From: Hysterangium stoloniferum
Taxonomy: Eukaryota > Basidiomycota > Agaricomycetes > Hysterangiales > Hysterangiaceae
DNA: 64,000 nucleotides
Reading direction: 5' to 3'
Assembly (NCBI GenBank): GCA_015178975.1
Contig: WHVD01000005.1
Location: 496,001 to 560,000, forward strand
In this document: positions 1 through 64,000 of the stretch, in pieces
Layout of the letters: each line of letters begins with the position of its first letter
Position numbering within the stretch: the first letter of the stretch is position 1
The notes under the pieces: generated by a model
What the model was told of the DNA's origin: nothing
The model's database searches: none
What the model saw: the letters and a program-made list of their open reading frames with translations, nothing else
Translations under genes and position numbers: made by a program

Positions 1-3000
1 AGGCTGACAAAGTGACTTTTGAGCATTAAAATGGGATCCCGGGGCGACGACCGAAGTATGCCCGCCAACGTCCTGGGTTTCAAGTGTTATTTAGTGTGCT
101 CGCTGGTTTTAAGAACTATCTTACACCCCAGCCATTTCTCTAACTTCAATTTTCTCATCGTCTAGGGAGCCGGAGACAACCTAAGCGCAATTAGTATGGC
201 ATGAGAATGCAAGATCCTTCATACCTTTAAAATCTCCAGGATCATCCTCTCCTCTGCTAAAATCGAACATCCTTGGCGAAAGTACCAAATTTGCAGCAAA
301 GGCAACGCATTCAACCTGGTCTTATAGGACGGTGAAGCTTTAATAGCGTGGAATATGTGGTTGAGAAGTGGCCGGATCAAATGGGGTGGTGGCGTCAGAC
401 CACACATCCGGTCCAGGACGAGACCGCTATGAGCCACTAAATCGTCATTATCGTTTATTTCACCGAATCGGAATAGTTCAGGCTGGCGAGGAGAATTGAG
501 CTTGGCATAGCATTGAATAAAAACGGCACATACCATCAAGGGAAGTATGTAATCAAACACTGAAATGGCTTGAACATCGTACATGGCCTGGTAAAGCCAT
601 TTACAGACTAAGACGGCTACGCGGTCATATGTGGAATCAAAAGCCCTGGGTCCAGGCACCCGTTGTCTTCTCCATACAGGGAACTTGCTGACAAGATCAC
701 GTACACGGTCGCCGTGATAAGAACCTCGCATTCCCATAATATCGAAGTCAGAGGGGAGTGTCCGTGCCTCTTTGACTAAACAGGACGCGGTCGGTATTGT
801 CAACCTTGGTCGCCGCTGTGCATTTCGTTAATATTCTCCCAACATATTTGGTCAAACACAACGCACCATTATTTTTGCTGAGAGCTCCAGTGCGTCAGCA
901 ATGTAACCACGCAGTTCGTCATGTTCGCTGGAGAGCTCTTTCCAATACCGGTCTATGCTCAGGTCAGTCCATGCTGTGAATTTCCATCCAAACTCCTCCG
1001 CCATTCCGCGATGGAAGGAAGCCACCTTGACCGCCTCAAAGGCGCTCTCGCTATTGCAATCCATAGAATTAAAAAGGTCCATAACATAAGTTACCAAAGG
1101 TACCAGCCGGCGTGGATCACGATTCCACGCGAGATACTGCAGTGACCATTAAAGTCAATATAGCTTACAACAACACAGAGCATGAAATATAACGCACCTC
1201 TAAGAACGAGGTCCATATGTTAAGTGTGTCAAGTTTCACATTAGATCCCAAGATCTGGGGAATCAAAGGTGTGAACCATGCCCAGAGACGTGTTTGAGCT
1301 GCCTGGGTCCAATGTTTAGAACCACCTATTATACCTGCTAAAAGTTCAGCCGCAGCTCTTTGCTTGTTCTGATCATCTGAATCGACGAGCTCATTTATCA
1401 CGGGCTGAACACTCGCGAGAGGAGCATCCTCAATCAGTTGGACTGCGATCAAGCGTCAGGGATAAGGAAGATGGTGTGAGAATAAGATGACGTGCAGATC
1501 GATTTTATAGCAGCTATGTTGTGCATAGTTAAATTCTCGTGATTGGTCTCTTCCGCAAAATGCGTGGCCACAGATCGCCAGAACGCTTGCTTACAGCAAG
1601 TGTCTTCCACCACACGGACGGCATCAATACTTCCAGCCTCCCAAGGTTGAAAAGTAGATTTGTCGGTCAAGGGCATTAAATACCTTTCGTCCGCCGACGC
1701 CCAGACCAACCAACCTGATTTCATGCTATCTTTAAGCACCGGTACTTCGGCCGCAAGCTTAGGATCTAACATGCTCTTAAATGATGCCAATACGCAATTT
1801 GTGTAGTTCTCAGAGGGATTTTCAATAGGGACTATCCTCTTCAGCGGGTTGTAGTTGATGCCGAGGGCAACCTCGCGAAGATCTGGACTGGAAGACGTAC
1901 GCAGTTTAATATATCGAAGAGCTATAGCAGGAATGAAAAAGGGATCCACGCTAAAACGGAAAGCAAAAAAAACTAACTTACCTTTGGTTATACCACTCAG
2001 AGCATAGTACCTCATCGTGGCATTTGAGTCTCGCGCCATGTCCAAGAACTACAAAAACTAAGCTTGGATCGAAAATTAGACTGCGTGACTAACATAGCTC
2101 AGCTGTGGTCCGTATATCGGTTCCTCTCGGCGGATAAGAGTCCGCAGTATACGTATAGCTACAATGGTATATTTCCAATGTGTTTGTGGATTCCGCGCAA
2201 GATCTGTAAGAGTGCGAGTCTCATAGAGACTATCAAAACTATGTAAGTCACCATAGCATAGACACCTACAAGTTCTTCAAAGCATTTCTTGTACAGGTTG
2301 ATGCGGTGCTGGGTATTATATGCCCCCTTTTTAACTAGCACGTCGTCCACCAGATCAGCAGGGAGAACAGCCTCTAGTTCGTCTACAGCCCGATTCATAC
2401 TTTGTAAATCCAATGAGTAAATGATGAAGGATGGTTCGACAAATTGGGCCAGGCAATTCTCCGCTATAACTGACAGGCAATTTTGAATGGAAACCCTCTC
2501 GTACACTTGGCAGGAAAACAATGCTTTGACGAAGTCCACGACAAGTGTGGGTTCTTCAGTAATTAAGTATGCAGTTTCTCAATTTCCAGATGATTTGGAG
2601 ATACGTACCAGTCATGGCATATTTAGCAAAGGCTGGGGTATTAATTTGCCATAATGCTCCTTTTACACGGTAATCAGGTGAGGCTGGTGTAAGGGCTTTA
2701 TATATTATCGGGAAAACACGCCGCCGCACGCCGTCATATATCTGAATAGAATTAGCTATTGCAGGTCAATTTATATCGGCGAAAGCGTACACCACACAGG
2801 TCCTCCAATAAACTTTGACTTGTAGCGCGGACTGAGAGTATAATTATTGGACAGCTCGTAAAGATAAAGAGTGAGGCATACTTGTTGCATAATGCCACAT
2901 ACTCCTAATAGTAAATCAATATTGAACTACTACTTGGCGCTTATTATTTGACGCACCACTCTGCGATTTCGTCAATTAAGGCATCTTGAAGATGGGATCG

Positions 3001-6000
3001 TAGCCGTTCAATGCTATTCCATCTCAACCGTGCAGAATGGTACAGGCTAGAATGATTTGCAACTTGAAAGAACGTCAAGAGAAAGTTACTGCAAGCTCAC
3101 TAACCGAGCCTTTCGAACGTAAAGCGCTCGAGGCCACGCCTTCTGTCCAGAATATTGTCGAGTGACATTCACTTTGGATTCATAACGATCTCGTTGGGTG
3201 TAATAGCTTTCCTTGCTATCTCCATACTCTAACAAGAATGTCCTCATGCAGCGTAGCACCATTTGAGCAGCGTCAAGAGTATTCTCCGGGCCTTTGCTCC
3301 TAAGATATTGTCCTGCACGGTGAAGAAAATCTCCAAACCGATTTCGTAGGTCCGTCACGAATTTATGACGGGGATCACCATCTAGCAAGGTAAATCCTGC
3401 ATTTACTGAATCTACGGGAGCGATAAACTCCGGAATCTCATTCCTACGTGATGGTTAATGGGGAACCATATTGAAGCGAGAAAATTAACCGACAAGATAT
3501 CCGTCGTCGTGAAAGCGTCATCCTGAGAAATAACTTCCTTTATGAAGGTAGGGATACCCCCAAAAACATTTCGTATGTAACTTAAATGCCTACCGATGGG
3601 GTCAGCTAAAGAATCTGCGCCATAAAGAAGTATGATATAACCTGCAGAAATCATTTCGCCAGACTTCTTGATCGCTAATGTTGTCCTCAAGAAGTGTATC
3701 CAGAGCATCCAACGAGGGCTTCACAATTTCTCGTAGGATTTCTAAAGCAAACTCGATCTCACCATCAGATGGTGTATGCCAAGTGACCTGTTGAAATTCA
3801 ATATGAAACCGTGCCTGCAAAATGATACCTACAGCAACTTTTCCTGGATCATAAAGTTTTCCCCAATGAGCATGATGGGACTTCTGAAACTCTAATGGCG
3901 TTAAGTACAAAATTCACTCCAGTAAATCGCAAAATTCACCTTCGCTCGACCATTCAGGTGGATTAACAAACCGACTTTCCGTGGGATACGTTTGTGTCAA
4001 AGTCAACAAAACTGTTGTTAAAAGTTTGCTCGCACGAGAGAAGCCTCTTTTCGATAGGGTTTTTCGTTGCAAAACTTTGAACAGATGCAGTATTTCCTTT
4101 TTGTAGACGAGGAGCTATCACGCAATGTTGTCGAATACGGAACATCAGAGGAGGGGACAGACAATACCACTTACTGCTTTTCCGTCGCTGAAATGTCACT
4201 CAGAAAGATCATCGCGGCACGTATGGGCAATAAAGACTTACTTAGAAATGACACCTCGTAAAATCGCCATAGCTGCGTGAGTACGTGATTAATATGGACA
4301 ATGTATCAATGAAAATGTATTCCATACTCCAGTGAAAAGTGGCATCAGACGGTAATGGAGCCGATGTCATAGACGTTGTCCGGACAGACGAGGCTCCATT
4401 GTGAAGTTCAGTCTGTATAGTAGTTATGCAGAACGGCAGGAACCTATCTAGTGCCTTGAGAGAGTTGGCATTTGAGATACATTCAACCAGCTGGTGAACA
4501 GCATGGACACAATTCGGTCGCACTGTCGTAGTTGCGTAATCATAGATTAGATTGAGAGCAAGGTCGAATAACGGCTCGGAAAGGTGAGTACATATTTGAT
4601 TGCAAGCCGCCATTACTGCATCGACAACTATGAAGTACGGTGTGAGCGCCTGAGACGGAAAGCAATGTTTAGAGATTAAGACCTACTTTCATTTTCGGAA
4701 CCAGAGCGAACTTCGCCGCCAGTGTCTTCAGGGAGGTTCTCTAATAAAAGAATCACTCGGCGAATAAAAGACGCAACCCAGTCGGGGAAGCCTCTCGTTG
4801 ATTCTCGAAGTAAAGCATCCTCCTCTGTCCTCGAGAGATGAGGTGTTTCTCCAGGTTCTATGCCATGAGGTAATTCGTCTATGACAAGGGCAGGTATGTT
4901 ATCAACGGAGAGATGTGCAATATCCACAGTTATTAACTGGGCATCCGAATCTGAACGCGGAAACTCCGTAAGGTCACCAAACTTGATGCTTTGAGAAATC
5001 TCGACTAGGAATGCTGTCGTGCATAGCTGCCGCAAGTGTATGAGCAGAGCTCAACAATGGAGCGTGAAAGACTCATTGACATACAGTTTTTGTAGGATCA
5101 TTCTAACAATTTTTGTCAGTACGTACATGAAGGGCTTAGTGGAAGTATGAATACCAAATCAATGCCAGGTAATAACAACTCAAGGATAGTTAAAAGATGC
5201 TTCGATCCTGGATAATAGATATCCCTGCTGACTAGGCTGAGAGCGACTGCCCCGAGAGCTTTGATGACGGCTGTAGTTCGGTGAGTCTATTAAATGTGTC
5301 GAGATTGGGCAAATACATCAATAGGCGTTTGCACGTACTTCGACAAGTGCTTCTAAAGAAGGAACAGCGCGCTCTAGTATTGGGTGTAATATAAGTTCTG
5401 GTTCCATAATAGACATGCTTTTGAAACATGATTGAATATTAGAAACGGTGGTTGGATCACGAGAAAAGGTGGCAAGAAGAGCCGGTGTTCGGAGGCAGCG
5501 TACAAGCTCCCGTCTTATTAAAGGGGTAAGTTGTCGGTGCTGAAGTATATCAATTAGTTGTGAATAATGTGTCTAGTTTGTAGACTTGCAGGTGGTGTTT
5601 TACAATCGGGCTTTCGTTCAGCATACCATCCTGCGGATCATATTTATCAACTTGAAGATGCAATGAAAGATGTAAGTAAATTCACGTTTATTGAACTCTG
5701 ACACAAGATATTTAATGAATGCACTTAGATCGGTAGTCCAAGTGCCTGAGTTCGATGGATGGAAAAAGCTCTCGGTGGATATAATCATCCGTGACAGCGA
5801 ATCCAATGCCTTGCATCCCGCTAAATACGCGTTGGGCGACCCCGATGTTTCCAATGGGTCGGTCCTCATGTCGGACGCACCATAAGGTGTGGTAGCTCTG
5901 GATCGTAAAAGAACAGGGCTATCGTTGGTCATTGAGTAAACAATAATTTTTGCCAATGAGTCTAAACAGCGAGCATGTAAACCTCAAGAAGTGCGGGATG

Positions 6001-7428
6001 ATTACAGGGTCCGTACAAATACGCCAGGTAGCTTTGGGAAGCCGTCCAATCTCATAACTAGCCCGACTATCGACTGTGGATCCGGTTGTTAGTGATCCCG
6101 AATTAGCTAATGGAATTTCTTTCAAAACCCATGTCAGTTAAACGGAGAAAAGTTGTGTCATGGTGAGAACTGACCCATGCTTGTAAGGCATTTGGACATA
6201 ATGGTGGCCCATTGGGCATTAGTAAATATGCCGACGTCCTTCCACAGACCGGGCCACTGGCCAGGGGTATCCAGGTCGCTACGGTCCCACATCGGGCGAT
6301 TCTCGCCCTCACTTAAGGCATCATCCGGTATCACGTCTATACGTTTAGGGTCGCTCACGCTGGGATCTACGTGCATTTCTGCAAGTTTACTGATAAATGA
6401 CCTAATCCATACATGAGTAGCAAATTCAACTATACCCCTCTTTTTTCAGAATTGGCACTTACAACATTCTATCGTCCCATAGACATGAGTTTATACTATC
6501 CCACATACGGAACATTAATGGCAAATAAGTTTGTGGATGTGACAGTGGAAGAAAAGTCGTTAAGTAGTATTGTGTTGCAAGGATGCTCTACTGTGATGAT
6601 CAATAAAAGTATTTATGACTCAAAAGGAGATTACTTGCATCAAGTAACGTGCCGTCAAACTGGGGGAGAAATGTCTCCAACATCTCATCTATAGCAGCCG
6701 GATGAAAGAAACGGCGGGATATTTCAGCGACATATCCGATATAGTAAGGAATTTGGCTAAATGTGCTTCACACAGATTCAAAGTCAGGCAATTCCACGTT
6801 GGAGGCACTCAGGACATACCCGACTTCGAACTGTCTTCTGGTGAGAAAAAGTTCCTTCTTGAGAATGTCATAAACAGGCTTCCAGGGCAGTCTCATGTCT
6901 TCAATAGTAATTTTCTTCTTGGAATGCAAGAATTCCGCTAGTCCATTAGCCCATGTGGACAGGAGGGTTACCGGCATGCCAGGTGTGACGCATAGTTCAA
7001 AATATACTCTCGCCAACTTAGCTCGTTTCTGGAGTGGTATGGGATATTTGAGCAAGACCCAGCTATATTCGCGTGGTGTAAGTGGTCATAATTTTCTTTG
7101 GAGAAGGCTCCTGGGACGAACTTGTCGATCATGGCATCCCATTGTAATAAACCGGGCTCATAGTCTTTCGCTTTTATGCACTTGTTGAAAATCGGTGAAT
7201 AAATAAGTATCTAGATTAAGACTGTTGACGTACTTGTACGATTCGCATAAGATAGAAATCTAAAAGTTTCTGCATCTCAGAGTTCGGCTCAACCGAATAT
7301 GGTAGACAAGAAGCATATGTTTGGAGCCTTTCCAAAGCAACGGTATATCTTTCATCTTTATGTCCTTTGTGGGTATGCTCGTCGTTTGCAACGAAGTTTT
7401 TGGATTTGAGAGGACACGACGCAGACAT
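1..7428 (-). CDS. Blm10/PA200-type proteasome activator, copy A (3' end outside window)
   Basis: A giant HEAT-repeat protein of the Blm10/PA200 family, which caps the 20S proteasome. The call rests on exon-by-exon similarity to copy B at 40808-48119, whose C-terminus is diagnostic. Matching blocks include the N-terminal region ending in WVLLKYP (WLLLRYP in B), an exon around 6600-6700 with FFHPAAIDEMLETFLP, and the late block RLNALPLLQIWYF (RLNALPTLAVFWY in B). I chose the ATG at 7428 (MSASC...) because the frame upstream has only a GTG. Coding continues to base 1: after introns near 150-215 and 60-115 the frame reads EVREMAGTLAGILRSSP, parallel to B, so the gene leaves the window intact. The C-terminal HbYX-type tail cannot be seen. 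The start lies only 76 bp downstream of the RXT2 stop. I saw no frame breaks in the stretches checked. It has more introns than copy B. Confidence 0.85.
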
Positions 7429-7504
7429 GTTTGAAACTAAACGCCTGCCAGCAAGCGCCTGTGAATGGACTAATTTTACAGATAGGATATAAGGGACAAA
7501 TAAT

Positions 7505-8567
7505 TCAAAGCATTTCACCCTCCTCCATCTCTTTCAGCGCACGCTCTCTGATTATTGTCCATAAACCTTGTTTCTGATTCCGGACCAAACCCAACCCTTC
7601 TCGGATTTCTTCCAGTCGTTCGACATATTCGCGTCCATCTTCTTGCAACTCTCGTAATGTTGCCAGGCCTCTATCTAATATCTCCTCCTGCGGCGTCTCA
7701 ATGGAACTTGTGGAAGCTTCGTAATTGGTAGGCAGAACAGCTTCCGACTGCGAGTCGGCCACATCTTGTGTCGGCTCGATAAATATCCTGTGGATAGTCG
7801 AGATAATCTCTGGGGTTGCAGACGGACGATCGCTGGTACTGCTGCCTTCACGCTCGCTAAAGTTCTCATCGCCCTCCACATCCTCTTTCTTAGGAATAGT
7901 TGGACTGCGGGGTGCTTCGCTGGGACTTTTCGCGCGTGGGACTCCCTCACTGCCGAGTACCTCCCAAAGTCTCCCCATTGCACGCCTAAGAGCTGATTCA
8001 CCTTCAATAAGTCCACATGTGGCTCGTTCCAGATCGTTTAACATCCGTGAGCGAAAGGTGTGTTGAGCTGCGGGATCCAGGACGAATGACGTGAAAGACA
8101 GGTGCTGTGTTGTTGGTGGTGGATAGGGTGCCACAAGAGGTGGGCTGGGTGAACGGAGATGAGCGAAACGAGGGGGTGATGGAGACCGCGCTTCAGCTGG
8201 TAGCATTCGTTTGATACGCTTTCGCGCTCTTTCCTCTACCTGCAGTCTAGGCGTAAGGCGATTGTCGGACGGGAATTAGTGGCGACCGCACCTCCCAGTC
8301 ATCCCGTTCTGGTCCCCAAGCCGCCAATTTACCTTTCTGAACCCATCTAGCCCCTTCAACTAGTTTATTGCCCCAATTTCCCTTGTTCACACCTATCGGA
8401 AGCTCAGCCTCCCGTTGACTTTGTATGGATAGATAGTTTGCATCATAGTCGCCATGCCTACAATTAGATTTAATGCACCATTATATCGGTTTCAAAATAA
8501 CGACCCACTCGTCTTTAGTAAGAGCTAGAGGCCGTTTTTGTGAGAGCATTTCAACTTGTATGACCAT
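7505..8567 (-). CDS. RXT2: Rxt2-like subunit of the Rpd3L histone deacetylase complex
   Basis: The N-terminal exon (about 8292-8455) carries the Rxt2_N signature: a YLSIQSQREAELPIG segment followed by GNWGNKLVEGARWV and GKLAAWGPERDDWE. After an intron (about 8240-8291) a basic stretch, VEERARKRIKRM, leads into a Ser/Pro/Glu-rich tail. Its end, about residues 180-230 of that exon, is a predicted coiled-coil (LATLRELQEDGREYVERLEEI). Rxt2 is a non-catalytic nuclear subunit of Rpd3L in yeast. The first exon is uncertain: I propose the ATG at 8567 and a GTGGGT donor that makes KDE run into HGDYDANY, but another upstream exon is possible. It sits between bioB (137 bp upstream) and Blm10-A (76 bp downstream), all on the same strand. 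Confidence 0.75.
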
Positions 8568-8703
8568 CGAGTTACTGCGCGGAGTTCGAAATTGTAGTGG
8601 GTTGCCGCATTTAGATTGCAGCAGATACAACGGTAGGAATAGAACTGTATGAAACTTTAAAAAATGGTGACGGAACTCTCTATTTGTGCATCTGATACAA
8701 AAT

Positions 8704-10307
8704 TTAAACATTTGGTAAAACTTCATTCGTTTGGGGATCAGAATTCAGCAACTGTGAAGCAGGGCCAGGAGGAGCAGGGCCAGGAGGAGCAGGGCCAGTG
8801 GGGGCATGACCTGAAAGCCGTTCTTGTTCGAAACTTCGCATTCCCTGTAGGCCCCAGCGCTCCATCATCGCCTTATCCTATAACACAATTGGAGGTCAGA
8901 AACTATACGTCTGGAGCAGATTGGAACTTACTTCGTCCCATGGCGAGCCTGAGTAAGATACAATTATCAACACGTGCCCACATTTTTATGTCAGAAACTC
9001 ACATGGTGTCGTCAACATGGCATCTCCCGTAAAAATAGCATTTGCACCAGCCATAAAGCTCATGGCTTGTTCAGCCTCGCTCAATGTTTGCCTACCTGCA
9101 GCAAGTCTTATAATCGTAGTCGGCATCGCTATCCGGGCGGTCGCAATAGTTCGAAGTATGGTTTGATGGGGAACAGGCTTATTGGGAACATTAATATTCA
9201 AATAGAGTGTAAAGACAAACTGGATATATACCTCATTGTTTTCCAACGGTGTCCCAGCAATGGGGACCAAAGCATTCACCGGGAACGACTCCGGGTGCTC
9301 TGGCATGCTGTGAATCACGTATTTAGCCCCGAGTCTGCTTCAAAAAGACTCCCGCATACTTGGCTACCTCCCACACCAGCCCTACACGGTCACAGTCGGA
9401 TTCTCCGAGACCAATAATGCCACCTGAACAGACGCTAATACCAGCTTCGCGAACGGCGGCGATGGTGTCAAGCCGCTCGTCGTAACTTCGAGTTGTGATA
9501 ACCTTTTCTCACTTGTAAAAACCGCGGGTAAAACCCCCGAAGAGTCATGAGAGAGACGCACGCTAGGGTAAAATTCACGAGACGTGTCAAGATTATGGTT
9601 GTATGCTGTGAGTCCTCTAAACTTCCAATCTTAAGGGATTCCGACCTATACGCCTATGGGACGACTTACGCTTCCTTTAATTGCTTCGCCTGCTCTGGAG
9701 ATAACATGCCAAGGGTGGTGCAGACCTCCATACCCATACCCCTGACTTCTCTTACCATTTCTAATATCTTTTCAAAGCCCCGTTTACGACCAGCTAAGTC
9801 TCTCCATGCAGCACCCATGCAAAATCTTGTACTTCCATTTTCCTTAGCTCGACGAGCTGCCTCAATGACAGGCTCGATTGAAACAAGCCTGGATGCCACC
9901 GTAGCTGTGGAATAGCGAGAGGACTGGGAGCAGTAAGAACCTTGAGGGAGAGTAAAATATATGCTGGCTATGGTGCATTAAAAACCTACAATCCTCGCTG
10001 CACCCGCCGCCTACAAGTCTCCCGTAGCTTTAAAATAACTGGTTCGAGGATTCGGTTGGGACTCACTCTTGATATTCATCAATGTGCACAACTGGATTTT
10101 GGAGGGATCGTGATGCTGTCGGTGGACAGAAGCTGCTCTGAAAACCAGATCGAGGAGAGGTGAATCATAGATTGTCTGAATTTCTTGTTTTGTCCATGTC
10201 TGGCGAGATGCACTTGAAGGTAAGATCGAAGCTGTAGCATGTCCTCGTGCTATGGTGAATCCTGCAGCACGATTGCAGATACGTGACCGCATAACTGGAG
10301 GGAGCAT
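8704..10307 (-). CDS. BIO2: biotin synthase (radical SAM), mitochondrial
   Basis: Converts dethiobiotin to biotin, the last step of biotin synthesis, normally in mitochondria. The N-terminus ([17 protein letters not shown]...) is basic and Ser/Ala-rich, as in a transit peptide. The radical-SAM motif CSEDCSYC (CxxxCxxC) is assembled across two introns and partly encoded by a 21-nt exon at 9990-10010. Further family blocks are [72 protein letters not shown] and [13 protein letters not shown]; all expected regions are present. The C-terminal tail ends in a short Gly-Pro-Ala-Pro-Pro repeat (about 8756-8805) unlike the conserved core. It is divergent from RPS27 and shares a 605-bp upstream region with it. 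Confidence 0.95.
8758..8806 (-). repeat. short tandem repeat encoding GPAPP units in the biotin synthase tail
   Basis: A 15-nt unit (agggccaggaggagc on the plus strand) is repeated about 2.5 times. It encodes [13 protein letters not shown] just before the stop codon of biotin synthase. It lies outside the conserved catalytic barrel, so length changes would probably be tolerated. Confidence 0.8.
9990..10010 (-). other. 21-nt micro-exon in the radical-SAM motif of biotin synthase
   Basis: GCGGCGGGTGCAGCGAGGATT on the minus strand, bounded by ..TTGTAG and GTAGGT. Joined to its neighbours it gives K-SGGCSED-C, supplying the first Fe-S cysteine and one base of the second. Confidence 0.8.
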
Positions 10308-10912
10308 CGTGTCAGGGAAAGCAGAACGAGCGAAAGATAATCAAATGAGTATGAATTTGAGATTGTCGTGATATTGTTATTATCGGACTCAATCACTCGA
10401 TCGAATTAGTGGAATAGATTTGGCGCAATTGCCGAGCCGGAGAGCCGACGGAAGACTGTTTTTTTCAAAATCTAGGGTAACTTTCCTTCGTCTCCTGCGA
10501 TAAGAGATTTCCGTCAATCTATGGGGTCACTTTTCGCTGGACTGGTGTTTGCAATTGGGTTGGGACCCGGCTACGCGATTAGGATCAACAAACGTGGGGA
10601 GATACTTGGTATACGAGGCTCTAAATGATAAAAGTAAACAATAAAATATTCCACTTTAATGTAGCCCCCACTGCTTGCTTGCAACTAGTACTGTCGTAAT
10701 GACTCTTGAATGACATTAACGCAACTCCCAAGTCATCCAGAGTCATTGCGGGTCCGGATTAGGAGCATTTAAGCTCCGACTCTAACTGTTACAGTCCAAG
10801 TCGAAACCTTAATAATCCCCCATTGGCGTCCACAGCGACAACCCCCATCCTCGCACCTTTACCTCAAAAAAAAGCAGCCTAATAGCGCACTTTTTGCTCC
10901 CAAACACACAAA
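10308..10912. promoter_or_regulatory. shared divergent promoter of biotin synthase and RPS27
   Basis: A 605-bp region between two divergent starts. Visible elements are an inverted pair of the 9-mer AATGACTCT (10698-10706 plus, 10739-10747 minus), which resembles the TGACTC core bound by Gcn4/AP-1-type bZIP factors; a palindrome GGAGC-ATTTAA-GCTCC near 10762; and CCAAT boxes in reverse (ATTGG) near 10552 and 10822. C-rich and A-rich runs precede the RPS27 start. Factor assignment is inference from yeast. Confidence 0.45.
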
Positions 10913-11327
10913 ATGGTACGTTGTGCTGATTCGTGTCGCGCTCTCCATCAATATATCTTTTTCGTTTAGACTCTTGCCGTCGATTTGCTTCACCCTTCAG
11001 CTGAGACCGAGAAGAGGAGCCACAAGCTCAAGCGTCTCGTACAAAGTCCAAACTCTTACTTCATGGATGTCAAGTGCCCAGGTACATGCTTGGTAGTTTA
11101 TTGGCGTCCTATTCTAATCTGGCCTTCTAGGTTGCTTCGCAATCACGACCGTTTTTTCGCATGCACAAACCGTAGTGCTCTGCGGGTCATGTGCAACTGT
11201 GTTATGCCAACCCACCGGTGGTAAGGCCAGGTTGACTGAGGGTATGTATTTGCCACGATGTATCGGCCCAGCGGTATCATCTGACAACTCTGCGAATTTA
11301 GGGAGCTCGTTCCGTCGGAAAAACTAA
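10913..11327 (+). CDS. RPS27: 40S ribosomal protein eS27
   Basis: Small zinc-binding protein of the 40S ribosomal subunit. The first exon is the ATG alone (10913-10915). The intron (10916-10969) follows at once, and exon 2 starts [16 protein letters not shown]. Exon 3 holds the zinc finger CPGC...CGSCATVLC (four Cys), and the last exon ends GSSFRRKN. Joined exons 10913-10915, 10970-11081, 11131-11241 and 11302-11327 give the full family length of about 83 residues. A single-codon first exon is common in fungal ribosomal protein genes, and a finder that demands longer first exons will miss this start. Confidence 0.95.
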
Positions 11328-11604
11328 CCCATCTAGGCCACCCTTGTCTGTTCTATATCGCATCTGTTATAGTACGCAGCTGCCCTCACATCGTCCTTAT
11401 TGCAATACAAAACCAGTCGCTTATCTCGTCATGTCATATACTTAGTGTTAATGCATGTCAATCAGGCAATTATACACAATACATCCCTATCACTTCCAGT
11501 TTTTGGTGCGCGAGTATGTTCATGAAAAAATTAAGTTTCCCATAGCAATTATCATAAACTGTGCGACAATCAAAGATTTTATCTGCGGTACTTGTACGGC
11601 TTGT

Positions 11605-13113
11605 TCAGTCATCAATCACAACTACTTCTGGTATAACCCTGTGATATGGAATGAATCTCGATGGGTATACTGAAGGTGTGTCGTGAACACCTAATGGTGT
11701 AAAGGCCATAGGCATAACCTCTGGTTCCAAGAGCTGAGGATCTTCTTGCACTTTTCTGCGATTTATTCTTTTCGAAAGGTCTTTTCCTCGACTGTTAACT
11801 CGGTTCTTTATTCGCGCAGCTTGTTAAACACACATAAAAGGACTCACGCGGTGCGTCTTTTCCATTCCTCCCATGCTTCGGTCGCTCTCGAGTCTCCGTT
11901 ATCCTCTGCGGCAGCCTGTTTTTGCGTAAAATACATTTCAGCCGTGGTGTCCAACATGAAATTGGGATATATGCTGCTTTTATGAGATCCACGACATACG
12001 AAGCAAGTCGATTTGCTACCGTTTACATTCTGTCAGGGTGGTGGTCTCAGTTTCGATTCCACGGGTAAAACAAACGATGCGGCTGGAGACTCACGAGCCA
12101 TTCATGCAAACAGACTGCACAAGCGGTATGTCCGCAAGACAAAGTGTGAGCTGCAGCTCTGCTCAACTCGTCGGCATTCGTTTTCACGCTGGAAACTGGC
12201 TAACACTCACATGACGTCGAAACAGCTAATCATATGCGATGCGTATAAGAAGTACGGCGAGGACATTTCTCAAATAACCAACATACATGGCACACTCCAA
12301 TGCACGGCCAACAGCATCTATAAGCGAGGTCGTCTGCAAAGCGCCGCGCCTAGGCTTTTTTCGCGGCGATTCCTGGCTAAGACAGCCATATGAGGCCATA
12401 TGATGAAGTTTCGACCGTGAAGATCCGGGCTGCGACGTCCCTATTAGATTTGGAAATTGTGTTATAACAAGCAGTCTATTTGCGCAACGGCAACAAACGT
12501 ACTATGAGAGGGAACTAAGGTCGCATCGGGACAGTACGGTGCAGTTCCGGAATCTGGGAGCATGTGTCATGGAGGCTACGACGGGACATGGCCATTGAGA
12601 AGTCTAGCAATACATACCATTCCGGCCACTGTTCGAAGAAAAAGCATTGGAGATAGCGGGGGTTGGGAGTAGAGAGCCCGGGGTTGTCGTAAATCCCGCA
12701 GGACGTTCCCCGCCATTGTGCATGATATCCTGAAGGAGACGAAACGAAGCAGACGCTATACAACGCTATGAGTAGCATATTGGCAAAAAAACTACTCATC
12801 TTACTTCTCGAAGAGGACGTTGAAAGCGACCCTGCAATGAGATTGTTTACAAATTGAATACCGACAGAGTTAGTGACTCACAGTTCGAAACGGGGGCTGG
12901 TTGGGTCGATTGGGCCTCATCGAGTGTACTGGCTCGAGGCGAAAGACGCAGAGCATGCACAGTAGATGAATGGGATGCCGGTAGATTTGAAACACCTGAT
13001 AATGTGGTCTCTACTGGCACTGGAAGGCTTGCCATCCCTTCGATCGTAGACCAGTCGACATCCTCTGCGAAAGGCCCTTCCAAAAGCGCGTCGAACTCAT
13101 CATAGTCAGCCAT
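11605..13113 (-). CDS. RING-finger (C3HC4) protein, probable E3 ubiquitin ligase
   Basis: The joined exons give a long Ser/Pro-rich, probably disordered N-terminal part (start MADYDEFDALLEG; an in-frame ATG at 13146 is an alternative). Then come a basic KKPRRG nuclear-localisation-like patch and a RING domain: CAICFDVI, SCGHTACAVCLHEWL, STCFVC. Spacing is CxxC...CxHxxCxxC...CxxC, a complete zinc-ligand set. CFDV in the first knuckle is encoded by a 15-nt exon at 12211-12225 flanked by introns of 52 and 61 nt. The region after the RING (PNFMLDTTAEMYF, then a Trp/Glu/Arg-rich helix) resembles the tails of CHFR/TRAF-like RINGs, but I cannot assign an orthologue. It ends EVVVIDD. It converges with RPS27. 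Confidence 0.8.
12211..12225 (-). other. 15-nt micro-exon inside the RING domain
   Basis: Bases CTGTTTCGACGTCAT on the minus strand, preceded by ..GATTAG and followed by GTGAGT. Joining them to the neighbouring exons turns LECA + HTLSCGH into a textbook RING. Skipping the exon removes the second zinc-binding cysteine. Confidence 0.75.
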
Positions 13114-13762
13114 GAGGGCGGAGCGTATGTGGTTAAGGTTGGGCAACTGTGACGCGTTAAGTCGCGGTCTATCACGTGATGGTGCTTGATAGTTCTTCAG
13201 GGGCTGTGAAATAATTAGTTTTAATTTTACATTAGGGTTTGACGGGCGCTATTAGCGATTGTTGTCAAAAATACATATATATAAGTAATGTATTTATAGA
13301 TATTTGGTTCTCTAGGATACTTTTAAATTAATTAGTTAGCCACGTAGGCTGTTTTCAAAATTTGAATCGACTGCGTCTCGCCCTTTGGTATTATTTTTTA
13401 ATATCACACATTCCCCCAGGGTTGACAAGCAAAATGACAATTATGCGACGCACATGAGAGGGGTCAGGAAGAGGGGAAGAGCACTGCGTGTAGGAAGAGG
13501 GGACGATCTCACAAGTGGAAATAGGAACACGTGGTTCATAAAGGCAAGTTTTGCCAAGCTAGTACAGAAATAACCCCCGTCCTGAGTCGGAATGTCAAAT
13601 GTCAAAAAAATTTTTTTTTTACAAATAAAATAAAATAAAAGTCCGTTTCTTATTTCGCTCGTGCCTAGCGACGGTATTAGTACATACAATTTGAAAATAG
13701 CGCAAGAAAATGGGGGAAATTGACGAAAAAAGGGATGAAAAAAAAAAAGGTGTGTCCAATCT
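13114..13762. other. intergenic region between the RING gene and a proline-rich gene
   Basis: About 650 bp with no coding signal that I accept. It contains a CACGTG E-box near 13170, an AT-rich stretch (13200-13360) and poly-A/T runs (13605-13640, 13738-13748). It should hold the RING-gene promoter and the 3' end of the neighbour. Confidence 0.6.
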
Positions 13763-14668
13763 CTATCTCGATATGGAGCCTTGTGCCGATCCTTTGGATT
13801 GCCTTTGGGCTCCATCTCGGTCTCTCTCGGAGCTTGTGCGGGAATGCCATTCAGTGTCCTGATCATGTGTATCTGAGGCTAATAAAGAACCAATGGCCAT
13901 GGCATCTCGAGAAGGCGGATGAGCAACGAGCTCTGGAGGTCCAAGAGTGGACCTTCCAGGAGATGAGAAGGGTGGTGAAGGTGGTAGCTCGGTTGACTCT
14001 GAGGATTGACCCGAATGACGTCTTTTCAATGGTGGGGGAGAGCTTGATGTTCTGGCGCGTTTACGCGGGTTTGAATTCGGATTTGAATGTGGGGCTGGAG
14101 CTTGGGCTGCATTTTCATTTAAATTTTGAGGCGGCTGGACGCTTGGTAATGGGAGGTCACGAGGAGAGGCTGTAGGGGAAACCCTGGAAAGAGGCGGCGG
14201 CGGAGGATAGTGATAGTGGTGTGGGGGGGGCATCGGATGGGGGAAAATATGATCATGAATATGCGGTTTGGGGGCATGAGGTTGGGGAAGTTCGATGAGT
14301 TTTTGGTGAAGAGTTGCTAGAGCAGCAATTCGCTGGAGATATGTCAGGACAATGCGATAAAGTAATGAGAGGGGGAAGAGAGTGATGGTGACTGACCTGG
14401 TCCTCGGCACTCTTGGCATTGAGCATGGCAAGGAGCATATCACGGTCACCGTCGCCCTTTGACCTGTATGCGCTGAGAATTTCGCGTAATGTTGGCGGAG
14501 GGGGCTAGAAGAAAGAGTGTGAGTGCGAGCAAGTGAAGATCTGGTAGATTTGCATACCTGGTCGATGATGACATGCCATGCTGAGTTGTAGAGATGTTGA
14601 GCACGTAGGAAGTCTGGGTTGTCTGGATGAGTGTATGGGGGAGAAGGATACGGGGATGGGTGAGACAT
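13763..14668 (-). CDS. proline-rich nuclear-type hypothetical protein
   Basis: Family not recognised. Start MSHPSPYPSPPYTHPD. A conserved-looking helical N-terminal part (FLRAQHLYNSAWHVIIDQ; then LREILSAYRSKGDGDRDMLLAML and QRIAALATLHQKLIEL) is joined over two phase-0 introns, with donors at about 14557 and 14398. The rest is low complexity: His/Pro-rich (HDHIFPHPMPPPHHYHYPPP), a bipartite basic signal (RKRARTS...LKRRHS) and a Ser/Pro/Arg tail. The helical start plus NLS suggests a nuclear scaffold or adaptor, but that is guesswork. Because the introns are phase 0 and partly open, an unspliced reading is also long; the spliced one has better composition. Confidence 0.6.
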   Translation of the reverse strand: MSHPSPYPSPPYTHPDNPDFLRAQHLYNSAWHVIIDQVCKSTRSSLARTHTLSSSPLRQHYAKFSAHTGQRATVTVICSLPCSMPRVPRTRSVTITLFPLSLLYRIVLTYLQRIAALATLHQKLIELPQPHAPKPHIHDHIFPHPMPPPHHYHYPPPPPLSRVSPTASPRDLPLPSVQPPQNLNENAAQAPAPHSNPNSNPRKRARTSSSPPPLKRRHSGQSSESTELPPSPPFSSPGRSTLGPPELVAHPPSRDAMAIGSLLASDTHDQDTEWHSRTSSERDRDGAQRQSKGSAQGSISR

Positions 14669-15193
14669 GGCTGGAAATGAGAGAGAAAGACGAACGGTAC
14701 TTGATTTCGAATATCCGCATGTGGGTTTATGTACCAGAATGCGACCTTGGCAGCTTGCCAAGAGCAACTTGAGCCAAACTTAGCACAGGTCACTATGACA
14801 CACATACCATCTATGCAGGCGGAGACCGGCAAGGCAATGCATTGTCCCCATGCTATATACTGTTTTTAAAGCCGTCAACGTCCAATGGGTCCCGTCCACC
14901 GCTGCAGACGAAGGGAAGGACGCCTGAGCTGTGAGCGGCGATGCAAGGCGGAAGCGCCTTGGTCTTGGCAAGAGATACGATTGGATATCCTTCTGGGATT
15001 ATTCCTGGATTATAGAGATGGCTATTTATAGCATTGGAGCGTGCACTGTTGTCTAAAAAAAACATAACACTTGATAGCATCCATCATAAGTCTAAGTACA
15101 CCATTGACACATACTAACACACACAGCATCCCTTGGGACGTATCAGATTCGAGGAATATAACAATCTATAGCTATACCACCAAAGTAATCATT
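14669..15193. other. divergent upstream region
   Basis: 525 bp between two divergent starts. I see no further exon. A CA-rich leader (ccattgacacatactaacacacacagc, about 15101-15127) precedes the exonuclease start. Confidence 0.5.
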
Positions 15194-16187
15194 ATGCCAC
15201 GACATCCCAAGACCTCGCTTCTCCGGCCCTCTCCCCCTCTTCTTTCCCAGTATTATTCCACCCCACCCAGCACTTCCCCTGTAACCTGTCACCCATCCCA
15301 TGTGTCTTCCAGCTCCCGTGGACCAAGTTCCCCCAACAGGGCACCCTACCTTAGGCCTCAGTCCCAAACATTATCATCATCATCATCGTCAACGCCCCCG
15401 CTGCTTCTCCCAAGATTGGATTCATTATCCAGAACCCTTTATTATCTACGGGATGCCACAGAAACAGACAAAACCGTAGCCCACTTCAGTGACATTTTCA
15501 AAGGCCATCTTGGCTTTGATATTGAATATCGGCCGTCTTTCATAAAGGGACAGCCCCTGCACAAGACCGCCCTTGTCCAGCTTGCGTCCGCTTCCATCGC
15601 GCTCCTCGTCCAAGTGTCGGCAATGTCTCGTGAGTTTATCACTGCCCAATCACCCCCGATCATCTTCTCACTAGAGTCTACACACCCAGAGTTTCCCAAC
15701 AGCATAAAAGCCATCTTACAAAATCCGGCAATCATCAAGGTCGGTGTTGGAATACAAGGTACGTTCGCCCAAGTCACCGCTCCTGGGCTTCATCCTCCTT
15801 GTAGGTGATGTAAAAAAATTGCGGGATGATTATGGAGTCAACATGAATGGCTCTCTCGAGCTTGGCTATCTTGCCAGGGCTGTCGATCCCCAATGGTCTG
15901 CCTCGCGTGGATTAATTAGTCTCGCACGGCTTGCCAAGGCGTATCAGGGTATCGACTTTAAAAAACTCAAACGCGTCCAAATGAGCAATTGGGAGCTCAT
16001 GCTAACGGAGGAACAGCAGGATTGTAGGTTTTCGTCGCAACTTCAAAGTTTGCCAACTATAAATATAACCAATGACCCTTCAGATGCCGCCAATGATGCC
16101 TTCATTGCACTGACAATATTTGACAAGCTAAACATAATTTTACCCACAGTCCGACCGTCCCCCGCTAAAGAAACCTATATTTTCTGA
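15194..16187 (+). CDS. DEDDy-type 3'-5' exonuclease (WRN/RNase D-like)
   Basis: The Ser/Pro-rich N-terminal 75 residues look like a mitochondrial or disordered leader. The exonuclease domain then follows: motif I LGFDIEY (D and E), an AxVQLAS-type strand (KTALVQLASA), motif II region IIKVGVGIQGDVKKLRDDYG, and motif III YAANDAFIAL, which appears only after splicing the intron about 16024-16083 (GATT|GTAGGT...CAG|AT). A first intron at about 15760-15806 joins GIQ to GDVKKL. All catalytic acidic positions of the DEDDy family are visible. The C-terminus is short, with no HRDC or helicase domain, so it resembles the small fungal stand-alone exonucleases. It converges with CKA1. Confidence 0.85.
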
Positions 16188-16483
16188 ACCCTGGCGTCTT
16201 CTGTTCTCGGTTATTACGTACGTCTCACGTAACGATCCAAGCTTTCACACTAGGTGGGCACTTCCGTACCTTAGACCCATGCCACCTTAACATATTGCAT
16301 TCCAATTCAATGTAAAAAAATGTATGTACGTCGTCGTCATAATGAAAAGAAAAGGCATAAGCCCTTCATGCAACGCTCAGCAGGCTGTAAATACAAGCTA
16401 GTTGAGTTCTAACGAAGAACACGGAAAAGATCTCCCAGCCACGGGCAAACAAACAGAAAATAAGGAAGGCAATCGAGATAGCT

Positions 16484-17927
16484 TCAAGCAGAAAGCGAAT
16501 CATCACTTGCTTCTGCCGCAGCTGACTTGACGGGATCTGATCGATAGTCATTAGTACAAAACGCGTCCTCAAACCCATTATTCACTCACCAAAATATGGA
16601 TGTGATTGTGCTTCTAATGCGGTCAATCGCTCCTGATGATCATATTTCAGTAACTTGTCTAGAAAGTCAATTGCCTCGTTTGAAATGTATCGTTGGTTTT
16701 CAGCATTGACAAATCGTGTCCACGGTTTTTTCGGGTATCTGTCACAATTCGGGCCATTAAAATGCTTTTCTAGTCAAGTAGAAAGGGTCTTTACCTGCCC
16801 AAAATGTCGTCATACTGCGCGTCTAACTCGATATCATATTTCTCCAGGTACGCGTATAAATCGTCTGTACCCAGAACCTTAGTAATCTTGACTAATTGAT
16901 CATAATTATCGTGCCCGTGGAAGAAGGGCTCCTTGCGGAAAATCTGAAATACAATTTGTAAGCACACACAAAGACGCTGCTATGATAGTGAAAAGGCAAC
17001 TTGCCATAGACGCGAACATGCAACCCAGACTCCACATGTCCAAGCTGTAGTCGTACTCTTGGAAATCTACAAGTAATTCCGGCCCTTTGAAATATCGCGA
17101 CGCCACTCGTACATTATATTCTGTCTTTGGATGATAAAATTCTGCCAGTCCCCAATCAATGAGGCGTAACTGCGGGAAGAGCGTGTTAGTATATATTTTC
17201 TGTAATGATAAACACCAGGCGATTGCCAACCTTCCGCCGTTCATGATCAATCATTACATTGTGTGGCTTGACGTCACGATGCATAATGCCTTTTGAGTGG
17301 CAGAAATCCAGTGCCTGTACCCAAACGTTACCCATCCATCACGCACTCCCCAGCCACCATTCCTTGCTCACCTTCAGGAGCTCCAAAATGTAGAACCTCA
17401 CATCAAAGTCCGTAAACCGTGCGTACAGGACCTTGAAGTCGACGTTGTGGATGTACTCCGTGATCAGACTCGGGATCTTGGATGATGGGTCCCGCACGAC
17501 ATCCAGCAGTGCAATCACATTCGGGCCGCCCGCCAAATTTTGCAGAATCTTGATCTCCCGCTTTATCTTCTTCTTCTTGACCGGCTTGAGGACCTTGATG
17601 ATGCATTTTTCCTCGTTGACGATGTTGATCCCCTCGAAGACCTGCGCCGCCGCCACGAAGATGAGCCCGGAACCCCCCCGCCTCTCGGAACGACGCTCTC
17701 ACCTCGGAATATTTTCCCCGCCCCACCTTGCGCACGATCTCGTAGTGGTCCTGACTGCCCCATTGCACTTGCAGGTTGTCTACAGGTCACCGGCAAAAGA
17801 ACGTTAAAAATTGAGCAGGGACGACAGCCACAAAACCGAGTCACGAACCATAGTCGTGCCATGACGGGCCCAATCGACTGTTTACGTCTGCGTATGTTCG
17901 TGCTACTGACGGTGTCGCTGAGGGCAT
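16484..17927 (-). CDS. CKA1: casein kinase 2, catalytic alpha subunit
   Basis: Ser/Thr kinase of the CMGC group. Exons in order: [20 protein letters not shown]..., then after an intron [23 protein letters not shown] (glycine loop), [21 protein letters not shown] (catalytic Lys and CK2-specific basic cluster), [13 protein letters not shown] (catalytic loop), [13 protein letters not shown] (the DWG that replaces DFG in CK2), [14 protein letters not shown] and [32 protein letters not shown] exon follows, and finally [16 protein letters not shown]...HPYF. It ends EASDDSLSA. Length and motif set are complete. The start at 17927 is fixed by the conserved N-terminus across a 5' intron. Confidence 0.96.
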
Positions 17928-18376
17928 AACGATTTGTGGCCCTCAGGAAGCGTCTGCGTGTTCTTCTCGAGGCAACGACAACTCGGCTCCTTCCGCCGTT
18001 TCAAGCGTCTCATGAAAAAAGCATTTTGTAATGGAGATACTTGACAAGTGAACAAAGAATGTTAATTTATTCGTAGGGTCTTCCACAGTTGATCTCATAG
18101 ATGCTGGATTTTCATAATCCCCCATACTGTCAGTGTTCGGGAATTAGTTTGCATGTAGTTAATCAATATCTCACCCTAGACCTGGTTTTACGGAAATTGG
18201 ATGATGCTTTCCATTACTATTGACAAACATATATGGTAGTTATTCAGATTCCATCGTAGCATTCGCGAATAAATGCATCTCATGCAATCGTCCAAGAAAT
18301 TAAAATTCTAAAATGTTTATCACATAGGCACTGACCATACGCATTCAAACATAAACAAAAATTCCCCCCCCGTCAA
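17928..18376. other. intergenic region between CKA1 and URC1
   Basis: About 450 bp, both neighbours on the minus strand. AT-rich near 18130-18360, with no coding signal that I accept. It should contain the CKA1 promoter and the URC1 terminator. Confidence 0.5.
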
Positions 18377-20318
18377 TCAATGTTCCGTTTCCTCCCAGGT
18401 CCTCCCGACGGTCTTCGCTAGATCCTCCGCGGTAATTTTCTTCCCCGTCGTAAAGTATCCCGCTGCGATCTTTGCATCAATCTCGACCCTCGAATCCGGA
18501 GGAATCAGGTGCGCAGGAATATCGTAACGTCTCAAAATCGGGATGCCGGACTGCACAATGGCATTGTACTTCATGTCGCTCATACTCACCATATGGTCGA
18601 TCTTCTTGATCCCTAGCCAGTGCAAAACGTCGGGCATAAGTGCTTGGAAACGCATATCTTTAACACCTGCAATGACTTCCGTAGAACGGAAGTATTTGTC
18701 TGCACTGTCGCCGCCACGTTTGCGCAGGTTGTAGACCAGATATCTAGACACGAGACAATGTTCAGCCTGTGCCTTGTGATATACGAGTCGTTTTAAAAAT
18801 ATACTTGGTCACTTCACCCAACGCTCGGCCTTCCTTGCGGAAATACACTACGACGCCAACGCTGCCCCGCTGAGCACCGCGCACGCACTCCTCGATAGCA
18901 AAAGTGAGGTACGGTTTGCAAGTGCAAATGTCGGAGCCAAAAACGTCAGAACCGTTGCCTAAGATTGTCAGGAAAACTACGTTTAATGCCATGATAACCA
19001 TGAGCGGATAAACAATCGTACATTCGTCATGGACACGAAGAGTGAGCTCCTTCGTTTCATCGGACATATATGCTGGGTTGCCGACTGGAAGAGGGTCAGC
19101 TGATGCCTTTGAACACTCAGATCTCTTACGCACATATATACACAGTCAGATTTCCAATGGGAGGCAGGAAAACCTTGATGTCGGGCCTTGTAATCAACTC
19201 GGGATACATTCCTCCCGTATCTTCAAATAATGCCCGACGGAGCAGGGATTCGGAACTATATATCGCTGAATTAGCATTCGATCGCCAACAACACAAACAC
19301 TGACATGCCGAATCGTTCTGCAACACCAGGCAGGTACCACACAGGCTCCACTGCCGCTTTGCTCACATTCAATTCAACACCGGGGTCGTCTTTGCTTTCC
19401 GACCCATCCTCGTTTACGCCCTGCCTGCTCTTCAGGACAATCTTACCGTCCACAACAAGGTCTCCCTTTTTGGCGGATATGTCAATCTCGCTGAGCTTGA
19501 TGTGCGCCTTAGTGACCGCAATACTGGGCCTAATGTCGAGGCCAAGCTCTTCAATCTCACGGCGAAAAACCTGTGGCGCAAGATGCCCCCATGGATCGAA
19601 GCTGACAATCTTGCTTGGATCGTACCAGGACGCCTGCGGCGGGATCTCAACGGGGGGCTCGGTGAGCGCATATGATGGCTTGTGGGTCGGCGAGAGCGTG
19701 CCCAGCGCAATAGCCAAGGCACGATAGATGCTATATGAACCGCTGTGAGCACCTATGGCATTACGCTGCTTCAGTGACGATGGCAGTCGGGATGGGATGA
19801 CAGGCCCGCGTGTCTGCGGGTTGGAGGCTCCCCAGGTAAGGGGGAAGGGCTTGATTCCTGTCTGGTCGGGGTAAGCTGACGGGCATACGCTCTTAGTGCT
19901 GTGATAAGGATAAACGAGTGGTAGCGTACTGGTCAATATCACTCTGGATGGATACAGAGACTTCTCTCGTGCTTTCTCTTTAGAGGCTTCGTCTGTGGGC
20001 ATAGACTTGGCGCCTGTTGGTGATTGCAGCATCGGCGACTGCTTTGGCGGTGTCTCCGGGATCACAGTGCGAAGAGGGGGTAACTTGGCGAAAGACCCAT
20101 CGTCCAAAGGTATTGGCAATGAGGACGAGGTTGCTGGTAATAGCGGGGGAGTTGATCTAGCTGACAGCACATCGAGCTTTGTTGAGGGTATCTTGTTAGG
20201 TTGTTTAATTCCTTATTATTTGGGAAAAAAATACCTTTGCTTGCAAGGTCTGCTGCTGGACCGACAAATTCTCAAGCTGAGTCAATATCTGAGTCAATAT
20301 GGCATCTGAGACGGGCAT
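18377..20318 (-). CDS. URC1: Urc1, GTP cyclohydrolase II-family protein of uracil catabolism
   Basis: Fungal Urc1 is a two-part protein: a GTP-cyclohydrolase N-terminal domain and a RibA-like domain. It is required for use of uracil as nitrogen source in Lachancea kluyveri. The start MPVSDAILTQILTQLENLS (20318) is joined by a 43-nt intron to IPSTKLDVLSARSTPP. Conserved blocks: PDQTGIKPFPLTWGASNPQTRGP, IGAHSGSYSIYRALAIALG, SFDPWGHLAPQVF, VEPVWYLPGVAERFG, LRRALFEDTGGMYPEL. The RibA-like zinc site is C-NGSDVFGSDI-CTC (CxxxxxxxxxxCxC, completed by splicing), then YFRKEGRALGEVTKY and MPDVLHWLGIKKIDHMVSMS. It ends GRTWEETEH. Several short introns; no frame break seen. Confidence 0.92.
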
Positions 20319-20513
20319 CGTTGCGTCGCTCCTTTATTTTCGAAAAATAATGGGCGAGGACGGAATAGGAAAACCAAGTCTTAATTTGGCTATCATAGTA
20401 GGGGTCGCGTCACTCAGGTCACATGAGCTCCGTTCTGTGACCTATGGAACCAAGTTGTTAACCGGCATTAATGTTTATCCCTTGTTCAATCCGACATGTT
20501 TACATTGATTATT

Positions 20514-20715
20514 AGGGGTGGCACGAGTCTTGACCAATACTGACGGTATAGCCTTCGGCGCAACATCACAGAATCGTATTTGGTTGTTCAAGGACGTTTA
20601 ATATCGGAAAGGTAGCTTTTGCAATGGGAAGCAACAACTTATCACTATAACACACTCTAATTGACGTATGGCAGCTAGTATACCTAATAAACAGCCCGGT
20701 TACAGTGCCACCCCT
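20514..20715. mobile_element. candidate hAT-like MITE with 11-bp terminal inverted repeats
   Basis: AGGGGTGGCAC at 20514-20524 is matched by its exact reverse complement GTGCCACCCCT at 20705-20715, enclosing 202 bp without coding capacity. The terminal sequence resembles TIRs of some hAT-superfamily elements (starting CAGGGGTGGC or TAGGGGTGGC). I find no clean 8-bp target-site duplication: the flanks are tgattatt and ctctattc. It lies in the URC1/SET divergent promoter. Confidence 0.35.
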
Positions 20716-20815
20716 CTCTATTCACTGTATTCACTGGTGATCCTTTAAGCTCCAACACTTTTGGATTGACGTTGTTGAGCCTTTCAAGAAAGGGAAACGT
20801 GAACCGCGGAAGCAA

Positions 20816-21454
20816 ATGGCCATCGACTTCAAGATCAACATGACCAAGTCCCTCCCAGCGCATTGGCCATCAGAGATTTCATTTCTCAACGCTCCATCGT
20901 ATTCATCATCCATTCCCCCACATGTTTTATCAGATATTCGTGGCGCTGGACCTTCTATACGTTCAGGCCCTTGCAAGCATGTCACCATCAGACGCATCAC
21001 CGCCAAGGACCACCCGGCATGTGGTCAGCTCGGATTATTTGCCACAAAAACGATAATTCCACATTCTCATATATGTGACTATCTCGGTGAAGTTCATTCT
21101 GAGGATCGGAATTCAGACTACGACCTGTCGCTCCTCCGACTCCAAAGCGGAATTAATATCGGTGTCGATGCAAGTGCAATGGGCAATGAGGCACGATTTG
21201 TCAACGATTACCGTGGAATTCAGAGCAGGCCAAACATCGTATTCAAAGAGCAGCGCACAGCTTCTGGTGAGCTTAGGATGAGCATCTGGAGCGCATCGAT
21301 GAGCATCAGAAAAGGGGAGGAGCTACTGGTCTCCTATGGCAAGTCATGGTGGCAACATCGCCCAGATAGCAACACGCTGGATAATGTTGAAAATCATGTA
21401 AGGCGCCACCGTTTGATTTTATCACAATTGTTGTTTGTGTTTGGTCTGAACTAA
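20816..21454 (+). CDS. small SET-domain protein
   Basis: A single-exon SET protein of the short fungal kind. The N-terminal block LPAHWPSEISFLNAPSY is followed by the SET core: GQLGLFATKTIIPHSHI and CDYLGEVHSE; then NIGVDASAMGNEARFVNDYRG (equivalent to the RFxNH methyltransferase motif, here with ND in place of NH); and IRKGEELLVSYGKSWW (equivalent to GEEL...DYG). There is no pre- or post-SET cysteine cluster, so a non-histone substrate is plausible; activity is unproven. The in-frame sequence upstream of the ATG (KGKREPRKQ) is open, so an extra 5' exon cannot be excluded. Confidence 0.85.
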   Translation: MAIDFKINMTKSLPAHWPSEISFLNAPSYSSSIPPHVLSDIRGAGPSIRSGPCKHVTIRRITAKDHPACGQLGLFATKTIIPHSHICDYLGEVHSEDRNSDYDLSLLRLQSGINIGVDASAMGNEARFVNDYRGIQSRPNIVFKEQRTASGELRMSIWSASMSIRKGEELLVSYGKSWWQHRPDSNTLDNVENHVRRHRLILSQLLFVFGLN

Positions 21455-22759
21455 ACTTCGCAATCTAGGTATATAGTGATTCGAGTCGGATATCCTAAAA
21501 TAGGTTCATTGAGACCCCCTTATGAATTGAATATGAACCTCGAGATTTTTCATCGGGCAGTATATCACCCGAGTTGGACGTCAATGTCATCTGATTGAGG
21601 GTGTGGGATTGTGGCAAGACCTTGGTTATTGGAGATCAGGAAAAACTGTCATGACTTCACGTGTCTTTTAACTGCAGCCGTCATTGGATAAGTGTCTACC
21701 TTTAAATCCCGATATCCGACGGCTACACTTGACTCACATAACAAAGGGTTGAGACTTCGAAACATCTTCACGTCTGACAGTTTGTGAATTCGCCAGGCAC
21801 AAGTATATCTTTGTTATTTGTCGATGCTTGAGACGTATTAGGAACTTTAGACGTTGAACAGGGCCTGATCGGGGCAGCGTGCTCGCTCCGCAGAGATATA
21901 CGTTATCCCATATACATGTGGAATGTCACCGATACGACACTTGTAGAATTATACGTACACAATTGAGCTGGACGATAGCAAGGCGTTTACTTATTTGACG
22001 GAGTGGCACTCTCGCATTCTATTCGACACGAGACGGTACTGGTCAGTCTCCCAGAGTCACTTTGAAATCAATTAAGGGTTCCTTGTCCTTTGAACGTTTA
22101 TGGCCTAATTAGTCCTCAGCCTCAAGGCAGAGCCATCATCTGCACAATTACTGTAGAAGGATATTGACATGTAGCCATTTACAGGAATTTCCGCGCGAAT
22201 CCATGCGTCATTGTGCTTGTCGATCGATCTTCGCCAAGTCGACCGATGAGCCCCTTGTGAGAATGGATATGCAGGCAAATCTGGATATTGATGTATAGCC
22301 TATAGGGTATGTGGCACCGTTTCTGAGTTGAGACGTGTCCGGCCGCGCTGCACTTCCTGTGCATATTGGGGTGCTTCTGAGTTCGCATCATTGGGGGAAT
22401 GTATATAATATAATATTACAACGGGTTAGGCATGTAGTATCATCCAGTCGTACCTGCACGTACCTTTTTGTGCCCCATTCCATGGGGAGGGTAGCTGTAA
22501 TGTAAATCGAATCTATATAGACTTGTATACATAGTACTCCCTCATAATCCATACCGTGTTGTGGACAATCCAGGGTATGGGTTATGGGGGAGTGCGAATA
22601 TTGCCATCCAACTTTAGTAACATGGAAATTCTGAGGGAGTGGGTTATGGGGTAGGACTTGTAGTTAGTCAACAGTCGACTCTCGGAATTCGTGGGAAACC
22701 TCCCTCTGTGACTAGCCGCCCAAGGGAGGGAAAATAAACACACTGTTTTCCTTTCAACC
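21455..22759. other. 1.3-kb intergenic region without a gene
   Basis: I see no coding exons, tRNA or long repeat. It contains AT-rich stretches, and the last 200 bp are the probable promoter and leader of the DnaJ gene, whose ATG sits in a good context (accATGGcg). Confidence 0.5.
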
Positions 22760-24584
22760 ATGGCGCCTCGATTGTCTGCACCTAGACCCTTCTCCTTAGC
22801 GGGGGCAACATCACCGTGCACTAGAACTCAACAAAAGCCCCTTGATTCATCTAAGAGATACTACTCTGCCTTGTCCAGTTGTGCTGCAAATAAGGAAGAT
22901 TCTAGACACCCACGACCGCAAGGTCTAGTAAAAATTTGCTACAGATCACTACACAGTCCTCACCATGCTGCTCTATGGCCATTTACCCCGCATAAGCGCA
23001 CTTTTCATTCCTCCTCTCCTAGTCATGTTTCACACAAGAATCCATACGAGATCCTTGGGATAAAGAAAGACGCCGGAGCTTCGGAAATCAAGAAGGCCTA
23101 CTATCAGGTTCGTGTTCATGAACATGCCTTTTCTACGGTACATAGCTTATCGTGGTTCGGTAGCTGGCCAAACAATACCATCCTGACACAAATAAAGACA
23201 AGGGGGCACATGAACGGTTCGTTGAGATACAAGCCGCCTATGATGTATGTCGCTGCAATGACGCCCACGAGGCTTGCTCTGAAACGTGTTTAGGTGCTGA
23301 GTGACGAGAAAAAACGCGCTGCGTACGATCGCTACGGTGCTGCCTCGCAGCAGGAAGGCTTCAATCCGGATGCTTTTGCGCAAGGCTTTCCGGGAGGAGG
23401 ATTCGGCTTTCAAGGCTTCGGTGGTGCATTTGCTGGAGGCGGTGCTCGTGGCCAAGCGGACTTGTTCGAGACTCTGTTCGGTGCATTCGGCGGCACATCT
23501 GGCAGCCGGTCGAGAGGCTACGAAAACTATCGAGGAGATGATATCGAGGCGACCGTCAATGTCTCTTTCCTCGACGCGTGCAAGGGAACGTCACGGCCAG
23601 TGACCATCAGTCCTGTCGTAGATTGCAGAACCTGCTCGGGCAATGGTTTAAAACCCGGTGCCAAAAGGTCGACTTGTACGGCATGCGGTGGTAGCGGCAC
23701 GAGGACGTTCGTTATCGAGAGCGGTTTCCAGATGGCCAGCACTTGCCCGACTTGTCAGGGCACTGGTACTACCGTCCCTCGTTCATCGCAGTGTGGCGAG
23801 TGCTCCGGAATAGGAAAAGTTAAGATCCGGAAAAATGTTCAAGTGGATATACCACCAGGTCTGTCGACTTGATTTGCAAGGCAGAATGCCAAAACGCTAA
23901 AAAAAATTTTTTTTTTTTCACTTCAGGAGTTGAAGATGGAATGGCAGTCCGTGTTCCACAAGCAGGCGATGCCCCAATATCAGGCAAGGGTACTGCTGGC
24001 GACCTTCTCGTTCGGGTCCGTGTTGGAACATCAAAAATCTTTCGGAGACAGGGAATAAACCTTTATCATGATGCACGTATACCGATGCATACCGCGATAT
24101 TAGGTGGCAAAGTTCGAGTGCCGACATTAGAAGGGGATGTCGACGTACGAGTCCCCCAAGGCTCGCAGCCAGGAGAAGAATGTGTTCTAAAACGTCGAGG
24201 GGTGTCAGACATATCGGGCGGGGGGCGGGGAGATTTATTCGTTGCTTTCCAGGTACAGTTACCCCGGTGAGTGCATTATATTTAGTGGGGAACCACATTG
24301 CTGTTCACTAGGTTTACATGGGGGCTCTAAGATCATTGACGGCACGACAACGACAATTGATCGAACAGTACGCAGACGATGTAGAAGGGCGAACACCTGA
24401 GTCGGGCCGCCAAGAGAGGACCGCGGAGGAAAAAAACGCGGTAGATGAGGAGACAAAGGATACAAAGGGCACAGGGGAGAGCAAAGACAGCCACGGTACG
24501 AGTCCCTTTCATCCCCCAGCCTCGTCGTCGAACGACTGGCTCTCTCGCGCATGGAATAGAATGAAAAAGCTCATGCCGTCTTAA
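22760..24584 (+). CDS. MDJ1: mitochondrial DnaJ/Hsp40 co-chaperone, Mdj1 type
   Basis: A type I J-protein that stimulates mitochondrial Hsp70. A long Ser/Arg-rich N-terminal leader (about 90 residues, a probable transit peptide) precedes the J domain [37 protein letters not shown] (HPD motif completed across an intron near 23110-23164) and [15 protein letters not shown]. Then come a Gly/Phe-rich linker ([16 protein letters not shown]), the zinc domain with all four CxxCxGxG repeats ([32 protein letters not shown]) and the C-terminal substrate domains ([37 protein letters not shown]). The last junction is best read as [13 protein letters not shown], using acceptor ..CTCTAAG. It ends RMKKLMPS. 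Confidence 0.94.
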
Positions 24585-25202
24585 AATTTTTTGAATCTGC
24601 ACCCGTGATGGTGTAGACGCAGGGCTCTCATCTCCAGATCACCACGATGCGGGTCGGCGAAGGAAAGCCACTGGCTAGATTGAGGGTACATATAAATAAT
24701 AATTGATTGTTGTAGATGGGTAAAATAAAGATAGTTTGAGTAGAGATGCATGGGCCACGTCCCCGGGAAGCTGTGCAGACGACGGCCATTACTTAATAAG
24801 GTTCCATGCAGGGTCGGGATGCACTAACTTTACAATTTATGAAGCTTCTCCCTCGATGCTAAGGTCTGATAACTTCCATTCTTTATATGATAATTATTTT
24901 TCATAATAAATGTTAAAACGGTGCGAAAACCCCCCCCGGGAATCTAACACCGTCATGGCTTAGCATGGTATCTCCGCCTAGCAGGTCCTCTAGGACAGAT
25001 TGTACTAGTACGAAAATACCAAAACAGAACAAGTGAACTAAAATATCAGGGCTACTACTGCGTCGTGTCCAGACTTTGCTGCGTTACCCTTTTCCTAACT
25101 AGACCTCTTGGCCCCATTCGCCACCCTTTAAAATCCGAGCCACACCATGTATCTCCCTACCGAATTTCTACGAGCTCGAGTCCCCCTTCAGCCCCCCGTG
25201 CT
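24585..25202. other. intergenic region, DnaJ gene 3' side and MFS promoter
   Basis: About 620 bp without coding signal. Contains a C8 run near 24930 and AT-rich DNA. Confidence 0.5.
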
Positions 25203-27677
25203 ATGGCTGCGAAAAGACCCACCACTTTGCTGCGCTTCTCAGCGTCAACCACCTCAAGTTTGTCCTCTGCATCCACCACCGCAGCCGATTCTCTCGACCA
25301 AGATGCGAAGCTCCCCGAAAGCTTCGCGCAATCTCCGGCTGGTGCGTGCATTTCCGAGGGCAGCGGCCCATCTGCTCACGTCTCGCGCCAAGCTTGCCCG
25401 CCCCCCCGCTCGAGATTTGTCTGTCTGCTCATGGCCCATATCGGGTACGCATTAATCGCTGCGTTCCCCCGCACCGACACGATGATATCATCCGCAGAGC
25501 CGCGCTTGCCCTTTTCCTGGCGACCACGGATGCGGTACGGCGATACCACACGGCTCTATCCCCTGCGGGACTCACACACATTTTCCCAGACGATAGTCTC
25601 CACAAGTCTCCCCACAATTGCCGCAGATCTCTCTGCTTCGGCGAATCGCTACTCGTGGATCGGCGTTTCCTATATGCTAACCCAAACCGCTTGTCAGCCC
25701 CTTTATCCCGTATTTTCCCGTGTAATCGGAAGAAAGGTGAGCCCCATTCACACCACCCGTCCACCCTTCTCTCTGATAAGGAGAATCACCTAGGCGGTCT
25801 TATTTACTAGCATCGTCGTGTTTGTCCTTGGATCGGCCCTGTGTGGCTCAGCACAGGTTTATTCTTAATACGGTCTTGTTCCCGTATTCTGACTGTTTGA
25901 AACAGTTTGTGATCTGGTTGATCGCTGCTCGTTCCGTGCAAGGCATTGGAGCCGGCGGCATCGTCAATTCAGTGTGCGTACGCTTGACAAAATTGCATAC
26001 CCGTCAAATAACCTGTGATAAACGACAGATGGGTGCTTATCAGCGATATCGTCACTCCCGAAGAAAAAAATAAATGGTCTCAGGCCCTTAGTCTGACCTG
26101 GAGTGCTTCCGCGATAGCTGGTCCGCTTCTTGGCGGTGTTTTTAGTGTGTAAATCCTCTTTTTAATTTATTTGCTGATACAACGATAGACAGGCCAGCAC
26201 TCCGATATGCTGTCTTGGCGATGGGCCTGTGATTATCACCTCATTTTTTTCGTAAGAACAAAATAGATGCTGACGCTGGATTTTGCAGTTTATATGAATA
26301 TACCCGTGGGACTGGTTGCATTACTGATGTTAGCCTGGTCCCTCCAATATTTCGAGCTCGAAAGGACACTGTCGGATTTTTCCTGGCCCGCGCTAAAATC
26401 AGAGTTCATTCATGACTTTGACTACATCGGCGTGTTAGTATATTCAATCCATTGTCAGGGGGTTCTAGCTGAATTACAGATAGATTCTTGCTGGTCGCGG
26501 GTACAGCATGTACAGTGCTCGGCTTTAGCTTTGCTGCGCAAATAGCTTGTACGTTCTGTCATACCCTTCGTTGATAGTGACCTCAATGGGGATAACTCCA
26601 CAGGGAATGCGCCAGTCGCCATAACTCTACTGCTTGTGGGACCCATCATGCTCCTCCTCGGAGTTGCCTATGAAGTACGCACGACACGTGTTGCTATTTT
26701 ACCAAAAGCTCTATTCAAGAGCCGAACTGAAGGTGAGTCTCAATTTTTGTCACCATCATGCTATGTACTTGAGCCAACATATCCGTACTAGTGATCATCC
26801 TCATTATCTCGTTTTTGCACAATGTTGCTTTTAATGCTGGCACCTTCTACCTAGCATTGTACTTTCAGGTGCGCTGGGAATTGATATGTATCGGACGTCG
26901 TTTGACCTTTGTACAGGCGGCACTGGGCGCGAGCCCTTTATTTTGCGGTGTATTAATGCTACCCTACTCGCTCGGAAGTGCTGTCGCCTCGATACCGATT
27001 GCATTGTTTAATGATTACTTTTCCAAAAAGACCAAGGATACCAGTTGCTACAAGTACGGAATTTTTTGCGGCCTTTCCTTGTCCACTATTGGATTCGGTA
27101 TGTCGTTATAGATTACGGCACAGATATGACCATTTATCGACCATCCAGGACTGCTCACGATGCTGGATGACCGGTCGAGCACAGTGATTAGAGAACTTTA
27201 CCCCCTGATTGCAGGTATCGGTATCGGAATGCTGTTTCATGCGCCGTTCGCTGCCCTTACGAATGGAATGACCACTCAAGAACGTTCACGGACAACCAGC
27301 GCCTTTTTCCTGGTGAGATTTATTGGTGCGACGTCCGGCTTAGTGTGTATTCCCGTGATCTATGAGTAGCCGCTATCGCTGAACTGCTACGCTACAGTCT
27401 GTCGCAGGTGCAATTTACGAGAGTAGAATCGCAAGGAGCATGCCGACTAGTTCATCTTTCAATATTTCTGGGGACTCTGTGGATATGCGGAGTTTCGTGC
27501 ATATACTTCCTGTGTCTCTGAGAGTAGAAGTGCTACACGCCATTTCCTCTGCAATATCGGTAAACTGTCACATTACATGAGTGTGTGTATGCTTGCTGAA
27601 CCAGTTATTAGTGGATATGGATTGTTTGTGTGTGTTGTTTGGGAGTTGCTTGTCTGGTGAGTGAGATCGCCTCGTGA
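25203..27677 (+). CDS. MFS transporter, DHA2 (14-TM drug:H+ antiporter) type
   Basis: Fifteen short exons join into one open protein. A Ser/Thr-rich cytosolic start (MAAKRPTTLLRFSAS) leads to TM1 RFVCLLMAHIGAALALFLATTDA and then TIVSTSLPTIAADLSAS and WIGVSYMLTQTACQPLYP. The motif A region is VIGRKAVLFTSIVVF. Next are WLIAARSVQGIGAGGI, motif C IAGPLLGGVF, SWRWAFYMNIPVGL, LLVAGTACTVLGFSFAAQIAW, VIILIISFLHNVAFNAGTF, LGASPLFCGVLMLPYSLG, IAGIGIGMLFHAPFAAL and VAGAIYESRIARS. The D of TTDATIVST and the GPxxGG motif are DHA2 hallmarks. Apparent frame shifts vanish once short introns (for example about 26548-26603) are removed. The final exon and stop (VSEIAS) are uncertain. Substrate unknown; no secondary-metabolite genes are adjacent. 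Confidence 0.85.
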
Positions 27678-28429
27678 CTGAAATGTGAATTAAAGGGGTG
27701 GACAGCTTTCTTTGGGGATCCGTGTCGTATCTATTGAAAAAGGCGGTACGACAGCGGAGGCAGCTACGGCATAAAACTGAACAGGGAAAACCCCTTCCTA
27801 GACTTTAATGGCAAAGGTAAGCCTGCGACAACCAGCGAATATACAGGGAGTCACCTAAGGAAGTAAATACCGTCCGGCAACTAAGACAGGTTCCCGGGAT
27901 TTGGATACAGGGACTGAGGATTGTAAATAGGCTTTTAAAAGTTGTATGTCGGACCATTAAATGATGAAATGCAGATCTATGAAGAAGGCGTCGACTTCTA
28001 AATGAGGGGGCTACTTAATCTCTGATGCGTTAGATCTGCGACAGGCCGTATCAATGCACGTATGTAAGCACTCTGAAATTGGGCATGTCCGTCCCCATCG
28101 TCGGCTTCAACACCATCGATTACCAAGACATTTTGTGTATGAGCAGCATCCTTCCTTCGGATGAGTTTCCATCCGCTGCCGAACCTTCGATGACTACCAA
28201 TAGGCCGGTAAACATATAGGTTATTCGAAACGCCGTGCTTCTTGGCAGATGTCTCTGCGCTAAGACTTTTTGGTATGCCGCAGTCATCGTGCCGATGCCA
28301 AGCTCAACGGACTGGATTTGCAGTACTCGGGGGGCTGTGCGTCATAAAGTACTCAGGGGGGCTGCATGCCATCGTCAGATAACATAACCCTCCGGAACCA
28401 GATTGGAATCGTTCAATTCAGTCGTCGCG

Positions 28430-28760
28430 GTGTGCTTCCGAGTCCCCCGCCGAAAGTGGCACGGTCATCTGGGGCCGTGGGGCACGCCGTCGCCCGGGCG
28501 CGCGGGGGAGTGCCCGCCAGCGAGAGGCGATGATTCATAAGGGGGCGCAGAAGTGTAATCTGATGGGACGAGGGACATTGATCGGGAGAAGCGGCGCTGC
28601 TGCCTGGTGCCGTGGGAACGGCTATAACGCAGCCAGGCGGACGAAGGCGCCACTTCAAGTTGCCTGGCGATGCACGACGTGCTGCGATACGCGGGGCTGG
28701 AGTAGGTTCCATTCTGGCGTGGCTACGCGAACAATTGCAGGGATTCGAACACTGCTGGAA
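28430..28760. other. GC-rich patch of unknown origin
   Basis: Markedly richer in G and C than the surrounding island (for example gggcacgccgtcgcccgggc at about 28479). It is open on both strands for about 90-115 codons, but the translations are Pro/Arg/Ala-rich and match nothing I know. Could be a fragment of foreign or transposed DNA. Confidence 0.3.
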
Positions 28761-29074
28761 GCACAAGTAATTGAGAAGAGGGGCGAATCATGGGAAAATA
28801 CAGCATAACAGCGTAACAGCGCTTGCGAGGTAATACAGATTCAACCTTCCCGACGCTGAGAGATTGGCATTGCTGCTTAGTAGATAGAAGCACTTATGCG
28901 ATGCATATTCTTATTAATCGGGGGGATATATCTACATGGGGCGCAGGTGGGCTTCACATCTGAATGGCGGTAATGACATGACGGCGGCTGATGACGCTGG
29001 GGATATAAGGGGAATTTTGGCCAAAAAAATGGTAAACCCGACCCCTCATCGTTGACACTGGCAGCGCGTTTAAA

Positions 29075-29749
29075 TCACGTGTGAGCGCCTACGCCACGAC
29101 TAAATGCTATACATCCGAGATTGCTTACATCAACTGGTTTCATCGGGGACATTACTTCATGTTTTCTAGCGCACACTCCCTGAGTTCTAGGCTGGACACG
29201 TGGGGTCCATGCCACCTGGTAGTATGCCGATAGACTACCAGTGCTCTGGTATATACAAGTAACGGCATCGTATAAATCCCCCGCACGAATGCAACTGAGA
29301 TTCAAATTCAAATTTAGGACCCCAGCGCGTATCCAATCTGCTGGCTTGAGCAACGCAAAGGCGTGCATCTGTTGATCTCTAGATCTTAGATCAGGTACCA
29401 CTAGGGTAAACACCTTGGCCAAGTCGCAGTAATCGTAATAGATGTCGCGCAAAGTAAGTGCAGGAATGCAAGTGCAACCACTTGTATAATCAAAACTCGT
29501 CACATGCCTCGTTACCACCTCGAGTCTTGACCTTGCGCAAGTAGTATGCATCTGTATCCGAGAAGCTAGGCCCAAATTAGATCTTCCCCCTCTATCGTTC
29601 TGCCGGTGTGGTCCTCGAAGAACATACTCGCTGTGGCTTCCATATGGAACACACTTCATAGGCACTGATTCACCGAATGGGTCTTCTTTCCACCATACAT
29701 TGCAAATGACCACTACGATTCTCGGTCGTACATCTAGCGAATGCCACAC
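29075..29749 (-). CDS. orphan 224-residue open frame, status unclear
   Basis: A single uninterrupted frame starting MWHSLDVRPRIVVVICNVWW. No signal peptide, known domain or repeat seen. Cys, Arg and Val are frequent. It is long for chance in this composition, but there is no supporting neighbour and it contains none of the introns typical of this genome. Unassigned; may be spurious. Confidence 0.2.
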   Translation of the reverse strand: MWHSLDVRPRIVVVICNVWWKEDPFGESVPMKCVPYGSHSEYVLRGPHRQNDRGGRSNLGLASRIQMHTTCARSRLEVVTRHVTSFDYTSGCTCIPALTLRDIYYDYCDLAKVFTLVVPDLRSRDQQMHAFALLKPADWIRAGVLNLNLNLSCIRAGDLYDAVTCIYQSTGSLSAYYQVAWTPRVQPRTQGVCARKHEVMSPMKPVDVSNLGCIAFSRGVGAHT

Positions 29750-30822
29750 AGCACTGTGAAGGCACCAGTGTCAATTTTAATCTATTCTGTCCTGCCCAAG
29801 AAGATAACTTCCTTATCTCAATTGTACGCATATATGCTTCTTACAAGGGTGAGCGAACAATATTTATTTATGATTGACATCCCTCGATACTCAAAGTCTG
29901 GATTGCTATCGATACCGGCCAAAAACATTTCACATGTACACTCACCCCTCCAGTGTTTGAACAACAGTCGTCTTGCTTTAGTGCGATTTCCTTATATATG
30001 TTGCCTTCCGCCAGTCTCCTGTTACCGCCATTATGATCAAGGCTTACTAACGTATGCCCACATGAACGCATAAATCAAAAGCGACAGGCTGCGCGGTTGC
30101 CGGCGCGATAAGTAGTATTGCAGTGAATATTGTTATATCAATTTGTCAGGACGTCTTACTGGATTTTCAAACATCGGACTTTCAAACATTCCGCCATCAA
30201 ACTCTCCCGAACAACCCTCCGAAGGCAGACGACGCTCTACGCAATACCATTTTAAAGAGGAAAATGAGTTTCGTCTGCTAGCTCTCGACGACATATATCG
30301 CACGTAGCCATGGCTTCCATAGTCGTCGTTAAATTGTATAAAAATGATAAGCTTTAATATCCTAAGTAAGTGCCTCACATGAGTTAGTATATTACTGATA
30401 GTCGGCAAGCATTTGTCTTCTGTGGCCAATTAATATCCCAGGCTCCTATTGCAGTCTTTATATATAAGCTCACCTAACAGAATGCTACATCTCATCAAGG
30501 CCTTTGATGGCATGTGTGCGATCTGAAGGAAGGATACTATGGATATCAGAATATGGTCAGCATACCCGATCGACATTTAATCTAGCGTGGTCAATCGACA
30601 TTCATGTGTGTGGATCTCGTTTCAGCCGATACACTCCAAGTGTGTCACCAGGCCCAGAATCCAAGGATGAGGCGGAGCTCTTGCTGCATTCTTGCTCAAG
30701 CTATGTGCCATTTTTGATAATTTTAAGTACCACGTCGGTTGTGCACTGTTTCCGTCCTGTACACCTGAAATAAGTTACACCTCGTTCTACATCCCCACGC
30801 CGGTCACACGACAACTGAATCA

Positions 30823-32410
30823 ATGGCGAATATGTGCTCAGTGGCGTTAAAGAATTTGCACAATTCGGGGTCCATACCACATGACGTTTTTGAATTGGGA
30901 AACTGCTCTGGTTGCAAGCGTATTTTCACGACAGGGAAGGAAAAGGAAAAGCCTTTGATATTTTATTTGAATGTGCGTTGTCCCTTTCATCCTGAAATTC
31001 AACCTTGCCAAGTTTCACCATATAAATTACCATTAGCGGTAGAATGCGAGCTCTCAGCACGCAATATGGCTCAGTTGTGGTGACTGAAGGCTGTCAAGGC
31101 TTAATTGACTCGTTCCCTGCAACCTTTTTAGGAGGGGCTTCGCTCATATCGTACATGATCCATTGCTCTCATCAGTCCCCAATTTTTTGCCACCGCATAG
31201 TCAACGTGTGCTATCCATATTTGAATCTCTTGACTACATCCCTTTAGCGGGACGTATTCACATTTTGGCACCTCCCCATTTCGGAGCTCCCTGTCACGTC
31301 GACATCGATCTTGTGCCTCCGACCTATATGGCGGGCCAGCCTCTCTCCATGTGCATCACCACTCTTAACTGATGGCCACACACGATCTCCAAATCCACAG
31401 ACCCTTATTTACTGCTACTTGCCGAACAATGAAGATGAACGCCCCAAATTCTACTTATCCATAAACCACCATCATGTACATTATGGCTCCTTGTATACCC
31501 ATAAGTAAATCCTTCGCGGCCCCATCTGACTTTGTGAAGTTCATTTGATATGTATCTTACTACCATTGGAGTCTGCGCTTGTTTGTCAACGTCACGCGCA
31601 GTGTTATTTATACTCTGAACATGAAATGCGGTGAGAGAGATTTTTTTGACTGATACATACAACCTTTGCTAAGCATTACTATTTCAAAGCCTAGGTAGGC
31701 TGTGTGGCTAGTCATCATTCGACAATTGGGTCCCGGGACATCTCTGATGCGAGATCTCGTCCATCACCCCTGCTTCCATCGCCGGTGCCAGAACCACACG
31801 CTTTTTTCCAAATAGGAATAGCCCTGGTAATATCCAAACTTATTGCCTGTTATTTTCTAAAATTGTCAAGCTGAAGTTTGGACGCAAGGAGCCTCCCTCT
31901 TTACCGAAATTACAGACTTCTACGATGTAACGGCATTGCATCGCACGTTGACCTTGCACGCCATTATTATTACTCGTGCAAGTAGCACGCGACAGAGTTT
32001 TTTTAAGTCTTTTCATTTTCATAAATCTCACTTATCGATGAATGCTGACTTGCGTTATAAAATACATACGAGCTGAAGCTCCCCCGTCATGCATCCAAGC
32101 GAATCATGATATCGGCTGTTTATCCATGCCCCTAGTTTCGGCATCGTTATTCAGCTGATCCATCGCTTTGCTGCTTTTGGAAACGGAGATGCGACAGATA
32201 CATATCTGTAAAATCGCTCCATACGTCTACATCTTCTCTCACGCCAACACCTCTTGGACTGACAGTTCTATTCGATGGTCACCTGGATTCGGAGAAATTT
32301 CCCGAGAACATTTTACCAAAGGGGACTGCAACGGTGTCCTCTCTGGATTCTTTACGTCCAACCCTCATCTGATTGTGGGCGGGCGGATGGGGTGCTCTTT
32401 CTGGATATGG
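30823..32410 (+). pseudogene. possible decayed protein-coding gene, family unknown
   Basis: Several plus-strand segments read like folded-protein sequence but are not joinable without breaks. They are: 30823-31081 (HDVFELGNCSGCKRIF, KEKPLIFYLNVRCPFHPEI); about 31163-31370 (PHSQRVLSIFESLDYIPLAGRI, CHVDIDLVPPTYMAGQPLS), where the same frame continues past a TGA into WPHTISKSTDPYLLLLAEQ; and about 32250-32368 in another frame (LGLTVLFDGHLDSEKFPENI). The PPTYMAGQPLS style is reminiscent of beta-sandwich domains in arrestin- or TRAPP-like proteins, but I cannot assign it. It could also be an active gene with introns I failed to place. Confidence 0.25.
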
Positions 32411-33128
32411 TAGATGATTATTACTCATTTACGCCCGTTTGACTTTTCCCTTCGATTCCAGATCCTTAAAAATAGTGATCGTTTATATTAAGTCATATCA
32501 CACCAACAGGCCACTCTCAATACTAGACCCGCGGGAGGGAACACCCTGCGGTCCTAATGCGGATACGTGCATCGGCCGTTTCCTCTCATCTTATCTAGCT
32601 AAGTCGTTAACGATGTCGATCGCGTTGGTGCGTTGATCTAAAGAAAGCTTAATAGCCGGGCACATGTCTGTTGTAGAAGGGAGATATGTCCCCCAAGCAT
32701 CTCAATAAACAAGCTCGCCTGTGGTGTACCGTGCACAAGCTCGCATGATGTATAGAATAGAACAGGGCCTTTTACACACCATGTAAGTACTTACACCTTC
32801 GCCGTGCTAAATATAGTTGTCGATGTATCATAAGGCACTGTGTTTTAATATGCAACTTCCAAAGCCCTATTCCCTCCCGTAGTCATTAATCTAGAAGCAT
32901 TTAATGATATATCTACAGTCGCCCCCGCTGCGCCCTACAACCACTCTCGTCCGAGGTGCGCCAGACAACCAAACTGGTCAGTTCAATGCTAGGCGTCGTG
33001 TATAACTTAAAAACCGTCATTCCTGGGCACTTCAAGATTCGACTTTGCGCTGGGTGGATAAATCAAGGCCCGTGAAGTTTGCAAGTACACTTGGCCGCGT
33101 TTGTAAATTGACGAGGAACAAGTACTTT

Positions 33129-33142
33129 TATATATATATATT
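33129..33142. repeat. TA microsatellite
   Basis: A short alternating (TA)n run in the gene-poor island. Confidence 0.7.
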
Positions 33143-34617
33143 TATTCTTCAGGTATGCTCAGGACATGGAAACAAGTCGAGTGATAGTGCGCGATGGTAC
33201 GCTTTAGTAAGATATATCCCAAGTGTACAAGGGCGATTACCTCGATTCGCCACGGAGGGTTATATTTTACCGTGGCTCTGGAGCGACGACTCGTAAACTC
33301 GTAGCTTATAAGAGCTGGAAACAGATTGGGGCATGACAATTTTTGTTTTTCAAAAGGGTTTTCCCTGGGCCCTATCTATCTAAAAACTGAAAACATGGGA
33401 GCAAAAGCGGGACGGATTACTATACTTAGCTTTTTAGGGTTTGCGGAGACGCACGCCTGCACTGTTCGTGGGGGGCAAGTCAAATGAGCAAAGGCCACGA
33501 TAATTCACGGACATAATGGGAACTTGAACGTGGATCCGATCGCGTGCCTGTCAAGATAGACTCTGCACTTTAGAGTGCGTATACACGTATTTATCGGGCT
33601 AGTGGCGACATGAATAAGTGCGGAGTTTACACTGTGGTTTGGTATGTCCAAATCAAGCTTTACAGCACGTTTCCTGTGGGGTGATGCGTCTATTGTGTGG
33701 CCATTATTTGGCAAATTATACATCTGGGAGTGGGGAAGACGGCCCACTCATAGTAATATCCTGAGAAGGCGACATTTTGAGCGCACCACATGGGAGAGCA
33801 GACCATCAACTGTTTTGTTTCTAAACAAATGTAGGGGTTGCTAAACGTGAGCCTGAATGCTGATGCTGACACTGCCTGTGAATTAATGGAGAATGTATGC
33901 ACAGGCGCCTTACCACGATCAGCAAGTGCACGGTATAGCAATGTCCATGCGTGATTCGGTATGTATGGTTTAAAACGGGTTCGAGTAGTTGCGCTAAACG
34001 ATGGGGAGACCTGCTTAATTGATCCTTGTGTCGGGGCGGTGAGATAAAGCCCCGAGTAGACGTGTCAGTGAGCGTCGCTCCTGGCGTCTGGATGGATGGC
34101 GAGTCAGGGTTGTATGGATTACTCGCAGTTTCTCATTCTTCCGCGAAGCTCCGCTTCCACTCGCCGAATCCACATAAGCACAAACCGCCACCGCAATTTC
34201 TACTTAATGGGTTATACCCCTTCGAGTTCGCCCATAAAATACGACTGACGGACCGACGACGTTGGACCTGTGCGGTGATTGAATTTTATCATGCGATAAG
34301 GGCAAGATAAGGGGGATCTTCAGGTTGGCGCTCTTAATGTCTCCTTCTTTTTCAATCCATGGGAAGTCGCTGGGTGTATGCGTAGCGACTCAATGAGAGT
34401 AATGTATGGTGTTCTAAGTAAAGACAACGACGGAGACCTAATCGCTTAATAGCCCGATTGAGACATGCTTCGCGAAATCCGTAGGGCTTCCGTGCTGGGC
34501 TTGCCTTAGTGGGACGGTCTGGAAGTAGGCCACAGCGAGCATGGCTAGGAATCGATATGACATGATTCGGAGATGTGCCTGTACAAATCGCAGTGCTGCC
34601 GTAGAGTGCAGTACGTG

Positions 34618-34627
34618 CATGTGAAGC
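34618..34627 (+). promoter_or_regulatory. UAS-INO/ICRE-like site
   Basis: CATGTGAAGC matches the first 8 of 10 bases of the yeast inositol/choline-responsive consensus CATGTGAAAT, about 780 bp upstream of choline kinase. Function in this fungus is inference. Confidence 0.3.
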
Positions 34628-34635
34628 GTTTGCCG

Positions 34636-34656
34636 GTGTCACGGTCACTGTGACAC
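34636..34656. repeat. inverted repeat GTGTCAC-7-GTGACAC
   Basis: A perfect 7-bp inverted repeat with a 7-nt spacer, lying between two ICRE-like sites. Possible protein-binding palindrome. Confidence 0.4.
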
Positions 34657-34677
34657 ACGGACTGCTGTAATGTGAGT

Positions 34678-34687
34678 CACGTGAAGG
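34678..34687 (+). promoter_or_regulatory. E-box/ICRE-like site CACGTGAAGG
   Basis: Contains the bHLH core CACGTG followed by AA, the arrangement of a UAS-INO variant; about 720 bp upstream of choline kinase. Confidence 0.3.
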
Positions 34688-35140
34688 AGCTGTATGTTAT
34701 TCAAAGTTGTTCATTTTTGGGCAACTCCCGAACATGGGATGTGGCATTAGATAATCACTATCTGTCACAACGTCACACAATCCTGACGTGAAGGGTCCAT
34801 AATGAATTTTTTTCATCAGCTAGTCTAAGCTTGATTGAAGTGGAAAAACATGATCCGTGAACACCGAACAGGAGTGTATGCTCATTCAGTGACCTCATTG
34901 ATAGGCGTGGCGGAGTCTCAAATCTTGCAATGGAGTCACAGTCACACTGCAGCTAGTCGGAGCCGTGTTTGGACGTTATCACCATGTCTACGATAATATC
35001 AAAGTCTATAGTGCTGGGAATTAGCGAATAATATAAAAAAAATTACTATCGGCTGGCCATTAAACTGGCGTGTGTGACGCTGACGCTGGCGCTGGCGCCG
35101 TCGATACGTCAGTGGCATGTCATGGGTTCAAGACTTGCTC

Positions 35141-35150
35141 TTTTCACATG
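35141..35150 (-). promoter_or_regulatory. UAS-INO/ICRE-like site, closest to the gene
   Basis: On the minus strand CATGTGAAAA, a 9/10 match to CATGTGAAAT, about 250 bp upstream of the choline kinase ATG. Confidence 0.4.
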
Positions 35151-35396
35151 TTTTTTTCGACAAAGGGAGATGATGGCTGATATCACTATCTGTTAGAGAC
35201 TCTGAGACCTCGATCCTTATCAACCCGGACCAGTTTCCTGGAGCGCCTCATGGCATCATCAATGTGTATTATCAAGTCGCGTGCTACAAAACATTTTAAC
35301 CTCACACCATCATCATACCAGCCAGCATCGATACTTCACTCAATTTTGCCAATACTCACGTCTTCGCCTCACCTGCAACCAATTTATAATAAGAAA

Positions 35397-36744
35397 ATGT
35401 CACTTCCAGGCAGTGCGATATTGACGGAACCGCCGTTGGGTGCGTTTGCGCCGTTTCATCATGCACCTGAGACAACGAAAAAGCCACAGGTTCCGAAGCA
35501 GGCTATTACTGCCAAGGGACTCACGCATGCACCTGGTATGCTCGATGCTAGGTATGTACGACAATATGAGAAGGAAAAAGAAAGGAAAAATTGATCACGC
35601 GACAGGGCCTACAAGTTACCTCAATTTAAGTTGGACTTACTGAAAATACTATCTACCTTGCACCTCGCCGACTGGGAGAGAATAGAAATTCCTGCGGCAG
35701 TGTTGATAGAAAAGGTTAGCGGGTCACTCACGAATGCGATTTTCTTCGTGTCATATCCCGGGGTAGTTACGCTTCTTTTGCGGATTTATGGCCCGTCATC
35801 GTCTTCCTTGATATCACGAACGCACGAGTTGAATATGCTGCACGTGCTGTCGTCGCGGTATGGGATTGGACCGCGTGTGTATGGGACGTTTGACAACGGG
35901 CGGGTGGAAGAGTACTTTTCGAGCACGGCGTTGACGCCGGCGGAGATGAGAGACAAGGAAGTGAGTCGGTGGGTTGGAATGCGCATGGCAGAACTGCACA
36001 GGGTTGACCTGATGAATTTCGACTGGGTGGACGGGAGTGGAAGTGAAGGAGTGAAAAAAAAAGTGCGGAAGTGGCTGGCGGTAGCGAAGGATGTTGTGAG
36101 ACTGGCAAAAGAGGCTGGGAGTGCTAGTGTGGGGCGGCTGGAGGAGCTGGATTTAGACCAGTTTGGCGTTGAATGGGAGCGGTACTGGGTCTGGCTGATG
36201 GCTTGGGAGAGGGAGCACGGACGAAGCCCACGGGTGTTTGCACACAACGACACACAGTACGGGAACCTACTGCGGCTAAAGAAGCTAGGAAAGGGAGAGG
36301 CGCCGCATCATAGGGTGAGTGGAATGTTTGATATTTTAAGATGATATTGATTGATATTGGGTGGCGCAGATCATTGTTGTTGATTTCGAGTATGCATCAC
36401 TGAATCCGGCGGCGTTTGACATTGGAAACCATTTTCATGAATGGACGGCGGATTATCATGGGACGCGTCCCCATGAGCTGGATGTTTCGCAGTATCCATC
36501 GAAGGAGGAACGGTACAACTTTTACGGTGGATATTTAGAGACGAGTGCGACGGAGGAAAATGTGAGATGGCTGGACGCGAGTGTGATGGCATGGTCGGCG
36601 GCGTCCCATGGGATGTGGGCGGTCTGGGGTGTTGTTCAAGGGCGGGATGATGTGTTGTCCGAGGGGCAGTCTGACTTTGATTATGTTGGATATGCGGCGT
36701 CCCGGATGCGGCTCTTCCGGGCGTCATCAGAGTTCTGGGTCTGA
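35397..36744 (+). CDS. choline/ethanolamine kinase
   Basis: First enzyme of the Kennedy pathway for phosphatidylcholine and phosphatidylethanolamine; phosphorylates choline or ethanolamine with ATP. Start MSLPGSAILTEPPLG. An intron (about 35551-35605) joins GMLDAR to AYKLPQFKLDLLKIL. The ATP-binding part is VSGSLTNAIFFVSYPG...TLLLRIYG. Then RTHELNMLHVLSSRYGIGPRVYGTF and Brenner's phosphotransferase motif FAHNDTQYGNLL; after the second intron, VVDFEYASLNPAAFDIGNHFHEW carries the metal-binding Asp. It ends RLFRASSEFWV. Catalytic residues are all present. Upstream in-frame codons are open, but the ATG at 35397 follows the leader-like ataagaaa. UAS-INO-like sites upstream fit lipid-precursor control. 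Confidence 0.93.
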
Positions 36745-37356
36745 AATTTGGGGCGTGAATTGAATTTTTTGGCAGAGATAGATTCTTGTTCGAGAATTCA
36801 AAGAAGTGTGAATTGAATTGAGAGGAGTTTGAAACGTGAAGTGAATAGATTTCATATCCGCGGTGCGCCTATCCTGATGTATCCTGATGTATCCTATTGT
36901 ATCCTGTGTATCGCACAATATCCCACAATCTTGATTCCGTCGAACCAAGCACCCTGGTCTTCCCTGTTCTCCTTCCCTTTCTTCCTTCTCCTCCTACCTC
37001 CATCCTCTTACCCTCCTGCTCCCTGCTCCCCCGCCCCCACCTCCTCATCACACTGTCTAAATTATTAAAAATTATTCAGTGATATCAAACTCAACTTCTT
37101 ATTTTTTTTTTTCAACCCAATTTCGCTACAATCGATCCACAACGTGTTCCCCACGTTTCATCATATACCGACATCCATCTCTTCTCCTGCCAGTTCCCTC
37201 CCTGAACACACCCCATCCATCGATCGTAAATCGAAAAACGACTGATCAAAACGACCCAAACGACATACACACGACTCTCTCCCAATTTTATTCAACATAT
37301 ACCTATCTCTATCTAGGTTATCATCAAAGGTGTCTCCTTTTACCCCACTCAGTCAG
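36745..37356. other. intergenic region and long leader of the CCCH gene
   Basis: Contains a small tandem repeat (about 36869-36910, unit tatcctgatg) and a strong C/T-rich tract (about 36955-37050), typical of fungal core promoters. A second pyrimidine-rich leader runs to the ATG at 37357. Confidence 0.6.
36869..36910 (+). repeat. tandem repeat, unit tatcctgatg
   Basis: Two exact and two decayed copies of a 10-nt unit in the intergenic region upstream of the CCCH gene. Confidence 0.6.
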
Positions 37357-40146
37357 ATGAGAGACTTACTTCCTTCGCCCGCAGCAATGCATCCCGTTCT
37401 CACATCTCAGTCCGCTGCTACCTTTCGTCCCCTTCCCCCCCTCAACGTAAAGCAAAATATCGATTGGGCTACAGAATGTCAGACGCCGCTCACCGCTAAT
37501 GAAGACCCTAACCCTTCCGTCTCTTCCACTGCCGGTTCAAAGGATAACACCGCTTCTCCAAGCCCCGGCTCAGACGACGGCCCAAACGAACCCAACACGC
37601 CACCCTCGCGCCCATCCAACACTCATCAAAAGCCCTCTTTTAATACCAACGGCTCCTACAGTTGGCGAAGCATCACTGATGACCTCGTAAAGATGCAAAT
37701 ATCAGAGTCAAAGCCCGAGCAGGACGTCTCCTCTCGCTATCCAATTCCTACCCATCTGTCTTTTCAGCCTTCCGCACAAGCTGTCCATTCCCGGGCGTCT
37801 TCCGGTGATACCTCCACTGCTTCCGAGGTTCCTGCTCCTCCTTCCGCCGCTGGTTTACAGATTAACACTGCGGTAGGCAGCGCCCGCACGAGTCAACCAT
37901 TCACTGCTGCTCCTGATTTCCGTCCTCGTTCCTTCCAGGACGGTCTTGACGCAGAGAGAAAACGTTTCCAGCCGATAACCCCCGTCAAGGCTCAAGTTCC
38001 TGCTATAAACACTGCAGTGGGCTCTGTTGATGCCCAAGGTCCTCACACCTCGCCCCCTCGTGAGCGCTTCCAGTCTCCACAGGTTCAGCGCGTTCAGGCA
38101 CAAGAACAGCAGGCTCGTTATCCGTCTTTGCAAGATCAACAGCCTACGTATCCCTCAATTCAGCAGGGCCAATTTCCACCACAAAGTGCACAGCCGTATC
38201 AAAATAATAACAACGGTCAGCAGCAGGCCCAGGGTCAGCAAGGCCATCGACCGCCGCCCATTAATGTTGTCCATAACCCTATTGACTTCCGAATGACTCG
38301 TGCAGATGATGAGTACATGCAACCCCGCATCCCGAACTCCACCCAGTTCCAACAAGGCGGCCGCGTTCTCTCTGACAATGCTGGATACCCTCGTCCTCCA
38401 CCCCCCGGACCGCCCCTCAGTACCCGCAACATATTCCATACCCAGCATACCCTAGTCCACACCTTCCCCTCGGCCCCCCGACACCCCAGCTCTACGATCT
38501 AGCGCTACCCAATTCCCCATTCCGTAATGCCCATCAACATTCGGCATCGGACCCTGCTGCCCTCGCTGCTGCTGCAGGCATGAATATAGGCCTCCGTGAG
38601 CAGGTCGCGCTCATGCAAGGTCATCTTCCCACTTTACATCCGTTCAATCTCAATGTGGGAGGTAGTCCGCTTCCCCCTCACGCCACAATGTTGTATCCCC
38701 CACAGTTCTTCCCCGGGCAGGATGCATATGCCGCCGCCGCCGCCGCCATGCAAGGTTTTGTGAACCGTAACCAACAGCAGCAGCAGCAGCAGCAGCAACC
38801 CCCGTTGAGTGCGAATTCGTATGGCAGCCCACCGGGGTCTGCGACCAGTCAAAATGGGAACCCTGGTGGTCCGAGTGCGAATAACCGTAAGTTGGGCCTT
38901 TACAAGACCGAATTGTGCCGTAGTTGGGAGGAGAAAGGTAGTTGTCGATATGGACCCAAGTGTCAGTTTGCTCATGGGGAGGATGAAATTAGAAAAGTTG
39001 CGAGACATCCAAAGGTAAACAATATTAGTGTATATGCGCATTGATGTTTTGCTGATATTTGAAAAAAAAAAATTTTCAGTATAAGACTGAAATTTGCAGG
39101 GTGAGCAGCATTGTCAAATTTATTAAAAGCATTTTCGTCGTTTTAACGCCTATTTCCTCCAGACGTTCTGGGTTTCTGGCTCATGCCCATATGGAAAACG
39201 ATGCTGCTTCATCCACACCGAGCTCCCCGCGCCTGGCGTAACTCCTGTCGCTGGGTCTCCACCCGCCGAAACTGCATCTGGCTCTTCGAATCCTACCTCT
39301 GGCACTTCTGCCTCTGAGCGTGCTCGATCTGGTAGTGTCACCAGCGATGTGAACGAATCTGCACCCGTCTCCCTCCTCACCCGTATCCAAAATCAGCGCA
39401 CGGCCGATGCCCAAGCTGCAGTTAACGCTGCCGCGAACGCAGGTTCAACACCCACAGAAGGCAGCGCGACACCGACATTCCAGTTCCCTCAACAACGCCC
39501 GGGTGCACTCCGTGTTGACACTAGCACGATTGATACGCAATTGTCGATGAAACAGAACAAGTCTGCATATCCTTACATGAATAATCAATCTTTCTCGAAA
39601 ACTGGCGAACATGTGCAGCTTATCTCGCCTGGACCGGTTACTGCTGGACCTGACCTTGGTCGTTCAATTGCAAGGTTCGACTCCGCGTATGATGTGAGTA
39701 ATATCTAGCTATTTGTACTGATTACCATATCCCGACCTTGACACAACTTATAGCGCTTCAACAAGGCCCAAACGCCAACAGTCGCACAACAGGCCCCTAC
39801 GAATATGCAAACAGCAACAAATAACCCCCTGCGCCATTCGTTCAACGGCACTGAGTCACTCAACCTGCAGGCACAACTCTCCCTTGCTACGCCTCCCATC
39901 CCCACCAAGGTCTCCCCGCCTCCTAACCCCGCGCACTCGCGCTCTGAGAGCGCAACTGGGAATAACAACTGGAACCCTGGGTTCTCGCGTAGTGGACTCG
40001 GCGGCATGCCGTCGAATGCAGGCTCCCCCTGGTCAGGTGAGCTCAGTGTTGGCGCGAACAGGATGAATGTCAGCAACGGCTCACCGGGAGCACAAGGCTC
40101 TGCTGCTGCAAACGCCAACAATGTTAACGAGAGAAAATGGTCGTAA
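37357..40146 (+). CDS. tandem CCCH zinc-finger RNA-binding protein, TIS11/CTH1 type
   Basis: Binds AU-rich 3' UTR elements and promotes mRNA decay in known family members. A long disordered Ser/Pro/Gln-rich N-terminal half is followed by an Ala run and a Q10 tract (about 38740-38805). Finger 1 is [18 protein letters not shown] with PKCQFAH; finger 2 is YKTEICR joined to [18 protein letters not shown]. Both are Cx8Cx5Cx3H with the YKTEL/YKTEI lead-in. The YKTEICR exon is only 21 nt (39080-39100). A Ser/Asn-rich tail ends NERKWS. One join is doubtful: the frame must change near 38365-38420, best explained by a 56-nt phase-0 intron with a weak GTTCTC donor ([11 protein letters not shown]) or else by a frameshift in the C6 run at 38401. 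GTG at 37330 is not the start. Confidence 0.88.
38774..38804 (+). repeat. CAG-type polyglutamine tract
   Basis: (CAG/CAA)n encoding ten consecutive Gln in the linker before the CCCH fingers, preceded by a GCC-rich polyalanine run. A likely length polymorphism. Confidence 0.8.
39080..39100 (+). other. 21-nt micro-exon carrying the first Cys of CCCH finger 2
   Basis: TATAAGACTGAAATTTGCAGG between ..TTTTCAG and GTGAGC; encodes YKTEICR. Skipping it keeps the frame (21 nt) but removes the first zinc ligand of finger 2. Confidence 0.8.
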
Positions 40147-40807
40147 ACATATCGTTACTTTTACCGTATATGTGCTGTCTTTCCGTGTATCCCTCTCCCC
40201 CCTTCCATTTATCGCAATCACCATTTTCCTGCCATCGGATGCAATGATTATGATTTTTCCCTCTCTGTTTCTCTCCTCTCTGTTCCTTTTTACATGGACA
40301 ATCTCACGTCCTCCATCTGATTTACACTTGTTTACTAGTCTGTCTGTCTCCATTTACTACTCTTTTAGTATCTCTCGTCTCGCTGCCCTAGCTCTTGATC
40401 GAATCTCCGACGCCTAGTGTGGTACACTTTCGTCTTGCATGTTCTTGTCCTTGATACACTTGCTTTCCCATCAATTTATTACAGTCCTACTAAATCAAAG
40501 CTTTGCCCAGTTGCCAATCTCCGCGCACATGCTATCAATTGCAGTAGTGTGGGAGGCTGTAAGCCTGGTGGCTTACGACATACCGATTACATTATCACAG
40601 ACGCGCGTAGTATCATTAATCGTTTTACTTACTGTCATCATTGTGTATTGTACTCGCCGTTCTCGAGGAATACAGTTTGGTCCTATCAACGTCTGGACCG
40701 ATGCCAATGTAAGGCTGCATTAGACAGCAGCCTTTCAGAGGCTTAGTATTAAAATAACATTCACATCATTGCATGTCAAGTAGGTAGTAGTCACAGAGAG
40801 AAACAAT
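40147..40807. other. convergent 3' regions
   Basis: About 660 bp between the ends of the CCCH gene and Blm10-B. Pyrimidine-rich at first (40180-40330). Open frames here look accidental. No gene seen. Confidence 0.5.
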
Positions 40808-43800
40808 TTATGCATAATAAGAGTTTCCAGAAAGCATCGTAGACAATCCCTGAAGTTGATCCTCGTTGAATTGGTGTTGGTCGATATGCCACATATCTTG
40901 ATGAGTCTTCTTAAAATCCGCGGCGCATCTATTAAGGGATTTCAATACGTCATAAATTTCTAATCATCCTACGAGAGCTCACCTTCTAATCGTCTGGGCG
41001 ATAGGCGGAGGATCAGTTGCGTGCGGCGCCAGCTCTGCACAAAATAATAGTTAGTAATAATAGAAGCTCACGCATCCGCCGCCTCACCTTCGCATAATGA
41101 TGGCATCCATGGAGCAACCGTATATGGATATGCGTCGATCAGCGCGACAATGCCAAGTATACCTGCATGCAGTTTCTTCAACGTTTCCGCGTACGTAGGA
41201 GCCTGTCGCGAGGGAAGACGAGCCCGTCGCACGATGCCCACAAATTGCTCCTTGAGAGGTAAAATACGGTGGCGCTGTGAACTTCGCAGGACGGAGCTCA
41301 GCGTTTTGGCGGCCATCTCCCGGACTTCGAGATTCTCGTCCTCCAGACATTGCATCAACACGTCCATCATCTTGGTCATGGATGCCTCAGAAAATGATGT
41401 TAAATTGCGGTACCAAAATACTGCCAAGGTGGGCAATGCATTGAGTCGCACACGCCAACTCGTTGAAGACACAATAGCCTCAGTAAACATCGTCGCCACG
41501 GTTTCGACATACTCGTGAGGAGGCACCACTGCGGATAGCACGTAAAGGACAGCCGTCGAATACACTTGTAAATCAGAACTCTATATTTTCAATGGACGTT
41601 AAATTGAAGCAGGTGTTCGCAACAAACTAATCGTATACTCACATCATTAAGCTCTGCCATTTCAAGGAATGAGGGAAGAAGCGGTGCAGAATACGGGAAG
41701 ATAGCCGGCGCAAACGCGCTATGCGCGCCGGTCCATATGAACTGCAACAGAGTTAAACCAACCTTGTCATACTATTGCAAAACGTCATTCCATGTTTTCT
41801 AGTTTCAAAACTGTTGTATCAAAACACACCTGCGATTGAGCCTGGTTTGGCGGTGGCAGGCGAGCTTGCTTCCACTCTGGGAATAAGCGGACAAACTCCT
41901 GAATTCTCTCTCGGTGCTTGACCTCTCGAAGGCGAAGAGGGTCCGGCTGCGTCATCACAGCAGAAAGCAAGTCTTCCGTTGACGTGTAACCTGGATGCCA
42001 TTGTATTTTGACAACTGCGTCAAGGTCAGCAGCAATGTGAGCTCTGATCTACACATGGTGTGAACCCGACTACGGCCAAGTGCATTGAAATAGTTTGACA
42101 GACCTCAGCATATCCAGTGTCTGCATTATCGAAAAACAGTTGAACATATTCCTCGGCATATGGTTCGAACCGCTGGCCAAGGCAATCGACCATTATTCCA
42201 ATAAGACTTATCGATTTGCTCACTAACGGAGAATTAATATTCGTTATAAATGTGGTATGAGTCAACGCACTCAAAAATGGTGACCCGCCAGAAAACTCGA
42301 GAGGAAGGGAACGGATGAAGTTTATTAGAGGCCGATTGCGCCGTGGATCCCAATAACGAAGTTGTAAAGAAAACACGGACTCCCAGATCTGTACCGTATC
42401 AGGCGTAATCGCTGAAAGGATGCGAGGTAGCCGGGGAACGATCCATGCCCAGGCTTTATCAGACGATTGGCTAGGCCAATGTTTGGAGGCTAACGAATAT
42501 TAAAACATTAGAATCATACAACCTTATATTGATATGGTCATATAAAACCTCTTAGTATGCCCTGTATGATTTCGGCAGCAGCTCTTTGCTTGAATCGGTC
42601 GCCATCTTGCCATAAAGGTTCCAATACAGTTAGAGCGGTCTCAAGGTGTCGATCTTCAAACATTTTATCTGGTCGGTTTTCAGTGAATATAATATAATAC
42701 ACCCAAAGAGATAAATACCCACATAAAGACTTGATGAACGCGATATGATCTGATCGCACATCAGTCGTACCGTTACCTGCCGTACTCGACTCTTGTGCCC
42801 ACAGAGAAGATAGTTTTTCGAGCCAGGACGACTCATCAATTGCTTGCCGAAGAACTTTCAAAACGGAAGCGCTTGAAGACTCCCAAACAAACGTAGGGCC
42901 CGTCTCGCCAGGTGGGCGATATGCCTTGACATCTTTACTCCAGACCAAAAACCCAGTAGGTAGCTTGTCGACAAAGTATCTGGGTACAATCAACACTTTT
43001 GGAATAAATAAAGAAACTAAACATGGCTTACCGATCACTTGTATCTGAGATAGGTCGATGCAGATTTGTCATAAATACTTGCGGATCGTCTAGATGTACG
43101 ACAAGAGAGAGGGGGTTCTGCCAGTTATCAAGCCAAAGGTCCTCAACAGTTCGACTCCAGGATCTAATCTTTACCATCCGAAGAAGTCTTACAAGAGCAC
43201 TACATGAAAGAAATCAGCGCATCCGAGAATGGGCGTGGAGAAAGCTCACCGAATGCTACAAGCCCGTAGTGACGGGTGATCGCTTAATGCGCTCTCTACA
43301 AAGAACTGAGCAACGTCGGGAGAAGGAGCAATATCTCGCCTGATCATATGCGATAGAAGACGAGCAGCTGCTTGCACGTATCTCCACTGGTATATTCTTA
43401 TTATGTCAAGTGGACTCTCAAACAAAAACAGGAACTAACGTGAGTAGTTGGTGCCCGAGCCACTTCTAAAGCGGACTTCAACATGGTCTCGTAAGTCTTT
43501 TCCTTGCATAACAACGTAGGATTTAGAGTAGACATAGACTTGCTCAACAGCGGAAGTTGGCTGTCCGGAAGTCCATACTCTAGTTGTATAGCTGAAATGG
43601 CCGTATCCACGTTTGGTAGCTCCATCGTATATGTATGAGTCGCAAACCCTTCCGGAGTAAAATTACCCAGAGCTTCTATTAATGTTGTCGAAACGAGCTT
43701 CTGGATGCTAGGCTACTAGGCCTCAGTGTCTTGACGTTTCTCTTTTCTGATGTGTGCATACCTTCTCTTGATGTTGGCAATTCAACAGAGTTTCTATGTA

Positions 43801-46800
43801 TCTACTAGCGTACTGGCGATCCTTCACGGCATAACTAGCGGTGGACTTGCTGGAAAGAACATATAAGGCGCCTTTCATACGGTCAGGATCCGTATTTTTC
43901 GCCAACGCATCTAATAAATGAGGTAAAGTGAAGCGGGTAGATCGAATATAGTGCTGCATGACATCCATGAGCACAGATTGACCTTGTCTATACAATCCCA
44001 TCGAGTCATGGCGAGTGAAGAAAAATCCATAAACTTATGCTTACCGTCGGACACGAGTGTAAGGTGATAATGACAACTCTACGAGGTCCCGTAGTAGATC
44101 GTCATCCAGCTCGTCACGTTGACGAAACATGGAGTTCAAGTAAACTCTAGTAGAATGATACAACTGAGTACGCTTCAATAGAACGAGGCGAGAGAACTGC
44201 TTCGACTTGGACCATAAACGTTGTAAACTGTAATGAAAGGGTTGGCATTATGATTGAATAAAGGGCGTAATTCCCGGTGGAGGAACTCACTCCCTAACAA
44301 TAATATAACCTTTGTTGAGGGCTCCAAATGTTCCTGCCGTGACTCCATATTCGAGAAGATAGATGTCAATAGCCCGCGAAATAGAGAGGATTGCATCGAT
44401 ATGGTCCTCTGCGCCAGACTCCCTCAACGCAATGGATGCCCTGTGCAGTAAATTTCCAAATTGCCTTTTGTGAGTCATGACCTTCTGGTATCGAGGATCT
44501 TCTGGGTCTGTCAAGGTATATCCAGCTTCAATCCTCAAGGGAACAGGCAAAAATTCAGCCATTTCTGCGCCATCTAATATGCAGGGATTTACAACTTTTT
44601 TCTGTCCCTCAAGAATGATGGTGGGCAGCCCACTCCATGACGATCGTACGACATGGAGATACCTATTATAGTATAGATTCACCAAGTATGTAATGATCCA
44701 AGAGTTGTGACAACTTACCGGCAAAAGTCGTTCCTCCAGACACTACCCCATGTAGATTTGGGCTGATCTAGCAAAGTCTCTAACTTAACGATGCTAGGCT
44801 GCACAATCTGCTCCAAGAATTCTAAAGCAAATTCAATCTCCCCCTCAGAAGGGACTAAGGATCACTGAGTGAAAATGCTTGTCCGGAATGGTAACATCGA
44901 ACCTACCATGCCATTCCGCCTTCACGTCTTTGGCTTCGTAGAGCTTACCCCAGTATACAAAATTATCTTGATCAAACGCTAAAACAGCGTCAGCCAAAAC
45001 CACAATATCGCACAGTAATAAGAACACACCCGGATCGTCCCATTCGTCGGTGTTCACAAAGCGGGAATTAATTGGGTGGACCCCAGTGACAGTGTTAAGT
45101 ATCCTGGCAACCAACCTCCCAGTACTGGTATAACCTCGCTCGCTCAAGGTCTTATCGACCAGGAGTGACACCAGCTTTAAAATATCGCCTTTGTGCTGGA
45201 GTAACTGAGAAGAGGATCTATAAGTACGCAGGACATTGGAGAAAATAAACACCAACACTAGGGCCCCCATATCCCATACAGCCCCGAAGGATGGACATGT
45301 CTGCGGTTTAAATCAGTATTGAAATGGTATAGACATTATATAGATATTCACTCCAATGCAAAGTCGTGTCAGATGGGATGGCACCATGGGTGGATGTCGT
45401 TCTTATGTTTGAAGCGCCATGTCGTAGCTCTATCTCGATTTGTTCCATACAATAGGGGAGGAACTTTTTGATAGTTTTCTCAGGCTTCACCCTAGCAAGA
45501 CAGCCAATCAGGCCACCAAAGGCTCGAACGGCATTACTCTTTGCGTTGGACGTTGCATAGTCGTATGTCAAGTTCAGAACGAAGTCGAAGAGAGGATCTG
45601 ATAGATGCAAGCATATGACATCTATTGTGCTCTTCAGCGATTTGATCACGCTCTCCTCCTGTTTGCCGCCCTATTATGGAATAAGAACAAGCTATAGATA
45701 GTATTACACGGTCCAACCTTACCGTCGTGTTACGTTTCCCACCTTCTTCTGGCAGATTCTCATATAGAGCAAATACTCGTCTAAAAAAGCTCACGACCCA
45801 ATCTATGAAGTTGGTCAGAGGATGTGTGCGGCCAAGACGTGTACATAATTCTTACCAGCAAAGCCTGCGGTGCTGTCCCGAACGAGAGCGCGTTCCTCAG
45901 CTCTGTCAAGGGTTTGGTCCGACTCAGTTCCATCAGGAAGTCGCTCCTCTACATTTGTCATAACAGTATCACCCATATCGTCAGAGATTATCCTTTGGGA
46001 TGATATCTGGGTTAAATCAGCGATTTTCACGCTTTGGAGAACAGCAACCAAAAACATAGTTGTACAAATGGTCTTAGAGGGATCATTCTAATCGAAAGTG
46101 ATCAGCTAAACACCAACTAACCAATGTGTTGGAACAAACCAGATCTATTCCAGGAAGACACAATTCTAAAAGCGGTAACAGATGCTTTTGACCCCCGAGC
46201 CATAGATGCTCTGAAATCAAAGGCAGCGCCACTCCAGATAGCGTGCTGAGGACGGCTGTGGTGCGATGTGTTTCGTTGATACTTTCCAGACCGCTATAGG
46301 CGCGCTCCAAAATCGCTGGCATTACCAAAGAAGGCTGAAGGATTGCCATAATTCGCAGAGCTCCCTGCGCGAAAGACATCGAAACTGGATCCTTCGAAAA
46401 CATGGATAAAAGGGCTGGGGTGCGGAGAATAAGAACGAATTGACGTTTAATCGCAGGTGTGAGTCGATGAGTCTAGGTAGAATTATATAAGATTCGGGCT
46501 AATCATATCGAATCAACTCAACTAGTGGCGTACGACAGGAGGACTGTTCTTCCTCCTTCCAGCGTTTCGCAAATTCCGCACAAACTCTATGTAGGAAGGT
46601 CGTCAGGCAGAGCGTCCAGATGCCTGCGTTAGACGGATGGAAATATGTCTCTGTGCTGGTGATAAGCCTTTCAAGAGTGTCAAGTCCTCTAGACCCCGCC
46701 AGAAAACGCTTTAAGCCGTTTTCAAGGCCACCCTCGTTGTTCTGGCTCTGGATTACCCTGGGTGGCCCATCAACACTCATAGAGTAAACCAAGATCTGAG

Positions 46801-48119
46801 CAAGGTGATCTAGATAGTCGTGTCAAATCCAAGGCCAATTGTCTTTAGTGAATAGTTACTGTATCTGTTTGTATTTTTCTTAATCTGAAGGGACTGCGAG
46901 TCAGCTTGTCCATCTGCGTGGCTTCCGGTGGTAGATGCCCCTCTGGTCGCCCCGACAGGGATGTCTTACATTTGATCATATTAACCACAAGACATTATGA
47001 ATATAGCATAAGCTCTTACTGAAGGAGCCAAGACACTTCCCCATAAGCACGGTCCATTGAGATTCTGAAAATATGCCCACATCCTTCCACGGCACGCCGC
47101 TTTCAGTGCCCTCTTCATGAGCAGATCCTGTGACATGTTCCACTGCCAGGTTGCCCATTATCTCTAACATACGCTCATCAACGAGCTATTATGAAATACA
47201 CAAATGATTAGACGAAAAGGGTGATAAAATGCTGCGACCCACATGGGAGTTCAAAGATTCCCAAAGGCTAAAAAGGAAAGGGACATACTTCTCGCATGCT
47301 GTACGAGGCAAAAACGAGGCCAGGACATGGACCACAATAAGATACGACTGCATATACGACCGATTCAGTGTGTCTGACGATGTGCATGAAAAGGGGACAT
47401 ACATCACGTGTTAATAAAGGAAGGAAGGTAGAAAGCATGGCCTCTATCTGGTTGGGAGAATAATATATCTTGCACTGGTCGGCTACATAAAGCAAGATAT
47501 TGACCATATTTCGCCTAAACTACGAGTCAATGGAAACCACATAAAAAAATAGCAATCCGCACGAGTTGTCTAAACCCCTCTTTTTTGGAAAAAGCTCTTT
47601 CAGCAAGACTTTCCATAGAGGTCGCCAGTCCAGCTCCATGTCGGACAAATGTAACTTTCTTTTTGAACCAGGGCCTCTGTTGTCAATAAGCTTGACGAGC
47701 ATATCGGCCCAACCCCTTACTAAAACAGGATCCATTCCAGGCACGAGGATAAGCTCATAGTAGAGCTTGAGGAGGCTAACACGCATAGCCGTTGGCACAG
47801 GATAGCGAAGGAGCAGCCAACTACAACATATTTTCAGGATTGGCACTTTGGAGATCATAGACATATCGTACCCTTGAATCATATGATCGTAGTTATTTGC
47901 GACTGCCCATGCTCGTGACTTCACGCTAACCACAAGCCTTCCCACAAGGTATTGGAATTTCCCCTGCATCTCAGGTATGGACTCGCATTTATAAGGAACG
48001 GATGCGAGATAAGTTTCCAAGGACCGTCGATCGTACTCATATGCGTCTTCATTATCCTTTGGAGTACCGATACCTGGAGTCTCTGGCGTAGACAAGTCGA
48101 TGTCCATGTCGATGTCCAT
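40808..48119 (-). CDS. BLM10: Blm10/PA200-type proteasome activator, copy B (complete)
   Basis: HEAT-repeat cap of the 20S proteasome, nuclear and cytoplasmic. The start MDIDMDIDLSTPETPG (48119) is followed by RRSLETYLASVPYKCES, then WLLLRYPVPTAMRVSLLKLYY and DWRPLWKVLLKELFP. The middle contains many HEAT-like exons (for example PSLVMPAILERAYSGLESI, FDFVLNLTYDYATSNAKSN). The C-terminal DUF3437 block is the clearest: TLKKLHAGILGIVALIDAYPY, VAPWMPSLCE, then across two short introns APHATDPPPIAQTIRR and CAADFKKTHQDMWHIDQHQF. The protein ends NSYYA, the HbYX-type tail by which Blm10/PA200 docks between alpha subunits and opens the gate. About 18 short introns; no break found. It is divergent with AIM18-like over 259 bp. 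Confidence 0.93.
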
Positions 48120-48378
48120 GCTGCTTTAGCTTTACGGTCTCTACTGGAAGCTTAGCCCCAGAATTGCTCGTTGCCAGGAGAGGCAGGTTGACAATTAACA
48201 AACAAAAATACTTTGCTAGTCCAAATAGTAGCCACTTCAAATACTTTGTGAAAGAATGACGCGTCCTTATCGTAGTTGTTACCCTATTAGGAGTCGAAGC
48301 GTACGCGTATTGCCACAGTGAGCGTCAATAGTCAAATGTAAACGTGGTCACAACGAGTCACACAACGGACGCAGCAAA
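48120..48378. promoter_or_regulatory. divergent promoter of Blm10-B and the AIM18-like gene
   Basis: 259 bp. Contains TATTGCCACA near 48308; its reverse TGTGGCAATA matches 7 of 9 bases of the yeast proteasome control element GGTGGCAAA. An ACGCGT (MCB-like) site lies beside it, near 48303. Both assignments are inference from yeast. Confidence 0.3.
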
Positions 48379-49460
48379 ATGTTCAGAATTCCGAAATTCA
48401 AACGATGGACTTTTCAAACATTTACCTTTCCTCGTCAGCAAAAAATTGCTGTTGCCAGTTTCGCCGTTGCATGTGTAGGAACTGGAGCTCTTTTTTCACC
48501 TCAAATTCACTTGGATACTTCGACCCCTGCCTATGACACCCCAGCTTGTAAAACAAATGTAATGAGGGACACTGTTACAGGCATTGAGTTTCCCACTACG
48601 CTTCATATACCTTCTCGTTTTCCCCTTCCCACTTACACCCTGCTAGGAGTGGGCGTTCGCAAGGTATGGCCCTATCTCCTCGTATAGCTCTCATGTTAAG
48701 GCGACCAAACACGTCACCTCTGGAAGGTGTCTTTTTTGGGTATCAAAGTCTATTCCGTTGGGTTTTACGCCGATCTGGATAGTGTGCCGCCGGTCTGCCC
48801 GCCTTATATAATGCAAAAAACTTGTTTGACATACCATAAAGATTAGTCGTTCGGCCACTTTTGATCAGAAAATACGACATGTTGTAGAATCATCTTCTTG
48901 CGTCCTTCGTATTGGCATGTCTGTCAATTCTGCCGATTCGATGACCGCTTACTCATCAGTATAGTCCCTACCCGGGCCACATCATATAGCCATCTGCGAG
49001 ATGGTTTTATGCGAGCTCTCCAGGCTAGAATAATTCTTCAGAAAAGCAGACAACTACTAACACCGGATGAAGAGACAGTACGTTTCCCGAAAAACAGGTG
49101 ATGACGACAACAACCTTACCAAAAGATTTAATGTAGCAAATTGTTTCGCCACTCCTCAAATTTAAATCAATATTTCCGAACCTGCCTTTAGCCAAAGGCA
49201 CGCCTTTGGACATATTAATAACCACCCCCAGGAGAACCCTCACCAATTCGACACTCAAGGACCGAGAGCTTATTGTGCGGGATTTGGGTTCGATATCTAG
49301 CAATTGGCTATCACAGGAATTTATATTGGCGTATTTTGAAGGTGATGGCATCAGCCCTCCTGTAGGTTTTAATGAATTTTACTTGGACAAATATTGATAC
49401 ACATGTTTCATCAAGCTTAAACGGTCTGTAGAGGAGCGTCTGCGAGAATTTGGCAGATAA
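48379..49460 (+). CDS. chalcone-isomerase-fold mitochondrial protein (AIM18/AIM46-like)
   Basis: The N-terminus MFRIPKFKRWTFQTFTFPRQQK is basic and amphipathic and precedes a hydrophobic stretch (IAVASFAVACVGTGALF), as in an inner-membrane mitochondrial protein. The core is LLGVGVRK joined to VSFLGIKVYSVGFYADLDS, then RHVVESSSC, PTRATSYSHLRDGFMRALQAR, PLAKGTPLDILITTP and NWLSQEFILAYFEGDGISPP. The last exon is LKRSVEERLREFGR. These are the conserved blocks of the fungal chalcone-isomerase-like family, whose yeast members Aim18/Aim46 are mitochondrial with no chalcone substrate. Five introns; the fourth uses a GTATTG donor. Confidence 0.85.
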
Positions 49461-49535
49461 TTTTAACAGTTTTAGTAAATAATATTCAATGTAAAGCTAC
49501 AAATTTGATGAATTATACCAAGCAACTCTATGGAT

Positions 49536-51734
49536 TCAATTCCCCCGCATTAGTGTCACTAGTACATATGCGTTCGCGACCACAACAAGACAGAAAATCA
49601 TATACCCTAAGGTCATCATGAGTTTGCCGTTGCGGTAATTAACCTCTTCCCCTGGAAAATCAGGTGTCGTTGTCTTTACGACACTCAACAAGCCCGTTGC
49701 GGGGGCGCTGTCGGCAGTGGGAACTTTGACACGCATAACCACATGGCTTGAAGTGAGATATACAAGCGGAAAGACAACAAACGGCAGGACGATTGAAAGG
49801 GTAACTTGAGATGCAATTAGAAGTGCATCAATGCCAGATCGACCTACTAATGCAGCAACAAGTGCTGATGGAATTAAACCAAGTAGACGGGTCACTAGAC
49901 GACGAAGAAAAGGCTGCAGTAAAAAGATCAGATTCACGTACGTGTAGATATAACTATATTCTTACCGAAACCTTCCATTCTAAGAAGCCTTCCGAAACGA
50001 TTTGTCCAGAGAGCGTTGCAGTGATGCTCGCACTCTGACCGGCTGAAAGCAGTGCAAGGGCGAAAATAAACGCAGCACCTACAAAATGCAAAATACATGA
50101 GTGACGGATGACAAAAGCTAACGCACTGCCGGACCTTTTCCTAACCTGGCGCTGATTAAATCATGTACTTCAAAGAGACCTGCAGAGGATGGTCCATCAT
50201 CCCCATCTTCAGAAGCTTGGAAGAATACAGTGCCAGCCAAAACTAAAATACTAAAACCATGTCAATACTGATACCCCTTGGAGACACTAAGAACCCACGC
50301 CGAGTTTATAGGAACAGCTATACCCAGCAGACTCATAGCTAGAAATGGCGATCAGTTAAAGAACAGTCAACACGCTTTTGACCTACTGATGTCTGCCATC
50401 CCATGTCCTAAGTGCGAATGCACAAAGGAAAGCGTGTTGTTTTGGCGGTACTCGTGACGTGTCCGTCGATCAGGGCCATCTTCCCCTCCAGTGACGGTTC
50501 TCAAATAAAACAGGTGTCGAATATAACTCGATACTCTCTGGAATCTAGACAATTCTGAAACAGATGGGCTGGGAAGGGTAGGTTGTGCAGTGGAAATACG
50601 GTCAAGGGTCGCAAGCGAGGAACCTAAGAACAAGGCATGAGGCATGACCGTGGCACCTAATATTCCTATGGCTATCGGGAGGAATAAGCCCGGAAGTCCG
50701 AGATTTCTTGATGAATAACTCACATATATATAACGCTTCAGGTTGGAGAAGCGTTTTGGAAGGCAGAAATCCATGGAATACGGCTGGCCATTTTGGATCA
50801 ACCTTCACGATAAGGACGATGAAGCATACAAAAACCGTCAGTACCTGCAAAGACAAACATATCAACGATTGTTTACCGTCACTGTAGGCTACGTCGTACC
50901 AGTAACACAATGATACCTTCGAACAGTCGCGCTGGGCGCCCTTTTCCATCACTAATAGCTAGGATAACAAGTATGTCTAGAGATGTCAGAACTACGCCAA
51001 CCCATAGTGGCAATTTAGGAAAAATCATCGTCAACGCGATTGCTGAACCTAGTAGTTCTGCTAGGTCGGTTGATATGATGGCAATCTCGCCTTGCAAGGG
51101 CCATTCAAATTTACAAGTTAATACCATACAGCATTACTCACATAGTACATATAGAGGGTATAAAAGAAGTCGCCTCACTAGACGAGGGTGCCGTGGATGG
51201 TCGTGTAGGAGGACGCGGCAATGCGATGCCAAATCTGAAGCACATTCAAAAACAGATGATGTCAAAGAAGATGAAGGCCACACACCTAGTCCGGTAACGC
51301 TTCCTAATCTACATGCCAAAATCTAAACGGAGGGTTAAGTGGATGCGATGAGAAGCAACAAGGTAACGCCGACCTGGAGGACAATCGCGCCCAACCCAGC
51401 TAGGAGAATGACAAATAATAGTTTATACCCGTAATCTGATCCTGCTTGTAGGTCAACACTCCAATTCCCTCTGAATTAACAGCGGAAAAATTGTAAGTGT
51501 CAACGAGTCAATAGACCAACTATGGACTAACGGATCGAAGTATGCGACGCTGGCCATAACGCCTGCACCGGCATGTCTAACGAAATGATGCGACACTGTG
51601 CGCCATGCAGTAGATGCGGTTGAAACTATTCTCCGTCGATGAGAGGGCGGCGGATGATAGTCCTGGGAATGAGGAATCTGTGTGTTCGACAAGTCGTCGC
51701 CGTCGTCCATGTTGGGTATATCCCTAATAGACAT
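49536..51734 (-). CDS. NRAMP-family divalent metal transporter (Smf type)
   Basis: Proton-coupled Mn/Fe transporter in plasma or endosomal membrane. Start MSIRDIPNMDDGDD. TM1 has the metal-binding DPGN motif (AYFDP|GNWSVDLQAG, split by an intron), followed by KLLFVILLAGLGAIVLQ. TM3 region: IAIISTDLAELLGSAIAL. TM6 carries MPHA (IGILGATVMPHALFLGSS), the second metal-binding motif. A cytosolic insert of about 60 residues follows (STAQPTLPSPSVSELSRFQ...). TM8-TM11 include AGTVFFQASEDG, LLSAGQSASITATLSGQIVSEGF and LVTRLLGLIPSALVAAL. It ends YVLVTLMRGN. Complete; ends 75 bp from the converging AIM18-like stop. Confidence 0.93.
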
Positions 51735-51933
51735 GGTGGTGATGGCACTGTTGTGAGCTGGTAAATGGACGACCCAGCGTAAAGGAACTCGAATGTCGGG
51801 CGAGCAAAATCCATGACTTTCAACGGAACCCGCTCTCTTGGGTTTGTGAGAATCGACTGCCCACAGCGGAACCAATTGGGCCAATGGTCGCCGCAGCAAT
51901 ACATCAACAAACGCTCACCTCTCGTTGTTCGCT
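51735..51933. promoter_or_regulatory. compact divergent promoter of NRAMP and MED6
   Basis: 199 bp between two divergent ATGs; no other gene can fit, so both genes must be controlled from here or from inside each other. Confidence 0.6.
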
Positions 51934-53066
51934 ATGGACACTTCGCACCCTCAAGACGATTTTTCAAGTCGTTTCTTTATTTGGCATGAATGGATTCAAG
52001 TTCACATCCTCTACTTCGACTCCCGTCCTCCTCATTGCTAACTTTGTTTGCCACCAGGCACATGGCCCTCTTACACCCCAAAATGCCCTTGATTACTTCG
52101 CGACCTCGATGTTCTATGACAAACAGAGCAATAATCAAGTTTTGCGCATGCAGACAATGCACACAGGCATGCCTCTTGAAAATGAGGCTGAAGAGCTCAA
52201 GTAGGCTCAAGTCTGACTGCGCATTTGACTAACTGTCAACGTTTCAAAACAAGACGATTTACAGGTGTCGAATTTGGTCTCGTATACGAGGAGGCGCCCA
52301 CCTTATTCGTAATTCACAAGCGTGATCGCCTTTCACCAGATGAAGGTCCGTTTAGAACGACCTGAATAATGTCTCCAGCGCTAGTGTAACCCCTTCTGAT
52401 AGTGCGACCATTGGCTGCTTATTTCATTATGCATAATAGGATATATCAAGCTCCCGATTTGTACAATGTCGTTTCAAATCGACTGGTAAGAAACCCCTTC
52501 CAAAGTACATTCTACCCTAGCTGACTGGACAGCTGCAGCTTGCAAGTGTCATTGCTTTACAAGCATCGCTTGGGACGTTGCTGTCACATAAGCCTGATTT
52601 CACACCTCGAACGGGATTTTTATGGCCTATCACTCACTCAAGATCTGCAACGCAGGGGCCCAATCCGAAGAAATTGGAAGGCGTTGGTAATGAGTTTCCG
52701 GTAATTGACGACGCCTCATTACCAGTTAAGCGAAGAAATGCAACTACCTTTAAGAAACAAGAAGATTTCACGTTATTGTACAATGCTATGCGCACAACCG
52801 CGGCACAAGTACAGCAAACTCCCGGCTCTCGAATTTCCAATACAACGGCTACCCTCACAGACTCTCAGGCAACTCAATCACACTTATCCGAAACTCCTGG
52901 CCCATCATCTGTTCCTCCTTCTGGTTTAACCCCTCAATCAGAAGATGGATCTGCCAAGCTACTCCCTGGTGCAGGAAAAAAGAAGAAAAAGCGTGAGTTG
53001 CGGTGAGGGGTCATTGAACAACCCTTTTCTAAACCCCCTTGTACAGGAACCGAGGAAGTCCGGTAA
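51934..53066 (+). CDS. MED6: Mediator complex subunit 6
   Basis: Head-module subunit of the Mediator coactivator. The start MDTSHPQDDFSSRFFIWHEW joins across an intron (about 51996-52068) to IQAHGPLTPQNALDYFATSMF and YDKQSNNQVLRMQTMHTG, the Med6 signature. Then RFTGVEFGLVYEEAPTLFVI and HKRDRLSPDE; then the ..YQAPDLYNVVSNRL region and LASVIALQASLGTLLSHKPDF. The tail is Ser/Pro-rich, with a lysine cluster (KKKKKR). The last intron gives KKKKRTEEVR (stop at 53066); unspliced reading stops at 53006. The family-specific core is complete. Confidence 0.92.
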
Positions 53067-53342
53067 CCCAGTTTAGACAGCCCGCTATATTTACAATTTA
53101 TACACCTGGTATCTACCAATGTTTCTCGTTGCCAAATTCCAACACTATCCATAACCTCTCACATGAGCATGACATGCCAAGGTTCCAACTCTGGGCTTTG
53201 TGATCGGTCAGATATTTTATAATTGAAAGGCCCGAAACAATGGATCTGGCAGTGCGACGTAACAACCATGGGAAAGCTTCTTATACAGCCATCAAGGTCA
53301 CTATTTTATATTATCTTTTGCCCGATACTGTCCAAAGGCGTT

Positions 53343-56309
53343 TCAACTGTCGTCCTTAGGTAGCTGCCATCCCAATCTGCCTACTAAATTACTCACTGGC
53401 CCCGACAAGCCCTGTTGACTTTTGAAACTCTCCAAGAAATTTTTCATCAAAGTATAATCCATGGATCCATTACCAATTTCCTCATCGCTTGAATCCATTC
53501 CTGCACTTAACTCAGCTTGCATATCTTCATCGGTTTGTATTGCTTTCTTTTTTCCTTTGGCTTGAGGGGACTTTTCCGAAGCAGTGAGTTCGCCCTCATG
53601 GCCTGCATCCCGTTCCCCTCGTTTGGCTCGCGATAGTTCAGCATCCATTGCTTGCATAACGGTCTCAAAGGAGTTTAAAGTTGCATTCTTACTGGGAGTG
53701 CCTTCCGATTTGGCATTTTGTGTACTGGGACTTGCTGCTGCCAACATTGACCCATTTTGCGTCACTTGTTCGTGGAGAGCGCTCCTAGGCAGAAACGCTG
53801 CAGGAGACGGGAGGGTAGTTGAACAATACAATAACAAAAAAATTACGGCAAGACACACCTCCTCTATCCTTCCGGTCTTGAATTATATTTTCCCACATAT
53901 CTGCTGATATGCCTAGCGTTTCTCGTGAGAATTTTAAAAACTCTTCTTCCTCATCCTTCATATCAATCTCAACTTCACCGACAACCATAGGCATGTCTTC
54001 CTCTTCTTCATCGTCATCTTCAGCTATTCCCTCCTCTTCGCTTTCGTCATCAGAGTCTTCCACCCCGTCAAACTGATCTCTCGGAAAAATGAGGGGTCGA
54101 ACTGCTCGAGCATGAAAATCTCCCTCTAGCGGTAAATCCTGTCTTATCTCCTCGTCTTGCTCCTCCTGAATTTCTGCTTTGACCTTTTGAGAATTTCTAT
54201 GAAAAGAGGCTGGCATCGTCCCATATTCTGAAGCATCAAGTGCAGGCACCAGCCTGTCCAGTGCAGCCTGTCTTTCCGCAGCAGCATTGGAATCCGACCC
54301 ACTCTCATTGTCAGAGTCCGATAACACGGAGTGATCCGCATCATCCGATAATAAATCACTGTCAGCTGCATGATTATTCACATGTCGATGTTGACGGAAA
54401 GAATTCTCACTCTTCAAACGTCGCCCCCTCGACATCTCCCTCACCCTCGATGAACTTCCCCACTTTCTCTGCGAGTCCCCGGAGCTGTTTTGCCTGCGCC
54501 ATTGTTTGCTGCTCTGAAGCCATCTCTCTTGTTGCATTCCCCTCGTCTACATCCATATCATCGGGCTTCGGCGGTAATTCTTGAGAAGTTTCCGAAAGCA
54601 TATTCTCCATCATACTTTTTGTGACCGATAGCCATTCATCTGAATCTTCTTCTTGGCTGGCAAAATCGGGTGTACTTCCTGAGTCAAGATGCTTTTGGGC
54701 GTCAAAAATTGCAGATGTCACAAGTGTGGCAAAAGAGGATCGGTTTGCGTCACTAGTTTCAACGGTGAGTGAGCGTATAAGCATCTGTAAAAGATGCCTA
54801 CTCGGTCTGTCTTGAATGTATGAACTGCGAAACTGCTCTATCTTCTTGAATTTGCCATTGTGCGGATGTGTTCAGTTCTCCCTTAAAATAACCAAAGTTC
54901 TCAAGGCTTTTAATATACTTGACATACTCTGGGTCCCGTCTTAGAGCTTCCTTGCGAGCCTCCATCTGTAAGTGTCCACATTAAAGTTTAAATTGGACAT
55001 TCACATAGTACAAGGTACGTACCAGACTGTTGTCGACCTTTGCGTTGCCCATATAAATTTCATTCTTGGCTTTACTCTCTTGGTACATCATTTCAAACCC
55101 GCAGGCCTGGATTTCGTGTCAAGTCCAATCTTTTGGCTCACGCAGTGATAATTATTTACGATTTTCATTCCAATGTCTTTACGTCTCCATTCAGTCTCGT
55201 TTTCTTTTTCAGTCCACTCTCCAAAAACCTTGGGGGGACGGAATTTCTGACCCATTAACTGCGCATACGCTGTTCTGGTCATTTTCACGGTGGCCAAGAC
55301 GGACCGCTCCGGAGAAAAACGGCTCATACGCGCAGCAGCCTATATGGTTACTGAGGGATGCTATGAGCGATACAGGGAGGTCTTACCCGCATTTGAGGAG
55401 CATCCCGTGTGTAGAATGCCTCCACAGCCTTTTGCACAAGACCGGGATTTTCTGATAAAGCAAGGGCTATGTCTTGAGGGATGTAACCCTTTGTATAATG
55501 TATATGTTGTCGCGCAACACCGGGATAACTGCCGCTCGTCGGTTGTGAACAGGATATCACTGTTGAGAAGACTTACCCTTCGATTCTGCGAAAAGCCGCC
55601 TGTTCCAAGTCGGGGATAGTTAGAGTGGCGTTGTTATCGTCAAAAACGATAGGTACTGCGTCTAAAAGGGAAATATATTCAGAGCCATCATCTTGGTTTG
55701 CCAGATCATCGTCGCTCTCTGTGTCGCTGCGGGTGCGGCGGTAGCCCCCCGTGGAGTCGGCAGAAACATAGTTTAATGGGATAAGATGAAGATGACCTTT
55801 ATATATCCAAACCTTGTTGTTGTATTACATGGCCGTAGAATATAAGGAAATAACGTGCTTACTCTGTTTTCCGAATTTTCAGGAGTAATCCATGAGGGGA
55901 GATGCTCGGCAGCTTCTATGAGCAAAAATTCACCGTCCGAATCAAAAACACTGGAAATAAGGAAGTCAGGTGAAGTGGAATGTAACAACAACACATACAC
56001 TCACCTGATGGCAATATCGTAGCGACGGGATATGTCTCTCAGCAGCCAAACGACACACCATTCATCATCTATGCAATCCCCAACTCGCATACGGCCCTCG
56101 ATAATCCAAGCTGACTGTACTTTGACCACTTCCAGTGCGAACGAATCTCTGTGCCAAATATAATTAGGCAGAGCAGACGCGACATATGAATCAATGAGAG
56201 TTGCAAGAGCCGTAACTGCAGACTTGTCCGAACTCAGAGAGCCCGGGTGAATTACATACTGAAGGGTGTCTCCGGCAATTGCTGGTGGCCTATTAAAGAT
56301 ATCCAACAT
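53343..56309 (-). CDS. ECD/SGT1-family protein (ecdysoneless homologue)
   Basis: The start MLDIFNRPPAIAGDTLQYVI (56309) is typical of the family; metazoan ECD acts in cell-cycle control and spliceosome/R2TP-linked chaperoning. Further blocks: RDSFALEVVKVQSAWIIEGR, RVGDCIDDEWCVVWLLRDIS, FDSDGEFLLIEAAEHLPSWI, TIPDLEQAAFRRIEGY, HIHYTKGYIPQDIALALSEN, FYTRDAPQMR and KFRPPKVFGEWTEKENETEW. The C-terminal half has a helical part (ALRRDPEYVKYIKSLENFGY) and strongly acidic low complexity (DESEEEGIAEDDDEEEED). It ends RLGWQLPKDDS. Multiple introns, no break seen. It shares a 144-bp divergent promoter with VMA7. Confidence 0.88.
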
Positions 56310-56453
56310 ACGTAGTGGGAGGGTGTTCGAAGTTTGCAAGTTTAAAAGCCTCCCAGAATTACTCACGCCACAAACGGTGTGGGTTGGTTGTTTACACTTT
56401 AACTTGTCACAGCTGTCCACAGCACTCGTCTCGATCTTGATCTGTTGAAAGAC

Positions 56454-57004
56454 ATGGCTGGAAACAAAACTCTCATTGCAGTTATAGGAGATGAGGTATA
56501 TCTCACAACTGTTGGTCTTTGTATAAACTTGACTCTTGCTTGTTAGGATACTGTAACTGGCTCACTCCTTGCTGGCATCGGGCATATTAACGAGCAACAA
56601 AGGAAAAACTTTCTGGTTGTCGATGCAAGTATGTGTAACGTCATTGTCTTCAATGTGTCCTAAAGACTTCTGTCAGAGACCCAAGTTTCTACCATAGAAT
56701 CTGCCTTCCAGGAATACACCGAACGGAAAGACGTCGCTATTGTACTCATCAATCAACATGTTCGTTGCATCTTTGACTAGGCTCAAGCGAAAACCTTTAT
56801 TTTTTTTGGTGTAGCTCGCAGAAAAGATTCGGACAACCGTGGACAGATATCAACAAGCATTCCCAGCTCTCCTTGAAATACCGTCCAAGGACCACCCATA
56901 TGGTCAGAGAACTCTCCCGTTGTACTGGATACACTAATTGATATTTCTCAGACCCGTCTAAGGACTCCGTCTTAAAGAGGGTACAAAAGTTGTCGGGAGA
57001 TTGA
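56454..57004 (+). CDS. VMA7: V-type ATPase subunit F
   Basis: A V1 central-stalk subunit needed for vacuolar proton pumping. Five short exons: [63 protein letters not shown], then [20 protein letters not shown] and [20 protein letters not shown]. It ends QKLSGD. Length about 120 residues, as expected. Confidence 0.94.
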
Positions 57005-57438
57005 GTTAGAGTCTTGTCCTTCTTGGTACCGGCCTCCTCCAGGGAATGGATCATGTCGTGGATATATGATAGCACGATACAATATACCACAGTTTAATCG
57101 AGAAATAAGGAATCTGTGTATTTGTGTGCGGTGTATAGCTTGAAAGCAAAAATTCTACATATTTCATATATTTACCTCTAGAAGTTATTCAAGATAGTGG
57201 TGCCAGTGCCTAGTATAAAGAGGAAAAAGAAAAGCTCAGTTAAACTAAGAAGCTAATGAAATCATGCGATGTCTGTGCAAATTGGTTGTACCTCATGATA
57301 CGAACATGTATCCAGTTTAGAGTATTGCAATCAAGCGAATTCATAAAGTCTGGATGACGTAATGACCTTTTTTCAGTACCATCACCTTGCAATCAGGATA
57401 TCACGTCAAACATAAGCTTAACAAGTAGTGTTGAGGCC
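57005..57438. other. intergenic region between VMA7 and TIM21
   Basis: About 430 bp, AT-rich, with no coding signal. Promoter of the TIM21 gene. Confidence 0.5.
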
Positions 57439-58758
57439 ATGGTTTCGCGGACAGCTATCACTTACTTAGGGTTATTGAGAATCGCGACAAAACACCAGAT
57501 CAAACACATCTATCCCAAGCCCTTTCAACGCTTGGTCGCTACTCACAACAAAAACCCCGCTACACCTTCGCTACTTTCCCAACATTTTGACCATCGGAAG
57601 ACGCAAAGAGCTCCAGAAAGTGTTGGTCCTTTTCAATTAGGACTCAGTCGACCAGCCACGGAGAAAGTGAAAAAGTGGTCAGAACTTAGCAAAGGTGGAA
57701 AAGGCTCGTGATTTTGCTTCCCTCATAGATTTAATCGTTAATGAGAAAATATCAGTCCTTCGGACAACGGCAAGAACAAGTAATTTGTTTGTTATACTGC
57801 TTGGGGGCAGTCTAGCTGGCGTCTTAGTGTATACACTCGCCACTGAACTTTTTGCAAAAAATTCCCCTACAGTCCTGTATAACGACGCTTGTGAGCGAAT
57901 CAAAGCGTCACCCGCGGTGCGTCCTTAATAGAATAGAATGGTTTGAATAGTATTGATGGTTGTATAGATACTTGCATACCTTCAAGGACCATTAAGCTTT
58001 CATAATAATCCACCCTTGAGACATCGTCCACGACATCGCACACGACATGTCAATTCTATGCTCGCCGTCGATGCATCAGGACAAGAACATCTTCTGCTCA
58101 ATTTTTATGTGGAAGGGAAAGATCCTACCTCGATTCCGGCACACTTCGAATCAAAACCATTAGCTGATAGAGCTCTTGAATGGACAACATCGACATTTAC
58201 ATCTCTTTCAACGCTGACGTTTGACGATGTCATCGAATGGACAAGGAGTACCGCTTCCAATGCCTGGAGAGATTCGAAACGTGCATTCGCATACCTAACA
58301 GGAGCAACTTTACCACCACTGCCGCATCCTTTATTCCCGAAAGAGGACCTGGAGAAGCCAATGCCACCACCGAGAGAGCCTGCTTGGAGTTTATCAGGAA
58401 TTGTTGCTCGTCTAAAGGGTCAACGACATGCTTCCAGTGGCAGTTCTACTCAATCAAGCGACGCGAAGTTGTGGAGCACGGGGGAAGTCCACGTTGATTT
58501 AGTAAAAGTGGGTCGCGTCTGTGCATGGCTTAGTTTAACCATCTGTTGATTCCGATCAAAGGATGCCAATGGGACATTCGATTTTCGATATCTACTAGTT
58601 AACATCCCAGGTATGTGTACTTGAATGTGTTTTTGTGGCGGTTATTTTTGACATATATATAAGATTCCAGCGTTAGAAATCCTATTAGGATATATGTTGA
58701 ACGGGCTCCTGGCGTAACAGAAAATGAAGGGGTGATTCGATGGACGTCGTCGCAGTGA
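57439..58758 (+). CDS. TIM21: mitochondrial import subunit Tim21
   Basis: Inner-membrane TIM23-complex subunit linking TOM and respiratory complexes. A basic presequence (MVSRTAITYLGLLRIATKHQ) is followed, after an intron, by ARTSNLFVILLGGSLAGVLVY (the single TM helix) and TLATELFAKNSPTVLYNDAC. Then FHNNPPLRHRPRHRTRH, HLLLNFYVEGKDPTS (intermembrane-space domain), GEVHVDLVK, DANGTFDFRYLLVNIPG and, after the last intron, VRNPIRIYVERAPGVTENEG. A family-atypical insert of roughly 100 residues (about 58160-58440) rich in Ser/Thr/Pro and Ala lies inside the domain. Stop at 58758. Confidence 0.9.
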
Positions 58759-58948
58759 ACGGCTCATGAATGTGACATATTTTTTTCTTTCATTATAGTG
58801 TAAGACTAGTGCTAGTAATGTATTATGGTGGATAGCACATCTGTTTGTTGGTGACTGGGGTCTATTGATTGCTGATGTGTGCAATTGCGGGACCTGCTCA
58901 TCTGAGTTTCAAACACAAGAACTACAGGGATAGATTGTTTATTGCAGT

Positions 58949-59760
58949 ATGATTCACTCAGTGTTAATATGTTTGGCTACCTTTCATACTCATCGCATAC
59001 GACATTGACATGTTACTTGCAGTCAATAACACGGGATTGCCTCGCTTGACAAAGTTTTATTCCCCCTTTCAAGGATCGACGCAGCAACTTCTCCGAAAGA
59101 TATTTTCCCTTGTATGTTCGCGACCTATCGGGCTTTGCAACTTCCTGGATGCCCCAGACCTCACCGAGATGCTGGGGAGTAAAGAGGACGGGGAGGAAGT
59201 TCGCGTAGTGTATCGCAACTACGCGACATTATACTTTGTCTTTGTAGTGGACGGAGCAGAGAGTGAATTGGGCATATTGGATCTGATACAGGTATGGTGC
59301 CTGTCAACGGAAGATTAAGCTATATTGGCCTGAGACGGGGTGACAGGTGTTTGTGGAGTCGTTGGATAGAGCCTTTGAGAATGTCTGTGAACTGGATCTG
59401 GTGTTCCACTTTGACGAAGTGAGTTCAAGATTTGTCGAGAGCCAGGTAATCTTTGATCTTACTTCCTTACAAGGTGCATCATATACTTGCTGAAGTAGTG
59501 CAGGGCGGCCTGGTGCTGGACACTAGTGTTGAGGAAATTGCGGCTGCTGGTGAGTCGACTGCTCAGTCGCACACCTTGAATAACAAATAAACTATCTCGC
59601 TGCTGGGGTAGTTCAAGACAAGAGTAGAACTAGAAAAGCGTCGTTTGCAACTGCAAACCCACTCTCACTAGGGAGCGGAGTGACGAGCTCTCGAGGGACG
59701 GGATTACAAACACCTCTTGGATGGCTTACGGAGAGAATAACAGGAGTTGCGGCTCGTTAA
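58949..59760 (+). CDS. APS3: AP-3 adaptor complex sigma subunit
   Basis: Small subunit of the AP-3 coat that sorts cargo to the vacuole. The first exon is 22 nt (MIHSVLI) and joins to FNNTGLPRLTKFYSPFQGST. Then NYATLYFVFVVDGAESELGI, LDLIQ|VFVESLDRAFENVC, ELDLVFHFDE and HHILAEVVQGGLVLDTSVEE. Composition and VFVESLDRAFENVCELDL identify AP-3 rather than AP-1 or AP-2. The tail after about residue 155 is Ser/Thr-rich (SLGSGVTSSRGTGLQTPLGW). Confidence 0.92.
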
Positions 59761-60015
59761 TGAAACTTGCAGTGCATTGCATTATCATTTCTGGTTTTTC
59801 GATGGACATACGAGTGACGTCAAGTGTGGCCGGAGTGCGCCGATTGTGTGGGTATTTGGAATGAATGACGTAGCTGCGTAGCGGAATGTTGTCAACGTGG
59901 GTGTATTTACAGTCAGCGGCAAGTTGTTTATAGTTGACTTACAAGACATATATTTTTACAAGTCCGACAACTATTAAAGGTGGACCTACTCATTTTCCTC
60001 TTACCTTCCCCCCTC

Positions 60016-63000
60016 ATGTCTAACAAATTTCCCCGACATCGCAGCTCCTCCAGCGAGCGGCCAGATTCTAAGCGACCGCGTTTCGAGACGATAGCTTCCA
60101 GTAGTGGTCGCAGAAGTCCAATAGCAGGCAGGGAGATGACCCAAGAAGAGAGGGAACGCATAAAGGAACACGCTGTGGCCGCTATTCATATCACTCGCCA
60201 AGCTCAGAACTCAATACCCCACCAACAGTGGCCAACCTCTTCAAGTGCACTCGCTTCAGTCCCAAGCGCTTTCGGTCCAAACTCAAATCGTTTCGAAGAA
60301 GGTCGCTCGTTTCCTCCTTCAAGGACTACATTTATACCCGTTGGCGTCTCCAACGACAGATCGCATAACTATCTTTCCATAATGCATGGCCCATCTTCCC
60401 AAATTGATTTTAATACCTCCTATTGCTCTACACCATTCATTTCTGTTTCCCCAATTGCATCCTTTTCTTCAGATACCTCTGCAGCTACTCACCATGCTTC
60501 AACTACCTCCCTTGATAACCCTCAGGATGCTTTCCCCTCTCAGCTATCCGTTTCGCCTGGCGGTGTCCATTTAAGGCTCGATAATCCGGAGAGACAAACC
60601 GAAGACGTGCCACAGTCAACAACATTGCCGTCTGATCAAAGCCGCTCACGTAGCGGTAACTATTTAGACGATAGCACCGGTGAAGAATCTTTCGGGTTCT
60701 CATCTTCCAGTGGCTTCTTAGATATTCAAAAAAAATTTCCCCCCGGACCATTATCTCCTGCGGCCATGTCTGCTGTTTACACAGGCGCGTCGACAACAGC
60801 AAAGACACAGTCAAGCCCACCTGCATCAACGTCCAATGAGACACCGGTCGCCGGTACCCAGGTTGCCCGCGAGCCAATTGTTGCCCAGGCCGGATTACCT
60901 GAAAACCCCCTTGGAAGCACATTAGCACGCGATGCTTTGCTATCACATGCATATCGAATATATAATTCGCCTAATAATCATTTACCACCTGGATTGTCAC
61001 ATATCCCTTTGGAGTCTACCAGCACAGATCCTACCTCTCCTAGTCACGCGTACTCTACACAGCTCGTACCCCTTCTGTCTATACTGAAATCTTTACATCC
61101 CCAACATTTGCCAACTCTCTTACTGTATAGTTGTGTTCTTTATGCTGTCGGTGATTTGAATGGAAGCCTTGCGTTAAATTCCGACATTCTTCGTATTGAT
61201 CCCAACTATGTACGTCAGATTTGGTGGCATTATAGAAAAAGTTATATATAATAATAAGCGATTCTGTCTTAAAAGGTCGAAGCTATGTCTAACATTGGGA
61301 CCATTCTGAGAACGATGGGTCGTCCGCAAGAGGCCGAGGCATGGTGGTGGAAAGCCATCCGCCTTCGCCCCGTGTTTTGGGATGCAACAGTGAGTCCAAG
61401 TTCCCGGCAATAAGAACTATCATTGAGGTGTCTATGCATGCCAGGACAATTTATTAGGTGTGCTTTGCGTCACAGCGGACCAAAATAGCATTTATCGACC
61501 ACGTTATGAAGATGCTCTGTATGTTTGCTCATACGTCCAGTCGCATATTTTGAGCGACAATGGAGAGCTTTTGATAAATGTTCCGCCTTCTCAGCGCCAT
61601 CGGGTACAGAATCTACTCCATACCCATGGGAGTTTGCAATACATTATGGACTCCCCTCATGCGAGATCCAGGGCTATTTCTCTGCATTTGAAAGCCCTTG
61701 ACTTCATTATGAGACCGCCATGCGAGCCAAACAATTCTGGCAATGCTAATGTGTATACTGCGGTGGACGTTGTCGTCGCTGTTTGTGTCGCAGGCTTACT
61801 TGCCAGTGCAGGGCCAGACACACCACTCGCCTCTGATTTGGCGCGGGCCTTGGGAATACCTGATGCCTCAAGGTTCTCTGTAGGGATACTGGAGCAAAGT
61901 TTTAATATATTAGAGGCGGTCAGCCACGCAGGACCGCGACTAGTAGACACACTACTCAGAATGGGTGGTGGAATTCTTCCTATGACGTTATTGTTACCGG
62001 ATCAGGTGGCGCGACTACCCTGTTTGCTCTTTGCATCCTCTGCTGGTGCATTACCTGGCTTGTATGACATCCCCAGGGAAGGTACTCCACCTTCAGAATC
62101 ACCGCCTGACACCCTTAAAGCTCGACAAATGACTGCTTCCGTTCTCTTGACTCTAGCCAGAGTATTCCAGCACGTCTCAACTTCCTCCCAGACGACATTG
62201 TCTATTAGAGGTACCCTGGTGCGCGCAAGTACTTCACTCGTACTTTTATTTTATTATTTGGCCTTGGCAATACACCCCTCTCCGGCCACTTGTAATAACA
62301 TAGGAATTATCCTTTCTACTGTATCATTGTCTATTATGACTACTGATGGTAATGGCCACCAAGAGGTAGTAAATGGTCAATTGCTGGCATATGCGTATTA
62401 TAAAAAGGGTTTATCCCACGATAACGCGCATCCTCACCTCCTCACTAACCTCGGATCCCTATTGAAGGATCAGGGAAAAATCGATGAAGCGATTTGGTAA
62501 GCTACTATATCAGCCGTGTAATATTTGACTTACCTTGGAGTTTAATAGGACCTACGCACAAGCTATACAAGCTAAACCTGATTTCGATGTGGCTTTGGCA
62601 AATATGGGAAACGCAATTAAGGATATTGTAGGAGTGTCTCAGCTTTTCAGATTAATATCGGCGAATTAATTGCTCTACAGGGTCGACCCCAAGAGTCCAT
62701 TCCTTTTTATCAGCGTGCAGTTGAGGCCAATCCTGAATTTCAAGAAGCAATATGTGGTCTTGCAAACGCACTGGGTGCTGTATGTGACTGGCGTGGTCGC
62801 GGCGGATTCGAAGGGAGTCTTGTTCTAGACCAAATGGGATGCAAAACTACAACGTTTCCAGAAGGGTGGATCAATAAAGTCGTGGAGATTTGTGACGAAC
62901 AACTTCTGGCGGGATATTCTTATGGGGTCGGGGTAATTCAATCTCACTGTAGCCTCAAGCAGTGGCTTGGGACCCTTGAGACAGCGTTCGGTCGTCCATT

Positions 63001-64000
63001 TCGCCGGGTGCAACGTAAGCGATGGACTAAAATGCTTCAACGGTTTTTCACTTCATTTGACCGTCAAGAAAAGAGAGTAAACGAAGGTGGCGTTATCATT
63101 AAGCTAATGGAAAATGTTATCCGCATAACGCAGCGCCGTTGGTATATTGATGCATACGGACAGAGAACCTACTCATCTCCCAATATCCCATCCATTCCTG
63201 TATATGAACGTTTGGGCGAGTTCGAATTACAAAAGTACAGGCGTCCCCGAATACCTACACTAGGTGTACCACCTGTACCTTCAGTTTTACCCTTTCATAC
63301 GGTGCGCAGAAATGATATCCATTGACCGCCACTAAATATCGATATGAATAGTTTACGTATCCCCTTTCCCCGCGAACGACTCGCCTTATATCGTACCGTA
63401 ATGCTCTTCGAATTTCATATATGACGCAAACTCAATCCTGGCTACCTGCTCATGTTTATCCTCCGCCTCCGCCTTTAGTTAGTAAACTCAAAATTGGTTA
63501 TGTTTCTAATGACCTTAAGTGAGCGTGTCGATAATCATGTGGTTCATGGTTGATCAATATTTCTACACAGCAACCACCCGTTGGCGCACTTAATGCAGTC
63601 TGTATTTGGCTTTCATGACCGGACTAAGTTTGATGTATATGTATATGCGACATCAGCATCTGATGGTTCACAATATCGTCAGAAAATACAAACAGAATCT
63701 CAACATTTTCTAGACGTGTCAGCGTGGTCCACACGAGAAATTGTCGAAAGAATTGTCATGGATGGGATTCATTTGCGTGCGTATTGCAAATAAAAATCCA
63801 AGGATATTTTAGCTTACTGTCCGAGCAGTCGTCAATTTGGGAGGCTACACCAAAGGCGCACGCAATGACATTTTCGCCGCTCGGCCTGCCCCTGTACAGC
63901 TACAATTTATGGGATTTGCGGGGACATTAGCGGCTGGTGAGTACTCACCGTGTTTTTTCCCCACCATTTTGACCCAACTTATATATATAATAATATTAGA
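60016..64000 (+). CDS. OGT: O-GlcNAc transferase (TPR + GT41 domain), 3' end outside window
   Basis: A nucleocytoplasmic glycosyltransferase that modifies Ser/Thr with N-acetylglucosamine. The start MSNKFPRHRSSSSERPDSKR has an NLS-like basic patch; GTG at 59980 is not the start. A long Ser/Pro-rich leader, about 300 residues, precedes TPR-type repeats: LYSCVLYAVGDLNGSLALNS, EAMSNIGTILRTMGRPQEAE, AHPHLLTNLGSLLKDQGKID, DFDVALANMGNAIKD, GRPQESIPFYQRAVEANPEF. GT41 begins KLKIGYVSNDLNNHPLAHLM (catalytic His within NHPLAH) and continues VNLGGYTKGARNDIFAARPA and PVQLQFMGFAGTLAA. A spacer of about 150 residues between TPRs and GT41 (VLPFHTFTYPLS...) matches fungal/plant SEC-like proteins. It continues beyond 64000, so UDP-binding motifs are unseen. 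Confidence 0.93.

Follow-up and report, generated by a model that had tools for sequence, protein, structure and literature searches.

Yeast has one Blm10 gene, and the two PA200 paralogues of the zebrafish genome, psme4a and psme4b, come from the teleost genome duplication. In the available text of the 2015 survey by Fort et al. (PMC4453063), PA200 genes are described as unique in each genome surveyed and the C-terminal domain PF11919 is taken as the signature of PA200 orthology; Coprinopsis, Laccaria and 'agaric' each have zero mentions in its main text, as available. PA200 is reported to dock by its YYA end between alpha5 and alpha6 and by the loop Thr562-Lys574, opening the 20S gate (PMC7077846, available text). 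Opinions on what PA200/Blm10 does still differ, as far as the accessible parts of both papers go (PMC4453063, PMC7077846). A literature search on PA200/Blm10 copy number and fungi found no fungal pair named in titles or in the opening lines of abstracts.

We analysed a window of 64 kb, contig C441 496001-560000, from a genome of 111,116,353 bases in 554 contigs. Positions below are those of the window unless a contig is named. The window holds two Blm10/PA200-like genes, each identified by gene model, Pfam and genome matches:

1..7428, running past the left edge of the window, minus strand: copy A, Blm10/PA200-like gene, ATG at 7428, 36 exons, 1958 amino acids
40808..48119, minus strand: copy B, Blm10/PA200-like gene, whole within the window, 30 exons, 1915 amino acids

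The gap between the copies is 33.4 kb and the distance from start to start is 40.7 kb. The initial annotation had put the two genes at these coordinates on one strand, about 40 kb apart; gene models and genome matches confirm both positions, the minus strand for both copies, and the spacing.

Gene models were built by a homology-free gene finder based on codon usage, then by spliced alignment of copy A and copy B, each to the other, and finally by inspection of doubtful junctions, several of which were placed by hand. The codon-usage finder fuses both copies with adjacent genes, and the gene ends were placed by homology and by hand. An earlier gene finder that relied on five-base statistics retained no more than 12 genes, with 12.8 kb of coding sequence, and it was dropped in favour of the codon-usage model. 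The homology-free pass gave introns identical to those of the final models for 25 of 35 in copy A and 23 of 29 in copy B.

Both proteins belong to the Blm10/PA200 family by several measures. PF16507 (HEAT_PSME4_mid) matches copy A with E 8.3e-178 and copy B with E 8.3e-186, PF23096 matches both, and with these HEAT regions the sizes of 1958 and 1915 amino acids fit a single chain of about 1800-2200 residues. The Pfam scan of window proteins detected PF11919 in copy B only (E 6.7e-31), copy A being cut by the window edge; the genome search located this domain of copy A outside the window, at contig C441:495685-495948 (E 8.2e-28, domain positions 2-88 of 88). When a profile built from both copies was run against PDB, the 8 distinct sequences that it hit at E <= 0.001 were all PSME4 or BLM10. 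A mid-region query for Blm10 relatives in prokaryote and viral collections gave 42 and 61 pattern matches, with no relative among them. The domain and tail features are as follows:

3635..5797 (contig 499635-501797), minus strand: exons of copy A matching PF16507, residues 395-932
44709..46675 (contig 540709-542675), minus strand: exons of copy B matching PF16507, from the genome search
40811..41175 (contig 536811-537175), minus strand: PSME4_C (PF11919) of copy B, split by introns, from the genome search
40811..40819, minus strand: codons of the YYA (HbYX) tail of copy B; the identical tail of copy A lies outside the window

Whether copy A ends in a YYA/HbYX tail had been posed as a question by the initial annotation, and reading of the adjoining 10 kb answers it positively. 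The last exon of copy A runs on unbroken past the window edge to ...FDEEQLSTLSTMLSGNSYYA, followed by a TGA stop at contig C441:495682-495684, about 320 bases beyond the window. The C-terminal end of copy A is STLSTMLSGNSYYA and that of copy B is ...FNEDQLQGLSTMLSGNSYYA, so that MLSGNSYYA is common to both. In PDB chains, human PSME4 ends in CYYA and yeast BLM10 in SYYA.

After splicing, no internal stop is present in the 1958 codons of copy A or the 1915 codons of copy B, and the models contain no frameshift; both copies are thus open through all exons of the models, as the initial annotation had seen for the exons it checked. Two apparent lesions in copy A were rejected. A candidate nonsense mutation at 3914-3916 falls within a 48-base intron, and an apparent frameshift near 1496 in the first spliced alignment was replaced by a GC-AG intron, each at a position and phase common to a copy B intron. 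The scoring of GC donors was widened only after this frameshift had appeared. The junctions concerned are:

3892..3939, minus strand: copy A intron with the apparent in-frame stop, GTGAAT..CATTAG, equal in position and phase to copy B 44979-45029
44979..45029, minus strand: copy B intron without in-frame stop, paired with copy A 3892-3939; its boundary comes from inspection and not from the homology-free pass
1443..1495, minus strand: copy A GC-AG intron with the poor donor T|GCACGT; copy B has the GT-AG intron 42669-42722 at the same position and phase

GC-AG introns make up 3 of 35 in copy A (6638, 5589 and 1495) and none of 29 in copy B, which has a GT-AG intron of equal position and phase at each of these places. 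Copy A would be cut short if the intron at 1495 stayed unspliced. Weak donors are also seen at 3641 in copy A and at 46522 and 42548 in copy B. Three introns have lengths in multiples of three: 3939-3892 (48 bases), 45029-44979 (51) and 42270-42223 (48). The last two, both in copy B, carry no in-frame stop, so that a gene finder may translate straight through them and insert spurious residues. As a scale for the open frames, a neutral simulation was run 200 times from the copy A coding sequence, with substitutions only. At 0.1 substitutions per site it produced a mean of 20.8 stops and at least 10 in every run; at 0.02 the mean was 4.7 and the minimum 0.

The copies share part of their intron structure. 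Twelve introns coincide in alignment column and phase (12 of 35 in copy A and 12 of 29 in copy B), of which 4 were predicted in each copy independently of homology and 8 were placed, in one copy or both, only via the other copy or by inspection, which biases this count toward agreement. The chance expectation is 0.19, with a maximum of 3 in 20000 random placements. One intron called without homology in both copies is:

7063..7121, minus strand: copy A intron preceding WVLLKYP; its copy B counterpart is 47821-47871

This intron, which precedes WLLLRYP in copy B, had been proposed as shared, and the gene models agree. They also uphold the earlier reading that an intron before CIKAKDYEP is exclusive to copy A and that two copy A introns surround EVREMAG where copy B is uninterrupted. 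Copy B in turn has introns absent from copy A, two of them near the C-terminus.

Over their full length (1887 aligned codons) the two proteins are 38.1% identical. Identity at the three codon positions is.493/.607/.300, a pattern that is that of protein constraint. In the 201 fourfold codons whose residue is identical in both copies, the third base is the same in 28.9%; composition alone would give 27.0% at saturation. Silent sites are therefore saturated, and pairwise dN/dS between A and B is uninformative. By alignment columns, identity ranges from 23-28% (1200-1500 and 1600-1800) through 41-57% (400-1000) to 62% in the last stretch.

Relative rates were estimated with human and yeast pieces taken from PDB alignments of the mid and C-terminal regions (1126 columns, of which 883 contain all four sequences). 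In this comparison, which spans about half of the protein and uses two distant outgroups only, the branch of copy A is 0.61 and that of copy B 0.59. Human and yeast agree at 172 sites, 79 of them in the mid and 93 in the C-terminal region; copy A keeps 102 of these residues and copy B 105. The human residue is kept by one copy only at 35 (A) and 51 (B) mid sites and at 60 (A) and 50 (B) C-terminal sites; for the yeast residue the counts are 34 and 34 in the mid region and 37 and 43 in the C-terminal region. Judged from these sequences, neither copy looks relaxed.

The same alignment leaves the timing of the duplication wide. Copies A and B group together against yeast in 52 of 100 bootstraps, and the AU test gave p values of 0.70, 0.30 and 0.38 for the three possible arrangements of A, B, yeast and human under LG+G4, and of 0.29, 0.69 and 0.38 under LG+C20+G4. 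The best grouping changes with the model and none is rejected; with the groupings statistically equal, the duplication may have come before or after the split between ascomycetes and basidiomycetes. Branch sums are 1.20 between A and B against about 2.26 from copy A to human. From a naive clock we infer only a duplication at roughly half the fungus-animal age, and rates often rise after duplication.

Searches of the whole 111-Mb genome found no third Blm10/PA200 copy with PF11919 or PF16507. PF11919 gave three matches, one in copy A and two exons of copy B, and all 13 matches of PF16507 lie inside copy A or B. Between the copies are genes with choline kinase, GTP cyclohydrolase N-terminal, DnaJ and protein kinase domains (6 of 10 scanned exons matched a family), and a stretch of a kinase gene at 16484-17927 has one match in the genome, itself. 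When the gene models were compared with the window, only those of A and B matched anywhere beyond their own positions; repeats inside merged models would stay hidden in this search. On this evidence A and B are an old pair separated by unrelated genes, neither a segment duplication nor a second haplotype. Just upstream of copy B there is a match to an Nramp-type metal transporter (49608-49913, E 7.2e-11).

We consider it highly probable that A and B are two full-length Blm10/PA200 paralogues, which would have arisen when a gene with introns was duplicated at the DNA level long ago, and would both be under purifying selection. In favour of this reading are the open frames, the three Pfam regions, the identical YYA tails, the shared introns, the similar rates and the absence of any other copy from the genome matches. 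The initial annotation had called the pair an old duplication kept by selection rather than a fresh copy or pseudogene; open frames, saturation and similar conservation favour this. The dN/dS that it had proposed as a check is uninformative for the A-B pair.

The closeness of the copies, still only 33 kb apart, would suit a fairly young duplication with both genes evolving unusually fast. This is unlikely in view of the saturated silent sites and of intron sets in which no more than 12 positions are shared, out of 35 in A and 29 in B. Somewhat less probable is that one copy, more likely A, is poorly transcribed or mis-spliced and is being lost. The three GC-AG introns of copy A, one with a non-consensus donor, point that way, but its model runs over 1958 codons without stop or frameshift, rates and retention of conserved sites are similar in A and B, and mean donor/acceptor scores, compared between these two genes only, are 1.38/1.46 in copy A and close to the 1.16/1.67 of copy B.

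The deep divergence, together with a grouping of A and B against yeast that lacks clear support, would fit one copy being an orthologue that came from another fungus by horizontal transfer or hybridisation and not a duplicate of this lineage. We hold such an origin to be quite improbable, given 12 intron positions in common and the location of both copies on one contig; GC3 values of.447 and.486, inside the range of.415-.584 of the gene models, say little. An origin of the two regions as diverged haplotypes, or through faulty assembly, can practically be dismissed: repeated stretches occur elsewhere in the genome, but nothing in the region itself favours it, protein identity is 38% with silent sites saturated, the intervening gene stretch is single-copy, and apart from A and B the window shows no cross-match between gene models.

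If A and B are two retained paralogues, what is described for the family suggests how they might act. Each copy would form a HEAT-repeat dome seated on the alpha-ring of the 20S, with its YYA tail entering between alpha5 and alpha6 and opening the gate, and the capped 20S would carry out ubiquitin-independent breakdown of peptides and unfolded proteins. A sequence of similar length to the PA200 loop Thr562-Lys574 aligns by eye in both copies and the tail is kept exactly, from which both would be expected to cap the same 20S. The copies would then compete for one dock and may differ in the substrates they admit, or in place or timing: identical tails with 38% overall identity suggest the same dock with other properties changed, and divergence that is greatest away from the tail suggests that entry, partners or location would have changed more than docking. 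Vegetative and meiotic forms, as proposed by the initial annotation, would be one candidate division of labour. More tentatively, and in our view doubtfully, Blm10 may have split early, in early Basidiomycota or before the separation of Basidiomycota and Ascomycota, into two subfamilies, one of which was lost in yeasts; keeping both would provide two capped proteasomes for different substrates or life stages.

A search for the 20S family in this genome gave 30 exon matches at about 16 places. One alpha subunit, which we take to be alpha5 and so the expected partner of the YYA tail, is present as two intact-looking genes (C112:1730500-1736000, L005; C420:427000-432000, L006). They show 7 differences in 242 codons (dN 0.013, dS 0.153), and the second has a different end. 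Three partial copies of this putative alpha5 gene (L007, L008 and L009, on C112 near 1.60, 1.63 and 1.66 Mb) are all frameshifted, two also with a stop, and the sequences of L008 and L009 match exactly across 4456 bases, one inverted relative to the other. We draw no functional link between these copies and the Blm10 pair.

Two long-kept and similarly conserved copies constitute a natural test of the role of the cap, with two domes on one docking tail, and make it possible to compare the partners, substrates and expression of the two domes. The pair may be common in mushrooms yet unremarked. If it is widespread there, Blm10 deletion work in ascomycetes covers only part of the fungal family.

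Compared with known members, copies A and B fall in the same family as human PA200/PSME4 (PDB 6KWX, 6KWY, 6REY; best E 1.1e-160 with the A+B profile) and share its C-terminal region and YYA end, whereas identity to each copy in two compared regions is 29-33%. Yeast Blm10 (PDB 4V7O, 9D0T; E 2.2e-64) is likewise of the same family with the same YYA end, but it is longer (2143 amino acids) and 21-23% identical in the compared regions. In the bromodomain-like region, the available text of PMC7077846 gives Asn1716 and Phe1717 as the acetyl-lysine residues of human PA200, and Tyr1663 and Asn1664 as those of yeast Blm10. Human and yeast differ from each other there, and the alignment shows neither pair kept in copy A or B; histone targeting via those residues cannot be assumed for the copies. 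FgBlm10 of Fusarium graminearum, likened to the copies here by description, is a filamentous-fungus Blm10 treated as one gene, with a YYX motif conserved among the species aligned there (PMC9499325, available text). The genome search found PA28 at one locus (C516:360872-361175, two exon matches) beside the two Blm10 copies. This is in line with a basidiomycete, because PA28 is recorded by Fort et al. for Basidiomycota but not for Ascomycota (PMC4453063, available text). Zebrafish psme4a and psme4b are two PA200 paralogues in one genome as here, with an origin unrelated to that of A and B. The usual single-copy state that the initial annotation had assumed for Blm10 in fungi agrees with the one PA200 gene per surveyed genome in the available text of the 2015 survey (PMC4453063); the two genes described here depart from this, an observation of that survey and not a definition of the family, and the pair is a newly seen member of a known family, notable against that survey.
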